A DNA stretch of 64,000 nt from Clytia hemisphaerica. Its lineage: Eukaryota; Cnidaria; Hydrozoa; Leptothecata; Clytiidae. The DNA lies in the NCBI GenBank assembly GCA_902728285.1, contig CACVBU010000597.1, positions 1 through 64,000 on the forward strand, written 5' to 3'. The notes below the pieces were generated by a model. The model was not told the origin of the DNA and did not search any database. It was given only the letters and a program-made list of their open reading frames with translations. Shown here piece by piece: positions 1 through 64,000 of the stretch (position 1 is its first letter; each line of letters starts with the position of its first letter). The position numbers and the translations under genes are program-made.

Positions 1-228
1 AAAGGCAGGGTACTAACCCATAGGGTACTAACTTGATTTTTCACTCAATTTCTTTTTAGTACCACCCACCCATATTTAGTACAGGGTACTACTTCATTTT
101 TGCTGTAAAAAAATAGAGACACCACCCCCTAAAATCTTATATTTTACAGATTAGACCAAAAGAGAGGGTACTATGTTAGTTTTTCTGACCGAAATGGACA
201 GATAATTCAAACAAACTATCATTGATTA

Positions 229-661
229 CTTTAGGCGTAGAAACTTTCGCGAGCAGAAACTTTCGCGATTTTCGCGAATTTTGGCCCTTTTCGCGAAAGT
301 AAATGTCTTTAAAAATTCTAGGAAGGGTCATTCGCGAAAGTTTATGCTCGCGAAAAATTCATGACAAAATAGAAAAATCTGTAAAACTTCAAACTTTGAA
401 TAAAATGTAACTTTTGTGGCACTTTTTAGCCTTCTAAAAGACTAATAAGTCAAAGGACAAATGTTTCAAGCCAACCCAAGAAGTATTCGTGTCTCTAAGC
501 CATTTTTTCATGTGAAAATTCTCAATTTTACGTCTTGATTCGCGAAAGTTTATGCTCGCGAAAAATATTTTTCCGTTAAATTCGCGAAAGTAAATGTCGT
601 GAATTTTGCGATTTTTCGTCCTCGCGAAAGTTTCTGCTCGCGTAAGTTTGTACGCCTAAAG
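229..661. mobile_element. MITE with CGCGAAA repeats, TA target duplication
   Basis: Terminal inverted repeats CTTTAGGCGTA / TACGCCTAAAG are flanked by TA on both sides (227-228 and 662-663), the signature of a Tc1/mariner-type non-autonomous element. The subterminal regions repeat TTTCGCGA and TCGCGAAAG several times in both orientations. There is no coding capacity. It is nested in the outer unit 1-1358. Confidence 0.8.
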
Positions 662-999
662 TAAGTCAGAGGCTTTTGTCCTTTGATTTCAATAACACAC
701 TTCTTGACCATTTCGGAAGTTTTGTCTTCACAAAAATCAAAAAATTTCTCAAAAGAATAAAAAAAAGTTTCTCAATTAAAAAAAATTTCAAATCAAAAAA
801 ATAATATTTGAAAAAAGTCAAAATATTACAAAAAACTACTTTTTTTATTGAAAAAGCAGCAAAACTCTGTGAAAAAGTACCCAAATAGTACCATATACTT
901 GCTAGAAGAGTGAAAAATACACACCCCACCCCTAAAGTAGTACATGGTACTAACCTTTTTGAAATGCAAAAATAGACACCACCACCCGGCTATGGGTTA

Positions 1000-1343
1000 C
1001 CTTATTGGAACTAATTTTCGCGGGTTTTAATTTTAGCGTTTTTCTTTCGCAGTTTTTCGTCAAAATCGCGAAAATTTGAACTCGCGAAAAATTTTGACAG
1101 TCGAAAACCGCGAAAATTAATTCCCGCGAAATACAATTTTTTCCAATTTTATCGAAAAATTTGGAAAATCCCTAGGAAAATGAAAGAAATTTGTCCAAAA
1201 AAAGGCAAAACCGCGAAAATTAAAACCCGCAAAAATTCCTGAATGGAAAAATCCGCAAAAATTAAAACCCGCGAAATGCAATTTTTCGGAAATTTTTTTT
1301 CGACCGCGAAAATTAGTTCCCGCGAAAATTAGTTCCAATAAGG
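1000..1343. mobile_element. MITE with CGCGAAAATTA ends, TA target duplication
   Basis: The termini CCTTATTGGAACTAATTTTC and its reverse complement are near-perfect over about 25 bases, flanked by TA at 998-999 and 1344-1345. The interior repeats CCGCGAAAATTAA(A/T) and related words. Non-coding. Confidence 0.8.
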
Positions 1344-1358
1344 TAGTACCCTGCCTTT

Positions 1359-3405
1359 GTACCCCCCTGTTGATATTGGACCAACTTACGGTACACACAC
1401 CAAACTTTCAAACATGCAAATTGAAAGCAGTAATTATGACTGGTTATGATGTTGTACCTTCTTTCATTATGCAAGAAAATATTAAACCAGTTCCAGCACA
1501 ACATATTAGATATTAGTAAAAGCAAGTATTTTACCATTAGAAATCATATCAGGGGGTTCTTGTGTTAAAGTTGTTTATGTTATGGTTTTTTCAAGTGCTT
1601 GTTCTAAGAGATGAGCGAGTTTGATTATTTCTAGTTTTCAAAAGAAGCAAATTTAATCTTTCTTCTACAAGATTACACTTTAATATAATGCCAATTATGC
1701 ATGTAAGTTTTATATTAATACTTTCTTTTGCATATGTTTTGCATAATTTTTAAGGGAATTTCACCACGGCAATTCGGCCACCATAATTATTTTGCATACA
1801 ATTCAATATGGCGGATGGAAAGGGGAAAAGGTCTATAAAATTTTCAGAAGATGCTTTATTCGAGATGAGTATTCCCATTTTCGTAAAATCGCGATTCCCC
1901 ATGGTTGCGAAATGGCGGCTGTGGGTAATTCCTTTGTTTTTTTGCTATTTTCTTTTGTTCTATGTGACGTAGTTGTAAAGACGCTTCACAAAACGAAGTA
2001 CTTCCACTAACTGTATGAGCCAGACCTGATCAATCGTACTTGTCAAACCTATCGAACAATCGAACTAATCGAACTCCATCGAACGATTAAAGTTCAATTA
2101 AAAAAATTAGTCAAACCTAATCGAACACTCACAACTTTTGAAACAATAGCAGTTCGATTAGTTCGGTCATGAAAAAGTTTGATTAGTTCGATGATATTAA
2201 ATTCTCATATCTTCCCTCGCTTGCAAAAACTTTATCCTGGCACGCGATTGCCATTTCGACAGTTCCCGGACTTAATAGCTTGACGTTTATTGTACCCAGA
2301 TATTTGTCTATCCGGAATAAAGTCCGTAGCCCCTCTGTTGCGATTTTGCACGTGGCCGAGTGGTGGAATACTACGCCCCAAAAAACCGCCTCACATGCGA
2401 AATGCAAAAATCAAATTTGGCAAAACTTTTTTGAAAAATGACCCTACAAGATTTGATTAATTCCATGAAGAGATTACTTTCAAATAAAAAATATATTGTA
2501 TTGACAATGAATGGGTAAGCTTTCTAGAAATCCAAACATAAACTGCATAGCTTTTACCAAAAAATAGCACTTTATGTAGGATCAGAAACAGTCAAAAACC
2601 AGCTTTTTCCAATTTTCTTTGAGTTACAGGAATTAATTCCTTGTTTGTTTTGATCTGACCAACATGGTTCCCTTGCTCATATCAGGGGGGCCCGAGACGG
2701 GGGTAAGAGAGATTGGGGTACAAAAACAAGATAACGGCACGCAAAGGGTTAAAGTAGAAATGACGGGAACCAAACAATTTTTTGTGATTTGCCTTATATC
2801 AAACACGTCCAACAAGTCCAAAAAAGCACGATTGCATCCAGTCTTTTGTAAACTTTATCAAATTCCAATAACATTATAACACCATCAATCCTAAGGGGAG
2901 GCAAACAAGAAAAATATGTTTCTTATTGCAAAAACTATTAAAAGCAGCAATAAAAAAGTATCAGAAAATTCAACATAAACAAAAACTTGAGCAAACGGCT
3001 TTAAAACCTCAAAGGATGTAGAAAAAGAATCCCCTTGATGAAAATCATGTGTTTGATTTGCCGAGTTAAAAAAATAAATGACAGAAATTGAAGCTTGCAA
3101 CAGATTTACACTGGAAATACTTTGGTACAACACTGACTTATCACAGCTCTTATCACATCTGACTTATCGCTTGAGCCGCCATCTTGAAACACTACACTGT
3201 ACATTATGATCAGTAAAAACAACGCACGCTAAAAGTACCCAAAAAGTTAACCCGGTCGGAAGAAAGTTTAGAAATCAAAGTAGTGAGATCGGAAAATCGG
3301 ATTTTTTTTTTGCCGTCTTATGATGCTGCTGATGATGATGGAAGAAAATTTTACCTATTTGAATGCTCAGCTTAGGCTGACCAATGATGTCGCGCATTCT
3401 AATGT
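1359..3405. other. Intergenic, no gene seen
   Basis: AT-rich sequence without a credible gene. At about 2030-2195 there is a cluster of ATCGAAC/GTTCGATTAG words in both orientations, resembling the AATCGAA-rich ends of the transposon at 41695-46776. The remaining open frames are short, lack family similarity and overlap each other. Confidence 0.5.
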
Positions 3406-3408
3406 GGG

Positions 3409-3480
3409 GCTGGGCTTAAAGAATTGTTGGTTTGCCGTCACCCGACCCTAGATTTTGGAGGTGGGTCGGTCTGCGATGGA
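3409..3480. mobile_element. Truncated copy of GGCTGGACTT MITE
   Basis: About 70 bases (GGCTGGGCTTAAAGAATTGT, then the GGTTTGCCGTCACCCGACCC block) match the left arm of the complete element at 59066-59410. The right arm is missing, so this is a solo end. Confidence 0.65.
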
Positions 3481-3758
3481 GTGCAAGGCTGAAAGCCACA
3501 TGAATATGGTTCATCCTATAAAAGGAAGTTCATTCCATGGTGGCCTATCTTGAAGTGAAGGTGGTTGAACAAAATGTTTTTGGCATATTGATGTAACTGT
3601 CACTCGCGTGGCAAGTTACACACTTGTTATTTGTTAATCCTATCGGGCGATAGGCGGTTAGGCGGCGGCCGTTCTCTAATTCTCCAATCGGCATTTGGTC
3701 ATTTTGAATGAAAACAAAAAAGTTTAAAAGGTTGCGCTTTCAGTGAAAGTTATCAGAT

Positions 3759-4264
3759 GGGTGTTTAAGATAAAAACGGCAATTATTGCTATTTTCGGCA
3801 ATTATTGCCGTTTTTGGAAATAAAAGTTGATTTTATTATTGAACAAGTGGTATTTGACACCCTTGCGATAAGTAGGCCCACTGTGCCTCGTTTAGTTTTG
3901 TTTTCAAATGGTTTTAGTTGCTGTTGGAAATGCAGATAGCAAAATCGAGTCATATGTAAACAAACTTACAACGGGAGTTTTGTTATCTCTTTCTGGCTGT
4001 GTTTCAGCATCAATGCAGGATCTTTTTACATATTATTTTAATACTTTTCATGTTATTGAGCAACGAAAGTTGAAAAAATCACTTTAAAAAATCTGAAAAA
4101 CCTTTTTCTCAATGCAATTTAACAATTTTCAAACACCTCTGACATCTTTGCCCTTAAAAGGACAACATATTTTGCTGATTTAGCATTTCATCATTGAAAA
4201 AATTGCCATTTTCGGAAATAATTGCCAAAAAGAGCAATAATTGCCGTTGTTATCTTAAACACCC
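3759..4264. mobile_element. MITE, GGGTGTTTAAGATAA ends
   Basis: GGGTGTTTAAGATAA at the left is matched by TTATCTTAAACACCC at the right, and the inverted similarity continues into GGCAATTATTGC-type words. The element sits immediately 5' of the LINE ORF1 remnant and may be inserted in the LINE's upstream region. No clear target duplication. Confidence 0.75.
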
Positions 4265-4295
4265 AACTGGTTATCGTGACATGTTATGACAGAAA

Positions 4296-4990
4296 GTGAT
4301 TGATACACTTGGTGAAGAACTCTCATCAGACACCTCAATACCCCCTCTACAAAGACGATCAAGAACTCTTCCACCAATCCCACTTACACCAAATGTTATT
4401 CTAGACAATAAAAATGAAGAAGCAAACAAAAACCTTGATGATGTTAATCATCTAGGGAGAACAGATTTCATGAAGAAAAGATTTCTTAGAGAGATTGAGA
4501 ACAACACAAAGCTCACATCTGCAACCTCCCAACCCTCTGAAGAATCAAAAGATCTCAACAAGACCAACAACAATACACCTCCAACCTGTCGATTCTATAT
4601 GAAAGGAAAATGTAAGCATGGTATTCGCGGTAGAAACTGCCAGTACACCCATCCTAAAGCCTGTCCAAAACTCATGAAATACGGAAACAAAGGTCCAAGA
4701 GGATGTAAATGCTGGAACTAACTGTGCACCAGTTTCACCCCAGAATGTGCTCTTCCTCAATTAAAAGTGGTACATGCTTCAATACCCACTGCACTTTTGC
4801 ACACGTCAAAGGGACCAGATCCATGTCAAAGAAATCAGATCTTCCAACAAAGAACCACAGAGAAACTAACGATTCATTGGATTTTCTCAAAATACTGGAC
4901 AACTTTCGCCTGCAAATGATCTCATTCATCAACGAAAGTCTCCAACTGCCACCACAAACTCACCCTACTCAAGAAGTGTCCAGCTGGTAA
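4296..4990 (+). pseudogene. LINE ORF1 remnant with CCCH-type zinc fingers
   Basis: Two overlapping frames (4296-4721 and 4709-4990) together read as the ORF1 of a non-LTR retrotransposon, broken by a frameshift near 4715-4730. The first carries a Cys/His cluster beginning CRFYMKGKCKHG and continuing to THPKACPK; the second carries HPRMC, then SGTCFNTHCTFAHVKGTR. This gives serial C-x-C-x-C-x-H fingers of the kind seen in ORF1 of CR1-like elements, presumably for RNA binding. A low-complexity Ser/Thr/Asn region precedes the fingers. The endonuclease/RT frame follows directly, which supports the assignment. Non-functional as it stands. Confidence 0.75.
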
Positions 4991-5102
4991 ATCAACAACG
5001 ATACCAAACCCAAGCCACAATTCCACCACCACTTCACTTGGGGAATCTGAACTTCAACCAATCAAACCAACTATCCAATCCAAACTTCAAGATGATGCAA
5101 CA

Positions 5103-8090
5103 TTGAGAAACTTCGTGTTTTTAAACATCCAAGGTCTTTGCCCGCAGACCAAACACTCCTCAGTACCATATCTGAGGGAAATTTTGAAGTCAGAGAATCA
5201 CATTTTTCTAGGACTGACAGAAACATGGCTATCCAAAGGTCATAACGAGGCAGAGCTAGAAATTGACGGATATAAGCTATTTCGAAAAGACAGAAATAGA
5301 AAGAAATCTAGATATGGCAGATACAGCGGCGGAGTGGCTTTCTATTTACAGGATGATATTGCTCTCTTTTCGAACCACTATTGGAAGTCTCCAATGGGGT
5401 AAACGAAGCTCTCCTTTTAGACGCTAAGCAACTTATGTTATTCTTGGAATACTTTACAGACAACCGACCAACAAAATTCACAAATCAGATGGTCCTGAGT
5501 TCATTCAAATGCTCGCTTCAATAACTTCAAAGATTGATACATTAGCGACTGCACCCCATCCATTTATATTTGTGGAGACTTCAATATTCCACACCATTGA
5601 TCAACGATACATACACACAAACAAAAAGCTGTGATAATCAGCTTATAATATTTTAAAACAGATTTTATGATGCACCTAAACTTAAATCAGACAATTCATA
5701 AACCAACCACATAAAGACGGAAAATATTTTTAGACTTTTTACTAACAACAAGCCAGATATGGTTTTCGACTACCAAGTCACTCCTACCATTCATTCAGAT
5801 CACCATATGGTCCAAGTTGCAACCCAAGACTTTTGACAAAACTTGTAAAAATTTTACCAAGAAAACCTCACACAAACAAATTTGACAATTTAATTTTCAC
5901 AGCCACAAAATTAATTGGGAAAATATTAAAAAAGATTTACTAAATATTGACTGGCAGCTATTTTAAACCCCATTTCCGACCAAGACGAACAATATGATAC
6001 TTTCCTTGATAAATGCATAAACGTTATCACTGAAAATCAAGCCTTCAAGAATGTCAAAGAAATCAACAAAAACCATTACCAGAGAGAGAAGAGTGCTGAT
6101 GCGAAAACGCCTAAAGCTAAAGAAAAGGAAATCAACTCAAAAGATTCACCAAAAACTTATCGATATTGAACTTAAACTTCAAGAATCATACTCCAAGAAA
6201 GAAAGAAAGAACCAAGAAACAAATTGCTACTTCGAAATAAAATCCAATCCAAATATTTTTATTTCGTACGCAAAACGCTTTTCAAAACACAACCGAAGGT
6301 TGGACCATTGAAGGATCCAAAAACCAATCAACTGACAAAGACAGTCAAAAATGGGCAAACATTCTACAAGATCAATATACCTCTGTTTTATGGAGCCACT
6401 ACCCAACTATAACTTGCCAGAAATCACCGAAAATCAACCAAATCTAAGTGATATCGACTTCTCGAACAAAATATTATAGAGGAGATCGACACTTTATCCG
6501 CCAATGCTGCAGCAGGACCTGACGGCTTCCCTGCAATTTTCTTTTTAAAACAAGTCAAGTCACAGATTGCGGCCCCTCTCTCTCTCTAATCTGGAGAAAT
6601 ATACTTGACAAAGCTACACACCTCAACTTTTGAAAACCAGTTTCATCACACCCATCTTTAAAAAAGGCAACCAAGGCCTACCTGAAAACTATCGACCTGT
6701 AGCATTAACTTCGCATGTAACCAGATCTTTGAGAAGATTGTCAGAAAACGGCTACAAAATCATCTAGAAGAGAAAACAACCTCTTTAACGATAATCAACA
6801 TGGATTCAGGTCTGGAAGATCATGTCTTAGCCAACTTCTATCGCACACAGAACGACTCATTCATCACATTGAAAAAGGACGTAACGTTGACGTTATTTAC
6901 CTTGATTTCAGCAAGGCATTTGACCGTGTAGATCATACAATCCTACTCCATAAAATCGAGAGAAATGGTATAACTGGCAAATTACTGCAATGGATCAGAT
7001 CCTTCCTTCCGGTAGGACCAACAAGTATCTGTTGACTACATCCTCTCCAAAAAAGCAGAAGTCATTTCTGGCGTCCCCCAAGGATCAGTTCTTGGTCCAC
7101 TTCTCTTCCTGATAATGATCCAAGATATTGACACTAACATCCTACATTCATTTCTATCTTCATTTGCCGACGATACACGTTTAATGAAGGAGATCTCTAA
7201 TAAACACTGATGCTCAATTTCTACAAAACGACCTTGATGTGGTGTATCAATGGACATCATTAAACAACATGCAGCTCAATGGCTTGAAGTTTGAACATCT
7301 TAAATACGGAAAAAATGAAGAACTGAAAGAACACTCAAGTTACCTCTCAGACACTGGTTCTCCTATCGAAACCAAGATGGACGTGAAGGATTTAGGAGTC
7401 ACTCTGGATGTTAACATGACATACAGCAAACACATTACAAACCAGATCGAGAAAGTCAAAAGTATCATTGCTTGGATCCATCGAACGTTCAAAACAAGAG
7501 ATTGTCAAGTAATGCTAACTCTTTGGAAGTCACTGGTACTACCACACATTGACTATTGCTCCCAGCTGTGGTCACCTTCAAAAAGATATCTGATCCAACA
7601 ACTGGAATCACTTCAAAAAGCTTACCTGAATAGAATCCCTACACTTCAACATCTCAACTATTGGGAGAAGCTCAAAGAACTTAAACTATACAGCCTGGAG
7701 CGGCGCAGAGAAAGATACAGGATTATCTACACCTGGAGCATCCTAGAACAGCTTGTACCAAATTTTAACTATGCTGAAAACAAAGGTGGCATCTTCAGTT
7801 ACGATAACCAGAGACTGGGTAGAAAATGTTATCTAAAAGAGGTGAACATAAGGCAAAAAAACATATGGAGAGACTCCCTGTCAGAAGAAGGTCCCAGACT
7901 ATTTAATGCCCTCCCACAATCCATCCGTAACCTCAAAAACTGCTCCAAAACTAGTTTTAAACATCAATTGGACCATTTTCTCAATTCACTACCGGACGAG
8001 CCACTGCTGCCGAATTACTTTCCTCTTAGGAGAGCTGATTCAAATAGCATCAAAGTCATGGTCCATCATCGGATTTCTCAAATTGGATGA
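5103..8090 (+). pseudogene. LINE ORF2 remnant: endonuclease plus reverse transcriptase (CR1/Jockey-like)
   Basis: The 5' part (5103-5402) shows an apurinic-type endonuclease start: LNIQGL, then LTETWL with the catalytic Glu. Reverse transcriptase blocks follow in several frames: ENYRPVALTSHV (about 6690), YLDFSKAFDRVDH (about 6898, motif A), GVPQGSVLGPLLF (about 7070, motif B) and SFADDT (about 7160, motif C). The C-terminal segment 7239-8090 is open for 283 codons and contains HIDYCSQLWSP and FNALPQSIRNL, typical of CR1/Jockey-group proteins. Many stops and frameshifts between blocks show a dead copy. The 3' end is not sharply visible. Confidence 0.85.
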
Positions 8091-8549
8091 TTGTTGAGAC
8101 GAACAAAGAAGCCTTCAAAAAGTATCAAAAAAGTAAGTATGAAGTTATCAAAACAAATTTGTTGTCAAAGAGATTTAACAGTAAGTGAAAATACAGGCCA
8201 AATATCAACAGTCCCATGTTTTAACCAATCTTCCCACGTTATAGCAGTTGACGGTACATGAGAAAAGATAAAAAAACTTGGTGTCCACATACTTTTGAGC
8301 CAGTTTTCAGAGTATGGCAGAAATCATCGAGATCTCGAGGGCAGAGATTGCTCACTTTTCAAGGGCATCAGGGGCAAAATTTTGATAATATCTACAGTTC
8401 AGGGGCAAAATCATTAAAAACTGGCTATATTTACCTGTTTTTCTGGCTTTTTGTGGTGGGAAACAGATCTTAGGCCTTAGGGGCAGAGTTTTATGTTGGA
8501 AATTTTCCTTGCCTTGGGGGCAACTATGACATGCTCTGAAAACTGGGTA

Positions 8550-9017
8550 AGGCGGCAATCAAAAATATGTTGCGTTCGGGTCGTCCGACCGACTGTTTAT
8601 TTATTTAAAAAAGAAAACCTGATTCGAAAAACCGGAAACTCGTCGGTTTTTTTTGGGCGCTGTTTGCAGGTTCGGATTTTTCCCATAATGGCGGGCACGG
8701 GCGAACAAAGCACGCCTTTAAATCATTATTTTTTGTTTACTTGACCCTCATTGACATTTTCATGTCAAAAGTCAGCAACGCAGTAGGGCCAATACCCTGG
8801 GGGCCGAAACTAAGGGCCGCTTTAAGGTTAACACAATCATGCGCGCGCACATTTAGTTTGGCAAATTAAAGATGGCGGCATAAGATTCTGTTGATTGCCG
8901 ACTTGATTCATCGGGATTTACTAGATCTTAAAAATCCGACAAAATTTACTACCGACCAACCGACTGGTTTTGAAGATGTTCTAGGACCCGAATGGAACAT
9001 ATTTTTGATTGCCGCCT
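8550..9017. mobile_element. MITE, GGCGGCAATCAAAAATATGT ends (copy 1)
   Basis: The termini GGCGGCAATCAAAAATATGT and its inverse bound about 470 bases containing CGACCGACTG and TTGTTTGC-type words. A second copy in opposite orientation occupies 47391-47873 and shares long stretches, so this is a dispersed family. The frame at 8493-8744 runs across its edge and is not a gene. Confidence 0.8.
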
Positions 9018-9018
9018 A

Positions 9019-9616
9019 ATTCTCTTCTTAAAAGACAAATTTTAACTTTAAGTCTGCCTCCATAGAATCTGCACCAGCAGAGAAGTTAAACTGTCAATAA
9101 AGGTCTGGGCTGTAGCTAAATACTTTATTTTCAAAAAGATTCTATAGCTATGATTTTCGTCCATGCATCGTGAGAAGAAAGCTCAAACGTAGAAGCTCAA
9201 ACTATTCTCTAAGCATAATTTCTTTTTGTTCCAAACATTGTTGTTTGCCTAAAAGAAGACACAAAATACCTCTTACTAACTTACAATTGTGATTATGTTA
9301 TAAATACATATCATTTGTGTCATTGTTTATAGCTTTCAGAGTTGACACGGAGTCCCCAAAATCAGCCAGACATGATCTGATGACCAGAGATGACAGCAGT
9401 CAGGCAACATTTGCCGCCATTTGTTTGAGATTGTAATTACGTCATTTTTAACCAATCAAACATCGCGAAATGGCAAATGAAAATAGAAAATGGTAGCCTC
9501 AATAGTGACCAAGAAAAAAAGCGCCAAATTTGGTCTACCACGTGCCTCCACATGGCAACAAAATTTTCAATTTTTAAAGAACTTTTCAGCATATGTCTGT
9601 TTATTTTGTTGACAGC
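9019..9616. promoter_or_regulatory. Upstream and presumed 5' UTR/promoter region of phosphodiesterase gene 1
   Basis: About 600 bases between the last upstream MITE and the first ATG of gene 1. It contains a CCAAT word on the + strand (ACCAATCAAAC near 9450) and no long open frame. The transcription start cannot be placed from sequence; the role is inferred from position only. Confidence 0.35.
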
Positions 9617-12600
9617 ATGGAAGACAGTGACGATAGCAGCAACTCACCATTAGTGATAGTATGTATTTACTCTTTTAAACTTATTTTTATTATTTTAATA
9701 ATAGTTTTTTATTTTGCTGCTCCCTCTGGTCTGCCTGTCAGCAGTAGCCGCACTTAGGCAAAAATAGGTACGGGGACGTGCCGCTGGTTAGGGTACCTTT
9801 TTCAGTGTTGCAGAATTACTGACAGGGTATCTAAAATTGCAAAATCCTGATCTGACAGGGGCGCAATTTCATGATGTGTGTCTGACAGGGTCTGTTTTTG
9901 CCGTTTTTGCATGTAGAGTTCTTTTTGCAAATCGTTTTGACGCGGCAGTGAGCAGACCCCTGCGAGGGGCAAACAGATTTTACTAGATGTTGCAAGACTT
10001 TATTGTAGATTTTGATTCAGATTTTTCATTTCAACTGTTATGTTTTGTTTCTTCCCATATCGTTGAGACATTCTCCACTGTAGGCTTAGAACAGAACAAT
10101 ACTCTGAACTCTTCTGTATTAGTCTCATTGACATCCTCTCGTCCTCTTTGTAAAAGCATCGTTTTAAAGCTTATACTTTCAAAATAGTCCTTTAAAACCT
10201 AGACTTCATCAGTTCTGATTTTGAGACCCTTACCGTTTACCGTAGGATCACATAAGATTCCGATTCCTGCTATATATAACATTCCACTTGCCACTTGAAA
10301 ACAGATGATAGTTAGTTCCGACTAGTTGAAAACAATGAAACAAGTTGGCCGATTATAAAAATAATCAAATCATTACTTCTTTTTTGCGTTTTATGATTTG
10401 CCAGCTTGGATTAATTCACTTTTTTCTGCCAGTATGTCCGGGAAAACTAGCGGAATGATCCCGGAAAAGCACCAGTAATGCTAGAGCGGGAATCGGAATC
10501 TTATGTGATCCTACGGTAATCCTGGAAACGGATATCTGAAATTTATCTACGTTCATTATTACGTTTTTTGAAACTTTAGCGTGTTCTATTTGTTCTTGTA
10601 CATCTATAATCTTTTTTATTATTTTTACTGTCTTACTATTTATTACTATTCATTATTGTATAACTATTTATTATTGTATAATATTCTTCTTCCTTTTTAT
10701 ACTTTTTTATTTTTATAAACAAGTTTTTGTTAAATATTTGCGATGTTAGCTTTTTTAGGCTTATGCAAATAAATGGATAGAAATAGAAATAGAAATAATA
10801 TTGTATGACCTTTCTAGCTTTGAAACACATTTTGTGGAAGTAGAGAGTGATGATTTTGAATAATATTAAAGATATGTTTACTTTGTAATTTCATAACTCT
10901 CCTCGTCGATTCTTTTGGTCGGTTTTCCAGGTATTGAGGTTTAATGTTTATGCAATGCTGTAGTTTTTTAGCCTGGAAATGTTGAAAATATGTTATACTT
11001 TACGAAAAACGCGAAAAACGTGTATAAAGAGTAGGTTTTTAACATAGAATCTGACAGGGTAGGTTTTTCAGGATAGAATCTGACAGGGTATAGGTTTTTA
11101 CAGTAGAATCTGACAGGGTAGGTTTTTCATCGAATTTTTCTTCTGACAGGGTCTATTTTTCATCAAATTTAATTTCTGACAGAATCGACTTTTGAAACTC
11201 CAGCGGCACGTCCCCGTCGGTCGTCAAGGTCAGTGCCCCCGGGAGTTCACCCAATGACAAACCATTGGTATGACAGTTAGTCACACTAGCTGACTAGTAT
11301 CTCACTGAAATACGTTTGATTTATGTAGCCAAAAAATCTGCCACTGACTCCTTCCAGTCTTTCTTGCCATACTTGTTGAGGAGAGAACCAGATATACACC
11401 TCTATACACCCCTTCTCATAGCATTATGAAGTATCACAATTATAAAATTTTTGTTGTGAAAATGTTAACTTAATCTTTTCAAAAATTGCAATCGAACCAA
11501 TTGAATGTAATTGACATGCGATCGAGCAAGTGTGATTTGTTAGACCTTTTTTTAAAGAGGCAGCCATGTTGAATAATTATGTACTCCAGGATAAAAACAA
11601 TGATACAGCCATGCATGATTTTTAAAATATGCATGATACAGTAATTATGCATGGCTGTATCATTGTTTTTATGCTGGAGTACATAATTATTCAACAGGGC
11701 TGCCTCTTTAAATAAAAAAGTCTATTGTCGAAAGCATCGTATCTCAATCGAACGGCTGATTCCTGGGTAATATTCAATTGTGTTCAATTGAGAATCAATT
11801 AGTGCGACTATGATAATGTTTGATAAGATTGATTGCAATTAAATCAGCCCACTCCATTGGAGCTTTAGGGCTTTAGCGTGGGCAGCCACCAATACGCCAG
11901 TCTGGAAAAGAGGGAAATGTTTCGCCGGAGCTGCGCCAACTTAACTGGGAAAAGTTGAAGGCGGCAAATCTCAAACCTCAAATCTACGCCGGAGATATCT
12001 GGTGCACAAGCCGCAATTTCCAGACTGGCCAATACGCCATTGGAAAATCAGATAAGAGCAAGCATGTAAGTACAGCACAAGACGAGATTGATATGCGAGC
12101 CAATGTTATTGAGTAAATTGAACGTAATTGAAGCAATTGAACAGCAAATCCTGGGTATTATTCAATTACGATTCGATTACATTCGGCAATCGAATAGCAG
12201 CAGATAGCATTAGATTGTGCTCGATTGTGTTCAATTGATTCGGAGTTCAATTGACACCAACTGGATTTATAGAGAATTTCCAAAATCGTTACATAAAAAG
12301 TAATTGCTTTCTCAGCTTTGCTTGATAAGACTGCTTACTGTATATCCTAACACCAAACAACTACAAAAACCACTATGACACCACATCCGCCCCTTTCTTC
12401 CCGCCCAATGCTCTTTCTCTCCTTCTAATATAAATAATGTAACTTTGAACTTTGGAATTTATGGGTTGGATCAGTTCAATTAATTGGGTCTTGAATAGTT
12501 TGGCATATATTCACGTTGTATTGGATGATTCAGTCAAAGAGAGACATGCAACTGTCAAAAGTTTATATTTATATTTAGTACCTATGGAAAATCTTTAACA

Positions 12601-15600
12601 ATTGCACATAGCATACTATTGCAAGGGTGTTTGCTCTTGTCTGCTAGTAGAAATACATTAACCTTTTTTCTTTTTTCAAACAACATTTTCACTTTTTCAG
12701 TCAACAGATAACTATGAAGGAGGAATTTCCAAATCAAGAACCTGCTGTTTATGCTCCAAGAAAAGCTGTGTCATCATAAACGTTGTGCTTGTTATTCTGT
12801 GTATTTGTCTAATATCAGCGACTACATACCTTGGAATTCAATCAACAAAAACATCATCAAGAAAATCTCGAACTACTTTGGAAGCAGGGTTAAAATTTTA
12901 CCAAGTGTCAGATACCCATTTAGACATTTATTACAATGAAAAAGTTAATGGTTTGAATTGGCAGATGTGCAGAGCAATAAAACGAAAAAATGGGTACATT
13001 TGTTTGGTTGTATCTATCATGTGTACTTGTACCTTTTCCATTGTTTTGTGTCTTTGTTCAATTGTTTTTGTTTCATATTTTTAGTGTATGGCAACAAGAA
13101 TGTTTAAAATGAGGGGTCCTGCTCTTTGCAGGTTTTATTTGGCTTCATTTGAATAAGATTCTCCTAACTTGTTTTAGGTATAAAGTCAATTACACAGAAG
13201 GGGCAGCTCCTTATGGCAGGATAAAATGTGATTCACCATACAAATTGTTACAATCATCAGCAGATTTTATTGGAAACCTGAATAGAGACACTAAAGCTGA
13301 ATTTGTCATTTTGTCAGGTAGGTCACCAGGTTTCTCAAGATTTTTTGGTAAAAGTTATTTCAACAAAAAAAGGAAAATGTTTTGAAGATTGATGTCAAAA
13401 AATTGTCTCATGGTTCATTCATATCAATAAGAATGAATTACAAATGATACCCATCAACCTGAGAAGCCTTCAGTGCAATATTGGTTGTCATCACTAATAT
13501 AATCCTTTTTGGACCTACATCAGAGGTCCGTTAAATTAATCTTTGATTGTTCGTTGGTCTGTCTGACGTTAGTCTGCTATCTTACAGTAAGGGAAGAAAA
13601 TTTGGCAGATTTGTCTGAAATCCGCCAAATTAAGTTCTTGACAAATTTGATTTTTTTCTTTTTATGTTCTTACCAAAATTAGCTTTGTCACTGATCAACC
13701 AAATTGAATTTCCTACAAAAAAACTTTTTCAGCCATCCGCCAAATTAAATTTCCACCAAAATTTCTTCCCTTAAAAAGGTAACAGCTTTTCTGGTGAGTC
13801 ATCACTTTGTGGGCAAATTTGGGCCGAAAAGTGCCTAAAAGCAGCATGTAGCTTGTTTTTCCTTTTTCTTCGATCTATTTTTATATATTTAAATCCTAAT
13901 AAAAACTAATGTAATTTGAACCATGACATAGTACATCATAATGACTTAATATTAACTTTTCAGGTGATCAATCAGCTCATGCTTACTCTAGTTTTGAAGT
14001 GGATGCATACAAAAGCATAGTATGGTCAATTGTCAACAGCACAAGAATCTTCTATGAAGCTACTGGTTTGCCAATCATTTTCAGCATTGGTATGAGATAA
14101 ATTTAGTAATTACACGTTTTTATAAAAGAACATCTAATTTTTTTATGCTTTCAGATGTTCTTAACTTTTTGAGTTTTAAGCATAAAAATGTTCTTAAAAT
14201 GTTCTGAAATTCACCATTGTATGTGCTTTCTTGTGCAATTTCCAGAAAAATTTGCCGTTCTAGCATCCATAAAGCCTTAAGATGTAAACAACTTGATCTT
14301 AATATTTTTTGCCATCGAAGCCTTATGTTATAGTTTTTTCATACAAAATAACGTGTAATGACTTAAAAGTAACAATTCCATAAACAAAAGAGTGTTCAAA
14401 AGTGTTTAGAAAAAGAATAACTAGCAGAGAGTTATATCTGTGATAATTTGAATAAGTAATTTGATGCCTTTACACTCAAATTAGAAATGTGACAGATCTA
14501 CGTATCTATGTATCTATGTCGGGCGTACGGTATTTCGGAATTGCGGAAATCAACCCTTTTTTCTTCGGAATATTGGAAATCGGGGAAAATTTCTTCGGTA
14601 CTTCAGAATTCTGAAATTCTTTTGGTATCGGAAATCCATGAATTTTTGCTTCGAAATTTGGGTATTATAAAGTTTTTATCTCCCTTTTTCGGAATTCATA
14701 CATGAAAATAATCAAAATTTGATCGGAAATTAGTCAAAACAAGGAAAATACCCAAAAAATTGGCAAGTATTTTTTTACGAAATTTCGGAAATTTTGGCTA
14801 AATTATTCGTTATTTCGTAAATCACAAACCCTGTATGCCCCCCCCCCTACAATCAGCACGGAAATATATTGGCAATTTTGGGATTTTAAAGTTTTTTAGA
14901 ATTTAAAAGTCGAAGCAGGTCGAACCGAGAATGGCAGTTTCAGTATCTCCACTTTCCTTAATCGGATTTTTTGATTTGGAAGGGGTTAAGTGGCTCCCAG
15001 ACTATAATTTCAGCCTTATTGGAACATTTTTAAGTCTAATGTTAAAACTCTGAGTTAAAACTCTTCTTCTGAATTGTACTTCAAAGCACTTAACAATCAC
15101 TTGCGGTTTTAAAGTTTTGAGAGAATTCCCCTTTTTTGCGAAATATTTCGGCGCTGATTGTAGATTTGATATTTCATTGTGTTGGTTAAAAAAAATTAGA
15201 ACTATCTGTATTCAATTTATTTTTTTTCAATTCTCGCAAAGCCTAAAATAGAATTTGGTGTTTTGAAGGACATTGTGATCTCCTTTATAGGGAATAATGA
15301 TTTACCCGTCCATTATAATCCACCAACAGAAAATCCTGACTTGTTCTATGGAGATTTGGTAAATGAACTGCGGAAATACATCTTCCCAAAAGCAACAGTT
15401 ATGTCAGAACTGAACAGTCCTAAAGATTTTAATGAAACATTTTTACAAGGTGGCTACTATGTTGCCCATGTGTCAGGTAGGTGATTTTCATACTGTTTTT
15501 GGTGGATTTTTAAAATAGTCAAGGGTGAGTATTACATATAGCATGTCCAAAAGGCCATAAATTTGGCGTAGATGTAGATTTCAGGAATTGCTGTTGTTTT

Positions 15601-18600
15601 TTTTGGGAAATTAGGGAAAAACTGCTTAATAAAGTCCCCCATATTAAAGTAATTATTATACTAAAACCAGGCTTTTTAGAACAATTTAATTTGATAGCTG
15701 GAAATTATTTTCAAAAATAAATAAATTGGGGGGGGGTCCTAATAACATTCGAAAATTAATAACCGGGTGAACGTTTATTCGAGACCTTAGAGTACAGTGA
15801 AGTCTCCATAATCTCCATTTCAAAAAATAAATAAATTGGGGGAGGGTGCTAATAACTTTCGAAAATTAATAACCTGGGGAACGTTTATTCGAGACCTTCG
15901 AGTACAGTGGAGTCTCCATAACTCGAACCTGCAAGGGGAACACGTATTTGTTAGAGTTATGGAAATTGGTCTTCAGGTGCTTGTTTACTGAAGGGACTAG
16001 AGAACTTGTTCGAAACAAAGAGAAATACGAGATATAGAAGTTCGAGTTATGGAAATTCAACTGTAAATGCATTTACAAATTTACAAATACATTTATGAAG
16101 GTGTTTGCTTATCTAGTGAATTTAAGTATAGTATAATTTTGAAGAGAATAATTTTGCATAAGTTCCTTTTTCTCTCTATTTAGAGTTGGTTCAAATTATC
16201 ACATTAAACACCAATTATTGGAATACAAAGTGCTTCAAAAATAATCCAAATATTACATATATTGGAGATATGCAAATAAAGTGGCTGGAAAATAGTCTCA
16301 ATAATGCTTCGAAGTCAAACAAGAGAGTTATTGTGACTGGTCACATCCCTCCAGGGTAATTATGCCTTGTAGATATACTGCTCTTTTGTCATATTTTATT
16401 ATTTTCTTCTACAAATTTTATATCATCACATATCACGGTTTTCTTGGTTCCCAGGAGGGGTACTTCGGCAAAAATGGGTGCTGGGTATGTGCGTACCTTA
16501 AGGGTCAGGTTTTTCGCTTTTCAAAGTCTCTCTAAAAATCAGAAATTTTCAGTCTCTCTAAGGGTCGGAAAATTCACGATATTTAGGAAATTGTAAAAAA
16601 GTTTCTCTTAGGGTGGGTAAGTGGGAGAAAATTTTTTTGGACCTACCTTAAGGTAGTCCTTCAAATTAACCCTGTCCGTCCGTCCGTTCGTTTGTCTGTT
16701 GCCAGCTTTTCTCGGGATCGGCTCATTAGTTTTTTCTAGTTTTTTGCACAATGATGCAAAATGGCAATGACCAAAATATGACGGAGCCCGACTTTCGAAA
16801 AAAAAAATTTTCCGGGCGAAAATGGCGGAAATATGCCGGAAAAATTGGTTTTTCAGCATTTTCTCGAGATTTCATCATTAATTTTTTCTGGTTTTTTGCT
16901 CAAAGATGCCCAAAACATGACCTAGTCCGATTTTTGAGAAAAAATTTTCCCCGGCGGGAATGGCTGAAATATGCCGGAAATCGCCGTTTTTCTAGATTTT
17001 CATTGGACTTTTTCCTTATAATTGGTTGTTTTTTCATTCAAAAACATTATTAATAGCAATGCCCACCATCAAGCATGTTTCAATTTTCAATAAAATTGAA
17101 TTTTGAACCCGGAACTATTTTAAAAGTCGCCGGAACAACCTATTTTCGCCGGAAAGACAGTATTCCTTGAATTTCTTGAGCTTTACTTTATGTTTTTTTA
17201 TGAAATTTTGCACACTGATGCAATATGACAATACCTAAAATGTGACGGAGCCCTATTTTCGAAAAACATTTTTTTTCCAGCCGAAAATGCCGGAAATATG
17301 TCGGAAAAACCGTTTTTTAACATTTTCTCGAATTTTCATTTTTAGTTTTTTGTGATTTTTTTCCGGTTGAAAATGCCGGAAATCGCCGTTTTTGCAGATT
17401 TTCATCGGATTTTTTCCTTATATTTCTATGTTTTTCACACAACAACATTATTGATAACAATGCTCACCATCAAGCATGATTCAATTGTAAATAAAACTGA
17501 TTTTTGCAACCAGAACCTATTTATTTTTTCCCTACAACCCTTCCCTCTCCCCCCCCCCATCAGCAATCAAGGATGAATTTATTGCGTTAAGTGTATTTTC
17601 GCTAAACGCTATATTTTCTGACTGATCTTTTTCATTTTTCTTTTCGCATTGCTATCTAACTTTCATCATCAGGATGAATGGTCCATTCAGCATGTTGCTT
17701 GTTTAAATTCTCTCTAAGAGTCACCTCTTCAGCAAAACTCAGTCTCTCTAAGGGTCAGGGTTTGGAGGTCCGGCACGCACATACCCAGCATCCCTCAACC
17801 CTAGTAGCCCACCCCCATCGGGTCTTGGTTGAACTGGAATATTTCTACTTCACTGCCTTAAGAGGATAAAATTTCGCGAATCAAAGGCCTATATAAACTA
17901 ATTTACCCGTCTTGCAATGCAGGGATTAAGTAGTTAATTCCGTTCTTATGGCTGAAATAATTTCGTGTGGACTAATTTTCGCGAATCAAAGGCCTTCAAA
18001 ATTTTCGCTTGGACGCGAAAATGGCCAAAATTCGCGAAAACCGCGAAAATTAATCCACACGAAAATTGATCCGCTTAAGGTATTACAAGCTAATGAAAAG
18101 GGATAAAAGGCTTTACCAGATCTGATTTATGTTAGTTGTGCAAGGATTTCAGTGAGACACTAAACCCAATGAAGAATAGTTAGAGTCTTAGAGAGAGGAA
18201 TCCTAAACAATTTCCAGGCAAGAAAAAGGAGTACATGAAGCACCTGGAAGCACTGTTCTTTGATTTGTTTTCTTCCTTCATTTATTTTTAAGAATCTGGC
18301 AGTGAATGTTACTTTTAAGCGTTCGACGTTAAAAATCAAGTGCTACCCACAACTAAGAAACCTAAGAAATTACTCCTACTTTCCAACTTTACTTGAATAA
18401 CTAAATTTATTTTGAAGAGCCTGTGACCATGTTCGCACGTAACGGTTCTGTTTCGCTCCGATACTAAATGAAGCCATTCTACTGGTTAGAAGTGACGTAA
18501 AGCTTAAATGTAACCAATAGAATGGCTTCATTTCATTTCGGAGCGAAACATAACGGCAGCGTGTGAACGTGATCGGCTTCAACAAATAAAATATTCCCTT

Positions 18601-21600
18601 TTTTCACATTTTCAAGTGTTTCAACGTATGGAAATGAAGGGAGTTATTGGCTGAAGAATTACACAACGAAATACATCCAACTTGTTTCCAACTACTCTGA
18701 CATCATCATAGGTATACTATTATTTCAGAGTACCTATTTCGTTATCATAATTTTGTACTTATATAGTTTGAATGAATTGTCGAGTTTTATAGTTGGGGGC
18801 CAAGCCTGGGGCCCCGTGACATCTTTTTTACGACGTAGCAATTTTTAGTCTATTCCAAAGAACAGTATTATTTTTGAGAGGGAAGACGTGGATTAGGCCC
18901 GGGAAAACTTTTTATGACCAGGCAAAACTGCAAGGGAAAATGTGGAGTAGAAAATAACTGATTTTCAAAAGTCAAAATAAACGAAAATGATCAGTACCAG
19001 TAATTGGAGTTTTTCCCAACTTTGTTTTCGAAAGGGAATAAGTAGGACGGAATTCCCACACATCTAAACATAAACAAAATCAAAAACTCTCGAACTAACA
19101 ATATTATTGTATTGATTTGTCAACATATGGATTCAACGAAAGATTTGCAATGCAAAGTCTTCAATTCAATGCTATAGATATTCACTAAGCTTCGCACAGG
19201 ACATTTACAGTGTACAGAAACACCTGGAAACACCCCTGTCTCTGTACCCCGATTGAGTACCGAAAAATTCAATGGGTGCAAGTCAAAACTTTAAAGCCCT
19301 CTCGGTCGGGACTAGCCAGTGCCTTACCACAAACCAATTTTTTTCTTTGTTTTTAACAGACGTTAAATCGCGATAAAAAAGCGGTTTTCGTCTAACAGGC
19401 TAGGTCGGGACAACTATCATATAATATTTTTCCACTGGGGTAAAAAAGATTTCTTGTTCTTTCATCGTATTTTCACTTTTCTGTGTTATCACTGGGGTGA
19501 GAGAGACCATCTGAATTTCCACTGGCGACACTGGGGCTGACTGGGGTGACCGTTTTCTTAACTGGGGTGAAAAAATGAGGGCTTTGTTGAGTAATCTTTT
19601 CACTGGGGCGGGCCCTGATGGGGCACAGACACATGGATGTACAAAAGGGTCCACAGAAGGGTCCAGAAAACTGTAAAATACTTTGTGTTTGTGGAAAAAG
19701 TTATTATGTGATAAATTGTCGTGACCTGTACAAGGAAATAGTAGGATGTAAATCTGAGTATATAGGGCATCTCGAGTTTCAGTTGTTTGTTAGTATTTTC
19801 AATTTTCTTATTGGACCTAACCCGGTGGGGTGGAGGTCCTATAAATTAACCTGTGTTCGTCCGTACGTTTGTCTGTTACCAACTTTTCTCAGGATTGAAT
19901 CATAGGAATCTTTTGGTTTTTGGTACAAAGGTGCAAATTGGTGGGTGGCCAAAATGTGACGGAGCCCGATTTTCGAAAAATTTGGGCCAAAAAACGGCTA
20001 AAAAACGGGTTTAAAAATTGGATCATTAATTTTTTCTGACTTTTTGCATGAAAATAGGGTACCATCATAGGTAAAAGATGGCTCAAGCAGATTTTTTTGG
20101 CTCAAAAAAACGCATGTTTATCTATAAGAATCAGTATTTTTTCTAAACAAAGGAAATGTCACCTTAAAGTGCGATGGTTTGAGTTTTCTAGAAACACTTA
20201 TTATTTTTCTGGCTGAAAAACGAATCTTTATCTATATAAGAATCACTATTTACTAGCAAGTAGCTGTCGCTATGAATGCCCCGCCGATAGCAGATATTAG
20301 CCCAGAGGAACTTAGCCATGAAGAGAGCAAGGGAATCATAATCAGACTATAAAATGGTGAAATGAGTCTTCATAAAAAGTGCTCAATGTTACTAGAGCTG
20401 TTTAAAGTTAAGAAACACGAGCCGATGCGGTTACAAATTTCTCAGTAAGATCCATACATACCGAAAGTGTCAATCCAAAAAAACACTACACTTTCTGATG
20501 CAAATTGAACTAAATTAAAACCATTACAGGTTTCGCAACATGTTAAGAACTAGAATGATATCAAAGTTGATTTTCTTCAATCACCAGATAAAAATCACTT
20601 TTGAAAACCCTAACATAAGAATGTGTACTGTGAAACTGAAAGTGCTTCCCTTCCATAAAGAATACATAATGCAGATTAAAGGTGAATGTGAATTCCAAAA
20701 TGAAATTGAATAGAATTTCAGTCATTTGATTTGAAATTTAAAGAGTAAGTAACTTTGGACTGGTGGCATACTGTAGATATAATTTATTTGTATCAAAGGT
20801 TACTGAAAATTATCTGAAAAACTTTAACAATCTTTATACGTGTTTCTGCAAAAAGTTTTCAGTTAAAATAAAATTTCTTCATGGTTACTAAAGATATGAA
20901 TTTAATAGTTGCTCTCAAAATTGGCAGTTGAATCAGATACTTTTAATAAAGGTATTAATTTCCAGTGATTAAAAATTTCCCGGATTTCACAGCCTTTGTT
21001 CTTATCTACGAAAGACAATAAAATAAAATCCTAAGAAAATCTGAAAAAGGGCCTTCAGCGAAAGTTAGTCACCATGAAAATATTAAGACATCATCTAATC
21101 CGCCACTGTACACAATTTCTTCTATTGCTGTGTAATCCACTTCCACTTCCCTGGCAAGCAAGAAAGCAGAGATTCTTCAACGAAATGACTGTTAATACAT
21201 AAAAATACCAAAACTTATTTTATCACTTTTTGAAAATAACTTAACGTGGGAAAACACGAAAATAATCCTTATTGCGAAAAGCTTAAATTTTGTGGATAGT
21301 GGATGCCCAACCGTGAGTATAAATTAATGGTTGAATGAATTATTACGAAGAATTAATCTAGGTGAATTGCTGAAGAATTGATAAATTTAAATAATACAAA
21401 TTAGGGCCTAATTAATTAATCCTGTATTAATTAATTCTGCATTAATTTGTCCTCGCATAAATTCATACTCTTAAGGTAATTTCTACGAAATATAAATTGA
21501 TCTAATTAAAGTAGTGCCAGACTTTGTATTTCAACAAGTGTGTTTGTTTCACTCCCATAAAAACAGATTCATCTTGTCTTCAATCCATATGTTTTGAAAA

Positions 21601-24600
21601 TAAAGGCCATGGGAATTTCAGATACTGTGTCCTGTTGTAACAACCGTCAACATGGTTAAAAACTTTTCACTTCACAGGTAGGTACAACATTTGTGTTTGT
21701 ATTTTATTGGACGTCTGGTTCTAAAAAGTCAAAAAGTTTGTTCAGTTTAGATTTGAGCAAAGTATGCTCCTGCGTTCAACATCAATACGGTACAGCGTGC
21801 CATGGTGGTATTAGTAGAGAGAGTGTTCGAGTCTGTTCATAATATGAGGCTGAAAATCTTCGGCGTACATACATATCGAAGTACCGTTCTGGCACAGTGA
21901 CATAAACAGCATTTTCAAAGTTTGCTTAAGCTTCAATACAATATTGACGTAAAGAATTATTCACAAAATAGCATCAAATACTCCATAATCCATCGTTTTT
22001 CGGCTTTTGTTCCGCTTCTGTTTACATCTTTCTGCTCGCTGCCCCCCATGCTCAACCATTTTTTGCTGTAACACTGTGCTTCTGTGACGAAGGGAATTTA
22101 GATATTTTTCCAATTAATACTACGTTTTCTAACAAGTGTAAATAACATCAGTAAATTAGTAACTCTGGCGTGTGATTTACGATAGTTCTCTTTCAAGTCC
22201 TTCTCCTTCAAATTCTCCTTTCGAGTCCTTTTCCTTTGAGCTCTTCTTTCGAAGTCCTCTTCATTCGAGCTCTTCCTTCCAAGTCCTTTTCCTTCGAATT
22301 CTCCTTTTCAAGTCCTTCTCCTTCAAGTTCTCCTTTTCAAGTCCTTCTCCTTCAAGTTCTCCTTTTCAAGTCCTTCTCCTTTCGAGCTCTGCTTTCCAAG
22401 TCTTCTTCCTTCGAGCTCTCCCTTCCAAGTCCTTGATTTCTTTCCTTTACTCGCTCATATTTGCTCGCCCTATTCAGGGGTCTGGGCTCGAGGGTCTGAG
22501 CTCCACTCTATTGATTTCTATTCATCTTTCAGTTCATTAATATCGTGTTGGCTTAGTCCCAGTCTCTGTTTGCATTATTCATCAATGATTAGTTTACTAG
22601 CTTCACATCTCCGACGTTCGACAAGTGACGTCCTCGTCACTTCAAAAAAAAAATTGGGATCGTGGTTTCGCTTACTTCTTTCTTTCAGGAATCATTAACT
22701 TTTTAATGCTTTTGCTTTTGTGCTGATGTTTTGGTGCAATTAAGTGCTCAATTGTGGTTGTTTACTTATCGAGTTTTCAAAACTGTTTCAAAGGGTTTAT
22801 TCTTCTCTGGATTTTAGTTAGTACATTGATATGACTCCACATCCTCATTGTTTGACAGTGACGTTCTCACTGGACTGCATTTCAAGTTTTCATCTTTGCA
22901 GGTCTTCAAGTTGTTTTCATTGTTGATGTCGGTTCTTTATATATCAAATTTTACGTATAGTTAACAATTTTCTAATGCTGAAATATTTTATCTGAAAACA
23001 ACTAAATTACAAATTATCGTCTGATTCATAAATATTACATAAACTCATCTCTTAAAAATTTCATAAAATCAATAAACTATTTGTTCAATTTCAGTTTCTC
23101 TTTTAACATTTCAGTCTTTAGGTAATTGTTAGTTTCATTCGGTAAACATATCTGCATTCTATTCGACATCTCGGAATTTATTCAAAAATTTCTCTGCGCT
23201 AATTTTTGTCTTGGTTGTAGTCGGTTAACTGTCCTTCTCAATGTACGCAATTTTGACTCGATGTAACTTTTTTTTTTTTGGTTTGGTGCTCTGTGCAGTT
23301 CTTTAAATATTCGTGTTTCATTAAATATCAACTTTATCAAGCATGGTTAAGTATTGAGTACTCAACACAATGAACGAAGTTTATTTTTGTTTCTGGGATA
23401 AATTTGTTGTTTTTCAGAAATTCTTTTCTTGTACTCGTAGATTTTTCGGTTGTGCCATTGGTTTTTCTGGTCGTATATTTTATCATCGTTGAGAATTCTT
23501 TCACTGATTTTTGGTTGCTGCTGGTTTTTCACTTGGTATTGTATTGTAAGATTTATCAACGATATGATATTCATAATCAGGATGTACAACGTTGGTAAAA
23601 TCATTTTCAGTAGCAGACTCAGTTGTATCTTGTTTCTGCTTCGATTTATCTGGTATTTTCGGCATTTCAGTTGAAACCTCATACATTCTGTCGACTGTTT
23701 TGTGGATATTTGAACACTCTCATATGATTTCGGAATATTATTGGACGGGTGTTCAATATTCTTGGACGGCTCTTGAACACTACAACATGGATTTTTAATA
23801 CTCTCGGTTGGCTTCTTCATAATATCGGACGGTTTTTCGATAATATCGGTCGGTTTTTCAACAACTTCGGACGGCTCTTTGACAATTTCGGACGGCTTTT
23901 TAACAATCTCGGACGGCTTTTTGACAATTTCGGATGACTTTTTAACAATCTCGGACGGCTTTTTGACAATTTCGGATGACTTTTTAACAATCTCGGACGG
24001 CTTTTTGACAATCTCGGACGGCTTTTTGACAATTTCGGACGGCTTTTTCACAATTTCGGATGACTTTTTAACAATCTCGGATGACTTTTTGACAATCTTG
24101 GATGACTTTTTGACACTCTCGGACGGCTTTTTAACAATCTTAGACGGCTTTACAATATTCTCGGACTGGGTTATTCTGTAAGACTTTTCAATATTCTTGG
24201 ACAGTTTTTTCTCAATTTCTGACAAATGCTGTGAATTATATGGTGGCTGATGGATAACCTTGGAGGGGGTTTGAATAATTCTAGATGAATGTTGAATCAT
24301 TTCTTGCGATTTCTTTAGCGGAAGATGGCATATCTTTGGAGACAGGTTTGTAATCTTTGACAACGGGTGAAGTTTCGACGGTTCATAAACAATTTCGCTT
24401 GGTGAATGAAACTTCGGTGGTTGTTGATATGTTATACGTGGTCGTTGAATAATTTTTGGTGGTCGGTAATGAACTCTCGGTGGTGAGTGAACTTCGATAA
24501 TGATAGGTGGCGGTTGAAGCTTTGGTGGTTGTATAAATGTCTTACGCGGTTGGCGAATAATTGTCGGTGGTCGGTAGATAATATTTGGTTGTGGGTAAAT

Positions 24601-27600
24601 TTTTGAGGATTCTCGAGGTTTCTGGTCTCTAACCAGCGTTTGCATTGAAGTGTAGCGGCGTCCATCTAAGGAGATTCTTCTATTTTGTTGAGGAGGTCTG
24701 TTCCGTTGTCGCTTGAGATTCTTGATTTTGGCTTGCATTCTTTCGATCTTTCTCATTCCGTCTGTTGATGATGCAAATTTTGGTCGGTCAAGCGTATTGA
24801 TTGTTTGAGGCATTATCATTCGTACCTTTTGTTCGATCATCTCGAATACTTGTTCATCGAGATCTCTTTCATCAGCGTACTCATTTAATGACACTCGTCT
24901 TGGCGTTGCACTGGAAGATTGGATAGTACACGCGTCAGCTGCTAATTTGTCGATCTTTTCGTTCAGCTCTTTGAGCAGTTTGGTGGAGTTCACATTGTAA
25001 TTCGGCTTGATCGCGTTCTCTAATCTGATGTAAGCCACTGCTTCACTGAAGGTTTTGAATCTCTTTAAAATGATTGATATTCGTAAATCCTCATTCAGTC
25101 CGGCGATGAGTGAATCCAATTTCTGCTCATTGCTGTAATTTAATTGCTACACTAGCTCTTCGAGTTTTTCAAGGTAGACATCTAGTGATGAACATTCCTC
25201 TTGTTTGAGTTTGACTAGTTCAGCTTTCTTTAACATTCTGATATCGGACGACCAGAAGTAGTTCAGCAACATCTCTTTTATCAGCTCGTATGAAGGCTTC
25301 ACGTCTGCTGGTAGCATTCTGTAATAGTGCATCGCGTGACCTTGTAAGCCACAATGTTAGAAAAAATGCAAATTTTTGCTCGAAAATGTTGATCTTTTTT
25401 GCTCTAAAAGAGTTTAAAATTGCACTGAAAAAATGCACTGTAAGGGTATGAATTTCACCGATTTTTTTCTGCACTGTAAGGGTGTGATTCTAAAAGCCAA
25501 TTTTTTCGCCGCATATACCGTCAGTTGGTAAACTCACTGCCCCTGAGATTTCTAGCCATATGTTCTTTTTATTTGAATCTTTATTTGATTTCTATTTACG
25601 TCATCAAATAACTCAAACAATACACATCAATTTTTTTGAAAAATAGAAGTCGCCAAAATTCTGCAAAATACATAGCTATTCGGTAATTTTCTCGGAAGCG
25701 ATATCAGAGCCCGATTCGCATCCCCTATATCAAAACTAATTTGGGGATGCATGCAGCCCATTGTTTATTAAGCTTTGCATTTTTCTGATAGTGGATTGTT
25801 TTTATAAAGAAAAGCGTTTAATAGCTTTTTTATTTCTTTTTCAAAAATCTTTTTCAATAGTGTTGATAGTTTCTTCCAATAGATATGCTTTGATTTTTCT
25901 TTATTTTTTTTGTATTTTGTCCAGTTATGTCTCATGTGTTTCATCGTTTCAATGTTCATTGATTAGTTTGATAACCAGGTAGGTCCATAAAAGTATCACT
26001 TGTTTTATATCTGTTTATATGTGTTGGTGTACTTTCATTGTTAAATGAAAGTGAAAGTAAACAGTATATTTCTACACAATGTCACAAAGTTGCATAGGAA
26101 TGGTGTTTTTGATATTTCCACCCAAAAATGGGGGTGGTACCTGAATTTTTTTCCTGGAAAACAGTTACCACCCTGGTGCAGTAAATGTAGAAACCCCTGG
26201 TGCCTAAATTTTTTTTTCTGAAAACAGTTACTTCCCTGGTGTAGTAACTGCAATAGGTGGTGATTCTAGAGAAAAAAAAATTTTAAAAAGACACTTACCA
26301 CACATTATATCTTGCTTGTAGTAAATGCGTGCCGCCTGTTTTAATGAAAAATTTTTTCCCATGCATTTTTTGGATCTACCCCGGTGGAGGTTCTATAGAT
26401 TAACCGTTGTCCGTTCGTTCGTTCGTTCGTTCGTTATGAGCTTTTCTCGAGATTTGCTCGTTAGTTTTTTCTGATTTTTTGCACAATGATGCAAAATGGC
26501 AATGCCGAAAATGTGACGGAGCCCGGTTTTCGGAAAACAAGTTTTTGGGTAAATTTCAGCCAAAAAAGGGCTAAAAAAGTGTTTTTTGGACTTTGTGGAA
26601 TATTTTATCATTATTTTTTTCTGATTTTTTGCATGAAAGTAGGGAAGCATCATAGGTAAAAGATGGCTCAAGTAGATTTTCGCAAAAATAAATTTCAGCT
26701 CAAAAACGCATCTTTATCTATAAGAATCACTATTTAAATAAGCATACATACATGTTCTTAGCCAGATTACTCTATTTTTTTATTTTTCTATATTTTGATT
26801 TCTTAGCCAAATTACGCTCTATTTTTTGAAGAAATAGATATTTTTTACTCATGAAGGCTTAATTTTGAAGAATATTTGTGTTTAGACATAAACTTTTGGC
26901 TGCTAGACGTGTTTTTACAGAAACAATGGCTAAAGTCGATATTTTTTTATAAGCACATTACCAATTGCTTAGTTATTACTATTAGCTTTTCTCGAGATTG
27001 GCTCGTTCATTCTTTATGATTTTTTGCTCTATCTTACAATTCCTGCATTACTAAAAATTGACAAAAAAGAACGACAAATTTCATAAAAAACGACAAAAAA
27101 GAATGACAAATTTCATACTAATTTAAATTTTTATCCATAAGAATCACTATTTATAAGCATACATTAATGTTTTTTAGCCAAATTTCTCAATTGTTTTATT
27201 AGATTGGTGTTCTTTTGCACGTGAAGGCTTAATCTGAAGAATGTTAGTGTTTACCACTGACCTTTATATACCCTGGACCAAGCTTCTCAATGCCAGCCAA
27301 GCAAAATCTTTGATCGGAGTTTTTTGAAAAGTGGTACCCTAATGGCGGCACTACTCGATAGCGCTGTAAATACATCGAGAGCGCTAGGTCTACTTTTCCT
27401 CAAATTCTTTTGATGATGTAGCGGCGTTAGACGTCAATTTTTAACATTGCAATGGCTTCTCCTCGGGTACCAATTCCAAAAAAACTCCAATCAAAGATGG
27501 CAGATATTGCTTGGTCCAGGGTTATATAAAGGTCAGTGGTGTTTACACATGAAGTGTTGGCTGCTCGACGTGTTTTTATAGAGAAATAGGCCAAATTCGA

Positions 27601-30600
27601 TATTTTTTAATAATCAAATTACCAATTACTAACATAGTTGTTAGCTTTTCTCGAGATTGGCTCATTCATTATTTATGATTTTTTGCACAAAGGTGCTTAA
27701 CTATAAAACCTAAATTTTTTGATGAGATAGATATTTTTTCCTTTCTATCCCCTCCCTTAAAACCACCCCAATGGGCACGGGGACAATCAATGATGAAAAC
27801 AAACGACTAATTTTAATAAATCGTCACTATTTGTGTTCCGAATGATTGTTTTAACGGTCACGCTCAAGTAGATATCAACTATACATGTGTTAAATGCATA
27901 ACCAGGTAGGTCCATAAAAGTATCACTTGTTGCTCGAAATCTCATGCTCTTTCAGATATGGTATCAATCATTTTCGTTTATTTTGAATTTTGAAAATCAG
28001 TTATCTTCCTACCCCTCATTTTCGCTTGCAGTTTTGCCTATGGCGTCACTATTATGGTCATAAAAAGTTTTCCCTCTCAAAAATATACTGTTCTTTGGAA
28101 TAGACTAAAAATGGCTAGGTCGTAAAAAAGATGTCACGGGACCCCAGGCTTGGCCCCCTACACGTTGTTTTTTTATAAGGAACACGTTTATAAGGAACTC
28201 GAGGCTGAAAATGGTCCAAAAAATAAAGGAAGTTTTAAGGAATCCAATTTTTTCGAATCCAAACTTAGCAGCTATGTAAATAAGGAACTCGATAAGGAAT
28301 TTTTAGGCTGAAATTCTCTGTAAAAATAAGGAACTCCAGACTCAGAGCAAAGTTTAGGTTCCTTATAAAAAAAAACGTGTACTATGATAAGCTTCGTGAA
28401 TACATTCTGGACAATCGTTTGTGATTAGCATATGGGGTGTTTTTTCTCCAAGCTTGCGCATTATTAAGTCACAACCTATGATTACCCCTATTTATAATTA
28501 TAATTAAATTCTATATTTTGTTTTTCAGGACAGCTTTACGGACACGCGCATAAAGACAAGATCAAAATTCAAAACGTTCACGATTCTTTCTATCCAAATA
28601 CACAACTTTCAATACCAAAGGCTTTTCTTTTGATGTCTCCAAGCATCACGCCTATTGAAGAAAATAATGCTGCCTTTCGTATGTTTACTTTGAGTAAAGA
28701 TCTTGAGCTGTCTGATTATACACAATATTATATGGATTTTACACTTGCTAATGGTAAGACATTTGAGAAATTCTTTTTGGCCCAGCGATAGCATATGGGC
28801 CTTTCATTAGCCCTTTGCTGTTACGCTAGGGTCTCCCCTGTGTTCGCGCATCACACGGGTTTTATGGTTTACAGGCTAAAAGCTTCCATATATTCAACAT
28901 GAACCCGACTGGATGTATTCGTGTTTAAATGAATTATATAATATGTTATATTATACTACGGTGTTTGCAAATTGTATATTATACTACTGCATTATACATT
29001 ATGTTGTTCTATTATTATTCTGTTATTATGTAATGTTAGATATAATACAGTCAGGAGTACATTCAACATGAACCCGACTGAATGTATTTGACTGGAAAGG
29101 ATAACGAAAAGATAAGACAGGAATTCCAATTTAATTCCAAGGAAGTTAATCAAAAGATGGCTGATGCCTGCATCCAAAAAACAACAAACTTACGTTGAAG
29201 CTTGGTTTCTTCATTCATGCCAACATTACACAACTATTTGATTCATATTAAGATTTGCTCGAGTATTAAGTGAGCAATCAATAACTAAGTATAACTAACA
29301 ACTTTCTTACCAGAAAAACAAGACAAATCAATATGAAATGGTTGGTGACTGGAAATAAGATTTCCAAAAAGTCAATGGTGTTGAATCATGCTGGCGGATG
29401 ATTATGATCTTCATGCAAGTTTTTACTACCATTGTTTACATTGATGTTATTCACCAGACCCCCGCGCTCGATAGGATCAATCATCGGAACGGCTCGATGA
29501 CGGATCGATATGTGATCGATGGATTACTTATCGATCCGGATAGGAGATCGATAGAGGATCGATACTCAAGATTTTTTTAAGCTTATGATTAGTTATCGAT
29601 CTATCATCGATCTTATCGACCCTATCGACTCTTTCTAAAAATCGAGCTCTAATATTAATCGATCTTTCTCGCTATCGATTACCTATCGATTACCTATCGA
29701 CACCTATCGATTACCTATCGACACCTATCGACACCTATCGATTACCTATCGACACCTCTATCGATCCAATCAAAATATCGACCGTTTTTTTAAATTGATT
29801 AATCAATCCATATTGATCTAATGACGTCAAACCGGATTTACTTATCGGTACTTATCTGGCACCCGATGTACTTTCGACACGCTAAGAAAGCTCTGGGAAA
29901 AGGTCGGGGAAACTTTCAACATCTGCTTGAAGGTTTAGATTACGGAATTTCGCCTGAGCCCTAAGCTCATTAATTAAATTAAATAAGCTTATTCGAGGAT
30001 TTACGGGCTCGATGCATAATCGATGCATAATCGATTTATAATCGATGCATACTCGATTTATAATCGATGCATACTCGATTAACGATCGATGACGAATCGA
30101 TGACGAATCGATTAACGATCGATGACGAATCGATTAACGATCGATGACGAATCGATTAACGATCGATGACGAATCGATTAACGATCGATGACGAATCGAT
30201 TAACGATCGATGACGAATCGATTAACGATCGATGACGAATCGATATACTCGATTGAAATACTAGCTCGATAATGGATCAACGAAGGATCGATACTCAAGA
30301 CTTTTTAATGGCTGAATCTTCCATCGATCTCCTATCCGGATCGATAAGTAATCCATCGATCACATATCGATCCGTCATCGAGCCGTTCCGATGATCGATC
30401 CTATCGAGCGCGGGGGTCTGGTATTCAACATTATTGTGCCTGAAACACCGTGAAACTTAGTGAAACTTATTGAACTTTTATATGAGTATGACAATCTGAT
30501 TATCATATCAGCTTTGGGTAGAATTTTATCACAGATGTATATATGTATTGTATGAAATACTTATTGATATACAGTTAAACAAAATTGATATATGGCAAAA

Positions 30601-33600
30601 ACAAAACAGAGCAAACGTTGGATTGGTCAGGTCACGCTACAAAAGTCAAACTTTCGAGTCAATATCATCATCATCCAATCAAACAGAATGGACAATCAAA
30701 TTGAATTGCAAATTTCCTGAAGAAACTCTATTATACTGTAGATTTGATTGCACTTTTGGTATCATTTGAAGGTCTAAAGGTCCAGGCAAATGGAATGCTT
30801 AAAAACGACCAAAGATATTTGAGATGTGTGACCTTCCATGTAGCGATTTGTTCGGTTACCGATAACTTTACAAATTTTACAGCTAACAGTCATTGTTTAC
30901 CAATATCTAGATTGGTTTAGGCCACAATTTCAAATAACTTGTGTTTGTCGTCCAACCGACTGATAATTTCTCTTAATTTTCCAATTATTTTGAGTCAGGA
31001 AGTTGCAAAATTGTCTGAATTTTTTTAACTATTCCATCCTTTGCTTCACCTGCCATCCTTACTTCAATCGTACATTTCATTGTTTTATGGGAAAATTCTT
31101 TTTCAAAACATAATGGAGATATTCAGGTCGGGAAAAAATTCCGGGCAAATAGCCTATTTGTTGGTGCATGTCGATCTAGGTGGGTGTCTTCTCCCCTGAA
31201 TATTTTTTTCTTGAGAAGTTGTTCTTCAAATTAGTTTTCAACGTTGGCACGGTTCAAATTTTTTCATCTATGGCTCAAAATTTTGGTAATTTCTCATAAA
31301 AATGTTAATTTCATTAAAAAGCGCCAGTTTATTTTTTCATGAATCCTATTAGAAGTTTTGTGATGCATTTTTTTGCTTCCGAGTCAAGTAACCGATATAG
31401 TGCAATGGCAGCATTAATCTTTGATACGCATTTCGGTGGGATGCTAATGCGACTAACTGTTTGTGGGAAATCTTTTGACTACCTTTGCTTTAATACAGTA
31501 TACTATTAATTGAAATCTTAAACAAAATTAGAATGCCATACTGTTTTTGTGAATTTTGTCCAAATTGTCAACATTGAAATTTCTCAGTAAATATGAGATC
31601 ATCGTCTAATAAATGTTGGCTATTTTCAACAATTAAAACAATATGATTAAGACTTAATGAAAAATTAAAGGATTGTTTATTATGGTGCGTTTTGTAACTT
31701 TAATTAAATTTTTATAATTTTTTGAAGCGTAGTTTATGCAGCTGTATATATGTAGTACTATTTTTTTTTAATTGTCGGTTACCTATGAGTTCCCTTGTTA
31801 AAGATCTACTATGAGATTTAAACTCCAAACACCCTCATACAAATAATTATCTCTTCAAAGGAAAAACATTATTTTAGTTTATTTCCCTGTGTATACCAAC
31901 CTAGCGAAATAATTGAACCCCTTTTATAAGTGCCTAATCAATTAGTTCAAATTTTAAACCTCTATATAAAAGGTAGTTGTAACAGGAAAAATAGTACAAA
32001 AAGCGTCCAATATCAGATTCAGACATAAAGAAAATGTACCTCGCAATTACGTAAATTAAACACAGTCAGATAAAAAATTTACACGCGTATTTCGCATAAG
32101 CGTAAGACAATCGCTGGGCCTTCACGCCGCTAAGGCGTCTTGTTGTTGATTCTGTTCCCCAGCATAAGAGACGCAGGCTCGGATACAGAGGGAGGCTCTA
32201 ACCAATGAAGGAGAGTGTACTTTATTATCATATTACCTTATATGGAAACTAATTACTCTCCATGAATAAGATAGCCTACCTCCTGTATCCGACCCTGAGA
32301 CGCGTCTCCTTTCTTTATCATAAAAGTAATATTATTATCAACATGAAAAATATAAGCAATACAAATACAAATACAAGACCGCGTTCAAAAAAGGGGTCTG
32401 GTAAGCGAGAGATCATATTTTGTACTTACTTTTGTATCTTATCCCAAAATTTACTCAGGAATGTTTTCTCTCAAAAGTTGTCAAAACAGGGGGGGGTCTA
32501 TAAGGAGCACGAATCCGTTAGTTGATGCCAGCAGCCTAAAGAATGTTTTGATATTTTAATGAACATTCGAATCATTTTTGAAGAGTCGAATGTTTTGATG
32601 TTGATTTCACCAAAATACAGGAAGTGACAAAAAAACAAAGAAGCGACACAAATGGAGTAGTCTGGAGATCCATACTCTCCATTCAAACTCACACAACATA
32701 AGCAAATATCCCATTAGAAGCTACTCATTGAGAGTATGGTATTTTTGACCCAGTTTGAATTTGTTTACATTTGGTTTGAATTTCGTACGAAAATGCCTCT
32801 AGATGACGAAATTTTTCCCTGACGAAAAAAAACCCCGACTAAATTAAATTCCGACATTTTTTTCCCCGATAAGGTATTCGTTTTAACTAAATGTTATACT
32901 TCGAAATCACACGAACAGAGTAGACGGGTCTCCCAGCTACAAATGGAGAGGGAAAAGTTTGTTGATATTTTTCAAGTTGACAATATACCAGTATCACACT
33001 TTCACTCGTACAATATTGGATATATTTTTCTCGTTCAGAATTTTCTTTAGGCAAGACCAATTTGATTAGTTGTTTTACGGGCCCGACCGACCCTGAAATT
33101 CCAAAAATAAAAATAAAAATAAAATTGATTTTGGCAGTACATTTTTATTTTCATTGCTTTACAGGCTGACAAATTTTCAAAAATTTTGTTGTTTTTTCAA
33201 GGTTTCGAGAATTTCATGTTAAATTTTTCAATAATTTATCCATGAATTCGAGCTTTTGTGTCTTTTTATTTTCTATTTCGAACTTTTGTCAAGAGGAAGT
33301 ATTTTTTGCTGCCTTTTTAGAAGATTTATACTAGGTAAAATTCTACTTTTATTTTTATTTTTTCGCCGACCGGCCCTCTGTTTGGGGTGGCTTGGCCCGT
33401 AAAACAACAAATTAAATTGGCATCGCCTTATAACATATATTTATATAACTTTCAGCACATGGTGAAGCTTTATGGGAAAAAGAATATACATTTTCCGAGT
33501 GTTATGGTGCAAGAATTTCAATGAAGGCGATACAAGGTATTGTTCAAAATCTTGTTACTTTCAAAAACTCAACTTGGGTACGATACATGACGCATATGAA

Positions 33601-33718
33601 ATCTAATTATGGTGGTATCTTGACAGAGAACATTTTCAAGGAATATTGCAGTGCTCAACATGTAACTTTGGATGCTTATTTGGATTGTGTGAAATATTAC
33701 GAGAATCAAGGATTGTAA
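9617..33718 (+). CDS. SMPDL3-like: Acid sphingomyelinase-like phosphodiesterase (SMPDL3 type), gene 1
   Basis: Exons: 9617-9658, 12701-12993, 13178-13317, 13964-14089, 15291-15476, 16184-16355, 18617-18711, 28529-28753, 33456-33718; all junctions keep frame (513 aa, stop TAA). The calcineurin-like metallophosphoesterase fold is marked by DTH (res. 85-87), GDQSAH (159-164), GNND (201-204), TGHIPPG and GQLYGHAHKD (352 on); the C-terminus YCSAQHVTLDAYLDCVKYY resembles the ASM C-terminal domain. Known relatives hydrolyse nucleotide or lipid phosphodiesters in lumenal or extracellular space. Here a hydrophobic segment (about 38-60) follows a Cys-rich stretch, so a type II membrane protein is inferred. 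Several N-x-S/T sites lie on the lumenal side. Oddities: GNHD reads GNND and GDD reads GDQ; intron 2 (184 bp) is absent from the paralogue; intron 7 is 9.8 kb. Exon 1 was chosen because it starts with ATG, ends in SPLVI like gene 2, and keeps phase. Confidence 0.9.
9770..11217. mobile_element. 1.45-kb inverted-repeat element, ACGGGGACGTGCCGCTGG ends
   Basis: ACGGGGACGTGCCGCTGG at 9770 is mirrored exactly at 11200-11217. The interior near each end carries repeats of TCTGACAGGGTAGGTTTTT (about 11048-11175, weaker at 9820-9900). It lies in intron 1 of gene 1 and contains a nested MITE at 10240-10516. No transposase frame is visible, so it is non-autonomous. Confidence 0.8.
10240..10516. mobile_element. 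MITE, CCGTAGGATCACATAAGATT ends, TA target duplication
   Basis: Near-perfect inverted repeats of about 30 bases (CCGTAGGATCACATAAGATT, continuing into CCGATTCC) bound 277 bases. TA flanks both sides (10238-10239, 10517-10518). Nested in the 1.45-kb element. Confidence 0.85.
11543..11722. mobile_element. 180-bp near-perfect hairpin MITE
   Basis: Two arms of about 70-80 bases (starting TTTAAAGAGGCAGCC and running through GTACTCCAG, AACAATGATACAGCC) are inverted around a loop of roughly 20 bases, with few mismatches. TA flanks at 11541-11542 and 11723-11724. It lies inside intron 1 of gene 1, so the pre-mRNA would contain a long stem. Confidence 0.85.
11730..12264 (-). mobile_element. Deleted, inverted derivative of the CCAGAC/AATCGAA transposon family
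   Basis: CGGCTGATTCCTGGGTAATA (about 11754), the GCGTGGGCAGCC block (about 11877), CCTGGGTATTATTCAATT (about 12148) and the end TCAATTGACACCAACTGG (to 12264) match, in reverse orientation, the right-hand part of the 5.1-kb element at 41695-46776. Most of the interior and the other terminus are missing or decayed. A 132-bp MITE is inserted within it at 11897-12028. Confidence 0.65.
11897..12028. mobile_element. 132-bp MITE with perfect 8-bp target duplication
   Basis: The element starts CCAGTCTGGAAA and ends TTTCCAGACTGG; CCAATACG occurs directly on both sides (11889-11896 and 12029-12036). An 8-bp duplication fits hAT- or Mutator-like insertion. Non-coding. Confidence 0.85.
14847..15163. mobile_element. 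CTACAATC-ended DNA element (copy 1)
   Basis: Ends CTACAATCAGC / GCTGATTGTAG. The interior shares GGGGTTAAGTGGCT, GTCTAATGTTAAAACTC and ATCACTTGCGGTTTTAAAGT blocks with the copy at 58721-59051. It lies in intron 4 of gene 1. Confidence 0.75.
15715..15903 (+). repeat. Tandem duplication of about 115 bases
   Basis: AAATAAATAAATTGGGGG, CTAATAAC, CGAAAATTAATAACC and AACGTTTATTCGAGACCTT occur twice in the same order and spacing, ending in ACAGTG(A/G)AGTCTCCATAA. The second copy runs into the pogo-like MITE, so the unit includes the MITE's left end. Confidence 0.7.
15905..16063. mobile_element. Pogo/Tigger-like MITE, TA target duplication
   Basis: CAGTGGAGTCTCCATAACTC at the left and the related inverse (GAGTTATGGAAATTCAACTG) at the right, flanked by TA. 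The CAGT...ATAACTCGAAC signature resembles pogo/Tigger termini. A related, more degraded copy is at 59545-59715. Confidence 0.7.
16636..17560 (+). repeat. Dispersed GTGACGGAGCCCG repeat, multi-monomer copy
   Basis: It begins GACCTACCTTAAGG, with CCGTCCGTCCGTTCG, then several related monomers each with TTTTTTGCACA.TGATGCAA, (A/T)TGACGGAGCCCG and ATGCCGGAAA blocks. The same family recurs at 19818-20260 and 26371-27780. The frames read across it are shadows of low-complexity sequence. It lies in intron 6 of gene 1. Confidence 0.7.
17856..18080. mobile_element. MITE with TTCGCGAA words, CCTTAAG ends
   Basis: CCTTAAGAGGAT(A)AAATTTCGCG at the left and an inverse version (ATTGATCCGCTTAAGG) at the right. 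The interior repeats TTCGCGAATCAAAGGCCT and CGCGAAAAT. No clean target duplication. Confidence 0.7.
18795..18990 (+). repeat. Inverted pair, left member (GGGGGCCAAGCCTGG)
   Basis: About 195 bases, starting GGGGGCCAAGCCTGGGG and continuing CCCGTGACATCTTTTTTACG, are repeated in inverted orientation at 27965-28159. The two bracket 9.4 kb, nearly all of intron 7 of gene 1, including the Gag-like pseudogene. Either they are two MITE-like copies or the ends of one large insertion; no target duplication decides it. Confidence 0.7.
19818..20260 (+). repeat. Dispersed GTGACGGAGCCCG repeat (copy 2)
   Basis: It starts CCTAACCCGGTGGGGTGG and includes TCGTCCGTACG, AAAATGTGACGGAGCCCG and TCATAGGTAAAAGATGGCTC, matching the copy at 26371 onward in order. 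Confidence 0.75.
20261..22170. other. Intron 7 of gene 1, no feature resolved
   Basis: AT-rich sequence. A short frame from the ATG at 20273 (26 codons) has no supporting context. Around 21400-21480 there is a run of TTAATTAAT/ATTAATT words. No transposon ends or exon-like segments were recognised. Confidence 0.4.
22190..22440. repeat. Minisatellite, roughly 29-bp unit (CAAGTCCTT / TCGAGCTCT)
   Basis: The unit CTCCTTCAAGTTCTCCTTTT followed by CAAGTCCTT recurs, perfectly for about three units near 22318-22400 and degenerate on either side with TTCGAGCTC variants. The Ser/Phe-rich frames here are products of the repeat, since the unit is not a multiple of three. Confidence 0.8.
23362..25356 (-). 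pseudogene. LTR-retrotransposon Gag-like protein with heptapeptide repeat, decayed
   Basis: Read on the minus strand, one frame runs from about 25356 to 23362 and is broken only by a TAG at 25147-25149. The upstream part (QGHAMHYYRMLPADVKPSYE, then VKLKQEECSSLDVYLEKLEEL) and the continuation after the stop (QKLDSLIAGLNEDLRISI, FKTFSEAVAYIRLENAIKP) follow the Retrotrans_gag pattern. Next comes a Pro-rich segment with PPK/PPT words and then about 17 copies of a seven-residue repeat KK(P/S)SEIV. Near 23690 and 23500 another frame looks more protein-like (MYEVSTEMPKIPDKSK), suggesting two frameshifts. Just upstream of QGHAM the frame closes (TAA). No protease, reverse transcriptase or LTRs were found, so it is a fragment or a domesticated and later lost gag. 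It lies antisense in intron 7 of gene 1. Confidence 0.65.
23797..24155 (-). repeat. 21-bp minisatellite encoding KK(P/S)SEIV
   Basis: About 17 units of GACAATTTCGGACGGCTTTTT (+ strand). Variants alternate GGACGGC (Pro-Ser) with GGATGAC (Ser-Ser), giving partial 42-bp higher-order pairs. It lies within the Gag-like frame and keeps its phase throughout. Confidence 0.9.
25357..26370. other. Intron 7 of gene 1, short unassigned repeats
   Basis: Contains two GCACTGTAAGGGT(A/G)TGA words at about 25435-25490, two ACAGTTAC(C/T)(A/T)CCCTGGTG(C/T)AGTAA words at about 26160-26250, and CCAGGTAGGTCCATAAAAGT at about 25977, which recurs at about 27903. No gene seen. Confidence 0.5.
26371..27780 (+). repeat. 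Dispersed GTGACGGAGCCCG repeat, tandem copy 3
   Basis: It starts GGATCTACCCCGGTGG, followed by a (GTTC)n microsatellite and AATGTGACGGAGCCCGG. AGCTTTTCTCGAGATT restarts at about 26440, 26990 and 27648, so there are at least three monomers. Two also contain the TGAAGAAT...GTGTTTA...GGCTGCT(A/C)GACGTGTTTTT segment; in the second this is interrupted by the 286-bp element 27254-27539. Confidence 0.75.
27254..27539. mobile_element. 286-bp MITE with 6-bp target duplication TGTTTA
   Basis: CCACTGACCTTTATATA at the left and its inverse at the right (with one extra base), the similarity continuing into CCCTGGACCAAGC. TGTTTA is duplicated at 27248-27253 and 27540-27545. The uninterrupted host sequence is visible in the neighbouring monomer at about 26869-26920. 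Confidence 0.9.
27965..28159 (-). repeat. Inverted pair, right member (GGGGGCCAAGCCTGG)
   Basis: Reverse-complement counterpart of 18795-18990; it ends CCAGGCTTGGCCCCC, immediately followed by the TA of the next MITE. See the left member. Confidence 0.7.
28161..28379. mobile_element. MITE, CACGT..TTTTTTATAAGGAAC ends, TA target duplication
   Basis: CACGTTGTTTTTTTATAAGG at the left and CCTTATAAAAAAAAACGTG at the right, flanked by TA (28159-28160, 28380-28381). ATAAGGAACTCGA words repeat inside. Probably Tc1/mariner or pogo type. Confidence 0.8.
29454..30421. mobile_element. 968-bp fold-back element built of ATCGAT words, 6-bp target duplication
   Basis: Inverted arms of about 120 bases begin CCAGACCCCCGCGCTCGATA and continue through GGAACGGCTCGATGACGGAT and TTACTTATCGATCCGGATAG. 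The duplication TATTCA lies at 29448-29453 and 30422-30427. Between the arms are two tandem arrays: (CCTATCGACA/TTACCTATCGA) near 29670-29760 and an 18-bp unit GATGACGAATCGATTAAC near 30089-30240. ATCGAT or TATCGA occurs in nearly every 15-20 bases. It lies in intron 8 of gene 1. No coding capacity is believed. Confidence 0.9.
30422..33068. other. Intron 8 of gene 1, no gene seen
   Basis: AT-rich sequence without recognisable transposon ends or exons, apart from short inverted words near 32655-32745 (ATACTCTC/GAGAGTAT). The open frames are short and unsupported. Confidence 0.4.
33069..33408. mobile_element. MITE, GTTGTTTTACGGGCC ends
   Basis: GTTGTTTTACGGGCC at the left and GGCCCGTAAAACAAC at the right, with inner CGACCGACC / GACCGGCC words. 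It lies only about 50 bases upstream of the last exon of gene 1. Confidence 0.75.
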
Positions 33719-33778
33719 AATGGAGTAAATGTAGACTACGTCATATCTTCCTCTTTTTCGAACGTAAAACTCGCACTG

Positions 33779-34027
33779 AAGGCCGGTCTCCACTTGCGCG
33801 CGCTGCAATCGCACTTTTTGGCTTCAATCCTTTTTGCTTGGAGAAAGGATTACGTCATAAAAATGAAGTGCGCTTGTAAAAAAAGTTGAACACATTTCAA
33901 CTTTTTTCAACCGTTACGTCAGATCGTGCTAATGGAATTGATTCATTTTTCTTTTGACCAATAGCGTGGAAGCTTTGATAGATAAAGTACAGCGTGCGTA
34001 AGTGGAGACGGGGTGGAGACCGGCCTT
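33779..34027. mobile_element. MITE, AAGGCCGGTCTCCAC ends, just 3' of gene 1
   Basis: AAGGCCGGTCTCCACTTGCG at the left and the inverse GTGGAGACCGGCCTT at the right. It starts 60 bases after the stop codon of gene 1, so it is likely inside the 3' UTR. Confidence 0.8.
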
Positions 34028-34633
34028 GAGGTTTAAGTGAAACAATAGAGAGTTTCGAAACCCAAGCCAATCAGATGTGTTTTAAACATTCTTTTATTTG
34101 AAATCTCTATTGACAAACATCTAGTTGTATATTATGCTTTTAAACCTATTAATAAGCAATTCCCGGTGGGGGTTACTAGTGGCCGCCTATAGCAGTGCCT
34201 ATAGACCAAGAGTAAGGCCTGTGTGTGTAGACTAGAGTAAACAAGAAGCCCGTTGGGCGTGAAGGCCCAGCAAAAGCGAAAAGTAACGTGTTGAAAACGA
34301 GCGGGCAAAACAGCAAATGTATGACCCCGTTGACATGGATCAAAGTGAAGACAGCAAGAAATGTTTTCAAAATCACCACGGTACTTCTCATTGGTTAGAC
34401 GCTTGAAATTTTATTGAATGATGCCCTACTAACCGGGCCTACAGGCGCAGGTTCACCCGGTTTAACACAAGTCGACAAGTTTCAAAAATCGTCAATTTTT
34501 TAGTACCCATTTTTTACCATTACAGTTTTGCCGGTAACGTCAGTCTTGGGCCAATAAATATTTTGCCAGGCCTTAGCAGGGGACCCCTCGCGAAAATGTC
34601 TTCAGCTAAATTCAACTTTCCAATAAAATTCTA

Positions 34634-35111
34634 GGCTGGGTATCCAGACATTCTGTCATATCTTATAGTCTTTGCTCAAGTTTTCATAAAGTTTTATGAG
34701 TGAAAAACACACATAATTAACCTACCATAAAAGCTCTTTTTCAAACTCGAAAAACTTTCAAAACTACTTTAAACTACATCAAAATATCAGCCACATTTAT
34801 AAAGACTGTGGCCATTTTGTTTAGAAATGAACCTGTGTTTTCATTTACATTTGGTAGTATTAGGGTTAGGGTTACCTTTTTTCGCAAAGTAAAATTTTTC
34901 CATAAATTAAACGCGCGTATAGAAAAATATAAAAAATCCTACAAATATCCTGCTTAGTGAATGGGCTTAGTGCTTTTTAACCAATTAGATGCACTCACAT
35001 ATGCAGGGACAAATATCCCTACAGGCATATGTCAGTTGGAGCAGACCAGACCAGAAAAATAATCTTTAAAAAACTAGACGGTGAAATAGTTTACGGTCTG
35101 GATATCCAGGC
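34634..35111. mobile_element. MITE, GGCTGG(G)TATCCAGAC ends, TA target duplication
   Basis: GGCTGGGTATCCAGAC at the left and GTCTGGATATCCAGGC at the right, with TA at 34632-34633 and 35112-35113. Its inner-left segment (TTTGCTCAAGTTTTCATAAA and neighbours) reappears inverted at about 36898-36958, a second fragment of the family. TTAGGGTTAGGG at 34860 is incidental. Confidence 0.75.
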
Positions 35112-35189
35112 TAATAAAATTCAAGTGGTTGCGTCCTAGAAAAGTTGTCATGGATCCTTAGTTTTGCCCCCTACTACAACAGTTAATGT

Positions 35190-35965
35190 GACAGATCCAG
35201 AAATGACCATTTTCACTATTCATGCGTAGCAACCTGAAAATTTACCCATGAGCTGCATTTTAGTCTCCATTAACATATTCCACAATCAGTTTGTATACTT
35301 TAAATAATTATGTGAGTCGAGTTTGAAAAATCAAGCCACCGACCGTTTGATACGACAGATCCAGAAATGACCATTTTATTTAATATGTGTAGAATCATGA
35401 AAAAAGTCCCAATCTTGTTCAAATTTACACATTAGCTGCATTTTAGTCTCCATTAACATATTCCATATAATCAGCTTATTTGAAATAATTCTGTATCGAG
35501 TTTGAAAAATCAAGCCACCAATCGTTAAACGAGACAGATCCCGAAATAATCATTTTCACGCATAGCATCATGGAAAAAGTTCCAATCTTGTTCCAATTTA
35601 CACATGAGCTCCATTTTAGTGTCCATTAATAAATTCCAGAATCAGTTTACTTGTACTTGAAAGATAAATTATGTGTCGTGTTTGAAAATCTTGCCACGCC
35701 CTTACTGACCGGTGTTAACAGCGACAGATCCAACCGTTTTCTTGTGTGTAGCATCTAGAAAAAAGTTCCAATAATATTCAAATTTACACATATGAGCTCC
35801 ATTTTAGTGTCCATTAACAAATTCCAGAATTCAGTTTACTTGAAATGATTATGTGTCAAGTTTGAAAATCATACCACGTCCCAACACTGACCGTTGTTAA
35901 CAGCGACAGATCCAGAAGTGACTGTTTTCTTGTGTGTAGCATCGAGAAAAAAGTTCCAATCTTAT
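35190..35965 (+). repeat. Tandem array, about 180-bp unit, five copies
   Basis: GACAGATCC starts near 35191, 35353, 35532, 35722 and 35904 (spacing 162-190). Each unit carries AAATTTACACAT.AGCT(G/C)CATTTTAGT(C/G)TCCATTAA and AGTTTGAAAA(A)TC words. The array is degenerate, between the two phosphodiesterase genes. Confidence 0.85.
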
Positions 35966-36466
35966 TTAAAGTTCTATTGAATTATCACATAATACATTAC
36001 GTACATTTTCGTGATTTTAAACATAAAGGATAAAATAAAATAAAAAGTTAAAAACATTTGCGCGAGATTTTCTAAGACGCTGGTGAAAATGTGGAAAGCA
36101 CAAAAGTAGGTGTAGACTCAAAATGTAAAAGTGTAAGAGTGAATTATTTGTAATTTGGAAATTAAAAACTATTAAAATAAATATTTTGAAACAAGCAATT
36201 CGATCGTGTAGAATCTTATGTCATGTAGTTCAGTTTAGTTTCAAGCCGTCTTTGCTGGAGGGTCTTAAGGTTAAGATTACGAATCATGGTGGTTGGACTA
36301 CTGGAATATCTCCAATCATTACATATAAATCTGGATGCCTTGCGTTGGACCATTTCTAATTAGTTGATGTTTGCTGTAGTGTGAGGATCCCAGAAAACTG
36401 ATGCATATTCAAGAATCAGCCTCACATAGGTACGATAAGCTTGGAGCTTGATTACTTGGTTTACAC

Positions 36467-36752
36467 CATTGAGTTTCAAGCCGAAGGCTAGAGGTCAATC
36501 TCCTTGGTAGGATTTGAAGCCAACAAATCCTACCAAAGTTGCGCGGCCTTGAGCGACCCGCCTGGTTTTTACACAAATGACAGATTGAAACTAAAATTTA
36601 CCGCTTAATTTCGAAAAATATATCACTCGAAAACAAAGGAATTGCTAGATTCAATCCGTCATCAAAAATACGGCGCATATTTTAAGGCTTCAATTTTTCT
36701 TGCCTGAGAAAGGTTAGAGATTGACCTCTAGCCTTCGGCTTGAAACTCAATG
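36467..36752. mobile_element. 286-bp MITE with 8-bp target duplication GTTTACAC
   Basis: CATTGAGTTTCAAGCCGAAG and its inverse extend for about 37 bases. GTTTACAC is duplicated at 36459-36466 and 36753-36760. The interior (CGAAAACAAAG, GCTAGATTC, CGTCATCAAAAATACGGCGC) matches the element at 37993-38261. Confidence 0.9.
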
Positions 36753-36960
36753 GTTTACACATGAGCTTGATTACTTAAGTTTACACATGAGCTGCATTTC
36801 GGTTTATTTATATCTATATCAGAACAGAAGTTATCATTTTCTAAAAATAAAGTTTTTTTGAAAACAAGAAACTAAAAATGAAAGTGATTTAAAAGGAGAA
36901 TTTTCACTCATAAAATTTTATGAAAACTTGAGCAAAGATATAAGATATGACAGAATGTTG

Positions 36961-37984
36961 AAAAAGATTTACAAAGAAAAATCACTACAAAATTTCTTTG
37001 GTTTGAAAATCTCTTGGCCACTAAAGCAAAGAAAATTTTCAAGAAAGTATGAATCAACCTCCTCGCTTCGACCGCCATCTTGTTTTGGTTTGAAAATTGT
37101 TTTGAAGGAGCGCGGAATCAGAAAATATATCTTTTATAGCCAGTATCCGACTTTAGCAAGCTTTTCCCTCTACAGACGGCACAATTAAAAAGTGTGTTAC
37201 TGGTTCTAAGCGCAGTTTCTGCCTAAAAGGACTTGCAAGTGAAAGGCCCTATCGCTAGCGCTGGGCCAATGATGTTTTTGTGGCATTTTTACAAATTTTT
37301 AATGAATTTATTATTTATTTTAATTACATGAATTATAAGCATCATGTACAATAGAATAGAATCTTTATGATAATTTATTGTACATAGTTAAAGGTTTTGT
37401 TTTTATTTAAATAAGAGTGATATCGTTTGCTTACTCGTCAATTTTAATTCGCAAGCTTTTTCACATTGGATTGACACGGATGTGGAGCAAGATTGGTCAG
37501 ACAGAGGTAAAGAAAAACACTGTTTTTGCTCATATCAGCATATAACAATAGATAGACACTGTCCTGATATGAAAATGTGCCTGATATGAAACGGGAACAC
37601 TTAAAACCTTTAAGCTTTTAAATTGTTTTTATTATTTACGTTTTTTGTCAAATTTCTAGCTTCCATTATAAAAAGGGTATCATCTTTTGTTGAGCTATAT
37701 ACTGATGAAGTCACGAAAATTTCTACATAAGCAGTCGCTTCATTTTTTTGTTTTGTAAATTTACTGCTTTTACATTTTACGTTTTCCATCATATACAAGC
37801 TGTGAGCGGATCTAGTTATTTGATTTTCATCGGGGAGAAATATTTGAGTATAATTTTCAACTGGGATGATATTTTGACCAGTGAAAGGGAGAGCCAACGG
37901 GCTTTGTGTCTTTAAAATCCAAAGTACTACCAATGTGACTCAGTTGTTATCCAGAGAATCATTTCAGACTTTTTATGATCGATA
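36961..37984. other. Intergenic, no gene accepted
   Basis: AT-rich spacer. A minus-strand open frame of 107 codons (37610-37933) has no ATG at its start, no similarity I recognise and no splice context, and is not annotated as a gene. Confidence 0.4.
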
Positions 37985-37992
37985 TTTCTTGT

Positions 37993-38261
37993 CAATGAAA
38001 TAAAAACCAGAAAGGTCTAGAAGTGAATCTTCTAGGTATAGGATTTGAAGCCATTAAATCCCACCTAAGCTGCGCGACTTCACACAAATGCTGGATGAAA
38101 TTAAAGTTTACCGCCAGATTTTCAAAAATGTACAACTCGAAAACAAAGAAATCGCTAGATTCCGTCATCAAAAATACGGCGCACATTTAAAAGGCTTCGC
38201 TTTTTCTTGCCTGAGAAAGGTTAAAGATTCGCTTCTAGCCCTTTGGGATTCTATTTCATTG
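37993..38261. mobile_element. 269-bp MITE with 8-bp target duplication TTTCTTGT, upstream of gene 2
   Basis: CAATGAAATA starts the element and its inverse ends it; the arms continue into AAAGG.CTAGAAG.GAATCTT. TTTCTTGT is duplicated at 37985-37992 and 38262-38269. Same family as 36467-36752. It ends 412 bases before the start codon of gene 2, so it may contribute to that promoter region. Confidence 0.9.
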
Positions 38262-38673
38262 TTTCTTGTTGCTTTAGTTTAGCCTGAATTTGTGTAATCT
38301 ATCGGGTCGTGTGAGTTTTTAGTCATTCTGAGCCTCATGTTTCTTAAAAGTGTGTTTCTTAAAAAAAAAAAGACGTGTATTTGTCTTTCAGAAAAGAAAA
38401 GAGTAGTTTGCGGTAAATTAAGTCCAGGTTTTTGTAATTAACTCTGTTTCCGCCGCTATCAAATAAAGTCCTTCATTTTGTAAAGAGTTTTCCGCTTAAA
38501 GTGATTGGAATGTTTTTTTGAACTGAGCTTTTATTGTTTTTTCCTGACCGCCATTGGTTTTATGAAAAAGCTACTTTGATTGAAGTCGGGTGCTGTTTTG
38601 TTTTAGTCAGGCAAAGGTTTCATGACAGAAAGACGGGCAGAAAGAGTTATTTTGTCATCAACAACTCAAAAAC

Positions 38674-41600
38674 ATGGAAGAACGAACCCCTCTAGTGATA
38701 GTAAGTAACTTTTCAAAATCCTTCTCTGATTTTCCCCAATTTAACACACATTCAAAAAAAAATTAAATTCGACGCGCAAGATTGGAGTTAAAATTCTTTA
38801 TTTAATCAGGCTTGTACAGTATGTATCGTATATTTATAAATAGACCTTTTCATAAATTACGTCACGGACATCGCACTTGCCACGTTTGAAATTTTTGCCA
38901 TGGTGATTAACTCCCAGCGGATTTTATCAAAACTACTTTCTATTCATAAAAATTTATTGCTTTGATTTGATTAGTTTTTTTTTTAATCCTGATATTTTCA
39001 ATAGCGCACCGCGCTGAATCTAAAAATAGATTTTATTTTTGACATAATCATTGCTCTCGATGTGTTTGTACGAATTCCAATCCCATCAACCTTTGCGTTA
39101 ATCTCTTTTGCACGTTAATTTGCATCGTTTGACAAAAGATATGTAACAGCTTGCACGTATCTTTAATTGAGCCGCGTTGAATTGTGGGATTGCAACTCGT
39201 ACAAATGTCAAAAAAAGTGAAAAGTAATAATTATGACGTATGTGTTGCGGAGCGCTATTGAAAATCCGCAAGTAAATGCCTCCGCCATTTTGGTGAGTAA
39301 TAATTGACAACAAACAAACAAAAAACAGACACAAAAAATATGATTATTTGCCAGTATACTTGAAGCTGTGTAAGCCACCAGGGCCGCCAGGACTAAGGCA
39401 CGCGTGCACACGTTGTTCGAAAATGAGATTTTGAAACTGTGGGCCCCCTCTTTTATTTAGGGGGGAGGGGTGGGGAGGACTGTCCTAACGCACTTTGTAA
39501 TAGACGCATTTTGTAATACCTGACGCACTTTGTAAAAAATGACACACTTGATTAACTTGATGATACTTCGAGAAGAAGCCGACGATCAATTTACATTTAT
39601 AATAATCGACGGAGCTTTATGGCGCGCCAAAAAAAGGTTTTTAATACCAACCTTTTTTTTTTATTCCAATTTTTTTTTTCGACACCAACTTTTTTTTTTT
39701 CAATACCAACTTTTTTTTAATACCCTAAACGATTCCTCCAAATATACGGTACTGGCCTCTTTAAGTCGCAGAATCGTTTATTGCGAAGCGAATTTATGAG
39801 CGAAGCAGTTTTGCTATATTGTGTGCACGTACCTTTAACTTCTATCCCAATTGAAAATTTGCTATGAAATTTGCTATATAAATCACATCTCCAAACCGAT
39901 GATTTTATCAAAATGACCTTGAATGGTTTGGCTTGAAGCCACAGAAACTTTCTCGGTTTGGTAGCTAGGACTGCGAAAAATGCCGTTTTAAAATGGTGTA
40001 CCCTAACAGTGAACAGCAACAAAATTAGCGGAAGCCGAAACACGGACTTAGAATCTGAAGTTGATCAAATTGCCGCGCGGGCGGCACGCATCTAAGCAAT
40101 CTAAGCAGTGGTTCTTCGGTTTTAAATGTTTATTTTGCTGTTATATGAAAAAAATTAGTTTCAACGTTGACAGAAAGGATCTTCATCATCCCTTGACTTT
40201 TAACAGCAAGTATCAAGTATCAAATAAGGTCAATCAATGAGAGGTTTTTGCAAGTCGCGCGGGCGGGGGCGGGCGGGAGGAGTGCTCTTTTAATGAACGA
40301 AACTTACCTTGCAAAACCAAGCGGATATTCTATGATAAAGAAGTACGGAGGTAATCAAATTTGTCGAATTTGTCAAGAAATAAATCAAAACTGCCCAAGA
40401 ACCAACAAGCCATCATTGTACATTTTTGTTTTTGTTTTATTTTTATGTTTTGATGATTATGACAGACGATTCTTGATTCGAATAAAAATGTTCGATCGTT
40501 CGACAAATATCGTTCGATTTTAATAAGGCACCATTTACACTAGAATAACTAGAAGGAAAAAAAGAGTGATGCGCGGGCGGCGGCGGGTGTTGTGCCGCCG
40601 TGGGTTATGTGGTGTGTTTGGGGCATTAAGGCTCTTTTACGACCCTGTCTCTATATCTATAGCGGCTTTATTAGAGGGATTTTTCGAGTGTCTCTTATTT
40701 TGCTAGCAACTTGCGGATTGAGGTGGAGTCTGGGTCGCTTCGCAACCCTTATACAAAACGGCTAGTTTTGCTAGCAACTTGCGAATTGAGGTTGAGTCTG
40801 GATCGCTTCGCAACCCTTATACAATACGGCTAGTCGGCCCTGGCTCGCGAGGGTGTGAAGACCTGGCCGCCCGCCGCCGCAAACAAACGCCCTCCGACTG
40901 TCGCCCAAAATGGAAATTCAAAATGGTAGTCGAAAACGTGGGCCGATAAAACAAATAGTCGGGTTCAACTAATAAATATAAGATTTCCATTGAATAATAC
41001 AGCATTTTGGTGTTCTTAAATACACCCCATGCTAATCTTGCAAAATTTAAGCATAATGCGTAAGGTATAGCTTCATTCAGCTGAACCCGATTGAACGTAT
41101 AAAGCCACTGGAAAAAAAGTTTAAAAAGTCGTGCAGTTCAGTGTTCAGAACTTTTGTGTTTTACACTAACAGGAATTTTTAGCTCCTTTTTGCAAATCAA
41201 ACTGTTTTCTTATAGTAGAAACAGAGTCAAGTTTATTTCATAGTTTTAGATATTTTTTCTTAGGGGTTTGATGATATGAAACCAAACAAAGAACTGCCAT
41301 AATTTGTTTTTTATTTTCAACACCATTAAATTACTTTTATCTTTCAATTTTTTTATTAGTTTTTTAGACATTTGAAAATGCGCGAAAATTCAAACGCGTT
41401 CGAGAAAACGCCCTTGATGCCGCCCTCTGCCTAAAAAAATGCTTTCCCCATTCGCGGACGTGTTTGGAACCATGTTTTTTACTCAAGGCGCACATTTTGT
41501 TAGCGAAGATGTTATTTTTGATTCACTTTGAGTGTTTTGGATAGCTTGGCACAGGAAAAGAAGAAAATAATGAGTTTTTAAGAAATAATGAACTTTTTTG

Positions 41601-44600
41601 AGCGGCAGTTCAAGAGCATACGGGCGGTCGACGGTAAACAGAACATCAAATTCCCATCGCCTTATTGCACATTTAATCTGCCAGAGAGTGATAACCAGAC
41701 GGTGTCAATCGAACGAATCGAACGTCGAATCAATCGGACGCAATTGAACGCAATCGAATAATTGCAATTCGATTGTCGAACGCAATCGAATATATTACCC
41801 AGGATTTACTGTTCGATTGCTTCGATTACGTTCGATTGTATTCGATTACGTTCGATTAATTTAATTGTATTAGATTTTATTCGCTTTTACCGTAAACGGC
41901 CATAACTTGCAACGAAAAACAGCGTTTTTTGACTAAACGATGCTGTATCTTTTAACCTAGAAAAGTTATAGCAATGAAACTTTCCCAAAATAAGCTTCTA
42001 CCTTATTCCTTTTTAGATTACCATACATCAGTGTAGCTGGAACCTCCAGGGCTGCAAATAAATATTTTTAGTCTCTCGGACATCATGTCCGACTGAAACA
42101 CAATCCAGTCAGGCAAACTCAAAATTCAGTCGGTCATTCTGTATATACTTTTTTTCGTGGATATTTAACATAATAGAAAAACGAGACTTTACTATCACTT
42201 ATTACATTTTTGAGCATATTTGCCAAAATAGAGACGGTAATTAGTATTTAGAATTAAATGAGACAGGGTGTTTAGAGATAGCAAAAAGTGATTCCGTTCG
42301 ATAAGACATGAAGCAATGAAAAATATTTCCTTTGAACGATCAAAAAAGAGCAGTTTGTGTAATTTACGATGTGCGATCCAACGATTCACGATGCACGAAT
42401 AAGTTTTCATAATGCTAGCTACAATTAAACATCATATAACAATAACAAAAAAAAATTAAAAATAGAAGAGGAAATAATTTATCATAATCAGAATGATTAA
42501 AATAACTTATATCTTCTGTGTAGAAAAACCAAAAATTGATAGCGAGAGAAAGAAAATGTTTGCCGCATGCCTCACTCGTTTTTAAAATGAAAGAAAAAGC
42601 CTTGACGTCATAGAAAAGTTTTGGCGCGAAAAATTTATTAAAACACAAACTCATTTTTGTACGTTTATTATTTTTTTAAGAACAGTGAATCAGGTAAATA
42701 AGGAATCATTGGCTACATTACTTTTGGCATGTTCTTATAAAAGCCTTTCACAAACTGAATTGCAACTGGTGCTTTTATTTATTTGATCTTTTTCTTTGTT
42801 TGATGATCAAGTCAATTCATTTGATCTTTCTCAAAAAAGGTGAGTTTATACACGCGCTCTTCATTAAAAAACGTCTTCCCTACTTTACCACAACATTGTA
42901 AATTTTTGTTTATAACCCTGTCTCAATCCAATGCATTCGGTTGGTTTGATCGGAGAAACGTTTTCAATGGGTAATTGAATTGGAACAACTATTTTAGAAT
43001 CAAAAGGTAATGTGATCCTTTTATCTCTTTTTGCTCCTTTATAAGGTTTGATAATTTGTTTTTTTTCATTCGGACATCGTGACCGACACAAAAGATTTTC
43101 AGTCGGTCAAATGGCTTTTCCAGTCGGACATTGACCGATGACCGACGCTTATTTGCAGCCCTGAACCTCGATATTCCAAGATTAGAAAAAGCTATACCTG
43201 TTATCTTTTTTCTTTAAAGAATCAACAAGCCATCAACATCAATAAATTCCACACATTTCCTCAGAAACTTTTAAAATCATCTGCCATTATGACTTTCTTG
43301 AAGCCGTTCGCGCAAGAATGCAAGCTAATCATTTTTTTCTCCCGCGCTCGAGGGGAAAAGGAAAGTGATCAATATTCTTTGAAGGAAAAACGTCAGAAAC
43401 AAACCCAAAGACCAAAAGATGTATTTTGTTGTTGAGAATCGATCCTGTGAAGATGAAAAGATTTTTGCTTTGCGTTTTTTTCGGAACGCTGAAAAACTCT
43501 AATTTCGATTTTCCTTTAAGGTAAAGAGGTTGCGAGATTTGGGTTAGCGAGGCAAAAATTGCTAAAAAGCTGGTAAAATCGTAATCCTCAAAAATCGAAG
43601 TTCCAGCCTCACTGTACATTGATCCAAACAGAAACTTTAATCGAAAACGTCGTTAATCCAAAGATGACCAAAAAATTTTCTTCAAAGTCCACAACTTGCA
43701 ACGGTGCTAATTTCATAACATCAACATACTGAACACGCGCCAACTCTATCACATGAGAAAAATTTGATTTCAACAAATTTTAATAGCATAATTAAAAAAT
43801 GGCACAACGATGGAGTGCGTTGTTGTAGACAAAAGACGGATCAATTTGTGAATTACGATTACTTCTCACACATGCAAATTCATAATTGGTTTGGCTTTTT
43901 TATGACGATAAGGGAACATTTGCAAAAACATCGATAGAAAGACGGGGGGCATTACCAAGCGGAGAAGCTCAGTGTAACAAAGATCTGTTATTTCGTACCT
44001 TCGACGAGTTGAATGATTCTTCTACACCCCGATCTCAACTAAAGCAAAATAAAGTCTACTTTAATTGGATTAATTTTCGCGAATTTATATTTTCGCTTTT
44101 TTGGAAATGTTTGCCTTTCATTCACGAAAATAAAATCTTGCTAAATTGCGAGAGAAAACTGAGTTGGGAAATTCAATACTCGCAAAACTTTTGTTTTGCA
44201 ATCGCCGATTAGTGAATATAAATTAAAAAAAACGAACCTTTTGCCTCGCAAAATTACAGCTTACAAAAATCAATCCAATTAAATGCTGAGATGAAAACGA
44301 AATAAAATATTGAATTAAAAGTTGGGATTACGACGGCAGGTTACGGTAACAAATCAAGGACCATCATCCGTACCTTATTGTGATTTACCATCTTATGGGA
44401 CTCAAAATTTGGAAATAGCGTATAGATGGATTTCCATGAAAATTTTTGAGTGAAAAATGTTGCCGAATTCGCCAAATTTGTAAGGCAAGAAGTCTTTCCT
44501 TAACAAAATGGAAAGTTTTATCGAAATATAGTACTAGATGTTTTTGACAGGTGAGATTCAATCAAATATGATATATACTTTCATAGGGATAGAACACTAA

Positions 44601-47600
44601 AAATGTAAAATTTTTCTCGGGAAAAATATTTAGCGAATATTATTGGGTATCACTATTTGCGTGTTTCCACAAAAAAACAACCACCTTGCTCTTTCAAATT
44701 TTAAGTTTGACACATTTTTTTGGTGGTGATAAAACACAAAATGAAGACATTCGAGGAAGATTATAGGCTCGGGAAAGCTTATACGTTTAAATAACGGTTT
44801 AATATATTATTTGTTTTAAGTCTTTCGTCTTCTACCGTTGGAATCCCCAATCCTCGTCATAGTATGCCAAATTCATTCATCGTTTTGCTATTGAACTTTA
44901 CTTCCGGGGTGAGAGAGGAGAGAGAGTGTTTTCGATCTTATGTATTATATAATTACAGAATCTAATTTTTGCATTGAATCGTTGAATAGATACAAAAAAG
45001 TTCGTCCCTGTTGATTTCATCCCCATTCGAAATCCATCCAATGTAAAAAATTGCACTCCAAAACCATCTTCATTGTGTATTTTAAAACTTGGAACAATAG
45101 AATTCCTATCCCCATAGAGATTTTGATAGAAATTATTGGCCCCGTTGTGGGAAAAAATTCCACCGGGGCTTTGAGACAGGTGTTTCGGCATGACATGATT
45201 TACCGTATTTATATATAGGAGATTTGTAAAAATTCGAAAAGAAAACGGATATTTACTTTTTACCATGTATCCCGTCACTGTCTGCCCGGAGTTCTGCATT
45301 TGCAAAGAGTGACACCTCTTAGACTGAGAAATGATTGTCTAATACGCTACTCCTTCTCTGGTTCCCATTGACGAGATACCGGAATATTCATCAGAATACT
45401 CATCTCATCTTCATCAGAATACTCATAACGCTCATTTGACGTTGACTTTGCACACACCCCTGTCTCACAATCTATATCGATCGCCGAAACGTCCATATAC
45501 AGTGTTACATATACTTTCTTTTACACCCCTGTATCTTAACTAAATTCGGAACAGGTTTGAAGGAAAAATAATCACTTTTGATTAAAAAAGTTCTTAAGAA
45601 AAATTCAAAATTAGCGTGTACAGGGTGTGTTTTTCTTTTCCGAAGCTCTTATCCTTCTTGCATTTCTTATACTCTTACAAAATTGGCTCTGATATTTACT
45701 CCTCATTCCTGAAGGGTTGCTTTTTTTATCCGTCCTGTCTTTTGGTCATTCTTTTTCCGTAAATCCAACGAATTGTAAAACTTATTTCAATTAAATTTTT
45801 CTTATAAAAGAAACGCACTTGAACAATCCTTGACCCCCTGATCGTAAAATTGATGATTACAGTTTAACGACGAATGATTTTATTGATTTCTTTTGAGGCA
45901 CTTTTATGACACCAGTCTTGTTATTAACATGATTAGTTTTCGTATGGGACATTAGGAAGCAGAACTTCAGCTGAGATCCTTCAGTTACAATGGTTGATTG
46001 ATTTAACATGTAAGCATTGGTAATTATCCAATTTATGCATCGAAACGTCTCTTCGTTGTGAAATGTAATCTAGCAACTTCAATCGAAGAATACGGAAGAA
46101 CGAAAAACTGTACGAGCTGCGGATTTCGATCCAGCAAGGCCTCGTCTTTCTTCTTTCGAGCTTTCTAGAAATTGCATCGTAAGAGAACGTCAATCGCCCA
46201 AGCGGTGGGGTTTATTGGAGTGACCTAATTATTTTCACTTTTTCATCTTCATCTTCGCAACAAATTATTCAATCGGGCTTGTTTTGCTTGATTAACGTGT
46301 AGTTTACCATTTCGAACATTCCCTGAAAAAATGAAAGAAAACAAAGCAATCAACGTGGAGAAAACGTAAATAAACAAAGCTTTTGCAAGTTAAGTCCGTG
46401 TTGCAAGTTATGGCCGTTTACGGTATGGTACTTAAGCGCTCGGCTGCCCACGCTAAAAAGCTCTAACAGAGTGATCCAATTTAATTTAATCGCAATCAAA
46501 CTCATTGAACATAATCGTAATCGAACGAAATCGAAGATTAATCCAATGTAATTAACAATCAATCGAACCAATCGAACATAGTCAACTATCAAATCGAACC
46601 AATCTAACCTTACTCAAGCTCAATCGAACACAATCGAATATTACCCAGGAATAGGCCGTTCGATTGGGATTCGATTACGTTCGACAATCGAATCGCAATT
46701 ATTCGATCGCGTTCGATTATGTTCGATTGGTTCGATTGCGATTTTTGTTCGAAGTTGTTCGATTGACACCGTCTGGTGATAAAAAAGGCTTGCAATTAGA
46801 AAGAAGTTCTGAGACTGGTAGACGGGGTCACTATACCTTAAACTTTCCCTTGACGCTTTCACTCGTAACTCTCTGTTTAGCTAGAGATTTTTTTCAGATT
46901 TGGAGAAAAAAAAACAATTACCGTGAGTGGTCCTAAATCCGATCCGACAGCCCTGCCTAATATTCCGACCCTCCAAATAACTGTTATGAAAAAAAATTCT
47001 ATGTTTACAAACATTCTCTCTCCAAGTTGAATGATAAACTATTTCAAAGAACTCTCGAAACAAAACATCCAACAAGATGGCTTTAAATTCAAGATGGCTT
47101 TAATGTCAAGATGTCAATTGTCATGATGTGATCAAAAAAGTGTGACTTGTAAAAATAATCATTAGTAATTAAATAATTACCTTTTATTCTGAATCCATTG
47201 TTTGTGTTTTAAAAATTGTTAACAAATGTTATTTGATTTAATGGGTTCAATGTATCAAATCTCTCAGTTTAGTTGACACTTTGGTATCTTTGTTACGTCA
47301 CAGCAAAAGGTTTGTTTTTATTTTAGTTAGCATCTTTGAAAGACCCCATCGGAATTAGGCAGGGCTGTCAGATTTAGGACCACTCACGGTAGGCGGCAAT
47401 CAAAAATATGTTCCATTCGGGTCCTAAAACATCTTCAAATCCAGTCGGTTGGTCGGTTGGTCGGTAGTAAATTTTGTCGGATTTTTAAGATCTAGTAAAT
47501 CCCGATGAATCAAGTCGGCAGTTTGCCAAACTAAACGCAGGCGCGCATGTGTTAACCTTAAAGTGGCCCTTATTTTCGGCCCCCAGGGTATTGGCCCTAC

Positions 47601-50600
47601 CGCGTTGCTGAATTTTGACATGAAAATTTCAATAAGGGTACTGTACATGAAAAAACTTGAACGGGACTCAATGTGGGTTAAGTAAAACAAAAAATAATGA
47701 TTCAAAGACATGCTCCGTTCGCCTGTGCCTGCCATTATGGGAAAGATCCGAACCTGCGCTGCGAACAGCACCCAAAAAAACCCAACGATTTTACTGACTT
47801 TCCGAATCTGGTTTTCTTGTAAATAAACAGTCGGTCGGACGACCCGAACGCAACATATTTTTGATTGCCCCCTTATCTTAATTTAAAATATTAACATTTG
47901 TTTAAAAAATTAAAGAAAGGAAAAATTGCATTTTTAGCTCATATTTTATTTTAACTTCATTCCTGAAAAAAGTAAGTTGCTCTAGTCAACCAACGTGGTA
48001 TATTATACCTTATCAGTGAAGCCAAGTTTGAAATTATTCTGTATTAGAAAAATGGTTAAAAGCAGTCAAAATGCAATTTATCTTACTTCCTCCAGAGTTT
48101 GTCTTTGTTTTATGCTAAAATATAACAAACCTTTGTCATACTGTCTAATTACAAAAACCTCCAATCACAAATTCAGCGCCATCTTGTTTCACTTTAAATG
48201 CCGTGTTTTAAAATTCCTCAGCTACATTATATGTACGGAAAAGGTTTTCTCCAGGCTTTTTCAATCCCAGGATTAAACTATGAGGGCGGTTCCGCTCGCT
48301 ATTTTCCTTTCAATATTAAGCCCCGCGATACTCAATGAAAGAGATTTTAATATTAATGTTGAAATGTGTATTTTTCCGATAAATTTAGATATATACTCAA
48401 CAAAAAATAAGGTGGTTTTAAACAAATCTTTGAGAAATTAGCGTTTCTTTTTGTTCTAATATATGCAAATCACGTCGAAAAAAGAATACATTTCCGCCTT
48501 TACTTTCACTTTTGCTTTCGTGCTATGCGAATCTGATTGGATAAACACCACTCGCTATCAAATTCTGATTGGCTGTAAGTCTTTAGCTTCGGGATTCTGA
48601 TTGGATTATTTCCCATGCCACGGCTGAATTTTGATTGGTTGAAACTTTCTGAACGTGAATTCTGATCGGATGAATACCTGAAAAGTAAACAATAGTATGT
48701 AAGTATTTTGCTTATCAAAATCTAAAGATTTCCAGGGGGCTTTATTTACTTTGTATGATGATAATTAAGCCTACAAAGCACCAAGAAAAAAACCAACATA
48801 GAACAGGTAATAAGACCTTATGCTAAAAACGAAACCAATTACGGCAAAAATTTCTCAAAAATAGCAATTTTCGTAATACTTCAAATATTGATACTTGACT
48901 GTACTGGTTTTTTAAGCTAGGGGGGGCAATAGTCGTTTGGAAGACTTATGGCTATATTGATTATTAGAACAATAAAAGATGGGTGCCGCATGCAAGGGTA
49001 GTGGAAAACACCCCCTGATAATAATAGGGTTAAAAAGTCAAAAATCAAATTAAAAGCTTTACTGTAGTAACTGGGAGGATAAAAAGGAAAAGAACAAAAA
49101 GTCAAACAAAAATGAAGGAGAAGCTGACTAAATGGCTATCACAAGTTGTACAAATCAGAAGTTTCTTAAAACTGCTTTTTAATCAAAAATTGACTTTATG
49201 AACTGTCAATTTTAGAATTTTTGCTTTGTACATTTTTGAAAATGCATCGCAAATCACAAAAAACTATACGTTAATTTAATCACTGCTTTTTTAAGAAAGA
49301 ATTATTTTCAAATTTTAAGTATTTGGAGCAAGTTACCAACTTTTCTATGTTCTAATTTTTAATGCACCTGCATTCAGTTTTACTGTAGTAACTGGGATGA
49401 CCTTTAGATAAAAAGGAAAAGACAAAAAGTCAAACAAAAGTGGCTTTGCTAAAGAAAGAGGAGGCAGGAAGGAGCAGGCCTTAGCAATTTTCAGTAAGGA
49501 CAGTCCTGGGAAATGGAGGAGATCGAAAGTTTCTTTTCTTCAAATATATTTTCTTTTAAAAACTGTGACAATTCTTTACAAATGAGATAAAGAGAGAAAA
49601 TCTTGTGGAGCTAACATCTATGATAATAAAATGCAAGAGGGCCTCAAATGAGGAACATGAACACAGGAAACTTCAAACACTTCTTGCAAGTTATTGAACA
49701 CAGTTCAAGTCATTCCCTCACAATGTGAAATTGATATGCTTGAAAAGGGTAAGGAAAAACAAAACCATTGGTGAAAATATGTATTAAAATTAAAAGAGAT
49801 AATTTGAAGATAAAAAGGATTATGAGGAAATGTTCAGTATTATATACTTTTCTACACAATGTATAATTGGGTTCAATGTTTTTTCATACTGGCTCCTGTG
49901 TTCCCAGATTGTCATTTAATTGCCAACCATAAGGCTGAGTGTGGGACATTTGGTGAGAGTTTTACATTGAACATAGCTTCTTTTTTTTTGAAATGTGAAA
50001 AAAATTTAGCAGGAAGCTAAGCTAACAAATCAAAATTGAAATTTAAAATTTGTTTTTCCCCCATTAATTTTTCAGACCACTTCCAATCAGGAGGGAGGAT
50101 CAAAATCTTGTGATTCATGCTCAAAAAGAAGCTGTACCATTATAATCATTGTGCTTGCTGTTCTATGTTGTTGTCTCATATCCGTAGCCATCTATCTTGG
50201 AGTCAAATCGACCAAAACATCATTGAAACCTAGTACCTTGAATAATGGGTTACAATTCTTTCAAGTATCGGATACCCATCTTGATATTTATTACAATGAT
50301 AAAGTTGATGGTTTGAATGGGCAGTTATGTAGATCAATGAATCAAACAGGCGGATATAAAGTCAATTTTACAGAAGGATCAGCTCCTTATGGGAGAGTGC
50401 ATTGTGATTCACCGTACAAGTTGGTTCAATCATCAGCAGATTACATTGGAACACTAAATGAAGAGTCTAATGTAAAAGCGCAATTCATTTTATTGTCAGG
50501 TAACTGCTTTGATAATGTGGTTCATTTCTGAATTTAAGAAGGAATTGCAAAATTTCAGTATGTAACAAATCTATAAATAAATTTTGTAAAGCTCACTTTT

Positions 50601-52749
50601 ACTGGAAATGGCAAATCAACTCAGCATTGTTCTTTAAGTTTTTCTTTGTTTCTAACCATCACTTTTTTTTCAATTTAAAATGCAAGGTGTGTTACTGTGT
50701 ACAGTATATGGGGGTAACATTTTCTTTGTTCTCATTGTTGTTTTTATTTAAAGGTGACCAAGCAGCTCATGCTTACTCTAAATTTCCTGAAGTGGATGCA
50801 TACAAAAGTTTAGTGTGGTCAATTGTCAACAGCACAAGAATCTTCTATGAGGCTACTGGTTTGCCAATCATTTTCAGCATTGGTATGTTTGTTGTCTTTT
50901 TGGTCAATAAGCTTTTGTCAATTTCTACAAAGCAAGTTTTTCTTAAAGTATGTAAAATTCATAATGTTGGAATCTTACTAATTCAAGTTATATCATTTTA
51001 ATTTTCATATTTTATTGTACTTTTTTGCAGGAAACAATGATATCCCCCTTCATTATAATCCACCAGTTGAACACCCTGAGTCGTTTTATGGAGACCTATC
51101 AAATGAAGTAACCAAGTACATCTTTCCAAAGAGCTCTGTGTTGGCTGAATTGAACAGTGTCAAAGAATTCAATGAATCCTTTCTACAAGGGGGTTATTAT
51201 GTCGTCAATGTTTCAGGTACAGACCTTAACTTCACTGGCAGCTGAATTTTCGTAGGGGAGCTTTAGGCCATAACACTCCTGAAATTATAGCAGTTATAGT
51301 AATGAAAACCACTGTAAGAAATTTTGATTATGTTATTATTCTAGAAGCTATATAGCAACTTTTCAATATATTCCTTATAGAATTTCTGCAACTCATCACG
51401 TTGAGTACAAACTATTGGAACTCAAGATGCTTTACGATCAATCCAAGTATTACCACCATTGGTGATCGCCAAATGAAATGGCTGGAAAACACTCTCAAAA
51501 CTGCTGCAGCAACGAACAAAAAAGTTTTGGTCTCAGGACACATCCCAGCAGGGTAACAATTCCTTTTGGACTTTCTTTAGATTGTTATAAAGTTGTAAAA
51601 ATATTCATTGACAACGGTAAAATTCCCCCATTGACATACAATGTATTTGGATTGGGGAGAAAATACTTAGCCATTCGTCTCAGAAAATCATGAAAAACAT
51701 TATTGTGCAATTAGGAAAATACTTATATCTAAATTTTCTCAAAATCACTAAAAAACAGACTTTGGCCCGTTATGATGAAATTCTTTCAATTTCTATAGTA
51801 TTTCAACTTACAAAGATGAAGGGAGTTTTTGGTTGAAAAACTACACAACAGTTTACGTCAAACTCATGACTGATTTTGCAGACATTATAACAGGTAAGAA
51901 TGCTACTTAAATCAATGAAAACAAGAGCTTTTGCAAATCAATTGAAATTGATTTTAAACGTTCAAGAGAAATAAAGAGCGGTGGTTAGAAGATTGATACT
52001 TTTCCAAATAAGATAAAAGCTTTGTTTCTATTTCAGGGCAGTTTTATGGACATGCACATAAAGACAAGATCAAAATTCAAAACGTTCACGATTCTTTCTA
52101 TCCAAATACACAACCTTCAATACCAAAGGCTTTTCTTTTGATGTCTCCAAGCATTACACCCATCCAAGGAAATAATGCAGCCTTTCGTTTGTTTACTTTG
52201 AGTAAAGATCTTGAGCTGTCTGATTATACACAATATTATATGGATTTTATACTTGCTAATGGTAAGAAAAAATCTTTGCAATTTAAGTTTAACATTTTTG
52301 AAAATGGCTTCCTTTTTTAATACAAGTTTTGAGAAAAGAATGTCTTAAAATTTTCTTCTATCTCTTTCTTTACGATGACACCATCGTCCATTAGCACTTT
52401 GTATTTTAAAACTTTACATATTAGTTTGGACACTGGTTTTGTTATTGTAATAAATGGTAACTATCTTTCATATCCTTTTTCAGTATTTTCAAAGCCTTCA
52501 TGGAAAAAAGAATACACGTTCTCTGAATGTTATGGGGCTAGCATCTCAGCAAAATCCATCCAAGATATTGTACAGAATGTTATCTCCTCATCTGACAACT
52601 CAACCTGGGTACGTTACATGACCCATATGAGAACGTTGTATGGTGGTTTTTCAACTGAAGTTATGTTCAGAGAGTATTGTGGTGCACAACATTTTACTTT
52701 GGAAGCTTACTTAGCTTGTGTGAAATATTATGAGACCAATGGATTTTGA
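38674..52749 (+). CDS. SMPDL3-like: Acid sphingomyelinase-like phosphodiesterase (SMPDL3 type), gene 2
   Basis: Exons: 38674-38700, 50076-50499, 50754-50882, 51031-51216, 51381-51552, 51799-51893, 52037-52261, 52484-52749; all phases fit (507 aa, stop TGA). Tandem paralogue of gene 1 with the same fold markers: DTH (res. 75-77), GDQAAH (151-156), GNND (194-197), SGHIPAG, GQFYGHAHKD (345 on), and the C-terminal YCGAQHFTLEAYLACVKYY. The N-terminus is MEERTPLVI, a Cys-rich stretch CDSCSKRSC, then a hydrophobic segment (about 30-52), so a type II membrane protein with a short cytosolic tail is inferred; ERTPLV resembles an acidic dileucine sorting signal. Several N-glycosylation sites (NFT, NST, NES, NVS, NYT) lie in the lumenal part. 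Intron 1 is 11.4 kb and full of transposons; the other introns are 0.15-0.3 kb. The stop is only 432 bases from ELP1. Substrate unknown. Confidence 0.92.
39471..39720 (+). repeat. Short simple repeats
   Basis: GACGCA(C/T)TTTGTAA occurs about three times at 39485-39535, followed by several poly-T runs each preceded by CCAA or CACCAAC (39650-39720). Intron 1 of gene 2. Confidence 0.6.
40261..40277 (+). other. G-quadruplex-forming motif
   Basis: GGGCGGGGGCGGGCGGG has four G-runs of three or more with single-base loops. It stands in a locally GC-rich part of intron 1 of gene 2 (40055-40880), unlike the AT-rich surroundings. Confidence 0.75.
40698..40834 (+). repeat. 68-bp tandem duplication
   Basis: The unit TTTTGCTAGCAACTTGCG, continuing GAGTCTGG(G/A)TCGCTTCGCAA and CCCTTATACAA(A/T)ACGGCTAG, is present twice head to tail with few differences. 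Confidence 0.85.
42047..43163. mobile_element. 1.1-kb nested element, CAGGGCTGCAAATAA ends
   Basis: CAGGGCTGCAAATAA and its inverse bound 1117 bases; subterminal TCGGACAT and CAGTCGGTCA words occur at both ends. AACCTC flanks both sides (42041-42046, 43164-43169); GAACCTC also matches if the boundary is shifted by one base, so the duplication is 6-8 bp. CAGGG termini would fit the hAT group. Confidence 0.8.
44059..44284. mobile_element. MITE with TTTTCGCGAA, CTTTAATTGGATT ends
   Basis: CTTTAATTGGATTAATTTTC at the left and the related inverse (AAAATCAATCCAATTAAA) at the right. Interior words TTCGCGAATTTATATTTTCG and TTGCGAGA. Nested in the 5.1-kb element; it accounts for much of the plus-strand frame 43886-44212. 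Confidence 0.65.
46921..47389. mobile_element. MITE, CCGTGAGTGGTCCTAAATC ends, TA target duplication
   Basis: CCGTGAGTGGTCCTAAATC at the left and GATTTAGGACCACTCACGG at the right, followed inward by CAGCCCTGCCTAAT / ATTAGGCAGGGCTG. TA at 46919-46920 and 47390-47391; the next MITE starts within that TA. Confidence 0.85.
47391..47873. mobile_element. MITE, GGCGGCAATCAAAAATATGT ends (copy 2, inverted)
   Basis: Reverse-orientation copy of the element at 8550-9017, sharing the ends, the CGGTCGGTTGGTCGG-type block and the GGTATTGGCCCTAC block. It abuts the preceding MITE directly. Confidence 0.8.
48532..48669 (-). promoter_or_regulatory. Phased cluster of five inverted CCAAT (NF-Y-like) motifs
   Basis: TCTGATTGG at 48532, 48564 and 48596, TTTGATTGG at 48630 and TCTGATCGG at 48661: spacing 32, 32, 34, 31 bases, about three helical turns. 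CCAATCAGA is the preferred NF-Y (CCAAT-box) site. It lies in intron 1 of gene 2, 1.4 kb upstream of exon 2. Function is inferred. Confidence 0.55.
48990..50070. other. Intron 1 end of gene 2, with a 60-bp direct repeat
   Basis: TTTACTGTAGTAACTGGGA, then ATAAAAAGGAAAAGA and AAAAAGTCAAACAAAA, occurs at about 49057-49111 and again at about 49379-49439. Otherwise AT-rich, with no exon-like segment until the acceptor at 50075. Confidence 0.6.
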
Positions 52750-53181
52750 ATCCATCGGTTTTTGTGAGTAACTAACAGAAAACAATGTCATGTTTTTGTT
52801 GTCCTATTTAGATTTTTAATAATTTTCATTTTTCACATATACAATATTTTTGGAACCTATTTTTTAACCTTTTTACTCAGTTCCTCTTAACTACTGTTTT
52901 TTTATACCCACATACATATTATTTTAATGATATGAATTTTCAATTACATTTTGAATTCATATAATTGTGTAGACATCAATGGACATTGCAAGGGGAATGA
53001 CCTTATCTTTCCAAAAAGATGAAGTTGCAAGCTAGTTCAATCAAAATCTTTAATTATTTTAAATCCTCACTTAGTATGTTTTGTCTTCCCAGATCCGGGA
53101 AAAAATGATTAAATTCTTCTTCTAAATTGTGCTTTGTGTTCTTTCAGAAAGAAAAAAACTAAACATAATATTATAATTAAA
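52750..53181. other. Gene 2 to ELP1 intergenic, 432 bases
   Basis: It must hold the 3' UTR of gene 2 and the promoter/5' UTR of ELP1. No AATAAA was found in it; an ATTAAA lies at 53108. No repeats recognised. The short spacer makes it a compact shared end/start. Confidence 0.5.
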
Positions 53182-56100
53182 ATGAGAAATTTGATATTGA
53201 ACGAAAAACTTGTCTTGGAAACAGGCATTAAGAATGGTCTGTTCACAGCGATTGATTCTCTCAACGAGATTGTGTATTTGGCATCCAAAAATGAAGTCTT
53301 TGGATATAACACCATTATGAAAGAGGTATACAGTTTTGTATTGTTTGTATTTCAAAAAGTAATATAATAAGATGGAATTTTAAATAACCCCCAAATTGTA
53401 ACAAATTTTGGATCTTTACTGAATCTCTGTTAAATTTATACTCTTTTGCTATTTGGTTTTGCAATTTAATCTTGACTAATGAAAGGTAATAATTTAAAAT
53501 GTTATGAGTGTAATTTTAAAATCTTTATGTTCAATTACTTTTAATCAGTGTGTATGTGAACTTTCACTGGAAAAAGAAGGATATCTTTCCCAAGCAGAAG
53601 ATGATCGAATTGTCGCATTCAATTTCCTCCAAGATCAAGAAAGTTTATGTATTATTACTTCAAAAGGTGATTTATATGAATACTTCAAGGAATAATCAGA
53701 TGGTTTAAGATATTTGGCATGCAGAATCCTTTTATTGGTCCAAGTATTTTTATCTAACTATTGAGATTTTTAAAAATGTCAAAATTTAAAAATAGATTCT
53801 TACATGGTTCTTACGTTGAAATTACATTATTTGCTTGCTTAAAGTAAAAAACTTGTAACTTAAATATCTCGACACTGGAAAAATATTTAGGCAAAAATAT
53901 TTAGAGGGTTGCTCCATGACCATAGTAGGATTCTACATGGCGAATTATATCAAGTCATTTGTTATGTGTTAGCTCTTTATATATAAGAAAAAGCCGTTTT
54001 AATAAGGTCTCAATTTAAAGTCACCATCCCACCATTTTGTGTTCAAAAAAGTGTTAGACTTACTTGAAAATTTAAGATACAAAATGTTTTGATTTTGTTA
54101 TGGAGACTGATGAAATCTAATTTTTATCAAAGGCACAAGGCTATCATTAAAAAAAGGGGAACCAACAAGTCTTTCGCCATTTTTAGGGATCCGTTAAGCT
54201 TAACCTTACCTACCTCTATTTTTAATCCCCTAGGGTGTTTTTTTTTGCCCCTAACACTGTATTATGTTCAACACTTTTTTGTTTAATTTTCAGGTGATGT
54301 GTTGCTATGGCAACACGAAATGGACAGTTTGGAAAACGTGGGAAGTGTTGAAGCAGGATTCACCAATGCAAGTTGGAGCTCTGATCAAGAACTCTTAGTC
54401 CTTACAACTAGTATGTATTTCTTTTAAGAAAAATAAATAATTTTACTTTTACCAAAAGTTCATATAATTTTCTTGAGACATTTTTATTACATTTCCCTAA
54501 CACCCTACATTGAAGTGCTTGGGATTCGAACACAGTACGTTGCGGTGCAAGTCTGTGATCGAAACCTTCACACTACCAATCGGCAGAATGTTAGTGAGAC
54601 ACAGTGATAACCTTATCCAGATGAATGTATACCGAGCTTAGTAAAGCTCAAATTGCAAAATGTAGAACGATAAACTCGATATACATTTTTATTACACTCC
54701 CCGAAAAGAAATGACAGAAGCCTCAACTTTCCACATAATTGCTCACTTAGATACCATCTTTTCTTTGTTTTCATCATTGCAGAGCAAAACACATTGATTG
54801 TAATGACACGAGATTTTGATCCCATCAATGAATTTCCGATACATTCTGATGATTTTGGCGAAGGTATAATGATTTATATAAATGCTTAATGTAGCAAAAT
54901 ATCATAAAAAGTTAAGAGACAATAGTATTTTCAAAAGATTCCCTCGACTAGACCTGTTCTGCCGTTTTTTAAGTACCCTTAAAAGAGACTCTCAAAGGAG
55001 AAAATTCAAACCATCTGACTTCTTTAACAGTGTTCTGACCCTTATTTACTGTCTGCACTTTTAAGCACCACCGGTTTTTGAAAGTTGGGAATTATTCTTG
55101 ATGTGTAGATCTATTTTCAAAGTTTTTGCTCTTGCAAAGGAGTGATAATTTAATAATAGAAATTTCGAATAAGTCATTATCTCTTGATACGTTTCTCTCT
55201 TTTGTTCGATTTCAGCACAGCAAGTGAATGTAGGGTGGGGAAGCAAAGAAACTCAATTTCATGGCTCAGAGGGAAAAGAGGCTGCTAAAGTCCAGAAAAT
55301 TGATGTAAGAGCTCTTTCGTTTTTACCGATTTTACTTTTACCGATCGATTTCGATTTTGTGGGGGCTCAATTTTCTGAAAATATTCGAAGACGTTGCATT
55401 GCGACGTCTCTTTGTTTGCCTGAAAACAGTGAGAAAAACCAAATGGAAGAAGCTTTTGGCGGCAAAAGAAGCACGAAGATAGACGAAATCAACCTTGACC
55501 CTTGTTTTGGGAATTTGGGTGCTTGTTTGTTGCACATCTAATGGAATTTGTAAACAAATAGTCACTTTTAGAAAGAATTTGTGGGAGAAAATTTGAAAAT
55601 GATTTAGAACGGCTCGACGTGGGTCCATTTTGGTCTAGTAGAATCGTGAGGTAGCTTTATCAAATCAATAAAAACTCATTTATAATATCGCTTTTTTATC
55701 ATAGCGTATGTTGAGTGAAGTGATAACAAGTTTTCTCTCCAAAATCACAGTTGACGCTCTTTAATTCGATTTTCATGGTGAACATTAGGAGGGAGCGTAT
55801 CGGAAAGTAAGGGCGTCATTTTATGAGAGTTTCTTGTTGACGGGGACTTCAAATGTCATCGAATAAGGGAGCGTATCGAATAGTAGAATGTCGGATTAGA
55901 GAGCGTCAGATGTACTCATCAATTGAACCATCTTTTCTTCCACAGACAAGCTCACCTGTGCTGCCTACTGATGACAGACGCACTGAGATCTCTTGGCGTG
56001 GAGATGGTCAATACTTTTCTATTTCAAGTATCAATCCTGCCTCAGGTGAATAAATGTTTCATGTATATTTCGGAAATCTCTAGGGTACCACGGAGGAATT

Positions 56101-59100
56101 ATTTTAGATGTTGCATAAAAGCTGGTAAAAAAGGCTAAAGAAACATAAAGACTAAAAAACAATGGAGAGGGAGAGCGAGAGCGAGCATTGTCTTTCAATT
56201 ATTTTAAGAAAACAATTGATGTTCTAGCGTGGCTGAAAAGGACAAGTGTTATGGCGATCCAAATGTTTTATATTATCAACTCAAGTAATTTCATTAAAAA
56301 AAAATCCTGTCATATCTTCTTGTGTTTTTTCAGACAAAAAGTTTGAAAAATAAGGCGCTGTAATACCAAGCCGCGTGGGTACATTTATGAAGTCTGTCTG
56401 TCTAGCGACCGTAGCATGAAGGTAGAGTATCCAGCTACGGTGCGCAAGGTTGTGGGTTCAATCCCCAGCCGGGTCATACCAAAGATTCCCAAAATGGTAC
56501 TTGGTGCCTCTCTGCTTGATGCTCAGCAACTAAAGAGACGGATCATTTGCGGTCGCAAACTTGCTTACTTTTACTACATTTATGAAATTTTTTACGGTAA
56601 AGCGTTTTTATTGCTAATTAAATGGACGAATCTGACTCCTATTTTGAAGTCTCTTTTGGGAATACGATGAGTAACTTTCGATGAAAAATGCAATTCAAAT
56701 GCTACTAAAACTCTTTAATGGGGGTCGAAGGTTAAAAATAATGCCATGTTACTGCGGCGGAAGGCTAGAACTCATGGCATATCGGCAAAAATCAGTCACT
56801 TTTATATCCTGTATCTATAATAATTCCTTATTACCGCTACAGTAAATAAATCTCGACAACTCTCCATGTATCATTCAATATAAAACTTTTTGTAGCAGCC
56901 TTAAAATATCGCATTGATCACCATTCAAAGTGTTCTTACGTTTAATGTGCTAACAGACCTCAATATGAAGCTTGCAGTTGCAAAATTGGGCTTTTCTAGA
57001 AATAGTCCGTGCCCCCCTTCCCTGCTGAGGATGTCGGATATCCAGGGGGATAACGATTTTTGTTCAAAAGTGGATATCCAGGGGGAAAGTGTCTTTTCAA
57101 GTAAACAATACGATATCCAGGGGTCAGCATCTTTATAAGAGAGGACATCCAGGGGTTGAACATATTTTTAAGAGTGGGTATCTGGGGGGTCTTTCCTAGT
57201 AAATTAGGATATCCAGGGGGTTCGATACTTCGAAAAATCAATATCCTCAACAGTGGGGGTAAAAAATTTTTCTGGAAAAGCCCATTAGAAGCAATAAATT
57301 AATAAAACGTTTGTTTTTTGTTATCACAGATTCTAGATGCATTCGCATTTTTAACAATGAAGGGATTCTTCAGGCGACGAACGAAAAGATTGAAGGACTG
57401 GAACAGTGTATTGGATGGAGGTAATTATTAGGTCATAATTTAATTACAAAATTGTATTCACGCCTACAGACATACCTTTTTCTTATCGGATGATTCCTCC
57501 TATTAGGCCTTAGTCCAGATCGACTAATTAAATTAGTCGATGTTAATCGAATTATTCCTTGACAAAAAAGACTCGATTAATTCTTCTAACACCATGGGAT
57601 GGTTATAGATTTTACATTATACAAAGTTCTTCCTTGTCAGGTATCTCAGTGAGGTACATTCTGGTCGTCAACAACGCGATTCGAATGTTTTGAAATTGGA
57701 ACGTTCGAAAATCTAAGGTAAAATAGAAAAAAAACATGGTGGACTTAGTCGACTTTAAACTGGACACAGTTCAACGGGAAATCTGAGAGTAGTTAAGCTA
57801 CCTAGTGTCTAAAGGAATATGATATCTGTGCTACCTTTGTGTTCACTTCCTCACTAGAACGTCAGGGAACTTGATAGCATGTTCACAACAGAAACCAAAC
57901 AAACATGACGTCATCTTTTTCGAGAAGAATGGGCTCCAACATGGCGAATTCACCTTATCTTCTAAACCCAACGACAAACTTGTACGATTTTGTATTTGAG
58001 CTAGGATTCTACACAGTGGTCTCTTATCTTAGATATATAGTACCCTACACCCGCACCGAATTTAAGAAAACTTTTGCCACCGGTCAATCGAAACACCGGA
58101 TCTGACGTTAATCAGCCCGGTCCGTTCGTTGTGCGCTAAAATGCTAAAGAAAAAGGTTTTATGTTTGTCCGGTGTCAAGAATCTGCGCAATGTTGCCCCG
58201 GACAAACACTGAACAGTTTTTCCCAACGTTAACTATACTTTTCGCCACCGGACAAAAACCCTGGAAACTCAAGTGTGTCGACAGGGTCGTAAACAATTCT
58301 CCAACTCGAACAGTTATCCTAATCCTCCGCAATTCATGAGCTTTGCAATATTTCCAAGTCCTACCGAATCGATTTGAGCATTCAAGTGTTATTTACCTCT
58401 ATCTTTTTTGTATTTACATTTGCAAAATTATTTCGTGAAGCTTTTGTTTATATAAATGGGGTCTCTTTTGATTATTTTGCAAACATTTACTTTTTTTCTT
58501 TTGCAGATCAAGCAAATTCTTTGGAATCCTAACTCAGATATTTTGACCCTTCTCATTCAAGACCTCTCACGAAACGGAAAATTTTCAGGTAAGTGGAAAT
58601 GTTCTAGTGGGACGGGATGAATGTGTTGATCTTATACAGCACTGTTTTTTCAAAAGATTCTTGCAAAATCGCGACATGATCTTGCTTAAAAACTTAAGCG
58701 ATTCCCCTGCTCTTTAATATCTACAATCGAATTATATTTGGCAATTTTGGGCATATTAACGTTTTTCAGGATTTAAAGCTCGGGCGAGAATTGTAATTTC
58801 AGTACTTCCACTTGTTGTTCCAGCGGATTTTTCGATTTAGGAGGGGTTAAGTGGCTTCCAGGCTATGTTCTCAGTCATATTTGAACATTTTTGAGCTTTT
58901 AGATCCTGAGATTCTGAAGTCTAATGTTAAAACTCAGAGTTGAAACTCTATACTTTCTAACCGTACTTTTAAAGCACTCAAAAATCACTTGCGGTTTTAA
59001 AGTTTTGAGGGAATTACCCTTTTGTGCCAAATATTTTGCCGTCGATTGTAGATAGATCAGGATATAAGGCTGGACTTAAAAAATTGTTGGTTTGCCGTCA

Positions 59101-61793
59101 CCCGACCCTATATTTTGGAGGTGGGTCGGTCGGTCGGAAATTTTTTTTTATTTTGACGACTTTTCGTCCATGGAAGGAATAACAGTTTGTTTACATTTAG
59201 GTAATTTTGAATGGAAAACAGAAAAGCGCTAGCAGGGAATTCACAATTTTTATGCTTGAGACAGACAAGATACGAGTTTTGATTTAATTGTTTGAAATTT
59301 TTGAAGAAAAAAATTTCATTAAAATGGCAATAAATTTTTTTGGGTCGGCAGGTTTCGAGGTAGGGTCGGTCGGGTGACGGCAAACCAACAATTTTTTAAG
59401 TCCAGCCTAATGTTTTGATGTTTTTTTTGTTGTTTTTTTTGCTTCAGCTAATTACAGCGACCCTTAACCATTTTTGGTCCTGCTAATTTGTTTTAACATA
59501 TAACATTCACTATTGCCATTTGTATGTAAAAAATTTTTGAAGTACAAAAATGGAATCTCGAACTCGTACGGGGAACACAAATTTGTTTCAGTTCAGGAAA
59601 TTTCGAGTTATGGAGTAAGGTCTATGAGGCATTGTTAACATAAGGGATAAGACATCTTGTTCGAGTTAAGGAGACATTCGAGCTGAAGAGGTTCGAGTTA
59701 TAAAGACTCCACCGTGATTCATTCCCCATTATAGTGCAACTCTGGACTACAGGGAACTACCATTGGTATTTGAAACAGGAACTGACATTCAACGAGCAGC
59801 CACCAAGTCTGTCATGGGATCCCGAAAATGCTTATAAACTTCACATTATATCGCAAGGTTAGTAAAACATATTTTGCTGTGTATTGTATAAAAATGAGCT
59901 TCACAATTTAATATCCATACACTACTACATCCCTTACTCATCACCATGTGGATGTTGCGGGAACGTTGATTCATCGTCATCTATAACGGCTTGGAAAAAA
60001 ACTCTTTTTAACCCTAGAAAAATAAAAAATCTTCTTGGTATACCCGGCCCTTGTATAGTTTGGTTTGTCCACCTCGTTGTATGGATATAAAATGGAATAG
60101 CCGAATATGCTTTTGAGTTTTAATCATTTTAAGTGTGGATCTACTCGAATTATTATGCACAAACTTAGAAAGACGAATTAAAAATTCTAAAAGATTGTAT
60201 TTCATTTCCCTTGATATTTATCAACAGTCAGTCTTGAAATATTTTGGATTGTGCTGTTTAATAAATATAACCTGTTAGGTTCGCCTAAACCATTGTCATT
60301 TCTTTATCTCTAATTATGATTATACACTTTCACGTCATACAGATGGAGAATTCAAACAGTTTGTTTACATATACGATGTGATTCAAAGTAAGGGTGATGA
60401 CGAAAATCTGGCAATGGTTGCTGTTATTGACGGGTGTAAGTACTAAAATAATACTTATTCATATAGGTATTCACGCGAAACGAGAAGTCACTTCTCTCCG
60501 AGAGCTTCAAATCCAGCCAATGGGGCTTTGGACTCAATGATTAAAAACATATAAATCTTTGTTGACGCTCGACTGTTCTTATTATCATCTCTGATCATCT
60601 CGCAAGTTTTTGTCTTTATGATGTCTTCAAGTTTTTCTTAGAGATTAATTTGTATTAATGCGTATGAGAATTAAAACCAGATAATGAAATAGCTATTTTA
60701 CTTTTCACAGCACAATTATTACTGACGCCTTTCCGCCAAATGGTTTTACCGCCGCCCATGGCCGCCCATACAATCTCACTGGATGCATGTATTAACCAAT
60801 TAGCGTTTGGCGTGAATGAACAAAAGCATGACATCTTGATAAAGACATCACATAATTTGGTTTTCGCAAAATTTGATCGGAAAAATAACTCCTATACAAC
60901 GCAAAAGTTGACCGTTGTTGAAGGAGATGAAAATACTGCTGACCTCAGCAAATTTTATCATCTAGTGTTTTTGAAAGATGGTTTCGTGGCAGGTTTGGAG
61001 GTTTCAAACGAATGCACAAAAGTTGTTTTGTTGCAGTTGAACGAAGATGGAACAGCGGTCACCAAGAGGTTGCCATTATACTTATTTCTATGTCTTGAAA
61101 CTCCGGAAATATACTACTGGACTTCCAATTTCAAATCCATACTAATTTTTCTCAGACAATTTTGCGACATTTTGATAGACCATTTCTGAAGTTAATACAT
61201 TATCACATCATCCTTCATGTTAAATTGGATTGCTGCTATATGTTCTTTCAAAGTTTCAAAGTTAGACCACCATCATAGTAGCTCTCATAGTGTTTCAGAG
61301 TAGACGAGCTCCCCTACTAACACATCTCTGATTGTAGTGCTTTTATCTACCGTAGGCGATGGCTAAACTTCTCATGGCTAAACAGTTACATTTCCGATCT
61401 TTCCGCTGGGTTTTCCAGGTTTTTTCTTTTATGCTGCGTTCAAATGCGTCGACAACGCACGGCTATTAAGTGGAAGCTAATTTTGTATCTACCCAGAGTG
61501 TTGGTCTTTCCCGTTGTAACGTGGTAATAGGAAAGTTTCTCCGGGAATGACAAAGTTTTGCCAACCTACGGTACTGACTAATACATTCCAAACAAAGTTG
61601 TAACGCTTGTTAGGTCGAAACCGGACGCAAACCCAGGTTTTATTATTGAGGACAACTCTCTGTCCATTTTAATGTAGATCACACTTGGACATGAATGAAA
61701 CTCGAATCATGAAATTGTTTAAAAGCGAAGATACAGACTGTCAATTACTGATTCAATACAGTAACGGAAGTGTCAAAATGCTCAATTATCTTG
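53182..61793 (+). CDS. ELP1: Elongator complex subunit ELP1 (IKAP), 5' thirteen exons, 3' part beyond window
   Basis: Exons: 53182-53325, 53549-53666, 54294-54410, 54783-54863, 55216-55304, 55946-56045, 57330-57420, 57858-57981, 58507-58588, 59735-59857, 60343-60435, 60711-61068, 61678-61793; phases all fit, 545 codons to the last donor. ELP1 is the scaffold of Elongator, which modifies wobble uridines of tRNAs in the cytoplasm. Family hallmarks in order: MRNL start, [135 protein letters not shown]. These cover the N-terminal WD40 propellers; the known protein is about 1300 residues, so under half is here. Introns hold SINEs and MITEs. The donor after exon 12 (GAG/GTTGCC) is weak. No further exon was recognised from 61794 to 64000. 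Confidence 0.95.
54505..54605 (-). mobile_element. tRNA-derived SINE fragment in ELP1 intron 3
   Basis: On the minus strand a pol III A-box-like GATTGGTAGTGTGAAGG (54565-54581) is followed by a B-box GTTCGAATCCC (54521-54531). It does not fold into a convincing cloverleaf, so it is a SINE head and not a tRNA gene. Confidence 0.6.
56340..56580 (+). mobile_element. tRNA-derived SINE in ELP1 intron 6
   Basis: A-box-like GTAGCATGAAGGTAGAG (about 56411) and B-box GGTTCAATCCC (56455-56465) at tRNA-like spacing, followed by CAGCCGGGTC and an unrelated tail. The 84-codon frame over it is not a gene. Confidence 0.65.
56985..57285. mobile_element. MITE with internal GATATCCAGGGGG array
   Basis: TGGGCTTTTCTAGAAA at the left and TTTTTCTGGAAAAGCCCA at the right. 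Inside, GATATCCAGGGGG or a variant recurs about six times at 33-40-base spacing (57038-57222). Intron 6 of ELP1. Confidence 0.75.
58721..59051. mobile_element. CTACAATC-ended DNA element (copy 2)
   Basis: CTACAATCGA / TCGATTGTAG ends and the same internal blocks as 14847-15163. Intron 9 of ELP1. Confidence 0.75.
59066..59410. mobile_element. MITE with long inverted ends (GGCTGGACTTAAAAAATTGT)
   Basis: The arms GGCTGGACTTAAAAAATTGT and GGTTTGCCGTCACCCGACC are mirrored exactly over about 40 bases. A half copy is at 3409-3480. It sits 14 bases after the preceding element in ELP1 intron 9. Target duplication unclear. Confidence 0.85.
59545..59715. mobile_element. Degraded pogo/Tigger-like MITE
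   Basis: GGAATCTCGAACTCGTACGG, GGGGAACACAAATTTGTT and the distal GGTTCGAGTTATAAAGACTC parallel the element at 15905-16063. It ends about 20 bases before ELP1 exon 10. Confidence 0.55.
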
Positions 61794-62198
61794 GTAAGTA
61801 TTTTATTCATTCTTTATTTAAAGTTAGGTACACTAATAGAACTACACAAATACATAAGTAAGTTTAATCAAATCCAACTATGATAATTTCTAAGTTAAAA
61901 AGAGTAAAAATTAAAATAGAAAATCTGATCTATTTGCCGGTTTTACAGGTGCATATGGGTGAAATCGTTAAATAGAATTAACCGTTAAAGAATGACTGTC
62001 TAGTCAATGGCACTAGGGTTTGCCAAAATTAGGCGATTAGGGTTTGTCAGCAGTCGAGACCATGACATTCGATATTCTCCACCAAACAACCCTGTCCCGC
62101 ATAGCATCTTCCTTGCAGATCCGGTGTTTCTAGGGATGACTTGTTGAATAGATATTTTTACCTCCACAAGTATCGGACTACCTTTGTACACTTATATA
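61794..62198. other. ELP1 intron 13, no feature seen
   Basis: AT-rich intron start (donor GTAAGT at 61794). The small minus-strand frame 62000-62191 has no support. Confidence 0.45.
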
Positions 62199-62507
62199 CT
62201 TTAAGGGCAGAAAGTTTCGCGAAGTCAAAAAGTCGCGAAATTTAGCGAATTTAAGCTACGCAAATTATGGTTTTAGAAGAAATTTCACAGATAGAACTTT
62301 CGCGAATTCATTTAAAATTTACCTTTTTTGGTAACAAAAACTCATAAAAGACGCTAAAATTTAGCAAAAAGTGCAAAACTGAGTAGGAAAGTTTATTTTT
62401 CGCGAAAAAAAACTTTTTCGTTTTTCAGGTTTCATTTCTTACCTGACAGAAACTTTCACGAAAAAGGATCAAAATTGCAAAAAACACGAAAGTTTCTGCC
62501 CTTAAAG
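62199..62507. mobile_element. MITE with TTTCGCGAA words, CTTTAAGGGCAGAAAGTTTC ends
   Basis: CTTTAAGGGCAGAAAGTTTC and its near-inverse (GAAAGTTTCTGCCCTTAAAG) bound 309 bases with TTTCGCGAA, GTCGCGAAA and TTTTTCGCGAAAA inside. TA on the left; the right flank is occupied by the next element. Confidence 0.8.
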
Positions 62508-62509
62508 TT

Positions 62510-62951
62510 CAGGGTTCAGACAGACCCTGGAAAACCTGGAAAACCTGGAAATATGATAAATTTTCAGAAAAATCAGGGAAACTCAGGGAAACCCAGGGAA
62601 AAAAAATTTTTTTCACAGTCTGCTCAGGGAAACTCAGGGAATTTTATTTTTTGAAGAATGAATGGAAAAAACAGATTTAAAAGTTTTTTTAGTTTTAAAG
62701 TGTTTATTCATATGCAGTATTTGTAGCTTTAATTTTTACCTTAGGTTTACCATTTGATTTGTGTGCCTTTTTTGTTTAAAGATACATCTCTTTTGACTCT
62801 GCTTAGTTTTTATGGTTTGCTTGATACTCAGGGAAAAAATAGGGGAAAAATAGCTAAAATGAGGAATTTCTCAGGGAAAAAACCTTTGAAAATTGATTAA
62901 AATTCAGGGAAACTCAGGGAATTTTATTTTCGAAGGTCTGTCTGAACCCTG
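62510..62951. mobile_element. MITE, CAGGGTTCAGACAGACC ends, with CAGGGAAACT repeats
   Basis: CAGGGTTCAGACAGACC / GGTCTGTCTGAACCCTG. Arrays of CTGGAAAAC and CAGGGAAACT follow inside each end. CAGGG termini suggest hAT, but an 8-bp duplication is not visible. Confidence 0.8.
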
Positions 62952-63889
62952 TGTGACTACTCAAATTATTAACGCGAATTGGTTACCCTCGCGTAAAATA
63001 TTAGAACTGTTTAACAACATTTGAGTAGACGTCATTTTTCAAAAACCCTGTCTTTCGCGTTAATAAATTTTAGTTATATAAGTGTATAGGCTATTATTGG
63101 TCAGCCCCGATGACCCTTCAAATCCCTTTTTTCCAGCCGCCGCAACTTAAGAGTTTGGTTTTTCTATTCCGATTTCTAAAGTTTTTATCCGATCAGGCTA
63201 AGTTTGGTCTCCCGATCTGTACATTTACTCTGCAGCTTTTTTAGGGCAACGTTCCGGTTGGGATACGCTTTCAATTCATCCAATCGGGCTAAGTTTGGTT
63301 TCCCGATATGTGTCAAAAATAATTCAATATGGCTGCCAAGGCGGTGCTTTTTCGTTCGTTCGTTGTTTTCTCTTGCCAGCTTTTATTTATACAATCATTA
63401 TATTTTGTTGAAGTGGCTTTTAACTTATTATAACTAAGGAAGATACAACATTGGAGTTAGATTATTAGGATGTTCTATTCTTTAAAGTATGAAGATTTTA
63501 ACTTATTTGCTCAAGTTTTTTCCTGAATTGTGAGTTATTTTTTTACCTGCTAGACCTCATTTTGTTTTGTAGCATGAAAACATATTTTTTCATTTTGGAC
63601 TTGAATATAGAATAACCACCAACAATTACTGGAATTTGATGGAGTGTATATATATATACAGTGGTAGACCTAAAGCTCCAAAACAGCATCTAATAACATG
63701 AAAACCAGAATATGATTCTTCAATGGGAATCAAAACTATAAAGTGCACTTACAAACATCAATTTGTCAGATCTAACAAAATTTATAACGGCACTGTCATC
63801 ATTGACAATAAAACAAACAATATTCTGTCAAGAGCCTTGTAAACATTCCAACAACTTCCATCGAAATGATCTATCAGAGCTCAGTCTAC
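62952..63889. other. Window end region, short direct repeats only
   Basis: Two near-identical 30-base words (GGCTAAGTTTGGT(C/T)TCCCGAT) at about 63197 and 63288. A small palindromic pair TACTCAAA / TTTGAGTA lies at 62957-63028. No ELP1 exon recognised. Confidence 0.45.
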
Positions 63890-63975
63890 CATTTTAGCGC
63901 GGTCCGAGGATTGAGCCGAGAACTCTCGCAGAGCGCCCGAGCTCCCGCGCGGCGCGCACCGCGGGAATGAAAAAC
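63890..63975. other. GC- and CpG-rich segment at window edge
   Basis: Abrupt rise to roughly 70 percent GC with many CpGs (for example CTCCCGCGCGGCGCGCACCG). Could be the start of a CpG-rich element or a repeat arm; too close to the edge to classify. Confidence 0.5.
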
Positions 63976-64000
63976 TTCAATCTGTCAATCATTTTCTCAA

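Follow-up and report, generated by a model that had tools for sequence, protein, structure and literature searches.

Two ASM-like genes in the window

In the window, which is the whole stretch of 64,000 nucleotides analysed here, two genes encoding ASM-like proteins lie on the forward strand. In our spliced model, gene 1 extends from a probable first exon at 9617–9658 to the stop codon at 33718. This first coding exon (MEDSDDSSNSPLVI), followed by a GT donor, is deduced from its sequence and from the fit of its phase with the next exon (12701–12993), an open frame with GT-AG boundaries that encodes a predicted transmembrane helix (hydropathy peak of 2.9 over 19 residues) and the DTHLD motif. 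CDSPY, containing the Asp partner of the GDxxxH His, is encoded at 13178–13317 by a separate exon, the counterpart of which in gene 2 is fused to the preceding exon. Exon 3 (13964–14089) carries GDQSAH and the first base of the Gly codon of the fourth motif, Gly-Asn-Asn-Asp (GNND), and exon 4 (15291–15476) contains the rest of the motif. They are followed by exon 5 (16184–16355) with GHIP, exon 6 (18617–18711), exon 7 (28529–28753) with GHAH and the last exon (33456–33718), which lies within the ASMase_C region matched by Pfam and ends with the stop. Joining the eight exons without the inferred first one yields an uninterrupted frame to the natural stop codon with GT-AG at the internal introns, and the protein has 513 residues including the inferred first exon.

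Gene 2 is modelled from a probable first exon at 38674–38700 to the stop codon at 52749. The first coding exon (MEERTPLVI) is proposed because of its GT donor, its phase fit and a weak tblastn match to the first exon of gene 1 (E 0.79). Both inferred first exons end in Pro-Leu-Val-Ile directly before a GT donor and fit the phase of the next exon, and their placement is probable in both genes. The exon at 50076–50499 encodes the predicted transmembrane helix together with DTHLD and CDSPY. In the spliced frame it is followed by exon 3 (50754–50882) with GDQAAH and the first base of the GNND Gly codon, exon 4 (51031–51216) with the rest of the motif, an exon with GHIP (51381–51552), an exon without an assigned motif (51799–51893), an exon with GHAH (52037–52261) and the last exon (52484–52749), which again lies within the Pfam-matched ASMase_C region and contains the stop. 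The seven exons joined without the inferred first one give an uninterrupted frame to the natural stop with GT-AG internal introns, and the protein has 507 residues including the inferred first exon. A third, related locus was found on contig C261 of the same genome; it lacks the end of exon 3 and its donor.

Both proteins exceeded the curated ASMase_C cut-off of 23.7 bits, with scores of 40.0 for gene 1 and 30.1 for gene 2. Metallophos was matched by gene 1 with 33.0 bits (cut-off 21.5) and not by gene 2; both proteins align with SMPDL3A over this domain. No saposin domain was matched in either protein by Pfam at E 0.01, and searches of NCBIfam and PHROGs gave weak or general matches only. Each protein has one strongly hydrophobic stretch near the N-terminus, with the best 19-residue window starting at residue 37 in gene 1 and at residue 30 in gene 2, and N-glycosylation sequons occur solely downstream of it. 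A single transmembrane helix at the N-terminus is thus predicted to anchor each protein, which would leave the enzyme domain on the non-cytosolic side. A lysosomal signal of the type [D/E]XXXL[L/I] is described, for example, as DERAPLI in LIMP2 (PMC5297682). The N-terminal tail of gene 2, EERTPLV, comes near to this pattern but ends in Leu-Val, and the tail of gene 1 does not fit it because Ser stands where an acidic residue is needed. An endolysosomal location of the two products would be a guess.

The GNND motif and the catalytic residues

The fourth motif reads Gly-Asn-Asn-Asp in both genes, with the Gly codon split by an intron at 14089/15291 in gene 1 and at 50882/51031 in gene 2. The Asn-Asn-Asp codons are AAT AAT GAT at 15293–15301 in gene 1 and AAC AAT GAT at 51033–51041 in gene 2. 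Since both Asn codons and the Asp codon sit wholly inside exon 4, a shift of the junction could not turn the second Asn into His. The junctions given by the sequence-only reading are exact, the frames are open and the introns are GT-AG. The gene models are built from the genomic sequence and the C261 locus is incomplete at exon 3, which might suggest an error of gene model or assembly. However, gene 1 and gene 2 are consistent in their reading frames and splice sites, and identical Asn-Asn-Asp residues are encoded at three loci, two in the window and the third on C261. At the level of the sequence, such an artefact is refuted, and we regard its probability as negligible.

In alignments with SMPDL3A and with a protein from Microvirga, all seven metal ligands (D, H, D, N, H, H, H, as listed in PMC5062611) are kept in both genes, as are the His of GDQ(S/A)AH and the Asp of CDSPY. 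It follows from the alignment that the latter two would correspond to the His-Asp pair described in PMC4961792, to which a part in donating the proton has been ascribed in acid sphingomyelinase. The previous statements that the metal-binding Asn is retained and that DTH, GDQ(S/A)AH, GHIP and GHAH are intact hold for both genes. Compared with SMPDL3A, the His following the metal-binding Asn is the sole altered catalytic position. The motif is GNHD in SMPDL3A and SMPDL3B and GNHE in SMPD1, both in the PDB chains and in this genome; the GNHD feature of the SMPDL3 subfamily and the GNHE feature of SMPD1 are both absent from genes 1 and 2, and the former also from the C261 copy. The sequence-only reading had also listed GDQ in place of GDD as a change. 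The letters are correct, but GDx has S as its last residue in SMPDL3A, D in SMPDL3B, I in the PDB chains of SMPD1, V in the SMPD1 of this genome and L or F in bacterial relatives. Since this position is free across the family, GDQ is unremarkable and represents neither a deviation nor a second loss.

The role of the replaced His has been addressed in SMPD1. In the human enzyme N318 and H319 contact the phosphoryl group of the substrate (PMC5062611), in agreement with the contact to substrate phosphate that had been assumed for the changed residue. The murine variant H280A is inactive, and Asp249 assists His280, while H317A, which alters the His of GNHE, shows slightly lower hydrolysis of bis-pNPP and does not hydrolyse sphingomyelin liposomes; His317 is accordingly assigned a role in binding or orienting the lipid substrate (PMC4961792). 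For the human enzyme, H319 and not H282 was argued to be the proton donor, and the allele H319Y leads to severe disease (PMC5062611). The proton-donor view of H319 in that work would make a loss of this His more serious. In the wider superfamily GNHD is the signature of class III phosphodiesterases, among which the YfcE subclass has GNCD at this place, and YfcE hydrolyses bis-pNPP (PMC4320098). From the SMPD1 mutant data (PMC4961792, PMC5062611), an enzyme without this His may still be active, although its hydrolysis of sphingomyelin should suffer.

Comparison of gene 1 with gene 2 by exon gave dS values of 0.79 for the first large exon, 0.22 for exon 3, 2.5 for exon 4, 2.1 for exon 5, a value beyond measure for exon 6, 0.20 for exon 7 and 2.1 for exon 8, where values above 2 denote saturation only. 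The dN values were 0.24 for the first large exon and 0.04, 0.18, 0.23, 0.25, 0.04 and 0.22 for exons 3 to 8. Exons 3 and 7 are homogenised between the two genes and exon 4 is not. Because exon 4, which contains the Asn-Asn-Asp codons, is synonymously saturated and was not homogenised, GNND is older than the duplication. The motif had been proposed either to predate the duplication or to have spread across it; the first part of this proposal stands, and a spread of GNND by gene conversion is ruled out by the saturation of exon 4 alongside the homogenised exons 3 and 7. Exons 4, 5 and 8 are under purifying selection, their dN being 0.18, 0.23 and 0.22 at saturated dS.

These data bear on the idea that both products are pseudoenzymes, catalytically dead and kept for the binding of a phosphate ligand or of a protein. 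A residue in contact with the scissile phosphate is changed, and the human H319Y allele shows that its replacement can be severe (PMC5062611). However, the metal ligands and the His-Asp pair are all intact, the murine Ala mutant loses little activity on a soluble diester (PMC4961792) and the natural GNCD enzyme is active (PMC4320098). We consider dead enzymes to be very improbable. The suggestion of altered chemistry or substrate, or of a binding role, is thereby narrowed: a different substrate is a plausible outcome, and a purely binding function fits poorly with the intact residues, with the low dN at saturated dS and with the activity of the murine mutant.

Relatives and phylogenetic position

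The eukaryotic sequences compared came from this genome (417 Mb, 951 contigs) and from solved structures, among which SMPDL3A was the best match (E 7e-38 for gene 1, E 1e-31 for gene 2). SMPD1-like exons reading WTGDVPAH and ALGNHE were found on contigs C622 and C796 and, when joined, matched the PDB chains of SMPD1 at E 2e-91 to 3e-87, for which reason the host is regarded as an animal. Searching this genome with SMPDL3A at E 0.01 gave five places, comprising gene 2, its C261 relative and SMPD1; this query missed gene 1, so that a diverged SMPDL3 could escape it as well. When this genome was scanned for DNA encoding Ala-[Leu/Ile/Val/Phe/Met]-Gly-Asn-His-Asp, five sites fitted the pattern, compared with three for a control pattern. 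None of the five stood in an SMPDL3-looking context (one of them, L051, is without assigned identity), and a motif split by an intron would escape the pattern. Within the limited reach of the SMPDL3A query and the DNA pattern, no SMPDL3-like exon with GNHD was thus found in this genome. Profile searches of this genome with PF19272 and PF01353 gave no match anywhere, and the controls likewise gave none.

Two of 72,556 plasmid records matched, from Microvirga and from Legionella adelaidensis, the latter being left out of the motif counts. The Microvirga protein (WP_157934732.1, P0001) has GNND and matches ASMase_C and Metallophos above both Pfam cut-offs. Among 377 genomes of one bacterial phylum, eight matched at E 1e-6, four of them over nearly the whole profile, with GNND in L026 and L029 and GDWD in L027 and L028. 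The other four (L030–L033; E 2e-7 to 5e-9) are general metallophosphoesterases, all with GNHD, and were not counted with the family, as their matches cover only about one third of the profile. In two classes (317 and 52 genomes, overlapping the 377), searches at E 1e-15 returned only the four near-complete matches L026–L029. GNND therefore occurs in three of the five bacterial ASM-like proteins read, GDWD in two and GNHD or GNHE in none; when the four partial matches are added, GNHD accounts for 4/9. The earlier generalisation that the family has GNHD is correct for SMPDL3A and SMPDL3B and does not extend to SMPD1 with GNHE or to these bacterial proteins. It had also been stated that GNND being common among active SMPDL3 enzymes would refute the reading; the motif does occur in bacterial members, which are known from sequence only, and this goes only part of the way towards such a refutation.

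The sole locus from the scan of genome contigs (L023, frame 1630–3438) reads as a general metallophosphoesterase; it has none of GNND, GNHD and GNHE, lacks GHxH where the family carries it, and was dropped. In viral contigs, a scan with query A1 gave 201 pattern matches and a scan with P0001 gave one, with no relative confirmed in either, and a GNND-CGDY DNA pattern gave no match; tblastn of phages also gave none. In the limited collection of literature, no description of a GNND ASM-like protein was recognised among the matches listed on GNND and endopolyphosphatase, Ppn1 and cnidarian or sponge SMPDL3. The passages considered from PMC12841337, on a liver-fluke SMPDL3A, and from PMC1764738 hold nothing that bears on the motif.

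A tree of 13 sequences with bacteria as outgroup united SMPD1, SMPDL3A and SMPDL3B to the exclusion of genes 1 and 2 with a support of 98/98 for all columns and 98/97 without the motif columns, the latter also under LG+G4. With L026 and L029 as the only outgroup, the support falls to 81/87. Placing genes 1 and 2 with SMPDL3A+3B, the grouping named before any tree was calculated, gave p-AU 0.011 (0.020 without the motif columns). The other constrained groupings were named after seeing the tree, namely with SMPDL3A (p-AU 0.026; 0.017 without the motif columns), with SMPD1 (0.014; 0.017) and with SMPDL3B (0.005, without the motif columns only). The branch to genes 1 and 2 is long, with 1.1–1.7 changes per column; every tree drew a warning of long branches from the program, and of the four runs that included a composition check, three marked gene 1 as odd. 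A position of genes 1 and 2 outside SMPD1+SMPDL3A+SMPDL3B is accordingly supported but not secure. The label of SMPDL3 paralogues given by the sequence-only reading is doubtful in view of the p-AU values, for which sampling was thin and branches were long.

Genes 1 and 2 might instead be fast-evolving SMPDL3 orthologues in which His changed to Asn once before the duplication, the bacterial GNND being convergent. The best structure matches to SMPDL3A, the long branch and the lower support with the reduced outgroup are in line with such an origin, and the absence of another SMPDL3-like gene, within the reach of our searches, favours it mildly. Against it stand the p-AU values for the SMPDL3A+3B clade and the 98/97 exclusion under two models without the motif columns. 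We judge this origin to be unlikely, while giving it the greatest weight among the alternatives. A constraint placing all GNND sequences on one side of a branch was rejected (p-AU 0.0003; 5e-5 without the motif columns), so that GNND must either go back to the ancestor or have had several origins. Since GNND stands on either side of the root, the most economical count would place it in the ancestor and derive GNHx once, in the branch of SMPD1 and SMPDL3. Two separate origins of GNND are a real alternative, as the signature of the wider superfamily is GNHD (PMC4320098), which the four partial bacterial matches L030–L033 also carry.

Proposed function and comparison with known systems

We propose, with a probability of roughly 0.58, that genes 1 and 2 encode active, membrane-anchored phosphodiesterases of a separate ASM-like lineage that use substrates other than sphingomyelin. 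This lineage would have split off before SMPD1, SMPDL3A and SMPDL3B parted. Its members would be intact di-metal phosphodiesterases with the usual chemistry, in which the phosphate is attacked by water bound to the metals and the leaving group receives its proton from the GDQ(S/A)AH His, with the CDSPY Asp as partner. Where SMPD1 has its substrate-binding or orienting His, GNND would have its second Asn; therefore, catalysis should survive and the substrate should differ. Soluble phosphodiesters or phosphoanhydrides would be the candidates in preference to sphingomyelin, and the Asn would be ancient and maintained by selection, perhaps predating the His of SMPD1 and SMPDL3. Topology, activity and substrate are all inferred here, and a separate branch with different substrates appears more likely than a dead enzyme. 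If the tree is true, the His debated in SMPD1 for its part in proton donation or substrate binding is no fixed feature of the family, and a natural Asn variant kept over a long time could serve to separate catalysis from the choice of substrate. A best match alone should not lead to such genes being named SMPDL3 or sphingomyelinase.

Ppn1, the endopolyphosphatase of the yeast vacuole, has an ASM-like catalytic domain with GNND and a type II membrane anchor, with the enzyme domain facing the lumen. This motif and anchor motivate only a further, rather improbable reading: GNND would be the older ASM-like state, the His of SMPD1 and SMPDL3 a later gain tied to lipid or nucleotide substrates, and genes 1 and 2 animal survivors of that older type, anchored in endolysosomal membranes and hydrolysing phosphoanhydrides such as polyphosphate. 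To our knowledge, the animal enzymes for the hydrolysis of phosphoanhydrides such as polyphosphate are poorly settled, and if this reading were true, genes 1 and 2 would be candidates for such a hydrolase. Ppn1 itself is a vacuolar polyphosphatase that needs Mn or Mg (PMC7381174).

Returning to the separate lineage that we prefer, genes 1 and 2 share with SMPDL3A and SMPDL3B (PDB 5fc1, 5ebe, 5kar) the apparent two-domain layout, the metal ligands, the GDxxxH His and the CDSPY Asp, gene 2 being 30% identical to the SMPDL3A chain. They differ from both in having GNND instead of GNHD, a predicted N-terminal anchor, a spacing from GNND to GGY that is longer by 13 residues, and a position outside them in the tree. 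With SMPD1 they have the catalytic domain and the ASMase_C region in common, whereas SMPD1 has GNHE and genes 1 and 2 have GNND and are without a saposin match. RsASML of Ralstonia, which turns ATP into AMP and for which homology to SMPD1 and SMPDL3A is stated (PMC4140839), and the SMPDL3A-like domains of the phage-defence systems DS-8 and DS-9, likewise homologous according to the authors (PMC13092281), are compared by description only and enter no motif count. YfcE-type enzymes with GNCD naturally have a residue other than His at the same place and keep diester hydrolysis, and they are small bacterial enzymes with an average of 183 residues (PMC4320098). The bacterial GNND proteins are 26–28% identical to gene 2 and have CGDY two residues past the motif. 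Like genes 1 and 2, the Microvirga protein, L026 and L029 combine GNND with GDxxxH, an Asp aligned with that of CDSPY and GHxH, and in the Microvirga protein, as in genes 1 and 2, this set of residues is joined to an ASMase_C region above the cut-off.

Exon-limited homogenisation of genes 1 and 2

The neighbouring acid-sphingomyelinase-like (ASM-like) genes 1 and 2 share a DNA identity of 91-93% in exon 3 (13964-14089 in gene 1 and 50754-50882 in gene 2) and exon 7 (28529-28753 and 52037-52261), with a dS of ~ 0.2 between the two genes in these exons, whereas exons 4, 5, 6 and 8 are saturated. In the intron flanks of exons 3 and 7, compared over 200 bases on each side, clear similarity between the genes was not found; marginal similarity is present in the flank upstream of exon 3. 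Because the homogenisation is confined to exons, these data suggest that a spliced copy (cDNA) was the donor of the conversion, rather than ordinary gene conversion. The intron which lies between two exons of gene 1 within 12701-13317 is absent from the gene 2 counterpart at 50076-50499, and its absence would be consistent with a recombination event that involved a spliced copy.

Second copies elsewhere in the genome

A collinear relative of gene 2, L009, lies on another contig of the same genome, C261, at about 325.8-328.8 kb and is 92-98% identical to gene 2 in blocks. L009 carries a deletion of 68 bases by which the end of exon 3 and the splice donor are lost. The C261 copy also matches the region downstream of gene 2 with 90-97% identity, and the collinearity between C261 and the window ends upstream of window position 49546. 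L009 is either a second haplotype or a segmental copy. A DNA search with the last exon of gene 1 as query did not find a second copy of gene 1. Acid sphingomyelinase, SMPD1, is likewise present in two copies, on contigs C622 and C796, in blocks of 86-99.6% identity, mostly 94% or more.

Other features of the window

Downstream of gene 2 and on the same strand, a partial gene for Elongator complex protein 1 (ELP1) was located at 60668-61186, where PF23797 scores 57 bits and ELP1 chains in the PDB match with E-values of 0.001 and 0.01; its putative start near 53.2 kb was placed by eye only. A LINE-type retroelement remnant at 4920-7032 comprises a reverse transcriptase piece at 6733-7032, which PF00078 matches with 43 bits, and, at 4920-5399, an endonuclease-like piece that scores under the family cut-off. 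The inverted repeat at 11547-11716, with 74-base arms that are 95% complementary and a spacer of 22 bases, has related sequence on C261 and is perhaps a small inverted-repeat transposon. An open frame of 594 codons on the minus strand (23362-25146) contains a long run of EIVKKPS-type repeats, gave no Pfam family above cut-off and may be a gene or a tandem-repeat artefact.

Bacterial relatives

The ASM-like proteins encoded by the bacterial loci L027 and L028 have GDWD as their fourth motif and AHEH as their last metal motif; therefore, the usual metal-binding Asn is changed as well.
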